Origin: Synechococcus sp. M16CYN
GTDB lineage: Bacteria; Cyanobacteriota; Cyanobacteriia; PCC-6307; Cyanobiaceae
Direction: 5' to 3'
NCBI RefSeq assembly: GCF_040371545.1
Contig: NZ_AP029048.1
Location: forward strand, 1,116,001 to 1,180,000
DNA: 64,000 bases
A program made the position numbers and the translations under genes. Of the stretch, positions 1 through 64,000 are shown piece after piece. The notes beneath the pieces are model-generated. The model was not told the origin of the DNA and searched no databases. It saw nothing but the letters and a program-made list of their open reading frames with translations. The stretch's first letter is position 1. Every line of letters starts with the position of its first letter.

Positions 1-254
1 TCATGCTATTTGCTCGATTTATTACTCTATGTTTTAAGGTTAATAAATTTTTAGAATAATAAAATACCACTAATTCACAGCTCTTGCAATTTATTTAAGT
101 TAACTTAAGATCAGATTTAAGTTCTTATTTCAAAGAAATTACTTAGTATTTTATTCATCTCTCTAGGCTGAATATTTAAGAAATTTAGGTTTAGACTAAC
201 ACATAGAAAAATAATCTTGTACTATAGGAATTAGAATGCCAAGAGTGTATAGGA

Positions 255-575
255 CTAGAACATTGACATCGCTTTAATCTTAGCAAGTTTTTTAGGATTT
301 AATCCTTTTATTTCTTCTAGAGTAATCAATTGCCGTTTTAGTAAATCAGCCAGTGTAAACAGAATATTATTATAGTCAAACTCTGATCTACCTTCAAATA
401 TATGTCTCTCAGTGCTAAGAAAATCATGTAACGTCCATACTGATTCATCAGTATCAAGAGTTGAGCATTTCGATTGAAGAGTTGAAATCAATAATTTAAT
501 TGAACGCTGTTTTCCTATATTAAATACGTGGCGAGCAACTTGTTCTTCCTGTGATGTCCAGTCAGCGGGCGTCAT
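255..575 (-). CDS. frp: Fluorescence recovery protein (FRP)
   Basis: FRP binds the photoactivated orange carotenoid protein, detaches it from the phycobilisome and speeds its return to the dark orange form, ending photoprotective quenching. The start chosen (ATG at 575) gives 106 residues, the usual FRP length; a longer frame opens at 629 but overlaps crtW. The family signature is visible at residues 47-57: W47, then the HDFLS stretch with H50 and D51, and R57, matching the W/H/D/R surface needed for activity in Synechocystis FRP. The tail, with LLK, GLNPKKLAKI and a closing short helix, also fits. It is last in a co-directional ocp-crtW-frp run, 16 nt after crtW, which supports the call. Base composition is AT-rich like the surroundings. 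Confidence is high for the family. Confidence 0.9.
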   Translation of the reverse strand: MTPADWTSQEEQVARHVFNIGKQRSIKLLISTLQSKCSTLDTDESVWTLHDFLSTERHIFEGRSEFDYNNILFTLADLLKRQLITLEEIKGLNPKKLAKIKAMSMF

Positions 576-591
576 GAAATGATGTGGGAAT

Positions 592-1362
592 TTAAAGAGC
601 ACGATCAACGCTAACGCTAGCGAGCTCACTTTTCAGTGATGTACGATGTAGATCAGGTAGTTTGAACCATGGCGTATTCGGGCTCAGATGATGTTCTAGA
701 TGGTAGCCAAAGTGATAGCAAGCTGCAAATGAGATAATTGGATGAAGTGAAAGACTGCTTGGAAATCGTTTTTTAGAATTAGTCCCCGTTTGTTTATGTG
801 GTAACCATGTACCTACGGTAAATAATTGAAATGAGCTAATGATTAATGGCAATATACAAAAGAAAATTATATTTTTAATAGAACACGAATTTATTATTTG
901 AAGCATAAAAAACCAAGCACTGACTAAAATAAATAACTGCTTATAGCCTAAATAATTCATTAAAAATTTAAAATACCAGTTAAAAGGCATTGAGCTTACA
1001 GACAAATGAAAATCAGGATCAAGCGGTGACTCAGGAAATTGATGATGAAGTGAATGCTTTTGGGAACAAGATTCAAAGGATAAACCTGCATATAAAAATA
1101 AACAAATTTTTCCTATTTGATTATTAAGTTCCTTATTTAATGGTGCTAAACTATAGTGCATAGCATCATGAGCAAGAATAAATAGTCCCGTGTGTAGAAA
1201 TGATCGCAATATAATAAAAGTTAAAATCCAAGCTACTGTCCATTGATGAATATCCCTGGATATAGCGATTACTAAAGTTAATAACCAAGCCAAACCAACC
1301 AAAGTTGCTATAAGTAAACTTTGGCGATGGATTGGAACTAGATCTATTTCATTTGCCACCAA
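592..1362 (-). CDS. crtW: Beta-carotene ketolase, CrtW type
   Basis: This integral-membrane di-iron oxygenase of the fatty acid desaturase superfamily adds 4-keto groups to beta-carotene, giving echinenone/canthaxanthin, the ketocarotenoids OCP needs as chromophore. The three histidine boxes are visible: HDAMH at residues 65-69, HSLHH at 103-107 and HLEHH at 221-225, with another H at 217. Several hydrophobic membrane segments lie between them. The frame begins at a TTG (1362) followed at once by a GTG (1359); either could be the start, and both overlap the end of ocp by 11-14 nt, implying translational coupling. Its place between ocp and frp argues for a dedicated role in supplying the OCP pigment. 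CrtW is preferred over CrtR hydroxylase because of length, context and the HDAMH box. Confidence 0.88.
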   Translation of the reverse strand: MVANEIDLVPIHRQSLLIATLVGLAWLLTLVIAISRDIHQWTVAWILTFIILRSFLHTGLFILAHDAMHYSLAPLNKELNNQIGKICLFLYAGLSFESCSQKHSLHHQFPESPLDPDFHLSVSSMPFNWYFKFLMNYLGYKQLFILVSAWFFMLQIINSCSIKNIIFFCILPLIISSFQLFTVGTWLPHKQTGTNSKKRFPSSLSLHPIISFAACYHFGYHLEHHLSPNTPWFKLPDLHRTSLKSELASVSVDRAL

Positions 1363-2305
1363 GTTTTAACAGTTCGGCTGGAGAAGCAAGTAAATCAATA
1401 GCAACAAAATAAATTTTATCATTTTCATCTAATAAAAAACGCCATGCAACATTCATGCCAACCTCTTGGCCAAACCATGGAGTTTGTACTTTTCCAGTAA
1501 CTTTAATTTGGTTAAATCCACTATCTGCAGGTTCACTAAAGCCGCCCTGTGGCATTAGCTTCAAGTTCTGACAATCACGACGGAAAAATTTCAGTATGGC
1601 TTCTCGTCCAACGATAGGACGTTGAAATGGAGGTTGAAGAGCTCCGTCGTCTAGAAATAGGTTAATTAGTTGATCAAAATCATTAGAATTAAGAAGCTCC
1701 ATATAACTAATAATTGTTTGGTTTAGAATACCTGGAATAAAAATCTTTTCACGTTTATCATTCGGGGTAGGCGCTATAATTGGCTCAGCCTGTATTTGAT
1801 CATCTGTAACATCTGGATCAAAGCCCATATCAGCTACAAAGTTGCGTAACAAACTAATTTGTTGACCTTGTTCAACTTTCTTGACAGCTTCTAAGACTGA
1901 GGATGCGTTAGCTGAAAGTTTGTAACCGGGGGGGATTGGTGCAACTTTACTCGCACGCATAAGCTCTCCGAGCTCATACCAGAAGCCCAGCTTAACATTA
2001 ATGGACCAAAATGCATAGCGCGTTGCAATCGGAGAGTTGATTTTGCTTGCGAGATCGCACATCACCTTAGTCTGTTCATCAAAGCTCATCTCTAAAATTT
2101 CGTCAAGAGTAGGACGAGCAAGAGCCATTCGCGCTGCACCAGGGGCAGCAACGGTGATAGTTTGACCCATTTCAAGATATGCAAACCAAATTAGTGCCAA
2201 TTGGTCTTCCGCACTCAGCAGCTTGAAACGGGCGGTGATAGCAGGGACAGCATCAGCTGTTTGAGTATCCGGAAAAATTTGACGAGCTTTATCAATCGTG
2301 TACAT
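1349..2305 (-). CDS. ocp: Orange carotenoid protein (OCP)
   Basis: OCP is a soluble blue-light sensor that binds a ketocarotenoid and quenches phycobilisome energy. From the ATG at 2305 the protein has 318 residues, the usual OCP length; a TTG frame from 2347 adds 14 residues not typical of the family. The N-terminal helical OCP domain covers about residues 1-165 and the C-terminal NTF2-like domain about 190-318. Carotenoid contacts are in place: Y43 and W109 (Y44/W110 in Synechocystis), Y201 and W288. The interdomain salt-bridge arginine (R154) is kept, but the partner E244 aligns with D244, a conservative swap. It is first in an ocp-crtW-frp operon. An OCP plus FRP implies that the organism uses phycobilisomes, although no phycobilisome gene lies in the window. 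Confidence 0.95.
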   Translation of the reverse strand: MYTIDKARQIFPDTQTADAVPAITARFKLLSAEDQLALIWFAYLEMGQTITVAAPGAARMALARPTLDEILEMSFDEQTKVMCDLASKINSPIATRYAFWSINVKLGFWYELGELMRASKVAPIPPGYKLSANASSVLEAVKKVEQGQQISLLRNFVADMGFDPDVTDDQIQAEPIIAPTPNDKREKIFIPGILNQTIISYMELLNSNDFDQLINLFLDDGALQPPFQRPIVGREAILKFFRRDCQNLKLMPQGGFSEPADSGFNQIKVTGKVQTPWFGQEVGMNVAWRFLLDENDKIYFVAIDLLASPAELLKLGGK

Positions 2306-2389
2306 TGCATTTTGGATTTGTGATGTAATGAGGTTATCACCATACAATTGATTATGTCTTAGTTTGCCGTAATACTCTTATTTCTAAGC

Positions 2390-2395
2390 ATTATA
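2390..2395 (-). promoter_or_regulatory. Possible -10 box of the ocp operon
   Basis: A perfect TATAAT reads on the minus strand about 85 nt upstream of the ocp ATG. At 16-18 nt further upstream only a poor -35 (TGTGAG-like) is present. In DNA this AT-rich a TATAAT can arise by chance, so the position and orientation are the main support. Confidence 0.3.
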
Positions 2396-5221
2396 TGTAC
2401 AAAATCTAGTTTCTCACACTGTTAAGATTTGCTATTAGCAATTCTTTTACACACTTGTAGGGATTGCTAGAGGATTTTGAATGTAAATAAGTCTAAAAAT
2501 TTCTAGTTTTAAGTAGAAATTTTGACTACGAGATTACTACATTAAATAACTCTATTTGATCTGTCTATTAAAATCAGTATTTTCAATAACTTAGGCAAAA
2601 GTTTAAATACATGAGATATTAAGAGTATTAGATTTTCTTTAAAATTAATTTCAATAAAATTTTATCTTCTAAAAAGTTCAATATAAAGCTATGTTTGATT
2701 GAACGCTTTTTCATGAACCAAAGTACTTTTATGTTTTTACCAAAATTTTTGAAGCAGAAAGTCAAATCTAATTAATTTTAATTGTCTCTGTTACTAAAAC
2801 ATAGAATTTGTTGTCAATTAAACATGTTAAGCTAACTTAAGCTAAAGTTAGCAAGAGTAATTAGATATTTATTTGTTAATAAAAGATTTTATCTCAAACC
2901 GCATGAAAGTTTTTATATTAAAAGGCTATTATACTTGATTGTCAGATAATTATTTGAGATTTTTAGTTTCAAGAACTAAACTAATTATGAGAAATATGCA
3001 ATCTATAATCAGATAAGATTAACTATGTCTTGACTAAATTTTAAATTTATTACTCTTTATTTATTAAAAAATGAGCTCAATGTTTTAATTATACCCTAAT
3101 CAATGATTTTTAGTATGTTGAATAGCTTGTCAAGTTTAAAATTTAACTTCTTTATAAGAAAAATATGAATTTATAGCAATATCATACTAATACAAATTGT
3201 TCTTACCTTAAGTTAGCAATTTTGTGCCAAATTCTTAATATTTTAATCTATAAACTTTCAAAGGATATATAGTCTAGTTCTTTAAATTAATTAGTTAATA
3301 TATGTAACTAATTTTCTTAAAATCTATAGTAACTTTTATTGCAAGCTAATAATTTTAGTATCTGCTAATTATTAATTAAAAATTTAAAGTAATCATTTAT
3401 TATAATATTAATAGGTTAATCCTTAACCATAACTCTTAAACTTAAACTAATGAATAAAACTAAATACTAATATAAATTTTTAGTTTAAGCTTATTAAGCT
3501 CTAACTTATTGATTGATATCTTATTTTGATTTGATTATCTCAGAAGGATCATATTTATACAAATAAAATTTATATTGCTTATTTAAAAAATAATTAGTTT
3601 CTTATAGGTTTTATACATGATAATTTTGTTATCTTATAGAATTTATTCTGTATTATTAACAATTTTACTTATTGAACTAATTCTTAACTCTTTAGTTTTA
3701 TTGTAAATGCATTTTGCCTCAGTTATTTAGTAAATTTACAGCTACTGCTAAGGTAACTGATTCAATACATATAAATATTAGCTAGAGCAAATACTGTTAT
3801 AAATAAAATAAAGATATTTACGTAAAATTTGAGTTATTTAATGTTAACTAGTAAATTATTATTATCTAACTTAAAAAATGACAATATTTAGCATATATTC
3901 TCTTAAAATATTTAGATTATTATTGTTAGGATATTCTTATTTTTTATTGTTCTGAAGTATATAGGTTAAATATTAAAAATCTTAACTACATAAAATTTGA
4001 TTCGCCTCATATTATTTGCCTTAGGAAAATTTACATACTTTATTCAGTTTACGCTATTAAATTAATAAATAGTCTTTAGCGATAGTATTCAATACTTTAT
4101 TGCACTAAATAATTTTATATTTTTTGCATGAATAGTGATTTTTTATTCTATAAGAATTAATTACTGTGTTTTTAGTATACAACTGATCTAAAAATTTTAG
4201 CGTATGTACTAGTTCATGACTTCTAAAAACTAATAATATTTTAACTGCTGTTAATAGTTATTAAACAAGAAGACTTTTTATGCGTTAAGTTTATATTGAT
4301 CTAAAAGTAATGTACTAATCAATATAAACTAAGTTATTGTTAACCTTTAATAACATTAAATAAAACATAATACAGTATTTTATTAGTCTTTCTATTATTC
4401 AATGTAATTATATGAATTTTGCCATGCTTTAATTATTGAAGACAGATTAAAACTATTAGGATTGTGGACATTATTGTACGCTATAATTAATTAATATCTT
4501 TATATAGAAATAATAATTGCAATTCTTTCAAAATATACTTAAATACATATATTGCGATAACGCTAATCCACTAAGTAATATAAAATAGCTGTTTTCATAA
4601 TTTAGTTTAAATCTCAAGAGATATTATCATTAATTACGAATTAAATTAGTTTATCGTAATTTATTGTAAAACTAATTTTAAATTTGAGGTGCTCTATATA
4701 TAAATTGAGACAAATATTAAATCTAATAAATCTTTGATTGTTTACAATCTAAGCACTTAAATTGATAATTTTTTCTAATAGTGTAATTTTTATAGCGAAT
4801 ATATTACCCTCTATCAGACTGGATAAGTTTAACATACATACCGTCTGCCGTTAGATTAAAATTAATATCCTTATTTATTTATCTTATTAATAAAAAGTTT
4901 TGAGCTAAATATCTTATACTTCCTAATTAGTTTTGATAATCACTTAAGTAAAATTTATTAATGCTAATGGTTTACGCAGTTTATATGAACATAAAATGCT
5001 GAAACTAGCTTGAATATCATTGATAAACTGTTGGTTATTAGCTTAAAATATTTATATAAATAATAGCACTTGTTGATTCTAATTCTGCTCAATGTATTTT
5101 ATTGCTTTTAATTCTCATAAAGTTAAGTTCTTAACAATCATTATAATAACTACTAAATAAAGCTTATATCGCAAACTGACAAACCTAGTTCCTTTTGGTG
5201 TTCTAATCAAGAAATTTTGCC
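2396..5221. other. AT-rich gene desert
   Basis: About 2.8 kb between the divergent ocp operon and the J-domain gene. The sequence is dominated by A and T, all frames are interrupted often, and I see no protein-like translation, tRNA or strong hairpin. It may be decayed former genes now beyond recognition; that is inference. Confidence 0.6.
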
Positions 5222-5250
5222 TTGACGGACTTCGGTCAGCGCTACATTAA
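5222..5250 (+). promoter_or_regulatory. Possible promoter of the J-domain gene
   Basis: TTGACG at 5222-5227 is followed after 17 nt by CATTAA at 5245-5250, then the ATG of the J-domain gene 33 nt later. The -35 is good and the -10 is weak. The local rise in G+C just here marks the edge of the desert. Confidence 0.3.
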
Positions 5251-5282
5251 TGACAATGACCTTCTTATGTTAAAAGCAGACC

Positions 5283-6062
5283 ATGGGCTTTGATCCCCGT
5301 CAATGGTCCGCTGGAGCTCATTCATATGCTCGTGGGCGGGTTACGAGCAATGTTGAGTCGCTGTTAGCGGAAAACGAATTACTGCGCCAAGAAGTACAGT
5401 CGTTGCGTCGACAGCTTGACGAGTTTCGGTGTCAGCAAAATTGCCAACCCAAAGAAACCCAGACACCCCGTTATAAGGAGAGAAACCCCAATATACTGAT
5501 TCCTAGGGTCACAGTATCTCAAGTAGAGGGTTGGGGTAAAGCCATGGCAGAACAAAAGGGATGGCATAATCTCCACCTTAACAATCTTTTGACTTTAATT
5601 GAACAATTGAATAGTAGTAGCTTTTATCCTCAGCTTAATTTACAGCAGCGTCTTGATCGTTTGATGCCAAGACTTGGCAGTGATCTTTATTGTGCAATAT
5701 CTGGCTCGCTCACCAAAAAGCATAGTGCAGTGTTAGCTGCTTTCGCTCTTTATGGAATACGTACTAATGAATGGCTTGATAAGGATCCACAGCGGGTAGT
5801 AACAGAGTTATGCAACCGTCAAGAAATGAAGTCTTCTAGACGATATACAAGGACCGATCGACGTTCTAGCGACAGCTACGATCATAATCCTCAGGACCCA
5901 AGAATAGCTGCCCTTAAAATTCTAGGCCTTCAAATTGATGCATCTACACAGACGATCAAACAGGCACATCGTCGTTTAGTGAAGCAGCACCACCCGGATC
6001 TTGGTGGATCAGTTGAAACCTTTCGTCGTGTAAATGAAGCCTATCAATTCTTACTAAGTTAG
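5283..6062 (+). CDS. J-domain (DnaJ-like) protein
   Basis: A 259-residue protein with a short N-terminal coiled-coil-like stretch (about residues 25-50, leucine/glutamate/arginine-rich), a middle region I do not recognise, a low-complexity arginine/serine/aspartate linker (about 186-205) and a C-terminal J domain (about 208-259). The J domain carries the diagnostic HPD at 237-239 after a basic helix, followed by the FRRVNEAYQFL helix. J domains stimulate the ATPase of Hsp70 (DnaK). There is no Gly/Phe region and no zinc-finger domain, so this is a type III co-chaperone, not DnaJ itself. The C-terminal placement of J is common in cyanobacterial proteins of this kind. It stands alone between two AT-rich deserts. 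Its client is unknown. Confidence 0.8.
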   Translation: MGFDPRQWSAGAHSYARGRVTSNVESLLAENELLRQEVQSLRRQLDEFRCQQNCQPKETQTPRYKERNPNILIPRVTVSQVEGWGKAMAEQKGWHNLHLNNLLTLIEQLNSSSFYPQLNLQQRLDRLMPRLGSDLYCAISGSLTKKHSAVLAAFALYGIRTNEWLDKDPQRVVTELCNRQEMKSSRRYTRTDRRSSDSYDHNPQDPRIAALKILGLQIDASTQTIKQAHRRLVKQHHPDLGGSVETFRRVNEAYQFLLS

Positions 6063-7154
6063 GTCTTCCATTGAACATCTTTAGCAGTTAATTCTCACTT
6101 GAAAATTATTTTTTAATGATTGATATAAAATCTTTTGCTTTTGAAATGCTATCTTTTAATTAATTTACAAACTTTGTTAAAAACCTAATAATAACACTTA
6201 ATTAATGTTACTAGCCATCTACTTTCACATAAAATTATTCAAATTAAATGTCTATATAATGACATTTATTAAAGCTAATATATTGATAACTTTTGCAATA
6301 AATAGTAAGTTTGGCATTTACAAAAAATGAAATTTATCTTCGCTCAATTAATTACATGAGCATTTTGCTAATTAATAATATATATATTATTATTTTGTAG
6401 TTTTTATTTATTTAAATTTAGCTTATACATTAACTTTTTATGATTTTTTAATCTAAATTTTTAGCTTAATAAATATTAATTCAATAGTTTTCTATTGATA
6501 AAATAAAAGTAGAATTACTTTATCTTTTTAATGTAAAATTGTCTATAATTAAAAGAGTAATTTGTTATTATACTATTAATTATTAAATCTAAATATATGT
6601 GATATAATACTACAAAATTAATAGACTAAAACTAATTAAACTCATCAATATTTTATTTTCTATAATAAAGTATATCAAGGCTAATAATCTTAATTAATAT
6701 TGGCAACTAAAATTACTAGTTTACAGCTAAGTATTATCCTTAATAAATTTTTAACTTAATGCTTATTATTAATAAATTTATTTATCTAGCTTTAGCTCAT
6801 TAAAGTACTAATATTTCTCAAATTCTAGTGTAAATTACTGCTATAAAAACTTAAAATTAATTTTATCTACTAAGAGAAGTATAAATATTCTTTCATAGAA
6901 AGTATTTTTTCTAATTTATAGTAATTTTACTTGATTTTTAACAAAATTAAAATAATTAACTATTTTAGATATTTATATATCATTGTAATAACTCTTTACA
7001 ATTATTTTAAAGATATTGCTTTAAGTAAATATATTATTCAATATAATTAGAGCTATTCTAATTATTTTTTAAGCAAAATTATAATGGACAAACTAATACT
7101 AAAAAATAAATGGTTAATTTTTATGAGCAAAAAATGACGTCTAGTATCTAGGAT
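6063..7154. other. AT-rich gene desert
   Basis: About 1.1 kb of very AT-rich DNA with stops in every frame. I see no gene, RNA or ordered repeat. Confidence 0.6.
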
Positions 7155-7280
7155 CTAAGAATCATTATTCTTTTCTTGAGATGGCAAATCTGAGGGCTGT
7201 ATCAGTACGTATACAACAGCAACAGTAAAAATTACTCCTACGATAATTAAAGCAGTAATTGCCATAGTGTAGTCAGTCAT
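7155..7280 (-). CDS. Small single-span membrane peptide (41 aa)
   Basis: A complete ATG-to-TAG frame of 41 codons in the middle of a gene desert. Residues about 7-27 form one strongly hydrophobic helix rich in I, V, A and L, ending YVLIQPS, followed by a polar tail with SQEKNNDS. Local base composition is clearly less AT-rich than the flanks and the codons look selected, which makes chance unlikely. The size and layout resemble the tiny subunits of photosystems, cytochrome b6f and NDH-1 complexes, but I cannot match it to PsbM, PsbN, PsbX, PetM, PetN, PsaM or another named subunit. Function is unknown; it probably lies in the thylakoid or plasma membrane. Confidence 0.6.
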   Translation of the reverse strand: MTDYTMAITALIIVGVIFTVAVVYVLIQPSDLPSQEKNNDS

Positions 7281-8632
7281 AAAGGTGCTAGTAATCATTA
7301 AAATTTTAACACTTCTATGTTGCTAATAAAAATAATTATTGAAGTCCTAAAATTTTGCCTGATTTTATTATTTCGAATTAAATTAATTTAGTCTTAATAA
7401 TTGGAACTGAGGATAAATAAAGTTTGACTTTAATAACATGATTAATAAAGCTAAACACTTAATTTTTATAATTATTTGTTATTATTAGTCTTTGTTCAGA
7501 GAAATAAATTTTAGACTCGCGAACTGTTTACAAAAACTTATTTATTGAAGTACAGATACTTTAATATTGCTCATAATTTTTAGCGTTTAAAGTCTTTTTT
7601 GATAATTGTAGCGGCTATGTAATGTATTGCGATTAAAACTAACTATGAGGTCAAAAGTTTTAAGCTGCATTAGCCTTGATTTAGTTAAAATTAATATATA
7701 AATATATCTTAAAAACTTTATTAATATTTTGTTTTGGTAAGCTATAGAATAATTATTTTCTTATGTAAGTTTATATTATTCAGCGGAAATTTAATTTTGA
7801 CTGTGAAACTTTTAAATTGAATAAAATTTGAGTTTCTTATTTAAGATAGTAAAGCTAGCAAAAGATCTTGTTTAATTAGATAATTATGTTATTTTCTTGG
7901 ATCCATGGTTTTAAATCTTCTCTTTTATCAAAAAAATAATACCTCCTAGTCTAGTATTATCATATGATTTAGTGAATAATAAATTTTTAATCAATTACTT
8001 TTTATAAAAAATTTTAATTGTACCAGCTTAGACATTATGTAAATTTATTTTATTTAAGCATATTGTTAATACAAGCATAGTATATAGTTCTCTTCTTTTA
8101 CAGAAATTACGTAAATAGTAATATTTTACTTGTTTTTTTATTCTATTATTTTTGCGTGTCTACATTAGCATTACACTTTTATTGTATTAAAGTTTTTATT
8201 TATATTATCTTAGCTATTTCTTATATTTATTAGTACTAATTCTAATTTATTTTACTAGTTAAATTAGAAATCTAAATAGTTTTATTACGCTTTTATAGAT
8301 TAAGATGTCTTATTTGTATTCTTAACTAACAAATAATAAGAGTATAATTATTATATTGGGTCTTTAAAAGATTAAAAAACTAGTACAATGTAAAATACTT
8401 TTAAATTTGGTATAAAATTTTTTAGTTTATCTCTTTACGTAATGAATTATATTGTTTATTCAACTAACTCTTAATACTTTATTAAATACATTTAATCATT
8501 GATTCTAGCTTTTAAACAATCATTAAAACTAGCCCTAACATATTTTATTATAATTAGCTTTTATACCTATTAGATTAGACCTTACCCCAAAATTTTTAAT
8601 TAATTATTATGTATATTATTGATTATATTTTA
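7281..8632. other. AT-rich gene desert
   Basis: About 1.35 kb with no protein-like translation. A short frame near 7901 ends after 14 codons and is not convincing. Confidence 0.6.
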
Positions 8633-8860
8633 TTATTTAGTTCGTTTACTTATGATTTCACTTTGCATGATTTGCATCAAACGCTCCGGGGACTTATATT
8701 GTTTTGGTAATGAATGATGTAATTTCTCAAGTCGTTCCCAACATAACGTTCGTCTCAAACGTTCAGGCTTTTGTCCGTCTCGTAGTAAGAGCTTCATAGC
8801 TTTGCAATATAACGGATATTTGGCTTCGAGTTCACCAATGGTCAGTGTTGTGGATGGCAT
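8633..8860 (-). CDS. Conserved-looking hypothetical protein (75 aa)
   Basis: A 75-residue soluble, basic protein (many K, R and L). It contains the stretch LRRTLCWERLEKLHHSLPKQ, with a tryptophan, a histidine pair and a regular helical pattern. It looks like the short cyanobacterial hypotheticals that persist in picocyanobacterial genomes, but I cannot name a family. The ATG start at 8860 gives an N-terminal segment, IGELEAKYPLYCKAMKLLL, that would form an amphipathic helix. G+C is much higher than in the flanks, which supports a selected gene. A strong palindrome lies 50 nt upstream of the start. Confidence 0.6.
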   Translation of the reverse strand: MPSTTLTIGELEAKYPLYCKAMKLLLRDGQKPERLRRTLCWERLEKLHHSLPKQYKSPERLMQIMQSEIISKRTK

Positions 8861-8909
8861 TTCTTTCTATCCGGTTATTTGCTCCCAAGTGTGGCATGTC
8901 CTTAGCTAC

Positions 8910-8948
8910 CCCCCAAAAGGGGACAGACTAACTGTCCCCTTTTGGGGG
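8910..8948. repeat. Perfect 17-bp inverted repeat (hairpin)
   Basis: The left arm 8910-8926 and right arm 8932-8948 are exactly complementary, with a 5-nt loop ACTAA. Each arm carries a C-run, AAAA and a G-run (C5-A4-G4-ACAG), so each is itself nearly self-complementary. No T-tract follows on either strand, so a classical terminator is not obvious. It is a G+C island in AT-rich DNA. It could be an RNA hairpin, a protein-binding palindrome or a remnant of a small mobile repeat. Confidence 0.9.
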
Positions 8949-9289
8949 ATCAACGTACTCCCAGCTTATAGTCTGATTTTTAAAAGTTACCTTGTTTATA
9001 TTTCTTAAATATAAAGTTTACATGTATATGAATAAAAACTATTAAATACTTAAAAGTTTGTTAGAGCAATAGTGAGCATACATAGTGATATTATTTATAT
9101 AATAAGGCTTAAAAGTAGAGATATATTAATATAATTTTTTGAAAAAGCATAAGAAGCTAATTTTTGATAGTTAATTATAATCTTAATTTAGACTTCTCTA
9201 CATGCATTGATGTTTATAATGGCTAATAATGTTATCACTTAATAAAGGTAGATGCCTTATAACAATAATTTACCAGTTAATTAAATCTA
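8949..9289. other. AT-rich intergenic region upstream of the LuxR-type gene
   Basis: About 340 nt. Apart from the palindrome just before it I see no gene or clear promoter. An AATAAAGG-type stretch lies about 50 nt before the next start. Confidence 0.5.
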
Positions 9290-9976
9290 ATGGACCTTAC
9301 TCCATATCTTCAAGCTCTATCTCCCTCAACAGTTAATAAAGCTTTTCTACCTATAGCAGTCAATGGTAAGGTTGCATTAGCGGTAAGGGGACGTTTTTTT
9401 CTACGTTGTTTTTATGAAAACTTTAATGAAAGATCTCATATTGGCTGTGCTGTCACCGATGAGAAAAGTTGTTTAAAGTATTTAACTAATCAGGTATTTG
9501 AGTTATTGATTTGTACTGATCAGCTTGAACACGGCAACGGTTATGAATTGGTTCGTAAAGCTAAAAAACGACAACCTCGCCTTAAAGTTATCGTCTTAGC
9601 CCTTACGGATGAGATTCCTTCAGAATATGCTAACTCACCATGGCTCGAAGCTGTTGTTGCAGAAACTGATATAATCAGAGAAGTAAAACCACTAGAAGCG
9701 GCTTTACTTGCTGTTACCGAACGTCACTGCTATCGCAGTCCTTCTTTGCGTTTGAGAGAGTTGTCTTCTTTTAAATGTCCCCGTCTTACTCCTCGTGAGT
9801 ATGAGGTTTTAGATCGATTGGCGTGCGGTATGACCGATAAAGAAATTGCTGAAGCATTGGTTATTAGTGAACAAACCTCCCGAACTTATACTAAGCGTTT
9901 GCTTAAAGTACTTAAGGTTAATAACCGTATTCAAGCTGTTTTAAAAGGTGTACGTTGTGGAATAATTCAAATTTGA
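9290..9976 (+). CDS. LuxR-family response regulator with divergent receiver domain
   Basis: A 228-residue two-domain protein. The N-terminal half (about residues 45-145) resembles a CheY-like receiver: the beta strand FELLICTD, then a GNGYELV helix start and KVIVLAL. The usual D-x-M-P-x-x-G spacing around the phospho-acceptor is altered (TDQLEHGNG), so phosphorylation is uncertain. The C-terminal part (about 165-228) is a clear LuxR/NarL-type helix-turn-helix with LTPREYEVLDRLACGMTDKE, EIAEAL and a recognition helix near SEQTSRTYTKRLLKVL. The DNA target is unknown and no histidine kinase is nearby. It stands alone on the plus strand. Confidence 0.8.
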   Translation: MDLTPYLQALSPSTVNKAFLPIAVNGKVALAVRGRFFLRCFYENFNERSHIGCAVTDEKSCLKYLTNQVFELLICTDQLEHGNGYELVRKAKKRQPRLKVIVLALTDEIPSEYANSPWLEAVVAETDIIREVKPLEAALLAVTERHCYRSPSLRLRELSSFKCPRLTPREYEVLDRLACGMTDKEIAEALVISEQTSRTYTKRLLKVLKVNNRIQAVLKGVRCGIIQI

Positions 9977-10097
9977 TATACGATGGTACTTAAAATATTT
10001 TAATTAGCCAAAGATATATTTATTTCCAGGTATCTTAATTTATTAATTAAATAATAATTTTAACTTTCGACAAAAATCTTTTGGAGTTTAAGTCGCT
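9977..10097. other. AT-rich intergenic spacer
   Basis: Short spacer after the LuxR-type gene. No terminator could be identified with confidence. Confidence 0.4.
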
Positions 10098-10178
10098 TCA
10101 AAATAAATAGGTGTAGCCATCAACTAAAACTTGAGTGATGCGAGACTGATTATATTGATCGCTCATTTTTAAAGGCAT
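10098..10178 (-). CDS. Possible very short ORF (26 aa)
   Basis: A frame with two in-frame ATGs (10178 and 10166) ending in TGA at 10098-10100, giving 26 or 22 residues. The shorter form reads MSDQYNQSRITQVLVDG and then YTYLF. It is hydrophilic and not biased towards K/N/I/F as random AT-rich translations are, so it may be a small gene or the end of a lost one. No family is recognised. Low confidence. Confidence 0.25.
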   Translation of the reverse strand: MPLKMSDQYNQSRITQVLVDGYTYLF

Positions 10179-11004
10179 TATCCAAATATTTTCTATTGAA
10201 CCTACTTATCTAATTTTAAGATAATTATATTTTACTAGTGCAGGTAATAATATATTAAAATACTTTGATACCCTTTGATTAATTCTCCAGTTATTTTTAT
10301 TAGTAATTTTTCTTCAAATACAAAAAGAAACAATCTTATTTCTCTATCTTAGTTAATAGGCTAGGGCTAGCGAGTGCTGAATATCCTTTAACTAGAAGAC
10401 TAGTTACAGATACTAATTTGTTTTTGTTGATTCTAACTGATAGCTTTGTTAAAAAGCTGCTGTTAATAATCCTTGCAAATATTGATATAGGTAGGATAAA
10501 TTATTTCTGTTATACAATTGAATTTTATGATTAAATTTTTATTATTTAAACTGTAATTAACTCTTTAACTAAAATTTTTCTAAAGCTTATCTTGGCAGAT
10601 ATGACGAAATTAGTTTTATTAGTCTTGCTATATCTAGAATTATTTTATTTTTTAGTATGATTTTGACTATAAAAATAATGGTTTTTATTTATTAGCTTCT
10701 GCAATAAAAAATATAAATAAAGTAGCCAATAATTATGTCAATTTTAAGGTTTGAAAATAATTAATCTATCTTAATATTTTACTGACAGTTACAGAGAGAA
10801 AACAAAGAATTTCTGCTATCAATTATTAAAGTATCACTTTTATTAATAAAAATTAAATATTTTATGACTAATTTGCTGTTTCAGCATCAAATTTTTTAAC
10901 CAATTATTGATTAGTTGTTTTATCTTTTGTTTAATAATATCAACCATACGCTTTAGCTTACAAAGCAGTTTACTGGGTATACTGCTTTACATTAAGTTCT
11001 CCTG
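10179..11004. other. AT-rich gene desert
   Basis: About 830 nt. One minus-strand frame around 10,340-10,510 stays open for some 50 codons without a start codon and is rich in S, L, K and N. I do not consider it coding. Confidence 0.5.
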
Positions 11005-11328
11005 ATGCCACCGTCGCGCTCTAAGAAACAACTTGAACGTGATCTTCAGCTTGCTAGGGATCAAGGCCGTTGGCTAAGTGAGGATGAACATTTAGAATTT
11101 GAAAAACGAGAACAGCTGCGTACGAAACTACTAGTTCTCACTGGAGTCTGTATTCTCTTACCTCCTTTTTGGCCATTTGCTTTCGGCCTTATACTCTACT
11201 TGCTTTTTCCACGATCAATTTCGCGTATTGGCATTGCGGCAATAGCCGCAATGGTCGTAGGTGGACTATTAATGATGGCATTATTTATACTGATTATAAT
11301 TAACTTGGTCAATGTTCTTATTCGGTAA
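11005..11328 (+). CDS. Two-span hypothetical membrane protein
   Basis: A 107-residue protein. Residues 1-40 are highly charged and helical (K, R, E and D in alternation) and should be cytoplasmic. Two hydrophobic segments follow: about residues 43-68, containing LLPPFWPFAFGLILYLLF, and about 75-104, rich in G, A, M, I and L. A PRS turn sits between them. I do not recognise a family. Higher G+C than its flanks and good codon choice support a genuine gene. A TATACT sequence 25-30 nt upstream of the start could serve as a -10 box. Function is unknown. Confidence 0.6.
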   Translation: MPPSRSKKQLERDLQLARDQGRWLSEDEHLEFEKREQLRTKLLVLTGVCILLPPFWPFAFGLILYLLFPRSISRIGIAAIAAMVVGGLLMMALFILIIINLVNVLIR

Positions 11329-12022
11329 TATCTTTGTAAGATTATAAATAAATGATGATACATAGTTATTAGTTTCTCTGGCTCTATAATTTATTATTGT
11401 CCAGTATTTGTGTGAAAGTAAATTGTTAGTAGTTATTCTTCTAGTTCATTTTACCTTCAAATCTGCTACATTTTTAAGATGAACTGGATCCTGATTTTAA
11501 ATTTTTCGCGCCTGATAGCCAAACTTTATCTTACTACTAGAGAACTAATTTTATTACGTTAAAGGATAACTAGTTAATATAAATAATAAATCTTAACTTT
11601 GTCATTATTAAATATTTTATTACCATTATGATCGTGTTAATTAAGGTTTATGAGAGTTAAAACTAACGATACGCTAAGTTGTACGATGAACGCGAATTAT
11701 TATATAGAACAGACAAAAACTACTCGAATGACTAATAGTGAGTTACTGGACAATTAGAATACTTCTTGATTATCTCCGAATTTATAATGTCAAAATTATC
11801 CTGGCTATGCTAATTAGTCAATCTTTAATCTCAAGAAACTAGAATAAGAATTTGTCTACAGCTCAGGATAGCTCGACTAATAACTCTATGGGTTTAATAT
11901 ATTAACATTATTTAGTTTATACTATTTCAATATTACACTTGATAATATAAAAAGATACTGTATTAACTTGCTCTCCGTTAACGCCTTTTCATGTTAATTT
12001 TTGTCAAGGTTATTAATCTGTA
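11329..12022. other. AT-rich gene desert
   Basis: About 690 nt without a supportable gene, RNA or repeat. Confidence 0.5.
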
Positions 12023-12889
12023 ATGATGTCCGGCTGCTTTGGGATTGTAGGTTGCGGTTACGTTGGTTCTGCGGTAGCATCATACTTCCGGTCTAAAGGT
12101 TTTGAAGTCACAGGAACGACTAGAAACCCATCTCGGCTGACTTATATTTGTGATTTTGTCGATCATCCTCGAATTTATAGAGCTGAAGATTCTGAAGCAG
12201 ATGTCAGCTTCCTTGACGGACTTGATGGTCTTTTGATCGCAGTCGCCCCTACCTTAACAGATTCGCAGGAAGACACTTATCAGATGGTTTATGGAAAAGG
12301 AGTTCCAGCTCTTATAAATTCTCTCAATCAACGTTCCACGGATCGTCCGCTTCATGTCATCTATCTGAGTAGTGCAGGGGTTTACGGCAACCAAGGTGGG
12401 GCAATGTGCGACGAAATTACGCCTCCTGATCGGTCTCATTCTAATAATGCTATTTTAGCTGGAGCCGAGGATGCTGTCCTAAGTTTAAATTCATCTTCCA
12501 TTAATTCTTGTATTTTACGCCTCGGCGGAATTTACGGTCCTAACAAAGATATTGCGTCTTTTATCTGTAGTGCATCTGGACAAATCATTCCAAAAAATGG
12601 AGATCATATCAAAGCTTGGATACACTTAAATGACATTATTTACGGAGTTTATTTTGCCTTTCAAAATCGTTTAGAAGGTATTTATAATCTTGTGGATGAT
12701 CTTCAATTGTCTCGTAGAGATCTTTCAAATATGCTTTGTGCTAGAATGGGAATAGCGCCGGTTATTTGGGATAACTATGATCAACCCGATTCGCATATTT
12801 TCCATGCGCGTGTGAGCAACTCAAAGTTGCGGGCGCTTGGATTTCAACCCTCCGTTCGTTCGATGTTTGATTTCCTAGTAGCGGCCTAG
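12023..12889 (+). CDS. NAD(P)-binding epimerase/dehydratase-like protein (atypical extended SDR)
   Basis: A 288-residue Rossmann-fold protein. Two consecutive ATG codons (12023 and 12026) offer starts. The glycine-rich dinucleotide motif GIVGCGYVGSAVA lies at about residues 6-18, followed by GTTRNPSRL (about 31-39), typical of NADP-preferring binding. The strand HVIYLSSAGVYG (about 113-124) is the SDR active-site region; the YxxxK pair is not in the classical place, marking it as atypical. ILRLGGIYGP is the usual extended-SDR motif before the substrate domain. A nucleotide-sugar or related substrate is likely but cannot be specified. It stands alone; its G+C and codon use resemble those of the other maintained genes. 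Confidence 0.8.
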   Translation: MMSGCFGIVGCGYVGSAVASYFRSKGFEVTGTTRNPSRLTYICDFVDHPRIYRAEDSEADVSFLDGLDGLLIAVAPTLTDSQEDTYQMVYGKGVPALINSLNQRSTDRPLHVIYLSSAGVYGNQGGAMCDEITPPDRSHSNNAILAGAEDAVLSLNSSSINSCILRLGGIYGPNKDIASFICSASGQIIPKNGDHIKAWIHLNDIIYGVYFAFQNRLEGIYNLVDDLQLSRRDLSNMLCARMGIAPVIWDNYDQPDSHIFHARVSNSKLRALGFQPSVRSMFDFLVAA

Positions 12890-13436
12890 ACCAATTACTA
12901 CTTCGCCCAGTAGCTTAAAAAAACCCAGTGCCATGACCTGCTTGTATGTCAGTTGTTATGGATCCTGCCCTTCTCACAGTTTCTATATTAGAAGCGTATG
13001 TATCGTTGAATTATTAACCAGTGTTAGCAGATATCTACTGCACAACTTAACTTGATAAATCAGTATAACCACTATCCCTATCGCTTGACTAATTTGTAGG
13101 AGGAGTATTGCCAAAGTGTTTTCAAGACCAATTGTATGACTGCTTAGGAAATATTAAATTACCGTTCTTTTTCTTGTAATAAGATAAATATTATTAAGCT
13201 CTATGTTTTAGCAGGCAATTTTTAAATTGATCATCCTAAAACCCGTTCGTTTTAAAGTTAGTATTTGTTGTTATCAAATTAAGTTTGCTTTAGAACTAGT
13301 TGCCCGTGAGCAATAGATGATAAAACTATCGTAACAAATCTAAATAATTAGAAAAATCTGTTACTCTATATTTTAGTAAATAGTTAAGCTTTAATAATTT
13401 AGTTTATATTGCGTTAATTTTTGCACACGGGCAATC
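12890..13436. other. Intergenic region, no gene seen
   Basis: About 550 nt, slightly less AT-rich near 12,900-13,040. A 23-codon frame there (near 12,943) is not convincing. Possibly a decayed gene. Confidence 0.4.
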
Positions 13437-13715
13437 TTACTTTTCTTCTTGCAGCGTTTTTAAACTCTGTAATAGCTTGGCTTTTACTGAGCAAGTTTTT
13501 TTGGTTTGTAAATTGGAGTTGCGTAAAGCCACGTTTACCCTACTCAGTTGATTAGAACTTGTTTGTTCCGTTCTGAGAATTTGTGTTGGACGATTTTTGT
13601 ATTGAATTTGCTTACGCCTTAGCAATTTTGCTGATCGAGTTAAATGCTGAACTAGAAGATTTTGCTGAACAAATGGATCAGCTTTCGTTAGTGAAACTAG
13701 ATAGCATTCTCTGAT
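13437..13715 (-). pseudogene. Probable gene remnant with lost start
   Basis: A minus-strand frame is open from 13715 to a TAA at 13437-13439, about 92 codons. The translation is hydrophilic and protein-like: TKADPFVQQNLLVQHLTRS near the start, then K/R/Q-rich, ending AKLLQSLKTLQEEK. No ATG is in frame at its upstream end. The only internal start candidate is a TTG at 13625, but the protein-like sequence continues above it. An out-of-frame ATG sits just upstream, so a small frameshift may have separated start and body. I do not recognise the family. A 62-residue gene from the TTG is the alternative. Confidence 0.4.
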
Positions 13716-15015
13716 TTACCACCAAACGTTTTCTGCTGTTGCATACTTCTTCAACTAAGTATCTAGGCTTAATCTGATGAATCAGTTTAGCTTGTTCGTT
13801 TCAACTTACTAGACTGGGATCTAGCTGCATAACATATGAAAGATATTTAATATTTCAAATAATTAATTATTTTTAAACTTGTTGTTGTACTAGCCTAAAA
13901 CTCACAGATAGTTATCGATGGTTTTAAGAGTCGTGTACTAACCATAAGTAACTATTTTTAACTTTAATAAGCCAAATTAGCTATCTAATTCTAATCTAAC
14001 TAAATATTTACTTACGCTAAGCATCGACTGTTTATCAATAACAATCTTAAAAGATCATGAATTCATTATAATTTAAATCATCAGACACGGAAAGGTTGTA
14101 ATTAAGCTAACTATAGACCTGGTCAAGTTCTTAATATTGACCTTAGCAATTTACATTAGCAGCAATTTTGTAAAGGATTAAGATCAAATTATTATACTAA
14201 AATAAGGTTGAGAAAAGTAGTTTAAATATGCAGTTTTCGCTAGGAAACTCTCTTAAGCAACCTCAAGAGTTAGTAATTTAGTAATATATATTGATGTGAT
14301 TCTGATATAATTTTACTTTCATGATAACCATGCACACTATCAATAATAAGTATTGTTATATTAGCTAATGATAAACCTTAATTGCTTAGAATTCACCGCA
14401 AGATTCAATTAGTTTATCTATCAACAATTTAAGTTTTAGCAATAAAATCACCTAAATCTAGTGTGTATTGTAAAATCCTTATAAAATTAGCCTCGACCAT
14501 TATAAATGGAGATCAGTTATTGTAGCTTAATTTTGTCATCTGCTCCTCTTAATAGTTGTTTTTATGCTCGTAATTAATTTTATTCGTTATAACTAATGAT
14601 ATATCCTAGTGAGAGCATTCTACTAACATAAGCGATTTGCTAAAACTACTAAATCTTCCGGGTTGATTCAAAAGCTGCTTAATAAAGTTGATTTAATCAA
14701 ACTCTTTTTTAGCAACAGTGGTCAATCCTGACTTCATTAATGTCTCTATTAACATAATACTGCGGAACAATTTTTATATCAACAACGCTGAAAGTTCCTA
14801 TTTAGGTAACTACTTAATAACGGTATGAAAAATATTGTCTAGGATGCTCAAGTAGTATGCTCTGCTACAATGCGCCGTCTTATTACCGCTGTCTCATCCA
14901 GCATATATGGTTAACTATTGATCGTAATCCCAACGATTATGACTGCTATAACAATGATTATGTTAACAAGGTTAATCACTTAGTTGTATACTTTTATAGA
15001 ATAAAATTCTAGAAA
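13716..15015. other. AT-rich region without recognisable genes
   Basis: About 1.3 kb. Composition is a little higher in G+C than in the 2.4-5.2 kb desert, consistent with more recent decay, but I see no translation I would defend. Confidence 0.45.
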
Positions 15016-15228
15016 CTAACTACTCTTTGTATAAAGAGTAATGTAGTAAGCATACAGCCAATATCGATAAAAATAACCAATCTTGCTAGGGATAAATATG
15101 GTGTCGGATATTGCAGTAACCCAGCCTATTAGGGTTAAAGTATTGACTGACATTAACCAAATAAGTTTACCTAAGGTATTATAATAATCTCGGTTACCTA
15201 ATTGTTTCGCCTGTTTTTGCAGGCTATC
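15016..15228 (-). pseudogene. Possible remnant of a membrane protein gene
   Basis: Between stops on the minus strand lies a 70-codon frame with no start codon at its upstream end (a TAG precedes it directly). The translation is protein-like: an amphipathic start (DSLQKQAKQLGNRDYYNTL), a hydrophobic segment containing LIWLMSVNTLTLIGWV, and an aromatic tail with YFYRYWLYAYYITLY. The only internal ATG would leave fewer than 50 residues. I read it as the 3' part of a decayed small membrane protein gene. No family is recognised. Confidence 0.35.
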
Positions 15229-16071
15229 CTATAATACATTTGACAAGCACTTTAGCAGAATTGACGGGTGATTCATAGAATTTGTTGTACTTTCTGGGCT
15301 AATTAAAGAGAATCTAATAGCTTTAAGTAAGTCTCGCTTTTTACTATAATTGTCGGATTATTTCTGTTATTTTAGAGCTGATATAAAAATTGTTCTATAG
15401 AATATCTTCTTGTGATTACTCTAAGATTGATTTTGATATCTATTTATTTACTTTAATAAAAATAAATTATGATCAATTTTATTGGTAATGCTAAATTACC
15501 AAAGCGATTAAAAGAGCTTTGTAGAACATGAAGCGATAAAACAAGAGAGATCAATATTTGAAATTTAATTTTGTTACATATTGATTAAAATGTTTACTGC
15601 TAAAATTATTTAACCTATATTTTTTGCTTCTCTTTACGATACTTTTTGTGTTGATGATGAATGAATGCGCATTCTTTAATTTATTGACATAAAGTTTTTC
15701 CTCCTTAGATTTCTTAAAGCCTAGTAGATATTCTCGACGTGAGAAGTAATCTTGGCCTTCTGACGTTGCTGTGTGAAAAGTTGTTTTTTGTGTGATTCTA
15801 TTTCATTAAATGGTACATTATTATTTAATTAATCTCTTAAAATTAATATTAATTTGTGTTAACATATTACAGATACTGTCTACATCTGTGATATTCACTC
15901 ATTAGCATTAAATTAACAAGATATCATTGGTTATCTTTATGCCTGAAACTTAAGTGTTGGTGGTGTTGAAGGGATAGAGCTAATCACTCACTTCTGCAAA
16001 GAACATTTGCAATACTGTGCATAATGGTTAGAACCAGGCAACGTAAGTACTCGTTTCTCCACAGTTAGTCC
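15229..16071. other. AT-rich region without recognisable genes
   Basis: About 840 nt with no supportable gene or RNA. Confidence 0.45.
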
Positions 16072-16197
16072 ATGTTGTTATTTGCATCTCAGACGGCTCA
16101 GGGCGGTCCTACTGTCATTCTGCCCGCTCTTTTGATTACGGGATTGCTAGTGGCAGCATCCCAGGCATTTGTGCCAAGGGGCGGTAACCAAGACTGA
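16072..16197 (+). CDS. Small single-span membrane peptide (41 aa)
   Basis: An ATG-to-TGA frame of 41 codons with strikingly higher G+C than its surroundings. The N-terminus has a polar AQGGPT turn, then one hydrophobic helix at about residues 14-33 (VILPALLITGLLVAASQ), then a basic/polar tail FVPRGGNQD. The arrangement resembles small thylakoid subunits, but I cannot assign it to a named one. A different-frame ORF that starts inside it (16169) lacks such features and is probably not real. Its survival inside a decaying region suggests function. Confidence 0.6.
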   Translation: MLLFASQTAQGGPTVILPALLITGLLVAASQAFVPRGGNQD

Positions 16198-17549
16198 CCG
16201 ATTTAGAGGAATCAAAGGGTTAAAACTAATTTTCGACTGGTTTCAATCCTACAACGATTTTGACTTTCAACTCATTGATAAAGATCAATTGTTTAAAGCA
16301 TTTATTCCAAATGCAGGCTATAGCAACTTTTTGATTTGGGTACTGAGAGTAAGCACCCTTCATAGGCTTAAACCGGTCAATTGTTCATGCTAAATTAGTT
16401 TTTTCATTCTAAGCTTAGTCGTTAATAGAATTTATATTTTCTTATTCTTGAAACTCTGGCTGTTACGCAATATATAGTGAGCTTATTTTTTTATGAAAGA
16501 GTCTAATTGCTATTTTAAATCCTATTATTTAAAATACAGTAAGTTAAAGCGAATCGGTTACTGCTACCAATCTGCTTCAAACATTACCAAATAAACTATT
16601 TCTAGAAGAACAAAATATTCCTTAAATTCGTGATTAATTAATGGTAAAAATAACGCTAAAAGTTATTATTAGTTAGTTGCTAAATGTAATTTGCTACTGA
16701 TTATATAGATAATTACCGCTAACTTTTGGCTTCTCAATAACAATTTGATCATTGGATTTTAAAATTTGTGAACATTCATAAAAAGTTAGATTGCTATTCA
16801 TCTTGAAGAGATAAATTAATATGAGTATGTTACGTCGATTTTATTATGTTAGTGTGATATTACAATTAGTTGACTAATTTTTCGTCTTGATCTCGAATAA
16901 TAAATTTTACCAAGATATGAGTTAAGTTTTAGTTATTGGCTATATCAATTGCTATTGTATCTAGACTAATAACTAATTTATAAAAACTCGCTATAGCTCA
17001 ATTATTTGCACTACATTAATAATATGGATAGATTTGAAAAAAGTGGTTTGACTTTCTTAAGGCGTTGCCTATGAACTGTTCAGGACTTCGTCGATAAATT
17101 TTTTAGAGATGATATTGTTATTTTGATTAATAGTTTCCATTGAATTTTCGTATGACTGAGATTCTTAATGGTGATGCGAACCACTGCAGCAGCATCATGC
17201 CTAATTCATCCACGGCAAATTTACCTGCAACTTAAGCCACCTTAAAAGATAGCTTTACAAATTTTAATACAAATAAATAACAAGAGTTTGCTCACATATC
17301 CATATTTTTTATACCACATAGGTACGCCCGAGTGACAATTTTGGCACTGTGGCAGTAGTTCTCGAGCTAAGTATTCAAAGTGTACTTAGCCTAGAAGAAA
17401 CCAGACATGGTAGCGGCGATTGTGATAACAACAAGGCGCTAATATCCAGTTTAAATGCATAATAATATTTAAAGTTTAATTACTAGTGTACTTATTGTTT
17501 GCATCCGCTTGTATTAAAGAGGTGGAAGCATAGCTCCCATTGCAACGCT
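16198..17549. other. Degenerating intergenic region
   Basis: About 1.35 kb. Around 17,250-17,375 the minus strand contains a short protein-like patch, LARELLPQCQNCHSGVPMW, with a CxxC pair and no proper start. It may be the debris of a lost gene. Nothing else is supportable. Confidence 0.4.
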
Positions 17550-17804
17550 TTAGAACCATTTGGCTACACTATAATCTATACCGCGATAACAGAGATTTTT
17601 GCTACCAGCTATTGTTTGTTGTTGAGCGATCGACTTGTAAACTACTCCTCTGTAACATAATTGCTGCTTACGCGAATGAGTTAATGGTGTATGCTCGGAG
17701 TCGATGTAGTTGGGATTTTGGAAAGTACGGTTTATTGTGGTCCGTGCGCGATCAATTATCCAAGTATTGATAGTATAGCTTTTAATTAATTGAAGTGTGT
17801 TCAT
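17550..17804 (-). CDS. DUF4278-like small protein
   Basis: An 84-residue frame from the ATG at 17804 (a longer frame opens at 17888). The C-terminal part carries two copies of the pattern typical of cyanobacterial DUF4278 proteins, CYRGVVY and CYRGIDY, about 20 residues apart and separated by a Q/A/S-rich linker (SIAQQQTIAGSKN). DUF4278 proteins are short, of unknown function and virtually confined to cyanobacteria. The upstream half (TWIIDRARTTINRTFQ) is not part of the domain and may be a genuine N-terminal region or read-through of decayed sequence, since no start lies close before the first YRG copy. It could therefore be an intact gene or a remnant. An antisense frame over the same bases is rejected. 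Confidence 0.55.
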   Translation of the reverse strand: MNTLQLIKSYTINTWIIDRARTTINRTFQNPNYIDSEHTPLTHSRKQQLCYRGVVYKSIAQQQTIAGSKNLCYRGIDYSVAKWF

Positions 17805-18532
17805 AAGACACTTTCCCTCGATTGCCCATACCCCCGTTGCTTGGCATGGATCTGACTGCAGCTTTGCAAGAAAACTCAACGTAACCATATTATAGCATTT
17901 CTACGTTAACCGTTGCCTCCTGAATTATTACTATGTACTTCTCCTCATAAGAGTAAAAGTTTTATGGCTAGACTGACGCCTTTGCTAATTAACTTATTCA
18001 TTTATTTATATATAAAATGTAATATAGAATAGACTTAATCTTAGTAATTATTAAGGTAAGATTACGGACTTAGTTTAAATATTAAGACAGATATAATCTA
18101 TTCAAATTTAGTAAAAAAATTGAATCAGTTACGATATAAATGAATAGCATTAATATCAATTATTGAAAATTTCAGCCTAAACGATGACTGTATTGAACAT
18201 CACATTAGTAATTTAACTAAATATTAAGTTAAATAATTGACTCGTTTAAACTTTAGCTAACCTATTAATATATTTCATATATAGCAATGTCCAAAACATT
18301 TAAATCAGTGAAATTGCTAGTTCTCTCCTTATTAAATTAACACTAATTTTTGGACAGAATTAACTCTTTTATTCATCAATAGTAGATTAGTAAATTTGTT
18401 TATGCTAAACTTTTTATAAATCATATTTAATTTTACTATGTCTATGCTAATATTATTTTTAATTAATTTATTTTATCCACATAAGCTACTTCACTTTAAA
18501 CTATACAATTGCTGTTTAAACGACCAGCTTGT
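17805..18532. other. AT-rich intergenic region
   Basis: About 730 nt downstream of nth (which ends at 18533). No terminator or gene could be supported. Confidence 0.5.
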
Positions 18533-19204
18533 TTAAGCTTTTCGTGTGACTACTGGTTTGCGGCGTTTAGGGAACAACTCTCGACAAAGAGGGCAGACTC
18601 GTCCATCACACCCTCGAGCTGTACAAAATTCTCTACCGTAAAAAATGATTTGTAGATGGAGTCGATTCCAGTGTTCTCTTGGGAAAAGTTGCTTTAGATC
18701 CTTCTCGGTATTAATTACAGTTGAACCATCACTCAAATCCCAACGTTGAGCGAGGCGATGAATGTGAGTATCCACAGGAAACGTAGGTACACCGAAGGCT
18801 TGAGCCATAACTACGCTTGCGGTTTTATGACCAACCCCTGGCAAAGCTTCGAGTTCTTTCAAGCTTTGAGGTACCGTACCTGCATGGTTCTTCATCAAGA
18901 GTTCGGCAAGCCGGCGCAAGTGTTTGGCTTTCGTCTTGGCCAAGCCGAGTTGACGAATGTGATTTGTGATGGTTGTTTCATCGAGAGAAGCCATCGCAGC
19001 AGGATCTGGACCCGCAGCTAATAACGCGGGCGTGACTTCATTGACCTTTTTATCCGTACATTGAGCGCTCAATAAAACTGCCACTAGCAGGGTGAAAGGA
19101 TCCCTATGGTTGAGTGGGCTTGTCACTTCTGGGTAATATTGATTCAACCTTTTCAGGATGATCTTGGCTCGCTCAGATTTGCGCGAAACATTATTGTGTG
19201 ACAC
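18533..19204 (-). CDS. nth: Endonuclease III (DNA glycosylase/AP lyase)
   Basis: Endonuclease III excises oxidised pyrimidines and cleaves the abasic site in base-excision repair. The 223-residue protein has the helix-hairpin-helix LEALPGVGHKTASVV with the catalytic lysine, and the VDTHIHRLA motif with the catalytic aspartate. LLSAQCTDKKVN near residue 45 is the usual substrate-pocket region. The C-terminal cysteine cluster is unusual: C-x4-C-x4-C-x2-C instead of the canonical C-x6-C-x2-C-x5-C, so a 4Fe-4S cluster may be held differently or be absent. It is transcribed divergently from mntC with about 120 nt between. Compared with the genes to its left its codon use is richer in G+C, and it opens the denser part of the window. 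Confidence 0.92.
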   Translation of the reverse strand: MSHNNVSRKSERAKIILKRLNQYYPEVTSPLNHRDPFTLLVAVLLSAQCTDKKVNEVTPALLAAGPDPAAMASLDETTITNHIRQLGLAKTKAKHLRRLAELLMKNHAGTVPQSLKELEALPGVGHKTASVVMAQAFGVPTFPVDTHIHRLAQRWDLSDGSTVINTEKDLKQLFPREHWNRLHLQIIFYGREFCTARGCDGRVCPLCRELFPKRRKPVVTRKA

Positions 19205-19322
19205 TATGCTAGTCTCTAGCCAGCCAGACCTTACTTAAATAGATGCGGCAGTGTGGCCGAATTGTATCAATATCTGGTTCGCACTATACCCCCGTCACGT
19301 GGTTTTTAGTCGAGGTATCTGA

Positions 19323-20285
19323 GTGAGCGGGTCGTCCAGACATAGAAGCCTGGCAGCATCCCAGCTGACCACTCGAGTTGCGACAACATTGGTTGCTCTA
19401 GGTCTGCTGATTTGCGGATGTGGTAACCGCTCTCAAACCACTCAGAACGATCAGCGCCCCAGGGTCCTTGCAACCTTCACGATCCTAGCAGATTTGGCCA
19501 GAAATGTAGCCGGTGATCGGCTTCGAGTAAGTTCGATCGTGAAGGAGGGTTCCGAAGTCCATGGATATCAGCCAACGCCTAGCGACATTGAACGATCCGT
19601 GGGAGCAGATCTTTTAATTGAAAACGGACTAGGCCTCGAACTCTGGGCTCGTCGATTCACAATGGCAGCAGGAAATATTCCTACCCTGACTATTTCTCAA
19701 GGGATGGAGCCCCTTTTAATTGGAGAGGATTCCTATGCAGGGAAGCCAAATCCCCACGCCTGGATGTCGCCGCGACGCGCTATGGACTACGTTGACCAAC
19801 TGCGAGAAGCCTTTATCCGGCTAGACCCCAAAGGTGCTGAGTACTATTCAAATAATGCTGAGATTTATAAAAAGCAACTTCAGGTCTTAGATTATGAGCT
19901 TCGCCTTGCCGTTAAGACAATCCCACCTCAACACAGAATTTTAGTAAGCTGCGAGGGCGCTTTTACTTACTTAGCAACTGATTACGGACTTGAGGAGGCC
20001 TATTTGTGGCCGGTCAATGCGGAAAGTAGGATTACACCCAAGCGCATGGCCCGACTGATCAATACAGTGCGCGATCGTGCAGTTCCTGCGGTTTTTTGTG
20101 AGAGTACGGTCAGTGATAAAGCTCAGAGAGAGGTAGCCTCGGTAACCAATGCTCGCTTTGGTGGCACATTTTTTGTAGACTCAATCTCCGAACCAAACGG
20201 ACCTGCGCCAACGTTATTAGATCTACAACGACACAATGTAAGGCTGATTCGTGAAGGTTTGACAGCTCCAGGAGAACGCAGTTGA
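19323..20285 (+). CDS. mntC: Manganese-type ABC transporter substrate-binding lipoprotein
   Basis: This cluster A-I solute-binding protein captures a divalent metal at the membrane for the MntAB importer. It begins with GTG at 19323. An N-terminal signal sequence (about residues 17-33) ends in a lipobox-like ICGC, so C33 is the likely lipidated residue. The four metal ligands expected for this family can be placed: H in EVHGYQPTP, H in NPHAWMSP, E in the NAESRITPKRM region and D in FFVDSIS. There is no histidine-rich loop such as ZnuA proteins carry, and the H-H-E-D set fits manganese better than zinc. It overlaps mntA by 4 nt (ATP-binding subunit), so the two are co-translated. Zinc remains possible. 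Confidence 0.85.
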   Translation: MSGSSRHRSLAASQLTTRVATTLVALGLLICGCGNRSQTTQNDQRPRVLATFTILADLARNVAGDRLRVSSIVKEGSEVHGYQPTPSDIERSVGADLLIENGLGLELWARRFTMAAGNIPTLTISQGMEPLLIGEDSYAGKPNPHAWMSPRRAMDYVDQLREAFIRLDPKGAEYYSNNAEIYKKQLQVLDYELRLAVKTIPPQHRILVSCEGAFTYLATDYGLEEAYLWPVNAESRITPKRMARLINTVRDRAVPAVFCESTVSDKAQREVASVTNARFGGTFFVDSISEPNGPAPTLLDLQRHNVRLIREGLTAPGERS

Positions 20286-21025
20286 TTCGCATTGAAGCTA
20301 AGCAACTTTGCGTTGATTACGATGGCATCACAGCGCTGTACGATGTTGGCCTACACTTACCGGCCGGTTGCATCTGTGGTTTAGTCGGGATGAATGGGGC
20401 TGGCAAATCCACGTTGTTTAAAGCTCTCACCGGTTTTGTTCGCCCATCTCAAGGATTGATTCGGATCAATGGTTGCAGTATGCGCAAAGCCCAGCGCCAG
20501 CAAGCGGTTGCTTACGTTCCCCAAAGCGAAAGGATTGATTCTCAATTCCCCGTTTCGGTTTGGGATGTGGTGATGATGGGTCGCTATGGGGCGATGAACC
20601 TGTTGAGGATTCCGCGCAATTCCGACCGAGCTGCTGTTCGAGACGCTCTTGAACGTGTGGAGTTACTGGAACTTCGTAACCGTCCAATTGGTACCCTCTC
20701 TGGTGGTCAACGTAAGCGTACCTTTTTAGCTCGAGCAATTGCCCAAAGAGCTGATGTGTTCTTGTTAGATGAACCATTCAACGGTGTCGATGTACGCACT
20801 GAAAAGTTGATGGCGCAACTGTTTGTTCAATTTCGCGAAGATGGATATACTATCCTAATTTCTACCCATAATCTTAACCATGTGCGAGATTTCTGTGATT
20901 TAGTGGTACTGATTAATAAGACGGTACTCGCCTATGGTGAGACTTCTAAAGTGTTTACACCTAAGAACCTTGCGATGACTTTTGGCGGGCTGCCGCCAGA
21001 TTTACTGATTGGCAACGGCTCATAA
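20282..21025 (+). CDS. mntA: Manganese-type ABC transporter ATP-binding protein
   Basis: The 247-residue cytoplasmic ATPase drives the metal importer. Motifs are complete: Walker A GMNGAGKST (about residues 36-44), the Q-loop region AYVPQSE, signature LSGGQRKR (about 139-146), Walker B VFLLDEPF and the H-loop ISTHNLNHV. It begins with TTG at 20282 inside the end of mntC (4-nt overlap). The matching permease is not immediately downstream as in most relatives: about 1.2 kb of apparently non-coding DNA comes first. All active-site residues are intact, so the gene is probably functional. Confidence 0.9.
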   Translation: MIRIEAKQLCVDYDGITALYDVGLHLPAGCICGLVGMNGAGKSTLFKALTGFVRPSQGLIRINGCSMRKAQRQQAVAYVPQSERIDSQFPVSVWDVVMMGRYGAMNLLRIPRNSDRAAVRDALERVELLELRNRPIGTLSGGQRKRTFLARAIAQRADVFLLDEPFNGVDVRTEKLMAQLFVQFREDGYTILISTHNLNHVRDFCDLVVLINKTVLAYGETSKVFTPKNLAMTFGGLPPDLLIGNGS

Positions 21026-22250
21026 AAATTTAGTTTAAACCATTGACTACACTTATATCTAAGCGTCCGCTATTTGATGCCGACTTAGTGACTCTCTAGA
21101 CAAGCTTGGTTCCGTATTCACGCCTTACACCGTTCCACTTCTACATGCTCAAGATTTGTCGATTCCATATCAAGTGTTAGCAATGTTATCAAGGCTTTCG
21201 TCACAATCCAGTGCTTCATAAAGACACTTAATTAGGGGAATGGCGTAAAACATAACGCTTAGGTTAATAAGCAAGTGCTTGCTTGATTTTTGATCTCCAA
21301 GGAAAACTAGGAACAATACTGTATTAAGTCTTTGTTTACTTGGAGTAAGCGAACTCCAGGTCCGTGTTGTAAGAAGGTAGTCAGCTTGGTGAGAGGAAAA
21401 TTTGCTCCTCATTAGCGTTCGCCAATCAAACCGAGGGAAATCCAGGAGCAACCTAGTACAAGTAAGCCCGTTAACATTCCAATAGTTCGTGTAGGTTAAA
21501 TCCTACAAGTTTAAAAAATCGGGAGGATGCAACAAACTAGTCAAGATATTGAAGCGTCCTTCTCCTTGCAATTGCGGATACCACTATTACTGTAAGGGCA
21601 AGATTGACCATCACATAGCTCACAGCCAATAGGTTGTTTATGTTGCACTTACCTAGGCTTTAGGTCGGTTGTGCTGAGTCTGTCCAAAAGGATTTGACTG
21701 GTCAGAGGTTACTCAAGAGCGTTTAGCTGAGGACCCTCGTAGCACCCAGGTTCCTTGCCTAACCACAGATTAGACTAATGAGGAAAATCCAAAAGTCGTT
21801 TTAGAGCGCGACCATTCCGTTTCGGTATCTCCCGCGGCCTACAAGGCTGCTGGTTGTGCTGACCTCAGCTTCTGTAGTATTTTGTATTCCTGCGTATTTA
21901 TGCAATCACCACCTGAACCAGGCCATTAAAGGCTAATGACCATCGGCGGCATTGCTACTATCCACGATCTTTATTAATTTGGTAGAAGCTTAATACACAG
22001 GTTGGGTGTCTAGCTCGGGGAGCTGTCTAAAAGCTGGTGCATGTGTCCGAGTACAAGTAAATTCTGCTTCCTGGCATTGGGAGATAATAAGAAGCAATTA
22101 GAGGGTGATTTCATTGTCCTGGCATAGATAAAGTTATGCAACGGGAGGCTTTGCTAGGTAAGCAGGCGACATAGAGCCCAGCCAAGCCGTACGAATTAGT
22201 TGGACTATGGGGAGCATCATGCCTACGGCTCATGTGCTCATACTGAATTG
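21026..22250. other. Non-coding insertion or decayed DNA inside the mnt operon
   Basis: About 1.2 kb separates mntA from its permease. The base composition is near that of coding DNA, unlike the AT-rich deserts, yet no protein I recognise is encoded. The longest frame (minus strand, 21170-21451, 93 codons) has no known motif. A small stem TGTAGG/CCTACA occurs near 21,490-21,510. I infer a recently decayed gene or foreign insert. Confidence 0.5.
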
Positions 22251-23120
22251 ATGGACTTTCTGTTGGAACCGCTAAGGCACTCCTTCATGGTGCGGGCGTT
22301 GATGGTGAGCGCTTTAGTCGGTGGGGTTTGCGGATTATTATCCTGTTACATGACCCTGAAAGGCTGGGCTCTAATGGGGGACGCGGTATCACACGCTGTC
22401 CTTCCAGGAGTTGTGGTTGCCTATGCTCTTGGTCTGCCATTTTCTCTCGGTGCATTTGTATTTGGGGTGGGGTCGGCCGCTGTCATTGGGTTTGTAAAAC
22501 AAAAGTCGCGGGTAAAAGAAGACACCGTAATTGGTTTGGTTTTCACCGGCTTCTTTGCTCTCGGCTTGGTGCTTATGTCAAAGACTCGAAGTAACATCGA
22601 CCTCACTCACATCTTATTTGGCAATGTCCTTGGGATTACTTCTGCAGACATTTTTCAGACATCGCTGATTTCTTTACTAGTGCTGTTGCTGTTGCTTATA
22701 TTTCGCAGTGATCTGATGCTCTTTTGCTTCGATCCTACTCATGCGCGCTCCATTGGCATCAATACTGGAATTCTGCATTACATGCTTCTTGGCTTGTTGT
22801 CTCTTGCTGCTGTAGCGGGGTTGCAAACAGTTGGAATCATTCTTGTTGTGGCAATGCTCGTGACTCCAGGGGCTACGGCCTACCTATTAACTGATCGCTT
22901 TGATCAAATGACACTGCTAGCTCTGTCTAGCAGCGTGTTGTCTAGCTCAATGGGCATATTCATCAGTTACTGGACCGATAGCTCTACAGCTGGTTGCATT
23001 GTACTAGTTCAAACCACTCAATTTCTCCTTTCGTTCTTATTTGCTCCCCGTCATGGCCTCCTGCGCCATCGCAGAGCTATCAACCCTTTAAGCAATCAAG
23101 ACAAGAGTGAAGCTGGTTGA
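22251..23120 (+). CDS. mntB: Manganese/zinc-type ABC transporter permease
   Basis: The membrane channel of the metal importer (ABC-3 permease family). From the ATG at 22251 it has 289 residues with about eight hydrophobic segments; an in-frame TTG at 22200 would add 17 unconserved residues. Family features include SALVGGVCGLLSCYMTLKG near the start, the conserved MGDAVSHAVLPGVV loop that contacts the ATPase, and GIILVVAMLVTPGATAYLL in a late segment. It is the partner of the upstream mntC and mntA. The distance raises the question of whether it is still co-transcribed with them. A hairpin with T-tract follows the gene. Confidence 0.88.
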   Translation: MDFLLEPLRHSFMVRALMVSALVGGVCGLLSCYMTLKGWALMGDAVSHAVLPGVVVAYALGLPFSLGAFVFGVGSAAVIGFVKQKSRVKEDTVIGLVFTGFFALGLVLMSKTRSNIDLTHILFGNVLGITSADIFQTSLISLLVLLLLLIFRSDLMLFCFDPTHARSIGINTGILHYMLLGLLSLAAVAGLQTVGIILVVAMLVTPGATAYLLTDRFDQMTLLALSSSVLSSSMGIFISYWTDSSTAGCIVLVQTTQFLLSFLFAPRHGLLRHRRAINPLSNQDKSEAG

Positions 23121-23270
23121 TGTAGTTGTCTTTACTTGCCCTCTGTCTATTGTAACGTAAATTCGCGCTAGGAATTAGGTACAAACTCCGAGTTTGTGTC
23201 ATGCAATCCTAACCTCTCTCCTATCATGATTGTCCTTATACACATTATCAAACCGTGAGATTATTGAACA

Positions 23271-23312
23271 CCCGTCTAACAAAATGAAAAAAGTAAGAAT
23301 AGACGGGTTTTT
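23271..23312 (+). terminator. Likely rho-independent terminator after mntB
   Basis: CCCGTCTA at 23271-23278 pairs with TAGACGGG at 23300-23307 across an A-rich 21-nt loop and is followed by TTTTT. It lies 150 nt after the mntB stop. The loop is long for a terminator, but the paired arms and U-tract are clear. Confidence 0.6.
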
Positions 23313-23397
23313 GCTGAAAGATTTCTAGTCTACGCTTCGTAATAGTTGTTTTTTTCGTCCATCCGATGTGCTTCCTTGTTAAGGATCCGTTTAACCA

Positions 23398-23709
23398 ATG
23401 ATGACCACCGACAGGGAGCTGCTCACAGAGGTAGCACTAGAGCTTTGGAAAACCACGAAAAAACTTCGACCTACCTTACCTAAAGCCCCAAGAGCACAAC
23501 TTGTTCTTAAGGCTCTATTAACCATCGGAGATATCAGCGATCAGCTTCAGGCTGCAATGATCCTGGGTGTGATCGAAGCTCAAGAACCAGATGACAAGAC
23601 TGTAGACAACAAAGTTGGTGAAGAAAAGTTCACAGAAGATAATATCGTCACCGTCGAAGAATCACGGTCGACACCTCGTGTTGTCCGAAAAAGAACTAGT
23701 GCTAGTTAG
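23398..23709 (+). CDS. Conserved picocyanobacterial hypothetical protein
   Basis: A 103-residue soluble protein. Residues 1-60 form a compact, helical domain with RELLTEVALELWKTTKKLRP, LPKAPRAQLVLKALLTIGDI and SDQLQAAMILG. The remainder is acidic and probably disordered, with a basic end (RVVRKRTSAS). It resembles a small family known from marine Prochlorococcus/Synechococcus (I believe TIGR03894), with no assigned function. The ATG at 23398 is followed by a second ATG, either of which may be used. It is separated from mntB by the terminator, so it is probably its own transcription unit. Confidence 0.7.
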   Translation: MMTTDRELLTEVALELWKTTKKLRPTLPKAPRAQLVLKALLTIGDISDQLQAAMILGVIEAQEPDDKTVDNKVGEEKFTEDNIVTVEESRSTPRVVRKRTSAS

Positions 23710-24790
23710 CTAGCATCTCAATTCTGGTTTCTGCTCAACAGCTTAGACCTGACTAACAAGCATTTGCCACTGATTAATAGTAATATTTTTGGAGCATCAA
23801 AATCGCCAAGCCGACATTTGAAGTCGAATTAGCCATAGCTTGTCTTATCTAGATTGCAATTGCTTCTAAGCTCTACCTGTATATTATCCAAGTGAGACGT
23901 TCATCTGGTTTCTTTTTTGGTCGTGATGATAGCAACCAAAAATTTGGAAACAATTTCTGTAACGATTAAAAATGATAGATAAGTTTGTCATATCTTAACG
24001 CCCACAAGTTCGTCGTGAAGATGTTGCCGTAGAAGACTTGTTTAGATAGGTATTGCTTGTGAAAAGCCAATAGATTCCTCCAAGGATGTGAGAGAAATAT
24101 TTCATGAAAGGAGCTTAGTTTCACTAAAGTAAGCATCTTAAAAAGATGTCATTTACAATAATGCATGACTCTGGAAAGGATAAAACTCACTGCGGTTTAA
24201 GTACGATAGCGTCAATATAGTAGATTACTTAAGCCGTACCAACGCTATTGCGATAAAATCAAGCAGTACGTTAATAATTTAGTCACGCCTTTTAAGATCA
24301 AAGAGCCTGATTTGGCTTGTTGAAAATCAACACCTCAGGTTCGTAGACGAAAATCCCTACGATTGAATGGCTGTCGATATTGGTTATCAGACAGTTGATT
24401 ATAGAGCTGATTCTGCTTGATATACTTGATGACGGTCACGTCGCCCAAAAGTTCAGATTTGAGGATCAGTTAAATTATAGTTGTATCGATCTAAAGAACT
24501 AACTCAGTAGCATTTTTAGGTAGTTATTAATTCTAGAAGAGGTTTTTTAACTGCCTATTATTTAGCATTGTCAGAGATTTACAGCTGGACTATAAATGCA
24601 CATTGTATTAAATATTTAGATTTAATAAGTAACCTATCCAATTTATCAAACTATTATTACTAATAGTGTTCAGTACTAAAATTATGGCGAATTCATGTAT
24701 TCATAATCCAAAATCTAGATAATAAAGCATAGACTAACCGCTAAGTCTAAATCTATTACGATCAATTTCGAGCCGCTTTTTAATGCCATT
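23710..24790. other. Intergenic region with intermediate composition
   Basis: About 1.1 kb. Several stretches have coding-like composition, but every frame is broken and nothing is recognisable. A candidate decayed gene region. Confidence 0.45.
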
Positions 24791-25210
24791 TCAATTATTC
24801 AATAAACGACTGATCACTATATTGAGGCCTGGCGCAATTGGCCGTGCTTGAGCTAAAGTTTCACTCCAAATCTTGCCTTTATGTAGTTCATTCAATGATG
24901 TTAGTTTGAGGTCTTGACCTTCAAGCAGCTTCAACCGTTGTACTGGCACCGTGAGCGGTCCTCGAAACACGTGCACGACGCTTTGTCCACTACTGTTACT
25001 AAACCAGTATTCCAAAGGAGCAGTAGGGCTCCAATTGATTTCTTCGATCAATTCGCGATGTATAGCTTGAGATGGTTTCTCTCCAGGATTGATATGCCCT
25101 CCGAATAAACCCCAGTGACCTGGATAAAGGACAGATTCAAAATCGTCCCTGAGTTGAAGTAACCATCCATTGTCCCGCTCAAGCACGGCAAGGGCGATTT
25201 CGCTATTCAT
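24791..25210 (-). CDS. Nudix hydrolase
   Basis: Nudix enzymes hydrolyse nucleoside diphosphates linked to another group, with Mg2+. The 139-residue protein has the Nudix box at about residues 38-60: GHINPGE, then the REL-IEE core with the metal-binding glutamates. The usual glycine near the end of the box is an asparagine (EEINW), a mild deviation. The N-terminal strand ALAVLERDNGWLLQLRDDFE fits the family. The ATG starts directly after the TGA of the upstream gene, so the two are probably co-translated. The substrate cannot be inferred from sequence; ADP-ribose, oxidised nucleotides or NADH are all possible. Confidence 0.8.
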   Translation of the reverse strand: MNSEIALAVLERDNGWLLQLRDDFESVLYPGHWGLFGGHINPGEKPSQAIHRELIEEINWSPTAPLEYWFSNSSGQSVVHVFRGPLTVPVQRLKLLEGQDLKLTSLNELHKGKIWSETLAQARPIAPGLNIVISRLLNN

Positions 25211-25699
25211 TCAAACCTTTAATTGACTTGTCCAAAGAGCTAACCCGCCGCCTCTGCCACGAGCAATCAACCAGCCGTGCACGGGATCCAGGCTAATTAA
25301 AGCAAAAAATGGCTGTCGTTGAAAGGCGGGTGATTTAATGGCTTGCTTGAGTAGCGTTTGGTTGCCAAGCTTCAACTCTATCACTACGAACTTGAAACAC
25401 AGCAAAGGGCGCTTTCCTTTGAGATGTGCCAATCCTTGAAAACTCAGTTGAAGACTGCCTAAGCTAACTTGATTTACAATTTTAAAGCGGTCATTCCGAA
25501 TCGATTTGGTGAGGATAAGGCAAGCGTTCAAAGCACATAGAAGAAAATCGATTGCTTGAGCTGATGGATGACCGCAACGCTTCCAAGTAGAGCGCAATCG
25601 CCAACAACCACTGAGCTGGTCTGCTTGAACGCCACTGCCGAAGCGTCGGGCCTCTTGTTCAAGTCTCAACAAAGTTGCTCTACTGGGAAGTGGTGCCAT
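25211..25699 (-). CDS. Conserved cyanobacterial hypothetical, possibly fibrillin/PAP-like
   Basis: From the ATG at 25699 the protein has 162 residues (an upstream ATG at 25729 adds ten). It has an LSGCWRLRSTWKR motif near residue 30 and ends with a glycine-rich HGWLIARGRGGGLALW, with beta-rich segments between. This layout is reminiscent of the plastid-lipid-associated (fibrillin) fold found in cyanobacteria, which binds small hydrophobic molecules near thylakoids, but I cannot confirm the assignment. Its TGA is immediately followed by the ATG of the Nudix gene, so the two form an operon. Confidence 0.65.
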   Translation of the reverse strand: MAPLPSRATLLRLEQEARRFGSGVQADQLSGCWRLRSTWKRCGHPSAQAIDFLLCALNACLILTKSIRNDRFKIVNQVSLGSLQLSFQGLAHLKGKRPLLCFKFVVIELKLGNQTLLKQAIKSPAFQRQPFFALISLDPVHGWLIARGRGGGLALWTSQLKV

Positions 25700-25924
25700 T
25701 GAAATGATGGAATTAGGTAATGCAACCACTTCCTCGAAGCCAGGCTATACAACTAAAACTAGACCGGAGTGACATCCTAACGATCTGTATTTCACGTAGT
25801 TTTAGGATTGAGGTAGGTTGCAGCCCTAATACTTAGGCGGTCACATGACAGCCAAACAAATGCTGAGCTAACCGCTTTAGCCTGGCTGTTGTTTGCTTAG
25901 GTTATCAAAAAAGGTGCTCGGCTT

Positions 25925-26110
25925 TCAAGCCTCTGTCCTAAGAATTGAGTCGATGCAATTGGGGTGTTGACGGATGTAAGTGTTTAACTCCATGGCCCAC
26001 AGCCTAGCTTCAAAGGCGTCACTGGCATAAAAGCAGGACTCGAGTTTTTTTCCGTCTGATGTTTTATGCCGAACGGTGTAAGGTTTGCGGCTCGGATCCA
26101 GACTGGACAT
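25925..26110 (-). CDS. Small conserved hypothetical protein (61 aa)
   Basis: A 61-residue protein, basic at the start (SRKPYTVRHKTSDGKKLESC) and helical at the end with FEARLWAMELNTYIRQHP. The beta-then-helix layout (YTVRHKTSDG..FYASDAFEARLWAME) suggests a small folded domain. I do not recognise the family by name. The ATG at 26110 is clear, and codon use is like that of maintained genes. It lies between two other small minus-strand genes with spacers of 140-200 nt. Confidence 0.6.
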   Translation of the reverse strand: MSSLDPSRKPYTVRHKTSDGKKLESCFYASDAFEARLWAMELNTYIRQHPNCIDSILRTEA

Positions 26111-26251
26111 AAATTTTTCCTTTACAACTTCACTGTGACATCAATCATGGCTGCAGCGCCATAATCTTTCGTTCATGTTTGCGTTTCAACGCTTCGTAAA
26201 GTTATAAAACGCTTTGGCTCTTTAGAAAAGCCCGTCGATCTGCTAACCGTG

Positions 26252-26563
26252 TCAAGCATCTGGTGATAATACAAAAAAGTCAATTATTAAGTCACCATTG
26301 TCATCTCGATTAATGCAGAACTTGAATTTCTCCACACTGCCCGACCAAACTCCGCCGTCTGGATCAGCTTGCTTGCCCTGACTATATTCAACCTTATAGT
26401 CGTAAAGCTCTTGAAAGATATGGGCAGCAACACTTGCAGCCATGTCTGCGTCCATCTCATCGAGTTCATGGGCTGCGACACTACAGCCTTCAAGCATTTC
26501 GGAGTGAAGGACATTTCCTTTTCCGATATCTTCAACAAGTGCAAATAAATCTGGACGTTCCAT
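26252..26563 (-). CDS. Acidic hypothetical protein (103 aa)
   Basis: A 103-residue acidic soluble protein with HELDEMDADMAASVAAHIFQ (helical) and a beta-like end, KFKFCINRDDNGDLIIDFF. It is preferred over an overlapping frame (26287-26595) because its amino-acid composition is normal for a cytoplasmic protein, while the other is rich in W, S, T and M in the manner of an out-of-frame reading. The start is ATG at 26563. No family is recognised. It is the last gene before a 3-kb desert. Confidence 0.6.
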   Translation of the reverse strand: MERPDLFALVEDIGKGNVLHSEMLEGCSVAAHELDEMDADMAASVAAHIFQELYDYKVEYSQGKQADPDGGVWSGSVEKFKFCINRDDNGDLIIDFFVLSPDA

Positions 26564-29500
26564 TTAAGATCGTATACCTCTGTGAAATTTGTCAAAATAG
26601 CTTTCTATAATCAGCCTCTTGAAAAGAGCAAAGATAAGCTAATTATCTGGATTTAAGTACCATTGTACAAGACGCTGACGTAACATAAGAAAACAGTTAG
26701 GTAAAGATACAGGCACGTTACTAGAATAGCAACATAATGGTAACTGTTTTTAAATAAAGTAAAGAAGAGGGTTTATTAATAATTGATCGCTAAGTTAATT
26801 TTTAGTTAATCATATCTTTACTTTTTAATTATATTGAATATTATATAAATTTCAACAAGCTAAATAGTTTAGCCCAATAATTAGCAGTTTTATTTATAAA
26901 AAAAAGAGGTTAATAAAAACCGCAATTAATTATATATTAAGAATAATTTAAAAATTTAATACTATAGTTAGACAGACTTAACTCAACCAGTTAATAATTA
27001 GCCTGACTAGATTGCAAAAAATATTGCTAATGCAATAAGATATTTACTGTATAATTTGTTTGTGAAATAAAACTATTATTAATGATATAAGTATCTATCC
27101 AATAAATAGTTCCCGCCAAAAATTTTTTAAAAGTTAAAAATATTCATACTTTTATGAGCTTAGGACAAAGGGCTAATCCTAATAAAACTTATTTTTATAA
27201 TCACGTCATATTTCTGAATTAAAATCTTTAAGAATTCAGTTTTAACTATATTAATCAAACTAAGGTTAGATTATAGACACAATAACGCTTGTATTAAAGA
27301 TTTTATAGGATTGAATGATTTAAATATTATTATAGTAATAAGGTAATTTAATTACGATAAAATCTCTATAAGAGATTAAACATACACTCATAATTTTTTT
27401 CTATAAATTAAAAATATTAACTTTTAATCAGTACTATATAAGATGTTGCGATAGTTTAATAGACATGCTAATAACAAAATTATATAATATAGTATATTTA
27501 AGTATACCATACTATATATGGATAATTATCGTGCAATTTAGTACATTTGTATTTCTTAGAAAATTAATCTAAAATCATATTATCTAAACTTCTAAATGAA
27601 GATTTAGGCAAAGTAAGATAATGATAAAACACGATATAATAGTAACTATATATAGATAATTATCCATATTAAATATTAAGATTTAAACCTTTATTAAGTT
27701 ACTATTTTAAATTATTAATTTAGAATTATCAAAATTTCTTTGAGATAAATAGAATTAATTTCCATCAATTAAAATTTGCATACCTAAATAAGTAATTATA
27801 GCAATCATTCGAATACTTACTAATTAAATTAATTAAATATCTTCAATTTTTAAAGTTTATACTTTTAAGGTTAAAAAATTATTGATTAGACTGACTATCC
27901 AAGACAAATTGTTTAATATTTTAATTTAGTTTTACGGTAAAAATTACTATAACTATATTCAGAGCTTATTATATATCTGACATTTCATTTTCTACTTTTG
28001 ATCAAAAAATTTTTATATAAATTAAAAATAAGATTTGTCATTTATTCTTAATTTCGGATTAGTTTAATAATAAAGAATCTTGATTTAGGATAGATAAGAA
28101 TTGTGATAGTTTCTAATAACTATAGTTTTTGGCATATAAAATTTGTATATGTTTTTCTAAATAAAGTTCTAAAAAGCAGATAGCTGGCCTAATCAGCTAA
28201 TATTTTATAAATAGCTGTATATGCTGTTTTTAATTAAATATTTTAAATTATTCAACATAATAATATTTTTTATTTCTATAACTTGATACAAAGTTATGTA
28301 TTTATTCTTAAACCATTCTATATCATAAAAGTTATCATTAACTGATATTAATTTTGTTTAATTAATGATAAGCTTTAGGATACATCAATGAAATAAAATT
28401 AATTATAATCTTTTACTTTTAGATGGAGCCAAGGCTATAATTGTGGGTAAAAAATTTAATTCTAGTTTATTTATCTGGCAGAAGTGCCAATAATTTACTG
28501 TCTAAAATTATCTTCTACTAAATTATTTAAGTACTAATTTTGAGTTAAAAAGTCCAAAATAATTAACCTCACTAATTTTTGTGGGTATTAATAACTGCCT
28601 TTCATCTAATAATTTTATTCTCTTAGTAAGAATCTTTTTATAATTGCATTTAATCAAATTAGGACAAAATTTTATCTTTTAATACGTATGAACAATAAAT
28701 ATTCTATCGATCATATAATATCTAACTATTTACTAAAATAGTTAGAGATAATCAGCAATTCTATATTGAGTTATTCAGTAGAATTTATTTAATTAATAAG
28801 TTAATATTATCTTATAATATACGAATTTAAGTTAACTATTAAGTAATTTTTAGAAGACTAATTTAATTGATTTAATTATATTTTTATCTTAAATTATACT
28901 AAAGTATTAAGAATAAAACTGGTAAACAGCTCATCAGCTGTAGAAATAGCTCTTTATTGAAAGAAATAGAATGTAGTGTAAGAATTAATAAATCTCTAAT
29001 TAAAAAATGTAACTAAAATAAGGTTAGTAACAGTAAAGATTTAAGGGAAACGCCATCATATTTTATGATTTATATCTTAAATATAAGTCACTTATATGAT
29101 TTTAATAGTAAAGACTAAGCTAAACCATTGATTATGAATTAACTTCATGTTTAGATTTTTATTAATATATTTAATTACCTATTATTTACATAAAAATGCT
29201 AGTCAAATAGACTTTGATATATGTTATCCACCAGTCAACACTAATTAACAACTATTTATATAGCTGATAATGACTTATCATTAGATTTACATTTATTAGG
29301 CAAAGAAATAACCTAAATTCCTAAAATTGACTATTTTCTAATTATTTAGCTAACGTAAAAATTTTACTTATTTATAAAAATGCAACAATTTTTTCTATCT
29401 TATTTATTTTTGAGATAAGAATATTTAATTTTATTATGATATGACTCCTTAACTTTTAATTTGTTAAGCTTAATTCATGAATTTAAGTGAACTCTATCTG

Positions 29501-29596
29501 CAATTTTTTGAAATAGCAAGGTTTCGACATGTTCATAGTCATTGGTCTACTTTAGATTCATCTAAGTGTTGCTTCTGGGCTTTGCCCTTTTCTCTA
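26564..29596. other. AT-rich gene desert
   Basis: About 3 kb, the largest gap in the window. It is dominated by A and T with stops in all frames. A 13-nt inverted pair (ATGGATAATTATC near 27,518 and its complement near 27,653) is present but may be chance in such sequence. No gene, RNA or regular repeat is seen. Confidence 0.6.
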
Positions 29597-29692
29597 ATGG
29601 CACAAACACGTAAAGAATTAGTATTACTAGGCGGAACCTTTTTAGTAGGCCTTAGTGCCCTTGAAATTTGTCTACGAATAGGAGGCTTTTGA
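29597..29692 (+). CDS. Very small membrane peptide (31 aa)
   Basis: An ATG-to-TGA frame of 31 codons: basic start MAQTRKE, then a hydrophobic helix with LVLLGGTFLVGLSALEICL and the end RIGGF. A longer frame from 29477 adds 40 residues rich in C, H, W and F that look like untranslated leader. The layout is that of a one-span subunit, but no named one matches. Its composition is less AT-rich than the flanking desert. Confidence 0.45.
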   Translation: MAQTRKELVLLGGTFLVGLSALEICLRIGGF

Positions 29693-30031
29693 TACATTAA
29701 TTTATTTATCAGATTTAGGACTCGCCAAAATTAATGTTATTATTGAACTGTATTCAATACGCTTAATATTTTAGCTAAGGTTTAATTAATATTGCTTATT
29801 CCTATGACTTGACCAATTTTAGGCACAAACCAATAGAATTGGTTAGAGATATTGCAAAAAACTCGTTTGTGTATTATTTAAAGCTTATAAAGCTAGGTTA
29901 GTGAATAACTATATAGCTATATTAGAATTTACAGTTCCCGTTATTGAAAGATCAGTGATTACCATGTACGACAGCTTGACTAAATCGGTTTGCTTTGATC
30001 GTGTTTCATCATTTAGAATGTGAGTTCGCTT
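29693..30031. other. AT-rich intergenic region
   Basis: About 340 nt with no recognisable feature. Confidence 0.5.
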
Positions 30032-30688
30032 ATGTCTGCTACTCAAGTTCTTAAAGAACACCAACGCTACAAACTTGATAACAATGATGACGCTCTCTTT
30101 TATAGTGAGCCTCGCTTCGTTTATCACTTAGACGCTGGATTTCGAAGTCGTTTAACTACCCTATACAGACAGCGCATTCCATCTTGCGCTGTCGTTCTCG
30201 ATCTGATGAGTAGTTGGGTCAGTCACCTTCCAAAGGATGTAATTTATGATAAGGTAATTGGCCATGGACTAAATACTGATGAATTGTTGGCGAATCAACG
30301 TTTAGATTCGTATTGGATACAGAATTTAAATCGTGATCAACGTCTTCCCCTGAATGACACCAGTGTCGATGCTACATTGATCGTAGCTGGTTGGCAATAC
30401 CTTCAACAGCCAGAATATATCGCTAGTGAACTTTTACGAATCTCTCGCCCGATGGGGCAAATAATTGTTGCATTTTCTAATCGAATGTTTTTCACAAAAG
30501 CACCACAAGTGTGGACTGATGGTGATGATAATGATCATCTTAATTATGTAGCATCAGTATTAATAGCTCAGGGTTGGCTCACTCCAGAGATTATTGTAGA
30601 AAACAAGTGCTCTGATAATTGGATGAGATTGTTTGGAAAGAGATGTGATCCATTTTTTGCTGTCATCGCTACTAAACCAAAACCGTGA
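30032..30688 (+). CDS. SAM-dependent methyltransferase-like protein
   Basis: A 218-residue protein from the ATG at 30032 (a GTG at 30020 adds four residues). It resembles class I methyltransferases: CAVVLDLMSSWVSHLP corresponds to motif I with the acidic binding residue, YDKVIGHGLNTDELLANQRL to the second strand and the acidic loop, LPLNDTSVDATLIVAGWQYL to the motif IV region, and ELLRISRPMGQIIVAFSNRM to the later strand and helix. The glycine-rich part of motif I is poor (LDLMSS instead of LDLGxGxG), so activity is not assured, though this divergent form is common in cyanobacteria. It stands alone between deserts. The substrate is unknown. Confidence 0.65.
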   Translation: MSATQVLKEHQRYKLDNNDDALFYSEPRFVYHLDAGFRSRLTTLYRQRIPSCAVVLDLMSSWVSHLPKDVIYDKVIGHGLNTDELLANQRLDSYWIQNLNRDQRLPLNDTSVDATLIVAGWQYLQQPEYIASELLRISRPMGQIIVAFSNRMFFTKAPQVWTDGDDNDHLNYVASVLIAQGWLTPEIIVENKCSDNWMRLFGKRCDPFFAVIATKPKP

Positions 30689-32306
30689 TTGACTCAATTC
30701 TGAGTGATAACAGTCTCTTCTTATATGATTCTTGAATCTGTAAGGTACATTTTTTACTGTATAGCCCTCTCTACTACAAAATAATCAGTTTATTTTTAAT
30801 TTAGCAGTTCTCTGTACATCCTAAACTTTATTTATGCTATTTAAAATTTTCGTTTGGTTTATTATGAGTTCATATTTTGCTGTGTACATATATCTTCTGA
30901 AATCTAGTCATAGTAATAGACCTTAAATCACTAACAATCAAATGTTTGATAAGTTACTCTTTCTTGTAAAGATCTCAAAAATGTGAAGCAATTTCTTTCT
31001 CTTTTTAGTAAGAGAGTAGCTCAAGTGATTCATCTAAAAACTCTGATTAAGATGCGTACAAGATTTTAAAGATTTACAAGCTTTACTTTCTAAAAGCAGA
31101 TATTTTCCTCAATTTTTAAGATAAATTGTACTGTATCTTAATCTTAACATATTAGCACGGATAGCAATGCGCTTTATATTGACCAAATTATACTTTAAAC
31201 TTGGTATCTATATAGATTTTATATTTCCTATTTTTGCAACCTAAAATCTCTGAATGTAATCTTTCGGTAACAGTGAAACTGAAAATTCACTAAAGAATCC
31301 CCACTGTCTAAGTATGATTTAATTATCAGGTAATGATAATATTTTTCTTAGTTATGAATTGATTTAAATCTTTAGCATGTATTTATTAACTATGATTTTG
31401 CTATTTGCAGTAATTGACTGATTTAATTTGTTGTTAGCTAACTTGTTTTTATTTGCAAAAGTTATTAATATTGATAAAATTTTAATATCTTATGAATTTA
31501 ATTTAAGGGGCAGTAATAGGAAGTTTGATAACGAGTGTAAATGCCTAGGCTTAGATTAACTTATATAAAGCTAATTTTGGATTTGACTTATCTTCGGATG
31601 CCATCCGTTAATAGAAAAATCTATTTTAATTAATCATAAATCTAGAAATACAATATTTTATTCATCTTAATCAGCAACTTTCTAAACGTTTTATAGTTAT
31701 ATCGTCTTGCTAAGCCCCGTCTCTACCCTCAAATCTCAAATTGTGAGACTAAGTAGTAGTGGCAAAACTATTGAATTTTAAAAGCAACAACACACTTGAT
31801 TGAAATTAACACGTAGCATCAAATTCTTGTCAGCAGATTTGATGAGCTATGATCTTTGTCAGTTTAATTTAACTTTTCTGAAGGGTATAAGGAGTACAAG
31901 TCTTTAAAAAACTATCTATAGCAACTTGTTTAAACATTTTTAGCGCAGGTTAGCCAGATCCTAATTAATAGCTTTCTTACTTTTCTCTTGCGTAAGTAGC
32001 TTATACTCAGATCCTGACAATCGTTAGACTAAACCTATGAGTATGCAACAACAAAATAAAATATCGATAATAGCAATAGATTCCAATAATTATCAGCCAA
32101 AAACACGCCAAGATCTTGGTATTCTATGAATTAGCTAATTCATTAAATAGTGAGTCAAACTAATGTATAAGTTATTTATTAATAATTGAGAGCTATCCTA
32201 GTAAAGATAATAATCTGATTCTGATAACCGATATTAATACATTTGATTCATATAGTTCTGAGGTTAATACACAGAATACTAAATGGAAGTAAAGTCAATT
32301 TAATTA
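30689..32306. other. AT-rich gene desert
   Basis: About 1.6 kb. A modestly GC-richer patch near 31,700-31,780 does not give an open frame. No RNA gene is recognised. Confidence 0.5.
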
Positions 32307-32390
32307 TTAATCCCATACTAAAATAAGAACAGTCAACAGAGCAGCAAATACTAGGAATGGGGTGATGATGGTCAAAATAGATTGTGTCAT
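32307..32390 (-). CDS. Very small membrane peptide (27 aa)
   Basis: ATG-to-TAA, 27 codons. A short polar start (MTQS) is followed by a single hydrophobic stretch with ILTIITPFLVFAALLTVLIL and a VWD end. This is the size range of the smallest photosystem and b6f subunits, but I do not recognise it. The run of hydrophobic residues could also occur by chance in T-rich DNA; the proline, the normal mix of codons and the locally raised G+C argue for a gene. Confidence 0.45.
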   Translation of the reverse strand: MTQSILTIITPFLVFAALLTVLILVWD

Positions 32391-33356
32391 TATCAGTAAT
32401 GCCTGTACCCTATAATTATTCTTGCAGCATGTGTGAACTGTCAATTTTCTGAAATCGACTGAGATTTTTAAATAGCCTTAATTATTATTAAATATATTTG
32501 CTTAAATAAATCTGTTTACTTTAGCCCGTTCTAAACTATATTTATTCTGGTGATTTTAAAGATTAAATATAATTTAAGAGAAAACTCTAACAAATAATAT
32601 TAACTTTGAAAAAATTGAAGTCTAAGTCTGATTCCAAATTATAATTAGTGTTTTAGTTCAAAGTCTGCTGACAGTGGCATCAAAATTAGCAAATTAATTG
32701 TGTTTAATCTTTATTTAAGTTAATTAATAGTGTTTTAATTAAAAAATAAATTTGGTGACAACATATTACAAAAATGAGCAGTCTTGCCTATTATCTGGTT
32801 TGTATTTCTTATTAATAAGTTACAACTTTGTTGCCAATTCATCTTTATATCAAATTTGTAGTAATTTAAATGCAAATTTGATGTCACGATCTTAAAGAAA
32901 ATTTTATATTCTCTGTATTATAGTTTTTCTATGTAATTTTTTGGATGCGAATTAACATTTTTATTTAAGTAGTTACTAACATAATTTTCTTTGCTTAGTC
33001 ATATTAATTGCTAAATATTCTGTATACTTTCTAGATTAATTTACGCGGTTATCGTGGTCGCAGGTGATTAAAATGCAAAAAATAAATTTTATGAGTCTGG
33101 TTAAATGTTCACAGTGCAATAATAAATTTTAGTATACTCAATCAACCCATGGCTTTTAAGGCCACATTAATTCCGCAGATTAATAATAAGGTATAATTAA
33201 TTTCTCTTGAGATATGTTGATAATTCACTGTTGCCATACTGTGTATCTGGTTACTGGTTAGTTAAAAGACTTAATTTATAAATTGTATAACCTGTATATC
33301 AAGGTGAGTTAATGTAAAGTTAGCTATCATGATAAGAAGCGGTTTTTTAACCATAT
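32391..33356. other. AT-rich intergenic region downstream of nadA
   Basis: About 970 nt. A tiny GGTTTTTTAACC stem lies about 15 nt past the nadA stop but is too weak to call a terminator. No gene is seen. Confidence 0.5.
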
Positions 33357-34289
33357 TTAACTACTCATTTCCAGCATCTTTCGAATCGGGAGTAAAGCCT
33401 TTTGTCTCAGGCTTTCTTCCATTTCGATAGTGGGTTTCAAGGTATCGAGGCACCTATGCAATTTTTCGAGTGTGTTTAAACGCATGTAAGGACAGGAATT
33501 GCAACTACATCCATCCACACCCGGCACCTCTATCAGAGTCTTGTTAGGAACCCGTTGCTGCATTTGATGAAGAATTCCAGGCTCCGTTAGAACAATAAAG
33601 GCTTCTGAAGAACTGATTTCAGTGTGATTCAGCAACTTGCTTGTAGACCCAATGAAATCCGCAAGCTCTAATAAATGCTCTTGACATTCGGGATGGGCGA
33701 TGACTTCAGCTCTGGGATGTTCAAGTTTTAGTTGAAGTAAAGCTTCCTCGCTAAAAGCTTCATGCACCGTGCATCGGCCCGGCCATAGGGTCATCGTCCT
33801 ATTACTTTGTCGTTGCACCCATCGACCAAGATTCTGATCCGGCGCAAACAAAATCGGACGATCTTGCGGTAGTTGGTTAATGAGATCAACAGCATTACTG
33901 CTAGTGCAAATTAAGTCACTTTGCGCTTTTACAGCAGCTGTACAATTGATGTAACTCACAACAAAATGGTCTGGGTATTGATGCCGGAATGCAGCGAAAG
34001 CATCGGCAGGGCAGTCATCAGCCAGTGAGCATCCGGCATCAAAATCAGGAATGACGACGGTCTTGTTTGGATTGAGTATTTTAGCAGTCTCTGCCATAAA
34101 GTGAACGCCACAGAAAGCGATCACATCGGCTGTAGTAGCAGCAGCTTTTCTAGACAACTCGAGTGAATCACCGATGAAGTCAGCGACGTCTTGAATTTTA
34201 GGAGACTGATAGTAGTGTGCCAGCACGACTGCATTGCGCTGTTTTTTGAGCCGTTCGATCGTTGCGACCAGGCCGTTGTCAGCGATCAT
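33357..34289 (-). CDS. nadA: Quinolinate synthase A
   Basis: NadA condenses iminoaspartate with dihydroxyacetone phosphate to quinolinate in NAD synthesis, using a 4Fe-4S cluster. The 310-residue length is typical. Visible family motifs are [20 protein letters not shown] near the start, [21 protein letters not shown], and the cluster cysteines in the [17 protein letters not shown] and [10 protein letters not shown] regions. Three lobes of the fold can be followed in order. NadB and nadC are not in the window. It is divergent from the metallophosphoesterase gene, with only about 45 nt between the ATG and the apparent start of that gene, so their promoters must overlap. Confidence 0.95.
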
Positions 34290-34334
34290 CGGGACCGGGA
34301 AGCGGCAGGATGGAGACCAGCCTAGGCAAAAGCT

Positions 34335-35192
34335 CTGACAGATCTACGAATCGCGATTGCTGGAGACCTTCACGGCGCTTGGGGAGATGCGGATGAAAAG
34401 CTACTGAACTTACTCCGGCCGGATGCGGTGTTATTTGTCGGAGACCTCAGTAATGGGAATTTGCATCTGACACGAAGGATTGCTTTACTCCCCCACCCTG
34501 TGGCTGTGATCCTTGGAAATCATGATTGTGGGTTTGACAAAAACGGAGGGATTCTGCACCAACAATTAGTTCTTTTGGACGATTGTCATTGCGCATGGAG
34601 GGTACGTCGGTGGGAACGTCTCTCACTTTCGGTAGTTGGTGCTCGACCTTGCAGTTCCGGTGGTGGATTTCATCTTTCTCAAGCTGTTAAGGCAGTTTAT
34701 GGACCAGTGACGTTGGATCAGTCAGTAGAAAGAATTCTTTCTGCCGCCGCCTCTGTTCCTGCTGACGAACCTTTACTGATACTGGCTCATTGCGGACCAA
34801 CGGGGTTGGGATCCAATCCCGATAGTCCCTGTGGACGCGACTGGAAATCACCAGCAATCGACTGGGGAGACCAAGATTTATCGATTGCAATCGATCGAAT
34901 GGCGGTAACACGCCCGCCTGATCTGGTGATCTTTGGTCATATGCACCACGCTCTTAAGCGCGGTTCAGGGTATAGGCAAAGCCTTACACAGGATCGACGC
35001 GGCACTGTTTATTTAAATTCAGCATGTGTACCTCGAAGTGGTCTAGATCAGCAAGGTTGCCCCTTTTTCCATTTTTCATGGGCTGAATTCAGCGGTACTT
35101 GTTTAACTCACCTTAGCCATCGCTGGTATGCACCAGATGGTAAAGTCAAGTATAAGGAAACGTTTCCTTTAATGAGACCTATGCGGCACTGA
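34335..35192 (+). CDS. Metallophosphoesterase with non-standard or damaged start
   Basis: A calcineurin-like phosphoesterase of a cyanobacterial family (I believe TIGR04168). Metal-binding motifs run in order: IAIAGDLHG (first motif), [26 protein letters not shown] and VIFGHMHH. The first motif lies upstream of the first ordinary start codon in frame (GTG at 34428), so that start would remove essential residues. The frame is open back to a TAG at 34324-34326, and the only plausible starts are a CTG at 34335 or the CTA at the position where relatives have ATG. The full domain gives about 285 residues. Either initiation is non-canonical or the gene has lost its start. Everything else looks intact. 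The substrate is unknown. Confidence 0.75.
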
Positions 35193-35436
35193 ATCCATGT
35201 CTGCAGTAGCGGTCACACGTGTGATCACTTAATTTGAGATGTGGTTGTTTTATAATAATTGCATTGGTTTAATGGCAGACTTTTAGTTTCTTTTTTTATT
35301 ATGCTTGCCTGACGATATACAGGCCAGTTTTGCTACTAGGACAGCAGTATAACCTAGGTTAATGTATTCAGAATTGGTTTTGATTTAACGCTTGGTAATC
35401 TTAACCTTTGAAAGCAATTCTTTCAGAGCAGATTAG
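35193..35436. other. Intergenic spacer
   Basis: A T-rich patch (TTTCTTTTTTTATT near 35,288) lies about 95 nt past the metallophosphoesterase stop. No paired stem is directly before it. Confidence 0.4.
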
Positions 35437-35476
35437 GATAGAGATCAACTAACTTAAAAGTTAATTGATCTCTATC
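35437..35476. repeat. Long inverted repeat (hairpin)
   Basis: GATAGAGATCAA at 35437-35448 pairs perfectly with TTGATCTCTATC at 35465-35476. Inside it, after one mismatch, TAACT pairs with AGTTA, leaving a TAAA loop. The structure has 17 pairs in 40 nt. No T-tract follows, so it is not a textbook terminator. It could be a regulatory hairpin, an end of a degraded element or part of a small RNA. Confidence 0.75.
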
Positions 35477-36199
35477 TCCGGAGTTGTTCTGTCAGCTATA
35501 GTAAATTCGGCAAAGAGTAATTAAATGCCCCTTTCGCTTAGAATGATGTTCCCGTCAAAGTAAGATTACCGGCCAATTAAAAGCCATTCTGATGCCTAGG
35601 TCGATTCGCTTTGGTTGTGTATAGAGAGGGAAACTGCCATTGCACTGTCTACCTTCTTTGAAGATAAGCTGGAAACGTGTAGGACAGAAGTTTAGGTTGC
35701 ATGTACTTTATGTTAAATCTGCTTTTGTCTACCTTCGCGTCTAAAGAGCGGCAGCTTTAACGGGCTTGACCCTGCTTTTTGTTGGTGTTTAGTTGAGTTA
35801 TTAATTGTTGATGACATCCATGGCATATTACAGATTAGGCACTAAAGCTTTGATAATGTCCCAATTTATTTTGTTTATAGAAGCTCTATGCTGTCCAAGA
35901 ACAGTTTTTATTTAACGTTCAGCACTCAGTAAGCTTTACTTCAGTATCTTCGCGAGGCTATCGATGAAGCAAAATTTTGCATGTTCCAGATCTTATTAGG
36001 AGTCTTAGCGCTATTTACGATTTTGGATTCCACGATCACTACCGAATTACATTAGCCTGAAATTGGGAATGCTGGTCAGGCCCTATTATTGTGGTCAGCC
36101 TCTTAAGCTAGGGATCGTTTTGCAATATGCTAAATTGCTAAACAAATAATTTGCACAGGATCCAGAATCCGCCCACACAGCTCGACTTCGAATCAACTT
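35477..36199. other. Intergenic region downstream of the TPM gene
   Basis: About 720 nt of intermediate composition, possibly decayed coding DNA. No frame is protein-like enough to report. Confidence 0.45.
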
Positions 36200-37009
36200 T
36201 TACCCGTTTGATTTATTCTGGAGTCGACGGCCTATGGTGGCTTGCGCGATAAGGTAGGCTGCTGCCCCTCCTGATAAAAAGCCGAGGGCGTTTCTGATTA
36301 GGGGCAGCCATTCCTCTGTGCGGGTCACCACCGGAGCGATGCCAAAAATGCCGAATAGCATTGCCCATAGAGGCGATAGCAAAAGCAGCCAGGCCCAAGC
36401 AACTGTTTCAGTCTCTTTGCGTGGGTAAGCCGCAAATCCAGCGATGAGTCCTCCTAAAACTGATGTACTGAAAGTCCAAAGCCATTGCTCAAGGGGCAGC
36501 CCGGGAACGACCTGACATCCGCCACGATCTAAGCAGATTTCTATTGCATCAAGTGCACCCAAAATGGCACCATCCTCACCGTGATCTTTGACGTAGTATT
36601 GATTGCCAAAGCGGGTCTGTAACTCAACCCAGTAAGTTCTGGGCATCATGGCGAAGTAAGCATCACCAACATTGATGTTCAGCAGATTACCGCCCCTGGG
36701 ATCCGCTACTACCAGAAGACTTCTTTCGTCGAGTCCCCAGAATTCACGAACGGCCAGGCCAGGCGTTCGTTCGTATTGCGTCAGCACTCGTAGTTTCCAT
36801 CCTGTGCGTTCTTCTAACTTTCCTAGCGATTCTTCTAATCGAGCTTGTTGGGTGTCGCTAAAAATGCGAGCCAAGTCAATGACAGGTGTGGGGTGATCGG
36901 GTAATAGATCGGGATTATCGTATGCCAGCACCGGAGCCGCAACGCCCCATAACCCAATGGCCGTAGCCAGCACCGTGCCCCATAGGACCTGAATGCAATG
37001 TGTTCCCAT
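36200..37009 (-). CDS. psb32: TPM-domain thylakoid protein, Psb32-like
   Basis: A 269-residue homologue of cyanobacterial Psb32 and plant TLP18.3, TPM-domain proteins linked to photosystem II repair. An N-terminal signal segment (about residues 8-29, ending APVLAYDN) would direct it across the membrane. The TPM domain (about 38-165) shows VIDLARIFSDTQQARLEESL, LEERTGWKLRVLTQYERTP and LLVVADPRGGNLLNINVG. A lumenal cysteine pair (CLDRGGC) precedes C-terminal hydrophobic segments (about 180-205, 205-225 and 238-257). The extra membrane segments compared with soluble TLP18.3 are common in cyanobacterial forms. It is divergent from midA with about 30 nt between starts. The gene name follows the closest characterised homologue. 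Confidence 0.8.
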   Translation of the reverse strand: MGTHCIQVLWGTVLATAIGLWGVAAPVLAYDNPDLLPDHPTPVIDLARIFSDTQQARLEESLGKLEERTGWKLRVLTQYERTPGLAVREFWGLDERSLLVVADPRGGNLLNINVGDAYFAMMPRTYWVELQTRFGNQYYVKDHGEDGAILGALDAIEICLDRGGCQVVPGLPLEQWLWTFSTSVLGGLIAGFAAYPRKETETVAWAWLLLLSPLWAMLFGIFGIAPVVTRTEEWLPLIRNALGFLSGGAAAYLIAQATIGRRLQNKSNG

Positions 37010-37040
37010 GGACCTGCTGCATTGACGAGCATTCTCTCCA

Positions 37041-38234
37041 ATGGAACCGACGTCTGCGGTGTGCCCGACCTGGCTTGCGATGCATCTGAAACAAGCCGGC
37101 GGTGTGATCCCGTTCCGCCAGTTTATGCACCTGGCTTTAAATGATCCAAATCATGGCTTTTACGGCGCTGGAAGAGCTCTTATAGCGCCAAACGGAGATT
37201 TTGTAACTTCTCCGTCTCTCGGATCCGATTTCGCTGCTCTTTTGGCGGCACAAGTTATGCGTTGGCTTCAGGCATTCCCGGTTGAGATTCCAAAACTCTC
37301 GCTTGTAGAAATCGGTCCTGGAGAAGGAGATCTCCTTGCCGATCTGATCGACGCCTTGATAGATCAGGCGCCTCATACTCTCCATCGTCTCGAATTGGTA
37401 CTTGTAGAGACCAACCCTGGAATGCAAAAACGGCAACGGTCACGCTTGTCGAATCAAGTGGCGGTGCCGATACGTTGGTGTTCGCTGGATAACCTTATGG
37501 CTTGTCCAGTTCAGGGCATTGTTTTGGCCCATGAATTGCTGGATACCTTGCCAGTGGAGCGACTGTCCTTTCATGAGGGGATGATGTGGCAGCAACTCGT
37601 GGCACTCAATGCAAATGATTTTTTAACGTGGTCGCGACGCCCCGTGCCACCCCCTCTAGCCGAGGAAGTGGCACGGGTATGCCGACGATGTAAAATTGCT
37701 CTGCCTCCTAGAAGCGCTAAACCAGGTTGGACCACAGAATGGCACTGCGAATCTCCGAGGTGGTTCGGCCAAGTGAGCCGTGCTATCAGGAAAGGGATTT
37801 TACTTGTAGTGGACTACGCTTTGGAGGCGAGGCGTTATTACTCAGCCTGTAGATACAATGGGACGTTGATGGCTACCCGCGCGCAACAAGCTGGTTTGTC
37901 TCCTTTGCAATGTCCCGGTTTTCAGGATTTAACCGCTCACATATGCATTGACATCGTCCAAGATGCAGCTATTCGATCCGGCTGGACACCTCTCGGTCAG
38001 ATGAGGCAGGGTGAAGCGTTGCTAGCTCTCGGTCTTGCAGAGCGGCTGCATAAATTGCAATCGCTACCGGCCACTCAGTTGCCGGAAATACTGCGGCGAC
38101 GGGAAGCACTCCTTCGATTAGTGGATCCAAGCGGACTCGGTGATTTCCGTTGGCTGCTTTACGGCAAAGGACTGCAATTAGATAGATTTAAGTTGACAAC
38201 CGCTCCAGACAGTGAAGAATTTCCTCGCGAGTAA
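37041..38234 (+). CDS. midA: SAM-dependent methyltransferase of the MidA/NDUFAF7 family
   Basis: Eukaryotic MidA/NDUFAF7 methylates an arginine in a complex I subunit; bacterial members are presumed protein methyltransferases. The 397-residue protein has the family N-terminus with [21 protein letters not shown], then [17 protein letters not shown], the SAM-binding motif [15 protein letters not shown] (about residues 87-101) and [15 protein letters not shown] later. Cyanobacteria contain NDH-1, so a similar target is conceivable but unproven. Within it, positions 37641-37677 form a 10-bp perfect stem. Its 3' end overlaps the end of the convergent aroB by 47 nt. Confidence 0.88.
37641..37677. 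repeat. Inverted repeat inside midA
   Basis: CCCGTGCCAC at 37641-37650 pairs exactly with GTGGCACGGG at 37668-37677, with a 17-nt loop. It lies inside codons of midA ([15 protein letters not shown] region). It may be chance, since this coding DNA is GC-rich. Confidence 0.7.
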
Positions 38235-39303
38235 TGTTGTCCCGAATATTAACTGTCCCGATTGCTGTGGGCATCACTAAACGAAGTTGCTCATCTCGTA
38301 CTTTTTTATCACCCTGCATAGTTTTAATTACGTCATCGGGCCTTAGATCCGGCCAAACAGTAGGTAAGCCTGCTTTGACAATTAAACGACTTTGGCGATC
38401 GGCATCGCAACGCGACCAACTGCCTAGTTGAACAGCTAGTTCGCCAACGGCAGCCATACCAATTGCCACTGCTTCGCCATGAAGCCAAGTGCCATAACCA
38501 CAGAGGGTCTCCACAGCATGACCAAAGGTATGTCCATAATTCAGGATAGCCCGTAATCCACTCTCTCGTTCATCAGCGATCACTACACGCACTTTGGCTG
38601 CTGCGGAGCGTTGCAGAATTGATTCAAGTTGAATTTGTCCTAATCCTTGAGGGCTACTAGGATCTTGACAAGATTCGAGTCCGTTAAATAATTCAAAATC
38701 CCCGAGCATCCCATATTTAATTACTTCAGCCATCCCTGCCCGGAACTCCCTGAGAGGAAGGGTATTGAGAGTACTTGGATCAATCAACACCAGTTTTGGC
38801 TGGTGAAATGCACCAATTAGATTCTTCCCACCAGGGTGATTGATACCTGTTTTGCCTCCGATCGCTGCATCCACCATCGCTAATAACGTTGTCGGAATTT
38901 GTATAATCCCGATTCCCCGTAACCAAGTAGCTGCTGCGAACCCGGTTATATCGCCAACGACGCCACCACCAAGAGCGAGCATTATCGAGTTGCGTTCTAA
39001 TTTACAAGCGAAAGCCGCGTCGTGGATTTGAGCCACGGTAGCCAGATTCTTTTGTTGTTCGCCAGAACCAATTGTAAGCATTTCAACGTTGAAATCCTGC
39101 TTTTTCAAACTATTCAGGCAAAGATCACCATAGAGCTCAGCGATATCTGAGTTACTGACAACAAGAACTTTACTGCCTGGTTTTACGCTACCAAGCAGTA
39201 GTTCTTCGCCGACATTCCCTAGGACACCATTGCCAATCACAACGTCATAAGGGTTGCGCTCTAAGCCGACATTAATTCGGCAAGGTGTGACAGTCATGGC
39301 CAT
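38188..39303 (-). CDS. aroB: 3-dehydroquinate synthase
   Basis: AroB is the second enzyme of the shikimate pathway, converting DAHP to 3-dehydroquinate with NAD+ and a divalent metal. The 371-residue length is typical. Motifs include [20 protein letters not shown] (NAD-binding glycine motif and following helix), [20 protein letters not shown] (substrate site), [11 protein letters not shown] (metal-ligand glutamate) and [14 protein letters not shown] with the histidine ligands. A later ATG at 39297 could also serve as start. It overlaps the end of midA by 47 nt in the opposite direction, and a divergent ABC permease begins 48 nt upstream. Confidence 0.96.
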
Positions 39304-39350
39304 GAAACTGATGGAATCCCTATTACTCTCCCAACAGTGAACTTAGATCT

Positions 39351-40223
39351 GTGCAAGATAATCTGACGGCTTGGGCATTTTTACTGCCGGCACTGCTTTT
39401 GATCAGCTTATCGATTTTGATCCCAGCTGTAATGACATTGGTGATGAGCGTCAACGCTACAGGTCTAGATGTCAGTGAGCCATTTCAATTTATTGGCCTA
39501 GCGCATTTTCAGCGGCTTTTAGTTGATCCAATGGCGCGGCAAGTAACACTTACCACATTTATTTATCTTTTGGGTGTAGTGCCTCTCACTATTGTGGGAT
39601 CCCTAGCATTGGCAGTCCTAGTAAATCAAAGGCTTCCTGGTAAGAGTTTTCTCCGCGGTGTGTTCTATACGCCAGTACTCGTCTCAGTTGTTGTGGCAGC
39701 AATTGCTTTTCGTTGGCTCTACGCTGAAAACGGGCTAATCAATGGTTTGTTGTCGGTTCTTCTCGGAGAAGCTTTTTCTCCTATTGGTTTTCTAACAGTT
39801 CCTCAACTGGCTCTTCCTGCTGTAATGCTTGTCACCCTCTGGAAGAGTCTTGGCTATTACATGGTGATTTTTCTGGCAGGGCTTCAAGGCATTCCAAAAG
39901 GGTTATATGAAGCTGCTGAACTCGATGGAAGTGAGGGGTGGAGGCAGCACCTAGATATTACTTTTCCGTTAATGCGTCCTTATATCATACTTGTGGCGAT
40001 TGTTTCGTCGATTGCAGCAACTAAGGTGTTCGAGGAAGTGTTTTTGATGACGCAAGGCGGTCCAGCCAATGCAACTCAAACCATAGTTTATTACGTTTAC
40101 GACCAAGCTTTTACTGAACTAGAAATTGGTTATGCCTGCACACTAGGATTGGCCCTTTTCCTAATGGTACTAGTCTTGACTTTAGTACGATTGGTGTTTG
40201 CTGGCGATCAACCCCCTGCTTAG
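39351..40223 (+). CDS. Sugar-type ABC transporter permease (orphan)
   Basis: A MalF/UgpA-type permease of 290 residues beginning with GTG. Six hydrophobic segments can be traced. The cytoplasmic EAA loop that docks the ATPase is present: LYEAAELDGSEGWRQHLDIT followed by FPLMRPYI. It is preceded by the usual GLQGIPKG. No ATPase, binding protein or second permease lies beside it. The partner ATPase could be the multi-use GgtA at 57735-58706, a common arrangement for this family. It is distinct from ggtC and ggtD below. The substrate is unknown; carbohydrate or polyol is typical of the family. Confidence 0.82.
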   Translation: MQDNLTAWAFLLPALLLISLSILIPAVMTLVMSVNATGLDVSEPFQFIGLAHFQRLLVDPMARQVTLTTFIYLLGVVPLTIVGSLALAVLVNQRLPGKSFLRGVFYTPVLVSVVVAAIAFRWLYAENGLINGLLSVLLGEAFSPIGFLTVPQLALPAVMLVTLWKSLGYYMVIFLAGLQGIPKGLYEAAELDGSEGWRQHLDITFPLMRPYIILVAIVSSIAATKVFEEVFLMTQGGPANATQTIVYYVYDQAFTELEIGYACTLGLALFLMVLVLTLVRLVFAGDQPPA

Positions 40224-40282
40224 TAAATGAGTTTGTTCAATGAAGTACCGAGTTGCAATGACAGGGTAGCGCTGGCCCTGGC

Positions 40283-41461
40283 ATGTTCAGTGCAAATACA
40301 ATGATTGGCGTAGTCGGTGGTGGGCAGTTGGCGCGGATGTTGGTGCAAGCAGCCCGCACGCGCTCGATCCCTGTAGCAGTACAGACCAAATGGGAAAACG
40401 ATCCTGCCGTTGATGGTGCTGAGCGTGTCGTAGTTGCAGATCCGCGCGATGTGGCTGGGACACTCAAGCTTATGGAGGGGTGTGACGGAATCACCTTTGA
40501 AAATGAGTGGGTGAGTATCGATGCTCTGATTCCCTTAGAACGACAAGGGGCTTGCTTTTATCCAGCTTTGGAAGCTTTTGCGCCTCTGGTCGACAAGCTT
40601 TCTCAGCGTCAGCTACTCGAAGATTTAGCAATTCCAAGTCCTCTCTGGTGTCCGCTAAGCCAGATTTCCCAGGCTCAGCCAGGCCTACCACAAGGTTGGG
40701 ATTTTCCCGTTATGGCGAAAGCAGCCCGTGGTGGATATGACGGCAAAGGCACTGCTGTTATTAACAATGTCGATGCTTTGGCACAATTGCTCCGCTCAGT
40801 TGAAATCTCGGGTTGGTTTTTAGAAGCTTGGGTCCACTTCGAACGCGAACTGGCCCTTGTGGTTAGTCGAGACGCTAATGGTCGACTGAGAAGTTTTCCA
40901 CTCGTGGAGACCTACCAAAATTCCCGGGTTTGTGACTGGGTTTTGGTTCCAGCTTGTGTAGAACAGGCTGTTGAAGCATTGGCCTACAACATGGCCGCAT
41001 CGCTCCTTACCAAACTCAATTACGTAGGTGTTCTAGCTCTTGAGTTCTTTTATGGTCCCTCTGGACTACAAGTGAACGAGATTGCACCGCGGACACACAA
41101 TTCTGGCCATTTTTCGATTGAGGCCTGTACTAGTAGTCAGTTTGATCAGCAGGTTTGCATAGCTGCAGGTCTGCCGACACCGATTCCAGAGATGCGAAGT
41201 GAAGGAGCCTTGATGGTTAATCTCCTCGGTCTCGATCCTGCACAAGCCACCCCACTTGCGCAGCGTCTAACAGAACTTCGACAACTTCCTAAAGCTCACC
41301 TTCATTGGTACGGCAAGTCGCCGGAATCACCAGGCCGCAAACTCGGCCATGTGACTGTACTACTAAATGCCAAAGACGCAATTGGACGGCAACGGGAAGC
41401 TCGGTATGTCTTAAGGGTTGTCCGACAGATTTGGCCCGGATTGTCAGTCCATCAAGACTAG
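40283..41461 (+). CDS. purK: 5-(carboxyamino)imidazole ribonucleotide synthase
   Basis: PurK uses ATP and bicarbonate to convert AIR to N5-CAIR in purine synthesis. The 392-residue protein is an ATP-grasp enzyme: GVVGGGQLARMLVQAAR at the N-terminus (pre-ATP fold), FENEWVSIDAL, MAKAARGGYDGKGTAVI (ATP-grasp loop; the usual lysine-glycine signature is KAARGGYDGKG), EAWVHFERELALVV, EFFYGPSGLQVNEIAPRTHN (metal and ATP binding) and HWYGKSPESPGRKLGHVTV at the end. Either the ATG at 40283 or one six codons on may be used. It converges with the small gene and DUF2103 on the minus strand. Confidence 0.95.
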   Translation: MFSANTMIGVVGGGQLARMLVQAARTRSIPVAVQTKWENDPAVDGAERVVVADPRDVAGTLKLMEGCDGITFENEWVSIDALIPLERQGACFYPALEAFAPLVDKLSQRQLLEDLAIPSPLWCPLSQISQAQPGLPQGWDFPVMAKAARGGYDGKGTAVINNVDALAQLLRSVEISGWFLEAWVHFERELALVVSRDANGRLRSFPLVETYQNSRVCDWVLVPACVEQAVEALAYNMAASLLTKLNYVGVLALEFFYGPSGLQVNEIAPRTHNSGHFSIEACTSSQFDQQVCIAAGLPTPIPEMRSEGALMVNLLGLDPAQATPLAQRLTELRQLPKAHLHWYGKSPESPGRKLGHVTVLLNAKDAIGRQREARYVLRVVRQIWPGLSVHQD

Positions 41462-41498
41462 ACTCGCAGACGAACTGCTGTGTTGGTGACAGCCTTCT

Positions 41499-41678
41499 CT
41501 AGTGCTCTGATCTGACTCTATTTCGACTTGGGGAAGCTGTCGTGATGGTGACGTAGACCGGTCTTGTAACCGGAAACGAAATCACACTTTGACTCCCCTT
41601 CTGGTTATCCAGGTCGATCACGGTTGGCTCACGGCATGGCGGTTCATCTTGATTATCACTGCGATTAGTGTTTGACAT
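41499..41678 (-). CDS. Small hypothetical protein downstream of DUF2103
   Basis: A 59-residue frame from the ATG at 41678 (the longer frame from 41714 would overlap the DUF2103 gene). It is polar: SNTNRSDNQDEPPC at the start, then a beta-like SVISFPVTRPVYVTITT and a basic end. It follows the DUF2103 stop by 10 nt on the same strand, so it would be co-transcribed if real. No family is recognised. Confidence 0.4.
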   Translation of the reverse strand: MSNTNRSDNQDEPPCREPTVIDLDNQKGSQSVISFPVTRPVYVTITTASPSRNRVRSEH

Positions 41679-41688
41679 GATCAAACCC

Positions 41689-41982
41689 TTAGGGTCGATG
41701 CCGCTCCAATGCACTTTGAAGTTGCGCTTGCTCCAAATTGGTCACGATGAAGACTTCCTGAACGCTACTTCCTTTGCGAGCTACCAATTTGTAACCTCCA
41801 CGAATCGTGGTTGATACCCTCAGCTGAAGCGATTGGCTACGTCCCTTTACTCGGTTAATGACTGCTGGCGTGATGGTCTGGATACCCTGCTCACAAGCAA
41901 GCGACTTCAACCAAGGGATCAACCCCTCGACGTAAGTGCTATGGGTAATCACGACCCTCCCCACACTCAAGCCAAGATCCAA
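41689..41982 (-). CDS. DUF2103 protein, predicted metal-binding
   Basis: A 97-residue protein with the family signature VGRVVITHSTYVEGLIPWLK and the following GIQTITPAVINRVKG, LQLRVSTTIRGGYKLVARKG and SVQEVFIVTNL. DUF2103 is a compact family found in cyanobacteria and some archaea, annotated as predicted metal-binding; the conserved HST is a likely contact. The first residues may start a few codons later. The gene lies convergent to purK and may be followed by the small polar protein. Function is unknown. Confidence 0.85.
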   Translation of the reverse strand: MDLGLSVGRVVITHSTYVEGLIPWLKSLACEQGIQTITPAVINRVKGRSQSLQLRVSTTIRGGYKLVARKGSSVQEVFIVTNLEQAQLQSALERHRP

Positions 41983-42304
41983 GAACCAGTAGAAGATAGC
42001 GGGTATAGCTATCCCAGAGAGGGAGGGTTTTAATTTTTGAGCTGTAGTTTTGAGGTTGTATTTAGTACTTTGCGTTTTCTCGCTGCCGGTGGGCCCCTAG
42101 TTAATGCTCATAGTGATTATCCGGTTCACCTACTGACGGCGAAGGGTACGCCAAGCAACGAAATTATTGGTAGAGATAGAAAGCGTGGTCCGGAGCGTAC
42201 AACGATGCGGTTCATCGTTACTACGGAGAACAACACATTTGAGAACTATAAAAGGCCTCTACGCCTCACCAAAGCGACGCGTAGGCTTCACAGTTTTGAT
42301 TTAC
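41983..42304. other. Intergenic region, no gene seen
   Basis: About 320 nt between the divergent DUF2103 gene and the end of clpS. A plus-strand frame (42037-42465) crosses it but runs antisense through clpS and has no motif. Confidence 0.5.
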
Positions 42305-42601
42305 TTAACAGCGATCCAATGGAGCCATCGTTAAGCCCTCCATCTGCAGTTGTTGGTGATAGAGCTCCGCCTGTTCCAACGGACCACGCCACACCTCTGC
42401 AGATCCCTGTCCATCAATACGGTTTGCGAGTCTCCATGCATTCTCTTCACTCATCCCAGGGATGATTTTGCGTAAACAGTCCACAACATGTTGAAAGGTG
42501 TTGATGACGTCATCGAGGACGATGACACGCGCCTCTGGGTAGCACTGTGTAGTTTTCTCTCGCTCCAGTAGCGTCGATGAAGAGGAACTAGAAATAGCCA
42601 T
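42305..42601 (-). CDS. clpS: ClpS, adaptor for the Clp protease
   Basis: ClpS hands N-degron substrates to the ClpA/ClpC chaperone. From the ATG at 42601 it has 98 residues; a longer frame to 42814 collides with a divergent small gene and adds non-family sequence. The ClpS core is clear: ARVIVLDDVINTFQHVVDCL (the V-L-D-D-N/T-F-x-x-V motif that binds the N-degron) and GMSEENAWRLANRIDGQGSA, then a helix with EQAELYHQQLQMEGLTMAPL. The VLDDVINTF sequence lacks the usual N-D before the T-F (DDVINTF instead of DDDFNTF-type), a mild divergence typical of the family in picocyanobacteria. ClpP lies 1.8 kb further on in the window. Confidence 0.88.
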   Translation of the reverse strand: MAISSSSSSTLLEREKTTQCYPEARVIVLDDVINTFQHVVDCLRKIIPGMSEENAWRLANRIDGQGSAEVWRGPLEQAELYHQQLQMEGLTMAPLDRC

Positions 42602-42798
42602 GACAGTAGTCGTCAAAAGATCAAAGTCGGTCTGAGACCTGGGTAGAATGTAAACGATTGAACCGTAAACAATGTTATTCACCGTGGCATGGGCATCACT
42701 CGCTGCTGTATTCAGCTTTTCTATTGCAATGGTTGTCTGGGGTCGCAATGGCGATGGCACCCTAAGATTCTGACCACGCTGCGTCGTCGGGTCCTCCA

Positions 42799-42927
42799 AT
42801 GTTGAACCAGTCACTTATGGCAGTAGCAGTATTTTTATTGGTTTTCATTAGCGTTGCTGTAGTTTACCTTTCTGCTGTTGAGTGGCGAGATCGCCGTCGC
42901 CGTGCGGCCGGTCAATCCACCCGCTAG
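42799..42927 (+). CDS. Small single-span membrane peptide (42 aa)
   Basis: An ATG-to-TAG frame of 42 codons, divergent from clpS. A hydrophobic helix with LMAVAVFLLVFISVAVVYL (about residues 6-24) is followed by SAVEWRDRRRR and a basic tail, obeying the positive-inside rule. It has good codon use and G+C typical of the maintained genes. The sequence looks like a conserved small cyanobacterial membrane protein, but I do not know its name. Cytoplasmic C-terminus is likely. Confidence 0.65.
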   Translation: MLNQSLMAVAVFLLVFISVAVVYLSAVEWRDRRRRAAGQSTR

Positions 42928-43716
42928 GCTAAAGCGTTCAAACCTGTCCCGTTTTTTAGTTAGTCCATCGCCACTTTTACCTCTTAATTTGCCCCTTTAC
43001 CCCGCTTGCATGTACCATACTTTGTAACGCGAGGTAATTTTGGATAGTCTGACAAAGATTATGCCGGGAACGTTGCCCATGGTTCAAACTAACACCATTG
43101 GATCGTCTACCTAGCAATAGGTATACAATATTATCAGTTTTAGGCTTAAAACTTCTTACTGAGGAATCTGGTTAGAAGAATATTTTAATCCAGACCCAAG
43201 ATTTTTACTCAGCTTAGAAAGGCTTGAATCTTGGCTTAGGACAGTGCCCATAAGCTTATTGATATTACAACCATAATATACAATTACTTGGCTATTTTAG
43301 TAGCCTTTATAGTAAGATTTCGGGCTTTTATTTAGTTAATTAATTAAGTAGAACGACTGGAAACCAGATAAGCCTAGAAACTCATCGCAGGGTTTAAGTA
43401 AGGGTTCTAGTTCTACTATCAGACTCTGATCTGAGTTGAACTTGTCTCGAGATGCTAAACAACGCGCTGAGTCTGCGATAGTTATCGTTGGATATCAGCT
43501 AAGCGAAAATAATACTTAGAATCTACTCTTTGGCAATCAAGGTATTTCTATCCAGACACGAAGTCGATGGTCTCTAATATGGTTGTTAACCGTCGGGAGG
43601 ATATTTAAGTGACACATTACCAGATCATGCCCACAGTTTGAGATAGGGTAATGCCTTAATTTAGCGATCGAGAACTATTTGAATCGGCCTCAAACATCTT
43701 GGTGCCAACTTGAAAG
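42928..43716. other. Intergenic region, no gene seen
   Basis: About 790 nt between the 42-aa gene and the end of psb29. Composition is intermediate and no frame, RNA or terminator stands out. Confidence 0.5.
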
Positions 43717-44409
43717 TCAGGTTTCACTGCGTTGCACTTGTTCGGCCTGGCGACGCTCTTTTTTACGACGTTCTGCCGCAACAGTCTCCTTAACAAGCTC
43801 AATAGACATTGTCATACGTTCGCTATTGGATGCAAAAAGACTTAGATCCTTTTCTAATCGTTCTGCCGGAAGATTAAGACTGTCGGCTAGCTCCTTGCAA
43901 CGTTTGCGTAAATCGGCTTCGTTAGGCTGATTTACGCCACCTTTGGCTGTTTGAAAAAGGCGAAAGACACCAATGGCCATAAGTCTCGAATAATGAGCCC
44001 CATCAGCTAAGCGTTGTGAGGCCAAATAGGACTTCATCTCATCAACGGATTGTAATTTGGCGGCAGCGAGGCATGATTCTGATTCGCGTCTTAACGCGTC
44101 GGCTTCGAAGCCGTTACTACTGCAAAGAGCCTTAAAAAGCCGACTGATTTGATCTTCGGGTCTGTACCCCCGCGAAAAAGTATCAAAAACAGTGCATAGC
44201 CCTACTGCAAAGAGCGGAGTGGTTATGAAACTGCTTTGGTGACTTAGAAGATGCAGCTCCACTAGAAGTTCATCAGCAAGGCGCCTATACAATGGTCCAA
44301 TGACATGGGGGAAGGCCTGATGAAACGCCCGTTTGCTGTCTGCTATGGTCTGACGTTCGGCCAATGTTGAATTCCAGAATGGATGGCGAAACCTTAGCGT
44401 CGCAGCCAT
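43717..44409 (-). CDS. psb29: Psb29/Thf1 thylakoid biogenesis protein
   Basis: Psb29 (Thf1/THF1) co-purifies with photosystem II and works with FtsH2/FtsH3 in its repair. Family features: [56 protein letters not shown] and a C-terminal coiled coil rich in E, R and K. The start is uncertain. An ATG at 44445 would share the AT of the divergent clpP start (CATG), leaving no room for leaders; the ATG at 44409 used here gives 230 residues; a TTG at 44361 would start just before the conserved TIADSK. The proximity to clpP and ftsH fits a protein-quality-control neighbourhood. Confidence 0.88.
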
Positions 44410-44443
44410 CGCCGTTAGGATTATCCGGTTCGCTGAAGTAGAC

Positions 44444-45037
44444 ATGATCCCGATCGTGATTGAAGAGTCCGGCCGGGGAGAAAGGGCCTTTGATATTTAT
44501 TCACGCTTGCTTCGTGAGCGCATTGTGTTTCTGGGCGAGACCGTAACTAGTGATTCGGCCAACCGGATAGTTGCCCAGATGTTGTTTCTCGAAGCAGAGG
44601 ATCCTGACAAAGATATTTATTTGTATATAAATTCCCCTGGCGGTTCTGTTTACGATGGATTAGGAATTTTTGACACCATGCAGCATATCAAACCAGATGT
44701 GCATACCGTCTGCGTTGGACTTGCTGCAAGCATGGGTGCTTTCCTCCTATGTGCTGGTGCACAGGGAAAACGCAGTAGTCTTCAGCATTCGCGTATTATG
44801 ATCCACCAACCCCTTGGTGGTGCAAAAGGACAAGCAAGCGATATTCGCATCCAAGCTGATGAGATTCTTTATCTAAAAGAGCGTTTAAATACAGAACTTT
44901 CTGAACGAACTGGTCAGCCTTTGGATCGTATTCAGCAAGACACGGATAGGGACTTTTTTATGTCTCCTTCTGAAGCTGTCACCTATGGTCTGATTGATCT
45001 AATTATCAACAAGCGTCCTGTACAAGCTATTACTTGA
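44444..45037 (+). CDS. clpP: ATP-dependent Clp protease proteolytic subunit
   Basis: ClpP is the serine peptidase of the Clp complex. The 197-residue protein shows the full catalytic triad: S96 in [12 protein letters not shown]121 in [10 protein letters not shown] and D170 in DTDRDFFMS. The N-terminus [19 protein letters not shown] is the conserved cyanobacterial form, which fixes the start at 44444. [19 protein letters not shown] is also family-typical. No propeptide is evident. Its stop overlaps the start of the DUF2256 gene (TTGA), so they are co-translated. Cyanobacteria encode several ClpP paralogues; which one this is I cannot say. Confidence 0.95.
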
Positions 45038-45192
45038 TTATTCAACACCCACCAAAAATATGTCCTGTGTGTAAACTTCCTTTTAAGTACCGTAAGGCCT
45101 GGAATAAGTGTTGGGACAAAGTTATTTACTGTTCCGAACGGTGCCGTCGACGTAAGAATTTAGTCAAAGGCAAGAATTCAGCTAAGCATTAA
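45034..45192 (+). CDS. DUF2256 zinc-ribbon-like small protein
   Basis: A 52-residue protein starting with TTG at 45034, overlapping the clpP TGA by 4 nt. It carries [18 protein letters not shown] and [10 protein letters not shown], i.e. two CxxC/CxxxC pairs in the DUF2256 pattern, consistent with zinc binding. It is basic throughout and ends with a K-rich tail. Members are small, found in many bacteria, and of unknown function. Its 3' end overlaps that of the convergent ftsH by 11 nt. It is short enough to be missed by routine gene calling. TTG-start use is supported by the coupling to clpP. Confidence 0.85.
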
Positions 45193-47098
45193 GGATAGTA
45201 CGTTCCTTTTCAGGAATATCAACAAATTCAGAAACAACCAATTTAAATTCATCGCCACTCATTGTTTCTTTCTCAATTAAGATTTCTACTAGTTGATCCA
45301 TTGCTTCGCGATTAGCTGCTATTAGAGCAATAGTTTCATCGTAATAACACTTTACCATGCTGCGGACTTGAACATCAATTTGTTGAGAAATTGATTCGGA
45401 TATTTCATTCCGGGACATCAAATCTCTACCAAGGAAAACTTCTTGACCACCACCTTCAAGAGCAATGGGGCCTAAGTCACTCATCCCGAGACGAGTCACC
45501 ATGTTTCGAGCCATTGAGGCGACTTGTTGAATGTCACCACCAGCACCGGTCGTGACTTCCTGATGACCGAATACAACATCTTCAGCTGCTCGACCGCCCA
45601 GTGCACCCATTATTCGAGCTTTAAGTTGTGAACGGGTGACCAAGGTTTGTTCTTCGTCGGGAGAAAACCAAGTCAGACCTCGAGCCTGTCCACGAGGAAC
45701 AAGAGTAACTTTTTGGACAGGATCATGATCTTTCACTAAAGTACCAACGAGAGCATGGCCAACTTCGTGGTAGGCAATCAATCTCTTACTGCGGCCGTCG
45801 GTGAGGGGAAGTCCCTCCATACCGGCGATAATTCGATCAACAGCATCATCGACTTCACTTAATCCGATCGCATCCTTACGACGGCGAGCTGTTAAGATTG
45901 CTGCCTCATTCATCAGATTCGCAAGATCAGCACCCGTAAACCCAGGAGTTCGACGAGCAATACTTTCCAGGGATAGTTCACTATCAAGCTTCTTGTTACG
46001 ACTATGAACAGTTAGAATGGAGAGGCGGCCTTTGATGTCGGGAGCGTCGACTGTAACCTGACGATCAAAGCGCCCCGGGCGCATTAAGGCTGAGTCGAGA
46101 ACATCGGGACGGTTAGTAGCCGCAATAATTATGATTCCGCTATTCCCCTCAAAACCATCCATCTCCGTGAGTAACTGATTGAGAGTTTGTTCCCGTTCGT
46201 CGTTACCACCGCCGATACCAGCTCCCCGCTGACGGCCAACAGCATCGATCTCGTCAATAAAAATCAAACAAGGACTATTTTCCTTCGCTTTTTTGAATAA
46301 ATCACGAACGCGACTTGCACCGACTCCCACAAACATCTCAACGAATTCAGATCCGGAGAGTGAGAAAAAGGGAACACCGGCCTCACCAGCAATGGCCTTT
46401 GCCAAAAGCGTCTTACCTGTTCCAGGTGGTCCAATAAGCAGCAAACCGCGCGGAATTTGAGCTCCAACAGAGGTGAAACGCTCTGGTTGTTTCAGAAACG
46501 TAACGACTTCTTGAAGTTCCTGCTTTGCCTCAGAAACACCAGCAACGTCGTCAAATTTTACTCCTGTTTCGGCTTTCATCATAAAAAGAGCCTTGCTCTT
46601 ACCGAATTGCATGGCCTGGCCAGGACCGCCGGGCATGTTGCTATTGCGACGAGCCAGAAAAATCAACGAACCGATCAGCAGCAAAGGGAAAAGAAGATTG
46701 CCCAACAAACCAAGTGCCGGTGGAGCGCTCCGCGGGGGATGTATATCAAAGCTAATCCCCTCTTTTTTGAGTGTGTTAATTAACTCTGGGGCTAAGCCAG
46801 GCAGGTCAACGCGTAAACGTTGAACGCGGTTGTCTAAATCTGAATCGATAGCTTCTACAACAGCACTGCGGCCGCCGTCGTAGATGTCTACTGCCGTCAC
46901 GCGTCCGGCTTCGACATAATCAAGAAAACGACCGTAGCTCATCCGTGCAACCGCTGTGTTGCGAGGAGCAGTGATTTGACCGCCGTTATTGGTGCCCATT
47001 ACGCCGATCCCACCATTGCTTACGACTTGCCAACCAATCAGTAACACAACGCTGATCGGCAAAAGCCAGAGAGCAACAAGGCGCCAGCGCTGGTTCAT
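45182..47098 (-). CDS. ftsH: ATP-dependent zinc metalloprotease FtsH
   Basis: A membrane-anchored AAA protease; in cyanobacteria FtsH degrades damaged D1 of photosystem II and other membrane proteins. The 638-residue protein has two membrane segments (about residues 7-23 and 130-149) bounding a lumenal/periplasmic domain, the AAA module with Walker A GPPGTGKT (223-230), Walker [11 protein letters not shown] (about 277-286), the second region of homology [18 protein letters not shown], and the zinc site HEVGH (444-448). The tail carries the third zinc-ligand region. The gene lies near psb29, a known FtsH partner. It is convergent with the DUF2256 gene, overlapping by 11 nt. Confidence 0.97.
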
Positions 47099-47157
47099 GA
47101 GCCCGCGAAGATTGATGCGTAAGCTTAAAGGGAATTATGAGTCCACCGAGGATGATC

Positions 47158-48375
47158 TCAAAGGCTTCGGAGCGCCACGATCGGATCTAAGTGAGCCGCC
47201 CTGCGCGCAGGCAAAACGCCGAAGAACAGTCCGATCGATCCCGACAAACCAACGGTGACAAACACTGTATTCATTCCGATGTTTGCTGGAAGAGGTGTCA
47301 CGGCTGCCATCAAACCAACGGCACCAAGGCCAACTGCTGTGCCAAATACACCGCCAAGGCTAGAAAGCACTAGGGACTCCACCAAAAACTGTTGGAGAAT
47401 ATGACTACTGCGCGCACCAAGTGATTTTCGTAAACCAATTTCTGCAGTTCGCTCGCTCACGGACACCAACATAATGTTCATGATTCCGATGCCACCTACC
47501 AGAAGGGAAATGCCCCCGATGGCCGCAAGCATTAACGTCAACCCTCCGGTGATAGTTCCAACGATCGTGAGAGCATCTTTTTGAGACCTCACAGCAAAGT
47601 CATCATCTCGAAGGATTCGATGGCGCTGCCGCAGGAGGTTAGTAATTTGAAACTTCGCCGCTCCAGTACTACTGTCATTCCTAGCCTCGACACTGATGAA
47701 ACTGAGACTAATCCCGTACGTTGGATCTCGACCGGTGAAACGATTTACCATTGTACTTAAAGGTATGTAGGCATTTTCGTCCTGATTACTTCCAAACACA
47801 GCCCCTTTTGAGGCCATGATCCCAATGACTTCAAAGGCTTGACTTCCAATGCGCACCTGCCGACCGAGAGCATCACCGGTAGGAAAAAGTTTGGTCTTTA
47901 GGTCAGGACCTAAAGCAACCACAGCTCGCGCCGATTTTTCATCTTCGTTGTTGATGAATCGTCCGCTGGCGATCTCAAAACTTCGAACAGGAACAAAGTT
48001 TGCAGTGACCCCAGAGATGGAGCTCGTGGCACTTCGAGCTCCTGCCTGAACTACTTGACTGCTTGTGATTTGGGGGGCTACCCGCTTCACGCTAGGAACC
48101 TGTTCTTCAATTGCAGCCGCGTCTTCGATCACCAAGGTTTTTGGGAGAACAGTCCCCCTCCGACGGGTGTCACCGTTGCCTGGCACAACGAACAGTACAT
48201 TTGCACCAAGGCTGCTGAGCTGTTCTTTAACAAGTTCTTGGGCGCCACGACCAACACCTACCAGAGTGATAACCGAGGCGTTACCAATTACAATGCCCAA
48301 CATAGTGAGCAAACTTCTTAATCGATTGCTTCGTAGGGTTGTGAGCGCCATCCGCACGGTTTCCGTTGGAGGCAT
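47158..48375 (-). CDS. MacB/FtsX-like ABC transporter permease
   Basis: A MacB-type permease: a membrane segment near residues 20-45 with LRSLLTMLGIVIGNASVITL, a large extracytoplasmic MacB_PCD domain, then the C-terminal FtsX region with GGISLLVGGIGIMNIMLVSV, SERTAEIGLRKSLGAR and a final pair of segments. From the ATG at 48375 it has 405 residues; a GTG at 48432 would overlap the end of pyk by 14 nt and adds 19 residues. It lacks a fused ATPase and none is adjacent, so the partner lies elsewhere. MacB homologues export lipoproteins, peptides or siderophore-like molecules. The cargo here is not known. Confidence 0.85.
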   Translation of the reverse strand: MPPTETVRMALTTLRSNRLRSLLTMLGIVIGNASVITLVGVGRGAQELVKEQLSSLGANVLFVVPGNGDTRRRGTVLPKTLVIEDAAAIEEQVPSVKRVAPQITSSQVVQAGARSATSSISGVTANFVPVRSFEIASGRFINNEDEKSARAVVALGPDLKTKLFPTGDALGRQVRIGSQAFEVIGIMASKGAVFGSNQDENAYIPLSTMVNRFTGRDPTYGISLSFISVEARNDSSTGAAKFQITNLLRQRHRILRDDDFAVRSQKDALTIVGTITGGLTLMLAAIGGISLLVGGIGIMNIMLVSVSERTAEIGLRKSLGARSSHILQQFLVESLVLSSLGGVFGTAVGLGAVGLMAAVTPLPANIGMNTVFVTVGLSGSIGLFFGVLPARRAAHLDPIVALRSL

Positions 48376-48418
48376 CCGGCGAACCACAACGTCTGAGCTT
48401 CCAAGGTTGTTTGCCAGA

Positions 48419-49870
48419 CTAAAAAAAGTCACCGGTGTCGTCTGAACCCACGATTCCCACTTTTACCAAATTGGTGGAGCCTGAAACGCCGCAATGAGTT
48501 CCTGCGGTTTGAACCACAAGATCTCCCACCTTCAAAAGCTTAAGATCCTCGGCTTTGCGCATGGCAGCAACAAAGGTAGTTGTCGTATCCTCCTCTTCGG
48601 GAACTACAAGCGGCGTAACACCCCAGACGAGCTGAAGACGGCACGCCACAGCCCTATCGGGAGCAACTGCCAAAATCGGAGCAGCAGGACGGAATTTACT
48701 GACATTGTGCGCTGTCGCTCCGCTCTTGGTAAGCGGAATAATGGCAGACGCATTCAATTGGCTGGCAATGGTACTAACCGCACTGCTAAGAGAGTTCGGT
48801 ATGGTGCTGGGTAGGTTGCTGTCGATAGACCGCTGAGGGTAATCCTTCTCGATCCTTCGAGCGATCGTGGCCATGGTTTGTACGGCTTCTACAGGGAAGT
48901 CGCCAACCGCCGTTTCGTTGGAAAGCATAACTGCATCGGTACCATCGAGGATGGCGTTGGCAACGTCACTCACTTCAGCCCGGGTTGGACGCGGACTAGA
49001 CGCCATTGAATCGAGCATCTGGGTTGCTGTAATGATCGGGATACCAAGACTGTTGGACTTGCGTATCAGTTCTTTTTGCAACAAGGGGACTTCTTCCGCA
49101 GGCATCTCCACACCGAGATCACCACGCGCCACCATTACTCCGTCGCAAAGCGGAAGAATGGCGTCGATTTGATCAATGGCCTCGAATTTTTCGATCTTGG
49201 CCACTACAGGCGTTTCGTAACCGTGTTGCTTGATTAAACCTCGAATTTCTTCCATATCGGAAGGATTACGCACAAAACTAAGCGCAACCCAATCGACGCC
49301 TTGACTCAGACCAAAAGCTAGATCTTCTTTATCTTTGTCAGTCAGCGCTCGAACGGAAAGCTGTACGTCGGGGAAGTTGACGCCCTTGTTGTTAGAGAGA
49401 GTACCACCAACTGTGACACTGCAATGAAGTGTTTGCTGCGTTTGATCCACGCTCTTGACTTTCATCTCTACCCTGCCGTCGTCTAGAAGGATGCGACTGC
49501 CTGCCGTGACTTCGTCGGCTAGTTTGGCGTAAGTCACCGTGGCGATAGTCTGGTTGCAGTCCACCGGACGTGAGGTAAGCGAGAAAGAATCGCCGTCAGC
49601 AAGAGTGATCGGGCCGTTTGCAAAACGACCGAGCCGAATCTTCGGTCCCTGGAGATCTTGGAGAATGCCGATAGTCTGTTCAAGCTCCTTGGAAACTTGT
49701 CGAATAGTGGCGATTCGCTTGGCGTGATCGCTGTGGTCGCCATGGGAAAAGTTCAACCGGAACGTTGTAGCCCCAGCCCTAACAAGCTCCTTGATCCGCT
49801 CACTACTATCCGTTGCGGGCCCGATCGTGGCCACTATTTTGGTCCGGCGGTCTAAATCGAACTGGCCCAT
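48419..49870 (-). CDS. pyk: Pyruvate kinase
   Basis: Pyruvate kinase converts phosphoenolpyruvate and ADP to pyruvate and ATP. The start chosen, ATG at 49870, gives 483 residues and begins at the family N-terminus (FDLDRRTKIVATIGPATDS). The longer frame to 49951 adds 27 unconserved residues. Motifs: TTFRLNFSHGDH, GPKIRLGRF, VAKIEKFEAIDQID (catalytic lysine), DGVMVARGDLGVEMP (Mg2+ site), ITATQMLDSM and RAEVSDVANAILDGTDAVML. The C-terminal allosteric domain is complete. The stop is close to the MacB-like gene, with which it may be co-transcribed. Confidence 0.96.
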   Translation of the reverse strand: MGQFDLDRRTKIVATIGPATDSSERIKELVRAGATTFRLNFSHGDHSDHAKRIATIRQVSKELEQTIGILQDLQGPKIRLGRFANGPITLADGDSFSLTSRPVDCNQTIATVTYAKLADEVTAGSRILLDDGRVEMKVKSVDQTQQTLHCSVTVGGTLSNNKGVNFPDVQLSVRALTDKDKEDLAFGLSQGVDWVALSFVRNPSDMEEIRGLIKQHGYETPVVAKIEKFEAIDQIDAILPLCDGVMVARGDLGVEMPAEEVPLLQKELIRKSNSLGIPIITATQMLDSMASSPRPTRAEVSDVANAILDGTDAVMLSNETAVGDFPVEAVQTMATIARRIEKDYPQRSIDSNLPSTIPNSLSSAVSTIASQLNASAIIPLTKSGATAHNVSKFRPAAPILAVAPDRAVACRLQLVWGVTPLVVPEEEDTTTTFVAAMRKAEDLKLLKVGDLVVQTAGTHCGVSGSTNLVKVGIVGSDDTGDFF

Positions 49871-50476
49871 ATCGAGGCTGGAAATCCTTGCGGAAACTAC
49901 CACCCGGGGCGTTTCGATCAAATGGATGTCTATCGCGCAGCTTGTCCACAAACCATCAGATGCCTCGATGAAAGGGAAGAGCCCTGTTTAATTCACGCTT
50001 ATGGCTTGCTGAAAACTGGTGAGGTAACGAACGAGATTAAGTAAAGATACTATGAGATCGAAGGAAGATATTCAATAAAATTAACTTATTGAATGACCAA
50101 ACTCGAACTTAAAGATAAGGTTTGGTGTGAGGAAAATACTGAGAGTCAACTAGGTTTAAGTAGCCTATGGATAACGAGTTATTCTATACCTCACAAGTCG
50201 ATCGAAAACCCTGGCCGCAAAGCAATCGCCGACACCGAACATATAGGGAATGTATTTTGATTTTGGAAGGAAGTGATAATCCGATGTTATAAAACAGAAC
50301 ACCTATTAACTCGATTGGTGGTGTGTAATTTAGAAATCCGAATTGTATTCTTTTGCATTGCGATTTCTATACCAGCTGGAACTTCAGGCCCTCTTGACAA
50401 TAGGATTGTTAACAACGGATATGACTTGCCGTTTTTCAACCTCAAATGGTCGCCAGATGGTTGATTTTTTGTACGA
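49871..50476. other. Intergenic region, no gene seen
   Basis: About 600 nt. Two overlapping antisense frames (50273-50464 plus, 50287-50523 minus) cover the same bases and neither has a motif. No terminator is clear. Confidence 0.5.
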
Positions 50477-50773
50477 TTACCAGTTACTCCCTGAAATGTA
50501 GAAGGCGTTGATAGATTGGGCAACCAGGTTTTGAAGAAGGTTTAGAGCAAGAAAAGCTAGGAGAGCAGAAAGATCAATTCCACCTAGCTGAGGAATTAAT
50601 CCGCGAAAAGCATTAAGATAAGGATCGGTGATGGCGCTTACACTACTGAGAACTGGGTTTCCCCAATCCAAATTGGGAAACCAGCTCAACAGCACACGGA
50701 CGATTAGCACGAGCGAATAGACTTGTAAGGTTTGAGCGAGCACTTGCAATAACGTGACAAGAAACGATTCCAT
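50477..50773 (-). CDS. YggT/YlmG family membrane protein
   Basis: A 98-residue protein with two hydrophobic spans separated by the family signature: VLLSWFPNLDWGNPVLSSVS, ITDPYLNAFRGLIPQLGGID, then LSALLAFLALNLLQNLV. YggT/YlmG (Ycf19) proteins take part in membrane-protein or nucleoid organisation in plastids and cyanobacteria. The start is the ATG at 50773; the frame to 50917 runs through the end of scpB. It follows scpB by 25 nt in the same direction, so they are likely one transcript. Confidence 0.87.
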   Translation of the reverse strand: MESFLVTLLQVLAQTLQVYSLVLIVRVLLSWFPNLDWGNPVLSSVSAITDPYLNAFRGLIPQLGGIDLSALLAFLALNLLQNLVAQSINAFYISGSNW

Positions 50774-50798
50774 GACGGGGGCCAAATCTTTTACAATT

Positions 50799-51296
50799 TT
50801 ATGCAGCTCTTGCCGGATCGGTAGAGTCCGGCCCGGGTAGTACAGAGAACGTGTGGTGAAATTTTTCCGTAGGGGTAATCCAGTACGATCGACCACCCTC
50901 TTGTTTTCGACGTTCAATTAACTCTTGCGCGAGCAATTCTTTAATGTGGTCGTAGGCTCCCGATCCTCGAATATCAACAAGGTCTGATTGAAGAACCGAT
51001 CCTTTCAAAGCGATGACGGCTAGGGTTCTCACGGTTGCTGTTGAAAGTTTCACCGGCAGTAAGTCCTTCGCTAAGTCTGCAAGTCCTGCATGTATTTGCA
51101 GTCCAAAACGATCATTCTGTTTAATAATTTCGAATGCTGTCTCTCTCTGGGCATAAGATACTGTGAGGTTAGTAAGAGCTTTTTCCACTTCTTTGTGGTC
51201 AGTTTGAGATAACTCAGCTAGTTCATTAATACTTAGAGGGCGGCCTTTGAGATAAAGAATTGCTTCTAGGCGAGCAGTTAGAGATAAGGACAACAT
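50799..51296 (-). CDS. scpB: Segregation and condensation protein B
   Basis: ScpB is the winged-helix kleisin partner of the SMC-ScpA-ScpB chromosome condensing complex. The 165-residue protein begins SLSLTARLEAILYLKGRPLS, with LSINELAELSQ as first helix-turn-helix, and has VRTLAVIALKGSVLQSDLVD (second winged helix) and a IRGSGAYDHIKELLAQELIE element, all characteristic. Its C-terminus, with YWITPTEKFHHTFSVL, is typical of the family. It lies between ilvA upstream and yggT downstream, all on the minus strand. Confidence 0.92.
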   Translation of the reverse strand: MLSLSLTARLEAILYLKGRPLSINELAELSQTDHKEVEKALTNLTVSYAQRETAFEIIKQNDRFGLQIHAGLADLAKDLLPVKLSTATVRTLAVIALKGSVLQSDLVDIRGSGAYDHIKELLAQELIERRKQEGGRSYWITPTEKFHHTFSVLPGPDSTDPARAA

Positions 51297-51337
51297 TACG
51301 CAACCTCTGAAAATGTTTCAAGGTACTGTCTAGATCC

Positions 51338-52867
51338 TTAGAGAAAAAGGCTATAGGCAGGATTATCGTTTTCTTCCCAAAAGAGATAGCCTAAATCATT
51401 AAGAAAGTGACTCCAACAATCCATCTCGGCTTTTGGGATCAGTACCCCTATCACTATTCGACCTACATCAGCACCATGGTTTCGATAATGAAAAATGCTG
51501 ATACTCCAGTTAGGACGGAATGCGTTAACAAAATTCATGAGAGCACCGGGCCGTTCTGGAAATTCGAAACGGTAGACTAGCTCGTTGCAATCTCCCGCAC
51601 AGGCCCGACGGGCCTGTGCGGGAAGACGACCTCCGACCATGTGGCGAAGGTGAACTTTCGCTAATTCATTGTCACTAAGATCAAGACAGGGGAAGCCACA
51701 ATTTAAGAGCTCTTGAACAAGTGCGACTCGATCATGTTCATCGTTAACCCGAACACCAACAAAGATCTGAGCACGACATCCCTCCGTCATGCGATAGCTA
51801 AATTCCGTAAAACTTCGTCCATGTAGTCGTTCACAAAGTACCCGAAGACTTCCAGCAGTTTCAGGTATTTCAACCGCCAGCATTGCTTCACGTTTTTCAC
51901 CTAGTTCGGCCCGTTCTGCAATAAATCGCAGACGTTCGAAATTCATATTTGCTCCACATGCCACCCCAACAAGACGTTTTCCTTGGATGTTTTGATCTGC
52001 TATGTCTTTTTTCAGGCCAGCTATGGCAAGCGCACCGGCCGGCTCGAGAATGGAACGAGTGTCTTCAAACACATCTTTAATCGCTGCACAAATAGCATCC
52101 GTATCGACGATGACCATGCGATCCACATAGCGTTGCGCTAACTCAAAGGTGTGTTCTCCTACCTTCCGTACTGCAACGCCATCGGCAAATAAGCCTACTT
52201 GAGCTAATTCGATCCGATGTCCACGATGCAATGACTGCGTCATTGCATCGGCATCGACAGGTTCCACTCCAACAACCTGTGTTTCAGGCCAAAGTTGTTT
52301 TACATAAACTGAAATCCCCGCAATCAAACCTCCTCCTCCTACAGCGACATAAATTGCATCTGGTGGCTCTTTGCTTTGTCGCATGATCTCCATTCCTATC
52401 GTTCCCTGCCCGGCGATGACCTCAGGGTCATCAAATGGATGGATGTAAGTAAATCCCTCTGCTTTACAGCGTTTTTGAGCTTTTGCAGAGCACTCGTCGT
52501 AAGTCTCGCCGTGAAGAACTACTTCACCACCAAGATCACGCACGGCGCGCACCTTGACTTCGGGAGTTGTTTTTGGCATCACGATCACTGCACGACAGCC
52601 AAGCCGACGTGCGCTAAGCGCAACCCCCTGACCATGATTCCCAGCACTGGAAGCGATGACACCGCGTCTGAGATCTGCCTTAGAAAGCTGCACCATGCGG
52701 TTGTAAGCACCTCGCAGCTTGAATGAAAACGCTGGTTGTAAATCCTCTCGTTTCAGCCAGATTTTGTTGTTCAACCGTCGACTGAGGTTCGGAGCTGGGT
52801 CAAGGGGTGTTTCGCGAGCGATGTCATAAACGCGGGCACGGAGGATCCGCTGCAGGTAATCGGTCAT
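51338..52867 (-). CDS. ilvA: Threonine ammonia-lyase, biosynthetic (IlvA)
   Basis: IlvA deaminates threonine to 2-oxobutanoate, the first committed step to isoleucine, with pyridoxal phosphate. The 509-residue enzyme carries the PLP lysine K50 in PAFSFKLRGAYNRM, the phosphate-binding SSAGNHGQG (73-81), GGGGLIAG, and two C-terminal ACT-like regulatory domains (about residues 330-509) for isoleucine feedback. A short segment inside the second half, LPAQARRACAGD, is encoded by a perfect 31-nt palindrome and differs from the family pattern at this position. It does not break the frame. The gene is divergent from dxs. Confidence 0.95.
   Translation of the reverse strand: MTDYLQRILRARVYDIARETPLDPAPNLSRRLNNKIWLKREDLQPAFSFKLRGAYNRMVQLSKADLRRGVIASSAGNHGQGVALSARRLGCRAVIVMPKTTPEVKVRAVRDLGGEVVLHGETYDECSAKAQKRCKAEGFTYIHPFDDPEVIAGQGTIGMEIMRQSKEPPDAIYVAVGGGGLIAGISVYVKQLWPETQVVGVEPVDADAMTQSLHRGHRIELAQVGLFADGVAVRKVGEHTFELAQRYVDRMVIVDTDAICAAIKDVFEDTRSILEPAGALAIAGLKKDIADQNIQGKRLVGVACGANMNFERLRFIAERAELGEKREAMLAVEIPETAGSLRVLCERLHGRSFTEFSYRMTEGCRAQIFVGVRVNDEHDRVALVQELLNCGFPCLDLSDNELAKVHLRHMVGGRLPAQARRACAGDCNELVYRFEFPERPGALMNFVNAFRPNWSISIFHYRNHGADVGRIVIGVLIPKAEMDCWSHFLNDLGYLFWEENDNPAYSLFL
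51593..51623. repeat. Perfect 31-nt palindrome within ilvA
   Basis: The bases from 51593 to 51623 are exactly self-complementary around a single central position: a 15-bp stem reading TCCCGCACAGGCCCG on the left. It encodes LPAQARRACAGD between the ACT regions of ilvA. It is GC-rich (most bases G or C) compared with the gene. It may be an inserted palindromic element or a selected RNA hairpin. Confidence 0.9.
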
Positions 52868-52947
52868 CCCTTCATTGTTTCAACCTGTCAGTAATCTCAT
52901 CAGTAGGGATGGACCCCGTAGATTAATGAGCAGGGAACTGATTGTGC

Positions 52948-54873
52948 ATGCACCTCGGAGATCTCAAGCATCCGAACGAGTTGCGCGGCCTCAGTCTTGC
53001 TGCACTCGAAGACGTAGCGCTTCAAATTAGAGAGCGCCACCTAAGTGTGGTGTCTACCAGCGGTGGTCACCTCGGTCCTGGGCTTGGAGTTGTGGAACTC
53101 ACCCTTGCTCTTTACCAAACTTTGGACCTCGATCGGGATAGGGTGGTTTGGGATGTTGGCCACCAGGCATATCCCCACAAGTTGATCACTGGTCGTTTTA
53201 ACAGCTTTAGTTCCTTACGCCAGCGACAGGGAGTTGCCGGTTACTTGAAACGGTGTGAAAGCCGATTTGATCATTTTGGTGCCGGTCATGCCAGCACCTC
53301 AATCTCAGCCGCATTGGGAATGGCTTTTGCCCGAGATAACCGTGGCGAGAGTTTTAGATGTGTAGCTGTAATAGGTGATGGTGCTCTTACAGGTGGTATG
53401 GCTCTCGAGGCAATTAACCACGCCGGCCACCTCCCCAACACTCCGTTTTTGGTAGTTCTGAATGATAATGACATGTCAATATCACCTCCGGTAGGTGCTT
53501 TATCGAACGTGTTGAATCGGGCAAGGCTCAGCCCTCCGATGCAATTCCTCTCGGGGAGTGTTGAAGAAAGTGTTCGTTATCTCCCATTCATAGGAGGAGA
53601 ACTTCCCGCGGAGCTTAACCGTCTCAAAGGCAGCGTACGTCGCTTAGCGGTGCCCAAAGTTGGTGCTGTTTTTGAAGAGCTCGGCTTTACTTATATGGGA
53701 CCGATTGATGGTCACGATATCCCCGAGATGATACGAACCTTCCAGGCTGCTCACCGTGAAAAGGGGCCTGTTTTAGTGCATGTTGTTACTAAGAAGGGTA
53801 AGGGCTATCCCTACGCTGAAGCTGACCAGGTGGGTTATCACGCTCAATCAGCCTTTGACCTCAATACCGGCAAAGCCATTCCATCAAATAAACCGAAGCC
53901 CCTTAGTTACAGCAAAGTTTTTGGTCAAACTCTGGTCAAGCTTTGCGAGCAAAACAGCCGTGTGGTGGGCATCACCGCCGCCATGGCAACTGGAACCGGT
54001 CTCGATCTGCTCCAAAAGGCATTACCAAGTCAATATGTTGATGTCGGCATTGCCGAGCAGCACGCTGTCACACTTGCTGCAGGCATGGCCTGTGAAGGTC
54101 TTCGCCCTGTTGTTGCAATATACAGTACCTTTTTACAGCGGGCTTTTGACCAGCTAATTCATGACGTCGGAATTCAAAAGCTACCAGTAACATTCGTTCT
54201 TGACCGAGCCGGTATTGTTGGCGCCGACGGACCAACCCACCAGGGCCAGTATGACATCAGCTATTTGCGGGCCGTCCCCAATTTCACCGTAATGGCTCCA
54301 AAGGATGAAGGAGAGCTTCAAAAAATGTTAGTAACCTGTCTAAACCATGATGGTCCAACTGCCTTGCGGATTCCACGTGGTGCTGGAGAAGGAGTCCCAT
54401 TAATGGAAGAAGGTTGGGGCGCTCTTCCTATTGGTCGCGGTGAATTGCTGCGACAAGGAAATGACTTGGTGATCGTGGCCTATGGCTCCATGGTAATTCC
54501 AGCCATGGCTACTGCGGTTCTTTTGGAAGAGGTGGGATTATCTGCCTCTGTCATTAATGCACGCTTCCTTCGGCCTCTTGACCAGGCTTTAATTCATCCC
54601 CTAGCACGTCGGATACAGCGTGTTGTAACCATGGAGGAAGGCACGCTTTCAGGTGGTTTTGGCGCTGCAGTGCTCGAATCACTCAATGACCATGACATTA
54701 ACGTCCCTGTTTTAAGGATTGGTATTCCCGATCAGCTGGTCGATCATGCTACGCCACAGCAGAGTAAAGAAGCTCTCGGCCTGACTCCTAAACAGATAGC
54801 CATAAAAATTCAACAACGTTTTGCCAATTCTGACGATCTGCATACGTCGACCCCAGCAAAAGTAGTCTACTAG
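52948..54873 (+). CDS. dxs: 1-deoxy-D-xylulose-5-phosphate synthase
   Basis: Dxs condenses pyruvate and glyceraldehyde 3-phosphate with thiamine diphosphate, the first step of the MEP pathway that supplies isoprenoids, including carotenoids and the chlorophyll phytyl tail. From the ATG at 52948 it has 641 residues; a TTG two codons upstream is the alternative. Motifs: [73 protein letters not shown] (ThDP Mg2+ motif), then [15 protein letters not shown] with the catalytic glutamate and [11 protein letters not shown]. It starts about 80 nt from the divergent ilvA. Confidence 0.97.
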
Positions 54874-55700
54874 ACCTGACCTTTTGTCTAACTAGGCCAA
54901 CAGTGACATCACTATCCATGAGGCATTGAGATTAATCCAGGACATTCTTTTGGCTAAGTCGCTATCCATAGTAAACCGTAAGATTGTAGTTTTTGGATGC
55001 TTAACAAAGGCTCAATCAGAATCAATTTTCGTAGCTATACACTTTACACTTTCGCACTAGTAAAACGAGCGGTTTAGAGTCCTCCGAAGATAATAACAAT
55101 AGCTATCTAATGAAGTTGTTATTCATCTGATCCCGGTGGCTACAAATTCAATAAATAGTAGATAAGCTACCAAAAGCTGGGCATGATTTAAATACTGTTT
55201 GTTTGCAACCAAACTGGTAGTCGCTCAACTTAAACTTTTAGAGCCGACAGTCTCGACAAAACAAACAGTCTGAGATGAGTGCCAAAACAAGTCGGTATCC
55301 ATACCTCATCTTGACGGACCGACGAACCGAACCTGAGCCTCGGCATAGCGCGAATCATTAGTGTTCGCAGGCCTTCCACAAATCCATTAAGTAATTATAT
55401 GTAGCACTTGTACCTCCACCTTCTTCATTTAATTACTTATACGGAGAGGAGACAGTACTAAATCGATCTTCTCTAATCCGACAAGTAAACTACTTCCCTA
55501 TCAACACTGTCGTGCTAGATTTTTCCGGAGCAATCGGAGAAATAAACTTCAATCGGATACCTGTCCCACACCTAATTTGTATAAGACCCATTGATCTTGT
55601 GCAGGGCTACCGTCTTAAAACAATATTCCGGATGGGAAACGTCTGGATCTAAATGATGCTTAAAGAAGAGTTTCTTCCACCCATCGAAAGGCGCAACTCC
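54874..55700. other. Intergenic region between dxs and psaK
   Basis: About 830 nt of intermediate composition. No intact frame is recognisable, though the patch 55,250-55,370 has coding-like G+C and could be debris. No T-tract hairpin is evident after either convergent gene end. Confidence 0.45.
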
Positions 55701-55958
55701 TCAGAGCACACCGCGAGCCGCTAAGCCCTGGATAGCTCCAATGCCGATAATGTGTCCGAGACTTGTCGTACCAAGAAGCGCAGCGTGACTCATACCACCA
55801 AAAAATGCAGGGCTAGGGAGTTGAGCACCAACATTGGGCTGCTTAATAGTCGCCTTACCAATGCCGATAGCGATCACGTTGCACACTATCATCACCAAAG
55901 CAACCTTCGGAGACCAAGTCAAAGTGGCCGGTGTCATCGCGAAGAAGCAAGTCAACAT
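55701..55958 (-). CDS. psaK: Photosystem I subunit PsaK
   Basis: PsaK is a two-span peripheral subunit of photosystem I that binds chlorophyll. The 85-residue protein has the family sequence with PATLTWSPKVALVMIVCNVI (first helix), IGIGKATIKQPNVGAQLPSP (stromal loop) and the second helix with LLGTTSLGHIIGIGAIQGL. The N-terminus (MLTCFFAMTPA) may be a cleaved or loosely conserved lead. Codon use is like that of maintained genes. It is followed at a distance by the end of dxs on the opposite strand and preceded by two DUF genes on its own strand. Confidence 0.93.
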   Translation of the reverse strand: MLTCFFAMTPATLTWSPKVALVMIVCNVIAIGIGKATIKQPNVGAQLPSPAFFGGMSHAALLGTTSLGHIIGIGAIQGLAARGVL

Positions 55959-56027
55959 TCGAAGTCAATGATCAGCACGCCATCATCTGAGAAAAATGAT
56001 ATAATTGCCAGAAGGCTTAAGAGTTGT

Positions 56028-56315
56028 TCATTCTTTCTGTTGATGGTCAGCCAACAGCCCAATTACTAAAACAGTGTTTGCAAGAGTGAGAAAAGCCTCA
56101 GCCCCTCCGTGCAGGACATCAATGTCGACAAGTTGCGCGTTACAACAGCTCGAAGCCACGATTGCGGCAGCAATAGTGACTGCTACGAACAGCAGCGTGA
56201 GTTGGAAACCTCGTTGTGCTAGAATAGGAAGTGCTTTGCTTTTGCGCAGCCAATAGAGAAAGAAAAAATAAGGAATTAGAGAAACAGCAAAAACTGGAGC
56301 TGGGTCAAACCTCAT
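56028..56315 (-). CDS. DUF3593 membrane protein
   Basis: A 95-residue cyanobacterial membrane protein with three hydrophobic stretches: about residues 6-24 (VFAVSLIPYFFFLYWLRKS), about 38-55 and about 72-88 (AFLTLANTVLVIGLLA). DVLHGGAEAFLTLANTVL matches the conserved end of DUF3593. The family occurs in cyanobacteria and plastid-bearing plants, with unknown function. It starts 4 nt after the stop of the DUF2499 gene, on the same strand; the two families are regularly paired. Confidence 0.82.
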   Translation of the reverse strand: MRFDPAPVFAVSLIPYFFFLYWLRKSKALPILAQRGFQLTLLFVAVTIAAAIVASSCCNAQLVDIDVLHGGAEAFLTLANTVLVIGLLADHQQKE

Positions 56316-56318
56316 ATT

Positions 56319-56594
56319 TTAAGTCACCTTTGTAGGTAGCAGTTGCCGGGCGGCGAGAGCTAGCGTACAGTTGCCGACCAGCGTAGCCCAGGCTTGCAAG
56401 GTAACCAAGCTTCGCAGTGATTCGGCATTGTCGAATAAGTGCCAAGTACAGGCAGCGGTCGCGCTGACCAAGGCCGGTAGCATTGCCAGAGCCATACCCT
56501 TTAAGCCGCGACGCTGCATCAAAATAATGGCCAGGGACCACTCGATCACCGACGCTATATGTATCCACCAGGTACCGAGAGATAAGGAATGCAT
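56319..56594 (-). CDS. DUF2499 membrane protein
   Basis: A 91-residue protein. The N-terminus HSLSLGTWWIHIASVIEWSL and the later MALAMLPALVSATAACTWHL, FDNAESLRSLVTLQAWATLV match the conserved sequence of DUF2499, a cyanobacterial and chloroplast family of unknown role. At least three hydrophobic segments are present. It is followed after 4 nt by the DUF3593 gene, so the pair is likely co-translated. A divergent gene, csaB, begins about 60 nt upstream. Confidence 0.87.
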   Translation of the reverse strand: MHSLSLGTWWIHIASVIEWSLAIILMQRRGLKGMALAMLPALVSATAACTWHLFDNAESLRSLVTLQAWATLVGNCTLALAARQLLPTKVT

Positions 56595-56657
56595 GAGCGC
56601 ACTCTAGAAACGCATATCTGCGGATAATGACTTAGGTATACGAAAATAATTAGCTAG

Positions 56658-57713
56658 ATGTCCCGATCCACGGCTCCCGTGCTGCTGCTGTGCGGGTACT
56701 ACGGCGAACACAACCTTGGAGACGACGCTCTACTGCAGGTATTGCTGCAGTCGTTGCCCAAACATGCCTCCCTAAAGATCACAGCCCACGATCAAGATGA
56801 GGTGCAGTTGCTTGCACCGCAAGCCCATATCATTAGGCGTCGTTCTCTTTGGGATATGCTGACGGCGGCGCTTGAAGCGGATATACTGATCCTTGGAGGT
56901 GGAAGTTTGCTCCAAGACGGTACCAGCTTTCATAGTCTACTTTATTATTTGGCGTTAATTACTTTGACGCGGTTGCGTCGGCGTCGTGTGCTACTTTGGG
57001 GGCAGGGCCTGGGTCCGTTGCACCGTGCACTGAGTCGGTGGCTCGTGCACGGTGCATTGTCCTTCTGTACCGCAGCAAGCTGGAGAGATCCAGGATCATT
57101 CGAACTTGCTCGACGCTGGGCTCCAAATTTACCAATGCGCATGGCTGCCGATCCGGTTTGGCAAATGCCAAGTCAAGACTGGGTTGGAGGGGGTGCAATC
57201 ATTCTGAGTTGGCGGTTGAGTGACCTGTTAGACGCCATACGCTGGCGAACCTTACTTCAGGCCCTGGATGGTCTGGCATCCAGACTTGAAACCTCTGTGT
57301 GTTGGATGGCTTTTCATCGGGACCAAGATTCCTCTCTACTCAAGAGGCTCGTTCAGCGACAGTTAGTGCCTCATCGCCTGCTGGCCCGCAGCACAACGAT
57401 GATTCCACGCTCACCAAATGCGGTTTTTGAACTTGTTAAGACTGCTCGTCTCGTGCTTCCAATGCGTCTACATGCATTGATTTTAGCCCGGCTGTCGGGG
57501 TGTCCTATGATCGCCCTGAGCTACGACCCTAAAGTTGAGTCTGCAGCAGCGTTAGCGAAAGTACCTTGTATTCGACTTGACGAACTACCATCTGTCGAAA
57601 GTCTGGTTGTTCAATGGGAAAAGGAAGTTGACCGAGAGGTTGAACAGCATGTTATTGACCAGATTCGGTTTAACGCATCAGCCCACAATGATATCCTAGC
57701 TCAATGGGTTTGA
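56658..57713 (+). CDS. csaB: Polysaccharide pyruvyl transferase (CsaB)
   Basis: CsaB enzymes add pyruvate ketals to cell-wall-associated polysaccharides, which can anchor S-layer proteins. The 351-residue protein starts with VLLLCGYYGEHNLGDDALLQ, the family hallmark, followed by ILILGGGSLLQDGTSFHSL (glycine-rich loop), RRRVLLWGQGLGPLHRALSR and the C-terminal VLPMRLHALILARLSGCP with the conserved MRLHALILA element. The gene is divergent from DUF2499 and converges on ggtA with 21 nt between. In picocyanobacteria its polysaccharide acceptor is not established. Confidence 0.9.
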   Translation: MSRSTAPVLLLCGYYGEHNLGDDALLQVLLQSLPKHASLKITAHDQDEVQLLAPQAHIIRRRSLWDMLTAALEADILILGGGSLLQDGTSFHSLLYYLALITLTRLRRRRVLLWGQGLGPLHRALSRWLVHGALSFCTAASWRDPGSFELARRWAPNLPMRMAADPVWQMPSQDWVGGGAIILSWRLSDLLDAIRWRTLLQALDGLASRLETSVCWMAFHRDQDSSLLKRLVQRQLVPHRLLARSTTMIPRSPNAVFELVKTARLVLPMRLHALILARLSGCPMIALSYDPKVESAAALAKVPCIRLDELPSVESLVVQWEKEVDREVEQHVIDQIRFNASAHNDILAQWV

Positions 57714-57734
57714 GAATGAATCGAACGCTTGATA

Positions 57735-58706
57735 CTAATTGAGGCGTTGGCCGGTTTGATTATCAAAATGATGCTCAGCTGCTTCAGACCAACTGACCCT
57801 AGGTTCTGGTTCAATCGATTGTTCTCCGGAACAAACAAACCGGAGCTGTCCATGTTCACAATTGATGAGTAATAGTTGACTCGCTCCATGCCATTCACTG
57901 CTCACTACTTGACAAGGAAGCCCAACTGAACCGAGTCGTAAATCTTCTGGACGAATACCTAACGTCCAGCCCTGTTGTAACTTTATCATATTCATCTGAG
58001 GCCGCCCGATAAATTGGGCAACGAAGGTAGTAGCTGGATAGTGATACAGTTCTCTCGGCGTACCAACTTGCTCAATACGTCCACAACACATCACAGCAAT
58101 TCGATCAGCCAAAGCCATAGCTTCTTGCTGGTCATGGGTTACATAAACTACAGGATGAATACCACCGAGCATTAGACGTTTAAGTTCTGGACGCAGTTCT
58201 TCTCGCAATTGGGCGTCTAGATTACTCATAGGTTCATCCAAAAGATAAACCAAGGGATCGCGTAAGAGAGCTCGAGCCAGAGCGACACGTTGTCGCTGGC
58301 CTCCCGATAGTTGTGATGGACGTTGATGTGCTTGCTGGCTTAGTTGAAGTACTTCTAAAATTGCATTGACGCGACTGTTTCGTTCTCTAGATTTCTTGCC
58401 GCGTAAGCGCAGACCAAGTTCCAAATTCTCGCGCACATTCAAGTGTGGAAACAGTGCGTAGCTTTGAAAGACCATACCAATCCGCCGTGTTTCGGCAGGA
58501 ACGTCAGTCATGTCATTGTCATCGATATAAATGATTCCACTATCAGGTTGATCCAGACCTGCAATGAGACGAAGGACTGTACTTTTGCCACAGCCGCTCG
58601 GACCTAATAGAGCAACACACTCGCCGTCTCCAACCTTAAGATCGAAATGGTCTAAAACTATTCGGTCGCCAAATTTTTTGGTGATGGCTCTGATGGTGAG
58701 TGTCAT
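57735..58706 (-). CDS. ggtA: Glucosylglycerol/sugar ABC transporter ATP-binding protein
   Basis: The MalK-type ATPase that energises uptake of glucosylglycerol and related osmolytes. From the ATG at 58706 it has 323 residues; the frame to 58814 adds 36 unconserved residues. Motifs: Walker A GPSGCGKST, Q-loop VFQSYALFPH, signature QLSGGQRQRVAL, Walker B VYLLDEPMSNLDAQLR and the H-loop VVYVTHDQQEAMAL. The C-terminal regulatory (TOBE-like) part is shorter than in E. coli MalK. It is on the same strand as ggtBCD but 1.4 kb downstream of ggtD, with an 84-aa gene between. A shared role with the orphan permease at 39351 is possible. Confidence 0.88.
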   Translation of the reverse strand: MTLTIRAITKKFGDRIVLDHFDLKVGDGECVALLGPSGCGKSTVLRLIAGLDQPDSGIIYIDDNDMTDVPAETRRIGMVFQSYALFPHLNVRENLELGLRLRGKKSRERNSRVNAILEVLQLSQQAHQRPSQLSGGQRQRVALARALLRDPLVYLLDEPMSNLDAQLREELRPELKRLMLGGIHPVVYVTHDQQEAMALADRIAVMCCGRIEQVGTPRELYHYPATTFVAQFIGRPQMNMIKLQQGWTLGIRPEDLRLGSVGLPCQVVSSEWHGASQLLLINCEHGQLRFVCSGEQSIEPEPRVSWSEAAEHHFDNQTGQRLN

Positions 58707-59407
58707 CCCCGAGTTGCTCCGCCGAAAAAGTGGATACCTATTCTGGCAATTGATTGAATGATCATTGGGCCTCTGACTGCACAAATAAACAAGTCGATTA
58801 ATCGTAAAAACCATAGAGTCTAATTCAAATCTTGTGCAACATTTGGTTAGGTTTTATTGAGGAAATGGGCCAGATCTAAATCAAGATGGCTGAAGTGAAA
58901 CCCAGTATTAGTACACATCAATTCACTTGATTCGTACAAATCGTGAAGAATAAGCACATACATCGATTACTGCTTCTAAATAGCTCTCCTATTAATTTAG
59001 GACTAACGGTCAATTTTCGCTTTTATTAGCTAACATCTTTGACAAAGTAGTTAAGCTCTATTAACCTGTCTAGACTTCATATGCTAAAACCAAATTGGAC
59101 AATAAAAACGGAGATCCAGATGTTAACTGGGTCAAATATCGTCCACGGTAATTGAGTAGAAGACTGCATCCCTGGTCCGCTTAGCGAATAATGTTAAGTT
59201 AACTTAGCTCTATACTAATAAATAGTAGTGTAAATAACAAGATTCACTGAACCGTTGAGGACTCTACTCTAATAACATTAGTTGTTTCTCATGTTGAAAG
59301 GTGATCTAATGGTTTAAACGATAATACCTAGCATTGGGAACGAAATCCAATTAATAATGAAGCATTAATTTAAATAAATATGATAGCGTACTACTCAATG
59401 TTACTTT
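58707..59407. other. Intergenic region upstream of ggtA
   Basis: About 700 nt, moderately AT-rich. It should contain the ggtA promoter if the gene has its own, but no clear -10/-35 pair stands out. No gene is seen. Confidence 0.45.
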
Positions 59408-59632
59408 CTAATTTTGTCCCCAGTTGAAACCAAAGCTTTTTACTGTGGTTGTCTCGATTTCTTCTCTAATTTGAGCCACCGTTTCACGAGCAAAAGCTTT
59501 TTCATTTTCTTGAGCGATAAGAATTTGCTTAATAAGCCCACGCAACTTTTTAATATCATTGCAGGCATCGATCTCTCTAAATGCTGCTTCTAAATGAAAT
59601 CTTTGTTCCATTGTCAGATGATAATTTGTCAT
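59408..59632 (-). CDS. Small soluble hypothetical protein
   Basis: From the ATG at 59632 it has 74 residues (a longer frame from 59662 adds ten). It is helical: NYHLTMEQRFHLEAAFREID followed by KLRGLIKQILIAQENEKAF, and ends FNWGQN. The length and the two-helix layout with an LTMEQRF start resemble NblA, the phycobilisome degradation adaptor, but the NblA signature is not convincing, so I do not assign it. It sits between ggtD and ggtA on the same strand. It is most likely a conserved picocyanobacterial protein. Confidence 0.6.
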   Translation of the reverse strand: MTNYHLTMEQRFHLEAAFREIDACNDIKKLRGLIKQILIAQENEKAFARETVAQIREEIETTTVKSFGFNWGQN

Positions 59633-59662
59633 GTTGTTTATTGAGGGAGTAAAATATTCCAA

Positions 59663-60150
59663 TAAAATTTATTGATTAGTTCATATCAATAGCTTTTAAA
59701 CTCTTTAGTTTAATTACAATAAAATTCTGATCTTGGAGTGTCGGAACCATAAGTGACGAAAATCAACATGGATACAATTTTCGTTGGCCACGCGCTTGTA
59801 TGTGGCATGGAAAACCGAACCATACACCGAACTACAATCTCCCTACGTCTTAAGCTAATCGGTTGTTAGTTGGATTAGCCGGCTGCTAAGTAATACTTAC
59901 TATATTAATCATTAATTTCATAAAAAACTAAAATTTTCGATATAGTTATCTATGAAGATAATATCAAAAATACATGTCTATTTTCCTTTAATTTATTTAA
60001 CTTTAAGACTTGCTAGAAAGTATAACAATATCCAGTTTCTAACCAGACTATGCTCACTTTGTTATGCTAGATTTAATGAAATTAAATCTCTTCAAATTTT
60101 TTGGTATCCTTAAATCGCTAGCCGAAGCAATATAATATTAAGATAACTAA
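59663..60150. other. Intergenic region after ggtD
   Basis: About 490 nt, AT-rich. No terminator or gene could be supported. Confidence 0.5.
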
Positions 60151-60984
60151 TTATCCTTTAATTGCTCCGCTAGTAAGACCACTCACAATTTGGCGTTGAA
60201 ATAACAACACCAGAACAAGAAGAGGGATTGCTCCAAGCACTGTGGCAGCTGCATAGCCACCGTAAGGAACGGTATATACAGACGACCCTGCAATTCGTGC
60301 CATAGCCACCGGAAGAGTCAGCAACTCACTACGACTAAGCCAAGTCAGTGCGACAGGATATTCATTCCAAGCAAACAGAAATACAAGGATTGACGTACTA
60401 GCAGATGCTGGGGCAATGAGTGGAAGTATTACCCAGCGTATGCGCTGACTGAGTGTAAAGCCTTCAGTCCGTGCCGCATCTTCCAATTCTTTTGGAAAAC
60501 CCTCGAAGGCTACCGTTAAAAGTAGAAGTGCCAGGGGCATAGTCAGTCCGCTATAAGGTAGAGAAAGAGCTAAAAGACTATTTCCTAGATGAAAGGTTCG
60601 CGCTAATTCAAGAAGAGCAAGGAAAAGAAGGACATACGGAAATAAAGCGGTAATTGTGATTAAGTTTTTAACCTTGCGACACCACTGTGTAGGAAGCTGG
60701 GCTAGGCCATAGGCAGCCGGCACAGCTAATACCAAAGTGAATGCGGTCGAAAGGGCCGCCACAACAGCACTATTGAATAAATAACGCCAAAAAGGTGGAT
60801 CGGTAAACAGCAGCTCGATGTAGTGCGCGAGGGTCCAGCGCTCTTGAAAAGGGACGGTACTGTCTATTAGTGCACCCGACGCCGTAAAGGAACTGATGAG
60901 CTGCCAAAGCATCGGGGCCAATGACCAAGCTATCAGTAGAGTGATCCAGAGAGTAAGACGAACTGTTATCCCTGGATTACTCAT
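60151..60984 (-). CDS. ggtD: Glucosylglycerol-type ABC permease, MalG family
   Basis: A 277-residue MalG-type membrane subunit. Six hydrophobic segments can be traced, and the EAA loop reads KELEDAARTEGFTLSQRIRW followed by VILPLIAP. LFAWNEYPVALTWLS is the usual sequence of this family near the final segments. The start overlaps the end of ggtC by 4 nt (ATGA). It works with GgtB, GgtC and GgtA to recapture leaked glucosylglycerol, a main compatible solute of salt-tolerant cyanobacteria. The C-terminus, with SGLTSGAIKG, is typical. Confidence 0.88.
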   Translation of the reverse strand: MSNPGITVRLTLWITLLIAWSLAPMLWQLISSFTASGALIDSTVPFQERWTLAHYIELLFTDPPFWRYLFNSAVVAALSTAFTLVLAVPAAYGLAQLPTQWCRKVKNLITITALFPYVLLFLALLELARTFHLGNSLLALSLPYSGLTMPLALLLLTVAFEGFPKELEDAARTEGFTLSQRIRWVILPLIAPASASTSILVFLFAWNEYPVALTWLSRSELLTLPVAMARIAGSSVYTVPYGGYAAATVLGAIPLLVLVLLFQRQIVSGLTSGAIKG

Positions 60985-61847
60985 AGATGCAAAAATCGAA
61001 ACGATCCCGTTGACCGCAGTAAAAGAGTTCCAAATAGGACAACCACACTAAGAAGAATAAACCCACCGATCATTATAGTAGCACTGTATCCAAAATCAAG
61101 AAATCGCATACCATTGAGATATGCATATAAAGCCAAGCTTTCATTACTACCAGCAGGTCCTCCTCCGGTGAGAATCTGGATCAAGTCGAATACGCCAAAG
61201 GCTTGAGCTAATCTGAACAGCAAGCCGAGCAATATATAAGGTAGGAGAAGAGGGATGGTGACTTGCCTTAGCGCTTGAATAGAAGTCCCTCCCTCCAAGT
61301 GAAATGCGGCATACATATCTTCGGGAATTGTCTGCAGCCCCGCTAAAAGGATAAGGGCAACAAAAGGAGTAGTTTTCCAAACGTCAGCTAAAACTGTTAC
61401 CATCCAGGCAAATACAGGACTGGAGAGGAGATTCATCGATTCGATCCCTACATTTTTCGCAAGTTGCTCAATGGGACCATAAGGACTGTTAAAAATCCAT
61501 CGCCAACCCAGAGCCATCATAGTTGTAGGAAGAGCCCAAGGTAAAAGAGAAAGAGCCCTTGTGGCGCCGCGTCCTCGCCAGCGCTGGTTGAGGAGTAGAG
61601 CAATGGCAAGAGCCAATATCAGTTCCAGGCCAACAGACACCAACGCGAATCGAAAAGTCTGGTAAGCATCAAGCCAAAAGCGGGTATCATTGAGCATCCT
61701 TGACCAGTTGGCGCCTCCGTTGGCGACCGGGACCAATCCAGTTAAAACAGAGCTAGCATGAAAACTTAACCAAGCGTAGTAGAGAATTGGCCAGCCAAAT
61801 ACGATGGCTATTAGTAGAAAAGCTGGCAAAGTAATGAGTATGTTCAC
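60981..61847 (-). CDS. ggtC: Glucosylglycerol-type ABC permease, MalF family
   Basis: A 288-residue permease with six hydrophobic segments. The N-terminus ITLPAFLLIAIVFGWPILYY leads into the first span. The docking loop is degraded relative to the EAA consensus: IPEDMYAAFHLEGGTSIQAL then RQVTIPLLLPYILL, with AAFHLEGG in place of AAxxDGA. QILTGGGPAGSNESLALYAY is typical of sugar permeases. It overlaps both its neighbours by 4 nt, tying it to ggtB and ggtD. Trehalose or sucrose transport by the same complex is known in Synechocystis. Confidence 0.88.
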   Translation of the reverse strand: MNILITLPAFLLIAIVFGWPILYYAWLSFHASSVLTGLVPVANGGANWSRMLNDTRFWLDAYQTFRFALVSVGLELILALAIALLLNQRWRGRGATRALSLLPWALPTTMMALGWRWIFNSPYGPIEQLAKNVGIESMNLLSSPVFAWMVTVLADVWKTTPFVALILLAGLQTIPEDMYAAFHLEGGTSIQALRQVTIPLLLPYILLGLLFRLAQAFGVFDLIQILTGGGPAGSNESLALYAYLNGMRFLDFGYSATIMIGGFILLSVVVLFGTLLLRSTGSFRFLHL

Positions 61848-63121
61848 AGTTTAGCTCCTGTTGCTTTCAAGATCAGCTCGCTTTTTCTGTAAGTACGTTC
61901 CATAATTCGCTCTACTGAGTCTTTGGCTTTTACCATCCGGATGGTTAGTAATCCGTTTAGTTGACGTTGCAGCACATCACTGAGCTGAGCGTAGATTGGG
62001 GATGACGGACGTTGAACTGAGTATCGTAAAGCTTTGGCAATTTCTGGTAAGACCGGCGACATAGCGACGAGTTCAGGATCTGAGAATAGGCTTAGCTCAG
62101 TAGGGGTGTAACCCTGATCCCGGAATCGTTGGCGTTGTGCTGTTTCGGATGTAAGGAAGCGAATCGCTTTAACGGTCGCTTCGCGATGGCGTGATTGTTT
62201 CAACAAACTCAAACCCCAGCTTCCGATGGTGGCAGCGGGATCATGATCTGGTTCAGCAACCATCAATGTGACGCCGACCTTGCCGCGTACTTTACTCTCG
62301 GGCTTTTGCAGCTCAGCCCAAGCGTAAGGCCAATTACGCATTAACGCTGCATCACCATATTTAAATGCCTGTAGTGATTCCGATTCTGATTGATTTGTAA
62401 CTGCCTTCGGACTGGCTCCATCGCTAATTAACGTTCGCATCCATTGTGCTGCTCGAGTTGCAGAGGGCTTATTTAATTCAACCTGCCCTGTAGTTGGGTT
62501 AATCCAAATGCCACCAAATGCATGAAGTATTTCAACGAAGTTACAACTCAGACCTTCATATTGGCGACCCTGCCAAACAAAACCGTTAGCCACACGCTTG
62601 GATTTAACAAGGTCAATAGCCATATCCGATAAATCTTGGGGGGTGGCAGGAGGTTCTTGCATCAGATCGGTTCGCCAATAAAGAAGACCAATGTCCGCTA
62701 CGAGAGGCCAACGATATAAATGGTTGTCGTAATGATTACCAAGTTGGGCACCCAGGACCAACCCATCCAGGGATGTTTCGTCAAACCAAGGATCTAAAGG
62801 TTCCAGCCATCCTGATGCAGCATATTTCGGAAGCCAGGTCACATCAATGAGCAATGCATCAAATGCTGTATCTCCTAACAGCAAGCTGCTGATCGCTAAG
62901 TCAGAGATAGATTCTGTTTCCAGCGGGCCACGAATTACGTTGAGGTGAATCTTGCCTCGGTATTCACGGTTAAATGCTTTGACCAGGCCAGCGTTTGCAT
63001 CTGCGTAAGGTGCTGGCATTAAAATTGAGACTGGTTCGGCTTGTGAGGCACCAGACCGAACAACTCCGGCACAAATCAACAAGAAAATCAAGCCACTGAA
63101 AAACTGGACAAATAGTTTCAT
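61844..63121 (-). CDS. ggtB: Glucosylglycerol-type ABC substrate-binding protein
   Basis: A 425-residue extracytoplasmic solute-binding protein of the MalE/UgpB type. An N-terminal signal (about residues 4-27, ending SGASQAEPV) directs export; no lipobox cysteine is obvious, although a C17 lies inside the hydrophobic core. The two-lobed fold can be followed: FDALLIDVTWLPKYAASGWL, WPLVADIGLLYWRTDLMQEP, and GDAALMRNWPYAWAELQ in the C-terminal lobe, where ALMRNWPYAW is the conserved region of the family. It overlaps ggpS and ggtC by 4 nt each. The neighbourhood rather than the sequence indicates the ligand. Confidence 0.88.
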   Translation of the reverse strand: MKLFVQFFSGLIFLLICAGVVRSGASQAEPVSILMPAPYADANAGLVKAFNREYRGKIHLNVIRGPLETESISDLAISSLLLGDTAFDALLIDVTWLPKYAASGWLEPLDPWFDETSLDGLVLGAQLGNHYDNHLYRWPLVADIGLLYWRTDLMQEPPATPQDLSDMAIDLVKSKRVANGFVWQGRQYEGLSCNFVEILHAFGGIWINPTTGQVELNKPSATRAAQWMRTLISDGASPKAVTNQSESESLQAFKYGDAALMRNWPYAWAELQKPESKVRGKVGVTLMVAEPDHDPAATIGSWGLSLLKQSRHREATVKAIRFLTSETAQRQRFRDQGYTPTELSLFSDPELVAMSPVLPEIAKALRYSVQRPSSPIYAQLSDVLQRQLNGLLTIRMVKAKDSVERIMERTYRKSELILKATGAKL

Positions 63122-64000
63122 GTTGGTGTGGGTTGATTTAAACCAGCAAGCTGTTCTTGAGCCCAGTCCTTCACGGTGTAATTCTCAACAGCTGTACACA
63201 TACGGCTCATACGATCTCGTTGGGCTTTTGCACCCATGAAAAGTGCTGATTCAATTGATTCATCCATACGACGATTAGAGTAGGGGTTAGTGAGAATCGC
63301 ACCATCTAAAACTACAGAAGCGCCTGTGAACTCAGAAAGAACGAGGACACCCCCACGGTTCCGTCTTGCTGCTGCGTATTCCTTGGCCACAAGATTTAAA
63401 CCATCTCTTAGAGGGGTAATCCAACAAACATCAGCTTGGCAAAACCATGCCACCATCTCATCGTAGGGAATCCTTCGGGTCGAAAACCGGATTGGGACCC
63501 AATCAATTTGGCTGAATCTACCATTGATTCGACCTGCCATTTCCTCAATTGCACGCTGCGTATCTTCATAGATCTTCATTCCACCTGCAGCAGCTACACA
63601 CGCCAGCATCAATACGATCGCACCGTGGAGATCTTCTCTCCTTTCAAGAAGACGTTCAAAAGCAAGAAGTAATGCCTCATTACCCTTGGTGTAATCAACT
63701 CTACTGGCAGAGAGAATTAACTTGCGCCCTTTCTTTGTATCTTGAACAATTAATTCTCCGTGGCTTTCGACCGACGCACTCCAGCTTAATTCTTGAATTA
63801 CATCAGGTGATGTGCCAACAGGTGAACTCAAAAGACGAATATGTTGATCCTTGTATTCAAGGTAGCTGGTTACAGTGCCTTCAGATAGTGCCGTTCCTAC
63901 AGGGATAAATTTTGAATCAACAGGAACTTTTGGACCCCGTTTAGCCCCAACAATAGTACTTGCTGCACGGGCAAAGTTTTCTGTATATCGAGGAATATGA
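63118..64000 (-). CDS. ggpS: Glucosylglycerol-phosphate synthase, partial (window edge)
   Basis: GgpS transfers glucose from ADP-glucose to glycerol 3-phosphate, the first step in making the osmolyte glucosylglycerol. Only the C-terminal part is here. The frame stays open to the right edge, with HIPRYTENFARAASTIVGAK at its upstream end, so the apparent start at 63831 is not real. The trehalose-phosphate-synthase-like (GT20) fold is seen: GRKLILSASRVDYTKGNEAL (donor-binding), SQIDWVPIRFSTRRIPYDEM, WITPLRDGLNLVAKEYAA and VLVLSEFTGASVVL with the conserved SEFTGA. It is first in the ggpS-ggtB-ggtC-ggtD operon, with a 4-nt overlap into ggtB. Confidence 0.93.
   Translation of the reverse strand, partial: HIPRYTENFARAASTIVGAKRGPKVPVDSKFIPVGTALSEGTVTSYLEYKDQHIRLLSSPVGTSPDVIQELSWSASVESHGELIVQDTKKGRKLILSASRVDYTKGNEALLLAFERLLERREDLHGAIVLMLACVAAAGGMKIYEDTQRAIEEMAGRINGRFSQIDWVPIRFSTRRIPYDEMVAWFCQADVCWITPLRDGLNLVAKEYAAARRNRGGVLVLSEFTGASVVLDGAILTNPYSNRRMDESIESALFMGAKAQRDRMSRMCTAVENYTVKDWAQEQLAGLNQPTPT

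Follow-up and report, generated by a model that had tools for sequence, protein, structure and literature searches.

The long A+T-rich gaps in this part of the Synechococcus sp. M16CYN chromosome very probably form a graveyard of genes that for the most part decayed where they stood or were excised, in a marine Synechococcus restricted to its host (CregCyn). The window, that is, the whole stretch of 64,000 nucleotides analyzed, falls into two unequal parts, as the first-pass annotation had stated (about one third coding in the first 34 kb, ~80% thereafter): conserved genes cover 34.3% of positions 1–34000 and 80.9% of 34001–64000, with 28.9% coding in 2396–33356. These values count frames conserved in the free-living Synechococcus genome G006 (taken as CC9902, the main comparison genome) plus the 6S RNA, and not codon-usage gene calls, because a simple codon-usage caller misses several short conserved genes. 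The desert reaches back ~12 kb beyond window base 1, starting at chromosome position ~1,104 kb. Low density extends beyond the window, with 0.58–0.73 in eight sampled 20-kb stretches of the same genome. Using callers of the same kind, coding amounts to 0.632 over 264 kb (desert included) vs. 0.808 over 320 kb of G006, a density below that of free-living sister lineages, as expected of a symbiont.

The genome fits that of CregCyn, symbiont of the dinoflagellate Citharistes regius (PMC11150560). Chromosome C1 is 1,940,073 bp long, C2 is about 17.3 kb (by subtraction), and 16S copies are located at 1,073,860 (+) and 1,937,995 (-). According to that publication, CregCyn has a chromosome of 1.94 Mb, made up of contigs of 1,073 and 854 kb plus an inverted pair of 6-kb contigs, together with a plasmid of 17 kb; its rRNA layout and its relatives match those of the present genome (PMC11150560).

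The window is collinear with G006 953.7–1040.5 kb and belongs to a 354-kb collinear stretch, in which 303 anchors link positions 1104–1458 kb of the chromosome to G006. Each gap is therefore comparable with the genes once held there, and the alignment of flanking genes proposed in the first-pass annotation indeed placed genes of the free-living relative opposite the gaps. The desert counterpart in G006 holds 35 genes of at least ~100 aa, of which 23 have no counterpart here; opposite 33357–64000, 5 of 27 are lost. Median G+C at fourfold sites is 0.436 vs. 0.578 in G006 (261 genes), and gap G+C is 0.297 vs. 0.479 (33 gaps of at least 600 bp in G006), consistent with the neutral-site A+T drift of a reductively evolving, host-restricted symbiont. 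Many gaps have retained their size: among the 39 with a lost gene conserved in genome G014, 23 measure 0.6–1.4 of the G006 length. The gaps of the window discussed here are the following:

2348–5282, desert gap, G+C 0.220; G006 counterpart of 2188 bp
6063–7154, the most A+T-rich gap, G+C 0.177; 1092 bp vs. 143 bp in G006
7299–8632, desert gap, G+C 0.200; G006 counterpart of 1355 bp, 201 bp of it called coding
9977–11004, desert gap, G+C 0.237; Cu/Zn superoxide dismutase gene at the same place in G006
13715–16071, desert gap, G+C 0.296; 5133 bp in G006, a glycosyltransferase included
16198–17549, desert gap of 1352 bp, G+C 0.308; one 491-aa gene in 1503 bp in G006
17889–18532, gap of 644 bp; 10.6 kb in G006, with CP43-like antenna, phycobilisome linker and other genes
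21026–22199, gap flanked by retained ABC-transporter ATPase and permease genes, G+C 0.436
23710–24790, gap of 1081 bp, G+C 0.346; 1154 bp in G006
26564–30019, the largest desert gap, 3456 bp, G+C 0.226; 4822 bp in G006, with a PAP/fibrillin gene
30689–33356, two gaps flanking a micro-gene; 11.0 kb in G006, with a ligase-associated DNA-damage-response set
35193–36199, gap of 1007 bp, G+C 0.386; 2067 bp in G006

G+C of the desert gaps ranges from 18% to 44%, and the compositions given in the first-pass annotation were reproduced (0.177–0.226 in the A+T-rich gaps, 0.346–0.436 in the intermediate ones). Gaps 2348–5282 and 6063–7154 are longer than their G006 counterparts, of which simple decay gives no account.

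Remains of some of the lost genes are still detectable in place, pointing to gene loss as the origin of the gaps. The tblastn search suggested earlier gave almost none when run in its ordinary form with G006 proteins; remains were found by frameshift-tolerant, strand-specific alignment of each lost G006 gene to the matching gap, scored as z. Four lost genes in gaps shorter than 150 bp were excluded, and one gap of 9.9 kb was trimmed to 5 kb. Of the 93 genes tested, 25 show decayed remains at z > 3 and 17 at z > 5. The antisense control yielded 1/93 and 0/93, respectively, and non-matching gaps of similar length 2/372 at z > 3 and 0/372 at z > 4; an equally strong signal in non-matching gaps, which would have spoken against decay in place, is absent. 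Remains of ancestral genes at their syntenic place are a further trait expected of a symbiont, and since they are nearly absent from both controls, this alignment evidence supports erosion of genes in place. For the 68 genes without a fossil at z > 3 in the matching gap, decay in place is therefore assumed, unseen. Some of the 93 may be gains in relatives, 27 having no ortholog in the compared G014 stretches; the 10.6-kb block opposite 17889–18532 may likewise be partly such a gain. In the window 8 of 27 tested genes pass, six clearly:

4650–5222, plus strand, short-chain dehydrogenase fossil, 52/191 aligned residues identical, 10 stops, 6 frameshifts, z 12.4
14203–14516, minus strand, weak fossil of the 124-aa G006 gene at 966727, 29/103 identical, 7 stops, 2 frameshifts, z 3.9
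16751–17102, minus strand, beta-lactamase-fold (Pfam PF00144) fossil, 33/118 identical, 3 stops, 4 frameshifts, z 4.7
24048–24412, minus strand, ABC-transporter ATPase fossil, 48/119 identical, 3 stops, 5 frameshifts, z 21.1
35287–35672, plus strand, fossil of the 360-aa G006 gene at 1010632, 38/130 identical, 7 stops, 4 frameshifts, z 6.6
50126–50431, plus strand, fossil of the 186-aa G006 gene at 1027484, 43/97 identical, 2 stops, 5 frameshifts, z 21.9

The short-chain dehydrogenase fossil stops ~60 bp ahead of the kept J-domain gene, vs. ~45 bp for the intact gene in G006. The fossil at 50126–50431 sits outside the desert. Stops and frameshifts per aligned codon were considered as a gauge of age and set aside, since local alignment limits their density. 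Simulated decay would place readable fossils at roughly 0.3–0.6 neutral changes per site after loss.

Other gaps yielded little or nothing. The Cu/Zn superoxide dismutase was not found in 9977–11004 (z -0.3), and none of four genes tested left a fossil in 17889–18532. Marginal matches were obtained for one of three genes tested in 26564–30019 (22 aa, z 3.0) and one of six in 30689–33356 (42 aa, z 3.2). The ligase-associated helicase of the latter region is present in 15/15 relatives tested and absent from the symbiont genome, a loss of a DNA-repair gene as expected of a reductively evolving symbiont; the ligase and exonuclease beside it in G006 left no trace in the matching gap, which alone was searched. 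The acyltransferase gene of the 21026–22199 counterpart also occurs in 15/15 relatives tested. Its remains are not readable in the gap (z 0.8), and its sole match in the symbiont genome is antisense, inside the permease gene adjoining the gap. The called G006 acyltransferase frame overlaps the neighboring permease gene. A foreign insertion or repeat was considered for 21026–22199 and rejected, as the gap has no match in 11 other genomes and only a self-match in its own. Mobile-element expansion is common in young symbionts; no transposase was found among 20 reading frames scanned in 255–30688.

The first-pass annotation read the gaps as a record of staggered reduction, in which all gaps drift to one A+T equilibrium and the G+C-richer ones are the younger losses. 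Losses do seem to differ in age, but G+C fails as a reading of it, and the clock is unlikely. Median G+C is 0.323 in 20 gaps with a fossil (z > 4) and 0.331 in 20 gaps with none (z < 3; p = 0.58, four gaps at z 3–4 left out). That composition tracks the age of loss is indicated neither by correlating gap G+C with the highest-scoring fossil of each gap (rho 0.13, p = 0.44, 39 gaps; partial 0.24, p = 0.14) nor by the 23 length-preserved gaps on their own (rho -0.07). At gene level the test leans the opposite way (rho 0.34, p = 0.005; partial 0.35, p = 0.004; 66 lost genes conserved in G014, many of which share a gap), and weak rises with G+C are seen in fossil identity (rho 0.35, p = 0.19, 16 fossils) and length retention (rho 0.31, p = 0.057, 39 gaps). 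Also in favor of the staggered reading, the ABC-transporter ATPase and the acyltransferase are similarly conserved (90% and 93% in G014, 68% each in G026), and the former leaves a clear fossil and the latter none, so these losses differ in detectability. However, the trace of the acyltransferase is unreadable in the desert gap of highest G+C (21026–22199), while 2348–5282, among the G+C-poorest, retains a clear fossil. Gap G+C instead follows that of the corresponding gap in the relative (rho 0.63, 59 gaps) and fourfold-site G+C of neighboring intact genes (rho 0.58, 63 gaps), and does so even in the 20 fossil-free gaps (rho 0.60 and 0.61, respectively). The base composition of a gap reflects its surroundings, in part by inheritance, more than it does how long ago the gene was lost. 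A literature search on the dating of gene loss returned nothing relevant.

That the gaps are simply ancestral, shared with relatives and nothing special in this genome, is very improbable; ancestral low density is refuted as the whole explanation, yet is part of it. The G006 counterpart of the desert is itself only 55–57% coding (G+C 0.474–0.476), vs. 84–91% and 0.53–0.54 in the stretches beside it and 91% and 0.539 opposite the second half of the window, so the contrast between the window halves is not a product of reduction alone. Gaps 7299–8632 and 8861–9289 have counterparts of almost equal length with little called coding. Sharing of the gaps by relatives, which would have spoken against gene loss, thus holds for the low density of this region. 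It does not hold for the 23 genes lost since, some with fossils in place, nor for genes found in all 15 relatives tested and missing here, and coding in the desert, at 28.9%, lies well below the 55% of G006, a comparison across different gene-finding rules.

Also very improbable is that the gaps are functional, as selection-kept non-coding RNA or long regulatory DNA: the Glutamine-II riboswitch at 17825–17884 and five short gap stretches conserved at the DNA level favor it, but four of these five are micro-genes and the fifth is a hairpin (8911–8946), the remaining gap DNA has no blastn match at E 1e-3 in the compared stretches of seven relatives, and Rfam gives nothing else credible in 1–34000, contrary to gaps dense in conserved RNA. 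At a permissive threshold Rfam adds one item, a microRNA match far below cut-off at the hairpin. The micro-genes are:

7155–7298, minus strand, 47 codons, one hydrophobic segment by eye; 30/40 aligned residues identical to G006
13583–13714, plus strand, 43 codons, with a conserved leader from 13493
16072–16197, plus strand, 41 codons, present in 29/33 other genomes of the genus
32307–32444, minus strand, up to 45 codons, with a conserved C-terminal hydrophobic stretch

Change is concentrated at third codon positions in three of the four; in 7155–7298, differences from G006 number 11/3/31 by codon position. The micro-genes raise coding in 1–34000 by about 1.6 percentage points (arithmetic). They qualify the earlier statement that the gaps lack open frames, which otherwise stands: in 15 gaps of at least 300 bp inside 2396–33356, two ORFs of at least 60 aa were observed vs. 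5.3 ± 2.2 expected from dinucleotide-shuffled sequence.

The graveyard probably formed as follows. The stretch would descend from a gene-poor, A+T-richer, variable region of a free-living ancestor, most accessory genes of which would have lost their use once symbiosis began, with relaxed selection through host restriction as the probable cause. Part of the DNA would have been removed as block deletions; much would have remained where it was, at roughly its former length, as the sequence was erased by point mutations and small indels, presumably A+T-biased. Sequence maintained by selection, in ordinary genes and a small number of micro-genes, would make up what is still readable. Whether the loss came as a wave, by now largely stopped, is a more doubtful matter, and such a wave is possible rather than probable. 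Among 282 G006 genes of at least 150 aa in the 354-kb collinear stretch, 199 are matched by one frame over >80% of their length and 75 have no anchoring frame, with at most four fresh-looking wrecks. If a wave did occur, the genome keeps a graveyard neither fully deleted nor enlarged, and surviving islets mark functional elements, uncharacterized micro-genes included.

In host-restricted bacteria, a phase rich in dead genes is believed to precede shrinkage of the genome. Here that phase can be studied in a marine picocyanobacterium whose free-living relative is close and collinear, which allows every dead gene to be identified and the extent of its decay to be quantified. A+T content of gaps makes a poor clock, since regional composition persists longer than the gene does, and conserved micro-genes stand out once the surrounding DNA has decayed.

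Reductive evolution or the formation of pseudogenes is also described for two other host-associated cyanobacteria, an obligate plant symbiont (PMC4369082), probably the Azolla cyanobiont, and the Rhopalodia spheroid body (PMC2246100); unlike there, most lost genes of the present stretch (68/93) are unreadable. For genomic islands of marine Synechococcus, intergenic regions of greater size and a variable content have been described (Dufresne et al., 2008; PMC2441476). The G006 counterpart of the desert, deviating in composition, resembles them in being A+T-richer and gene-poor. For CregCyn, a protein repertoire a quarter to a third below that of free-living relatives and genomic islands have been reported (Nakayama et al., 2024; PMC11150560), and host restriction was argued from size-fractionated metagenomes. 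The main text of that publication contains none of the terms pseudogene, coding density, intergenic, non-coding or noncoding. Genome reduction in CregCyn is thus already published, and the gene fossils, the length retention and the composition of the gaps are added here.

Reading frames conserved in G006, a collinear free-living relative, together with the 6S RNA, cover 34.3% of positions 1-34000, 80.9% of 34001-64000 and 28.9% of 2396-33356, consistent with the low coding density noted in the first-pass annotation for the first 34 kb. The differences in base composition between gaps noted there were also real when composition was computed gap by gap. The count of random open frames in the gaps was not above that in shuffled sequence. 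Gene for gene, the order in the window is that of G006 953.7-1040.5 kb, and the collinear stretch as a whole extends over 1,104-1,458 kb of the chromosome with 303 anchors, thus providing a counterpart for each gap. The G006 counterpart of 2348-33356 is 55% coding with a GC of 0.474, versus 91% and 0.539 for that of 33357-64000, and 35 of 52 genes were lost in the wider desert versus 65 of 279 in the remaining collinear stretch (Fisher p=2.6e-9). The sharp 34-kb border is therefore largely the inherited edge of an old gene-poor region, with gene loss deepening the contrast.

Genes present in the G006 counterparts and absent here include those for a short-chain dehydrogenase, Cu/Zn superoxide dismutase, glycosyltransferase, beta-lactamase-fold hydrolase, phycobilisome linker, CP43-like antenna protein, acyltransferase, ABC ATPase and PAP/fibrillin protein. 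The ligase-associated DNA-damage-response set (helicase, ligase and exonuclease), present in G006 and in a further relative, G014, is missing at 30689-33356. Its helicase was found in all 15 relatives tested and is absent from this genome, whose sole hit (29.6 bits) is to another helicase; speculatively, this loss may feed the A+T drift.

The first-pass annotation had proposed a tblastn search of ancestral genes against the gaps. Plain tblastn of G006 proteins yielded almost no matches there, whereas protein-to-DNA local alignment tolerating frameshifts and stops revealed decayed remains (fossils). The lost genes with called lengths of >=300 bp were each aligned to their own gap in the expected orientation and scored against 100 dinucleotide shuffles. 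Fossils were found at z>3 for 25 of 93 lost genes and at z>5 for 17 (46 gaps), versus one and none of 93 in the antisense control. When each gene was aligned to four non-matching gaps of similar length, two of 372 trials exceeded z>3 and none z>4. An initial run with fewer genes and 60 shuffles agreed with the full run. Within the window, eight of 27 tested genes exceeded z>3, four of them z>5; two were marginal (z 3.0 and 3.2), and the following six exceeded z>3.8:

4650-5222, fossil whose end is 60 bp short of the retained J-domain gene, versus 45 bp for the intact G006 counterpart
14203-14516, fossil
16751-17102, fossil
24048-24412, fossil
35287-35672, fossil
50126-50431, fossil

Gap lengths indicate that both deletion and decay in place occurred, since some blocks are absent and other gaps retain their length. 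Gaps over the collinear stretch total 97.6 kb here versus 171.6 kb in G006, and at 17889-18532 a block of 10.6 kb in G006 is reduced to 0.64 kb, while among the 39 gaps in which a G014-conserved gene was lost, 23 are 0.6-1.4 times as long as in G006. Some apparent deletions may instead be gains in relatives: in another relative, G026, about 4.6 kb separate the homolog of the small gene at 16072-16197 from the ABC ATPase gene that follows it; the spacing is similar here (4.1 kb) and larger in G006 (14 kb). Some gaps are longer here than in relatives. The 1092-bp gap at 6063-7154 (GC 0.177) corresponds to just 143 bp in G006. At 58815-60150, a 1.3-kb A+T-rich gap (GC 0.326) lies between two genes that in G006 and G014 are adjoining or overlapping, reflecting either an insertion here or loss of a gene from both relatives. 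Outside the window, a 9.9-kb A+T-rich stretch (chromosome positions 1234280-1244194, GC 0.292) corresponds to 3.4 kb in G006; alignment of two G006 genes to its first 5 kb revealed no fossil.

The reading of gap G+C as a record of the age of losses, also proposed in the first-pass annotation, did not hold at the level of gaps. Among 63 gaps of >=300 bp, G+C tracked that of the relative's gap (rho 0.63, 59 gaps) and fourfold-site G+C of neighbouring genes (rho 0.58), and fell with length (rho -0.45). It was not correlated with the best fossil score (rho 0.11, p=0.49, 44 gaps), nor in the 39 gaps with a G014-conserved gene (rho 0.13, p=0.44; partial 0.24, p=0.14). Median G+C was 0.323 in gaps with a fossil (z>4, n=20) versus 0.331 in those without (z<3, n=20; p=0.58; four intermediate gaps omitted), and the 20 gaps without fossils still followed regional G+C (rho 0.60 and 0.61). 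The gene-level test went the opposite way (rho 0.34, p=0.005, 66 genes), but its points are not independent, since many of the 66 lie together in large gaps. Fossil identity and segment G+C gave rho 0.35 (p=0.19, 16 fossils), and gap G+C may contain a small age component. Two gaps starting 2.7 kb apart, whose lost genes show similar conservation in relatives, illustrate the point: the ABC ATPase gap (23710-24790, GC 0.346) keeps a fossil of 40% identity, and the acyltransferase gap (21026-22199, GC 0.436) has no readable remains of its gene. The only genome-wide acyltransferase match, 62 residues with seven stops, is antisense within the permease gene, into which the frame called in G006 also extends.

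Decay was simulated with an assumed indel rate and an assumed equilibrium G+C of 0.25: at 0.4 neutral changes per site, 14 of 16 genes (0.88) could still be detected, and at 0.6, 5 of 16 (0.31). Summed over both branches, the distance from G006 at fourfold sites is about 1.5. Among 282 G006 genes of >=150 aa, 199 had a single frame matching over >80% of the gene, 75 lacked an anchor and eight were partial or double-anchored. Overlapping neighbours with full coverage account for four of the latter, and the other four may be wrecks, so that few losses look fresh.

Four conserved micro-genes of 41-47 codons survive inside the deserts:

7155-7298, micro-gene
13583-13714, micro-gene (43 codons)
16072-16197, micro-gene (41 codons)
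32307-32444, micro-gene

Three change mostly at third codon positions (11/3/31, 11/2/25 and 6/3/24), the excess being less clear in the fourth (14/14/24); residue identity to G006 exceeded all 1000 random placements of equal change number for all four. The 41-codon gene was recovered from 29 of the genus's 33 other genomes, a set that includes incomplete ones, and from none of 25 genomes belonging elsewhere. No Pfam family scored above cut-off for any of the four. A conserved leader at 13493-13582, upstream of the 43-codon gene, is common to G006, G014 and partly the genome G032, with no Rfam match. Between the DUF3136 gene and a LuxR-type regulator lies a conserved near-perfect hairpin (8911-8946, arms of type CCCCAAAAGGGGACAG); similar hairpins occur in G006 and G014. 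At 17825-17888 a Glutamine-II riboswitch overlaps the 5' end of the DUF4278 frame, so the true start is probably further downstream. At the desert edge (255-2347), genes for the orange carotenoid protein (92% identity to G006), a fatty-acid-desaturase-family protein and the fluorescence recovery protein are all intact.

Genome reduction has already been published for CregCyn, the symbiont of the dinoflagellate Citharistes regius (PMC11150560); in the main text, the terms pseudogene, coding density, intergenic, non-coding and noncoding are absent. The CregCyn chromosome was assembled from 1,073-kb and 854-kb contigs and a 6-kb rRNA contig used twice, inverted, alongside a 17-kb plasmid (PMC11150560). 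The genome analysed here totals 1,957,399 bp in two contigs; its 1,940,073-bp chromosome carries the window at 1,116,001-1,180,000 and two 16S genes, at 1,073,860 (+) and 1,937,995 (-). Given this close agreement in layout, the window is taken to be from CregCyn. CregCyn is sister to the clade IV strains CC9902 and BL107 (PMC11150560), and a search with the permease gene over 58 other genomes ranked G006 and G014 highest; these appear to be CC9902 and BL107, respectively.
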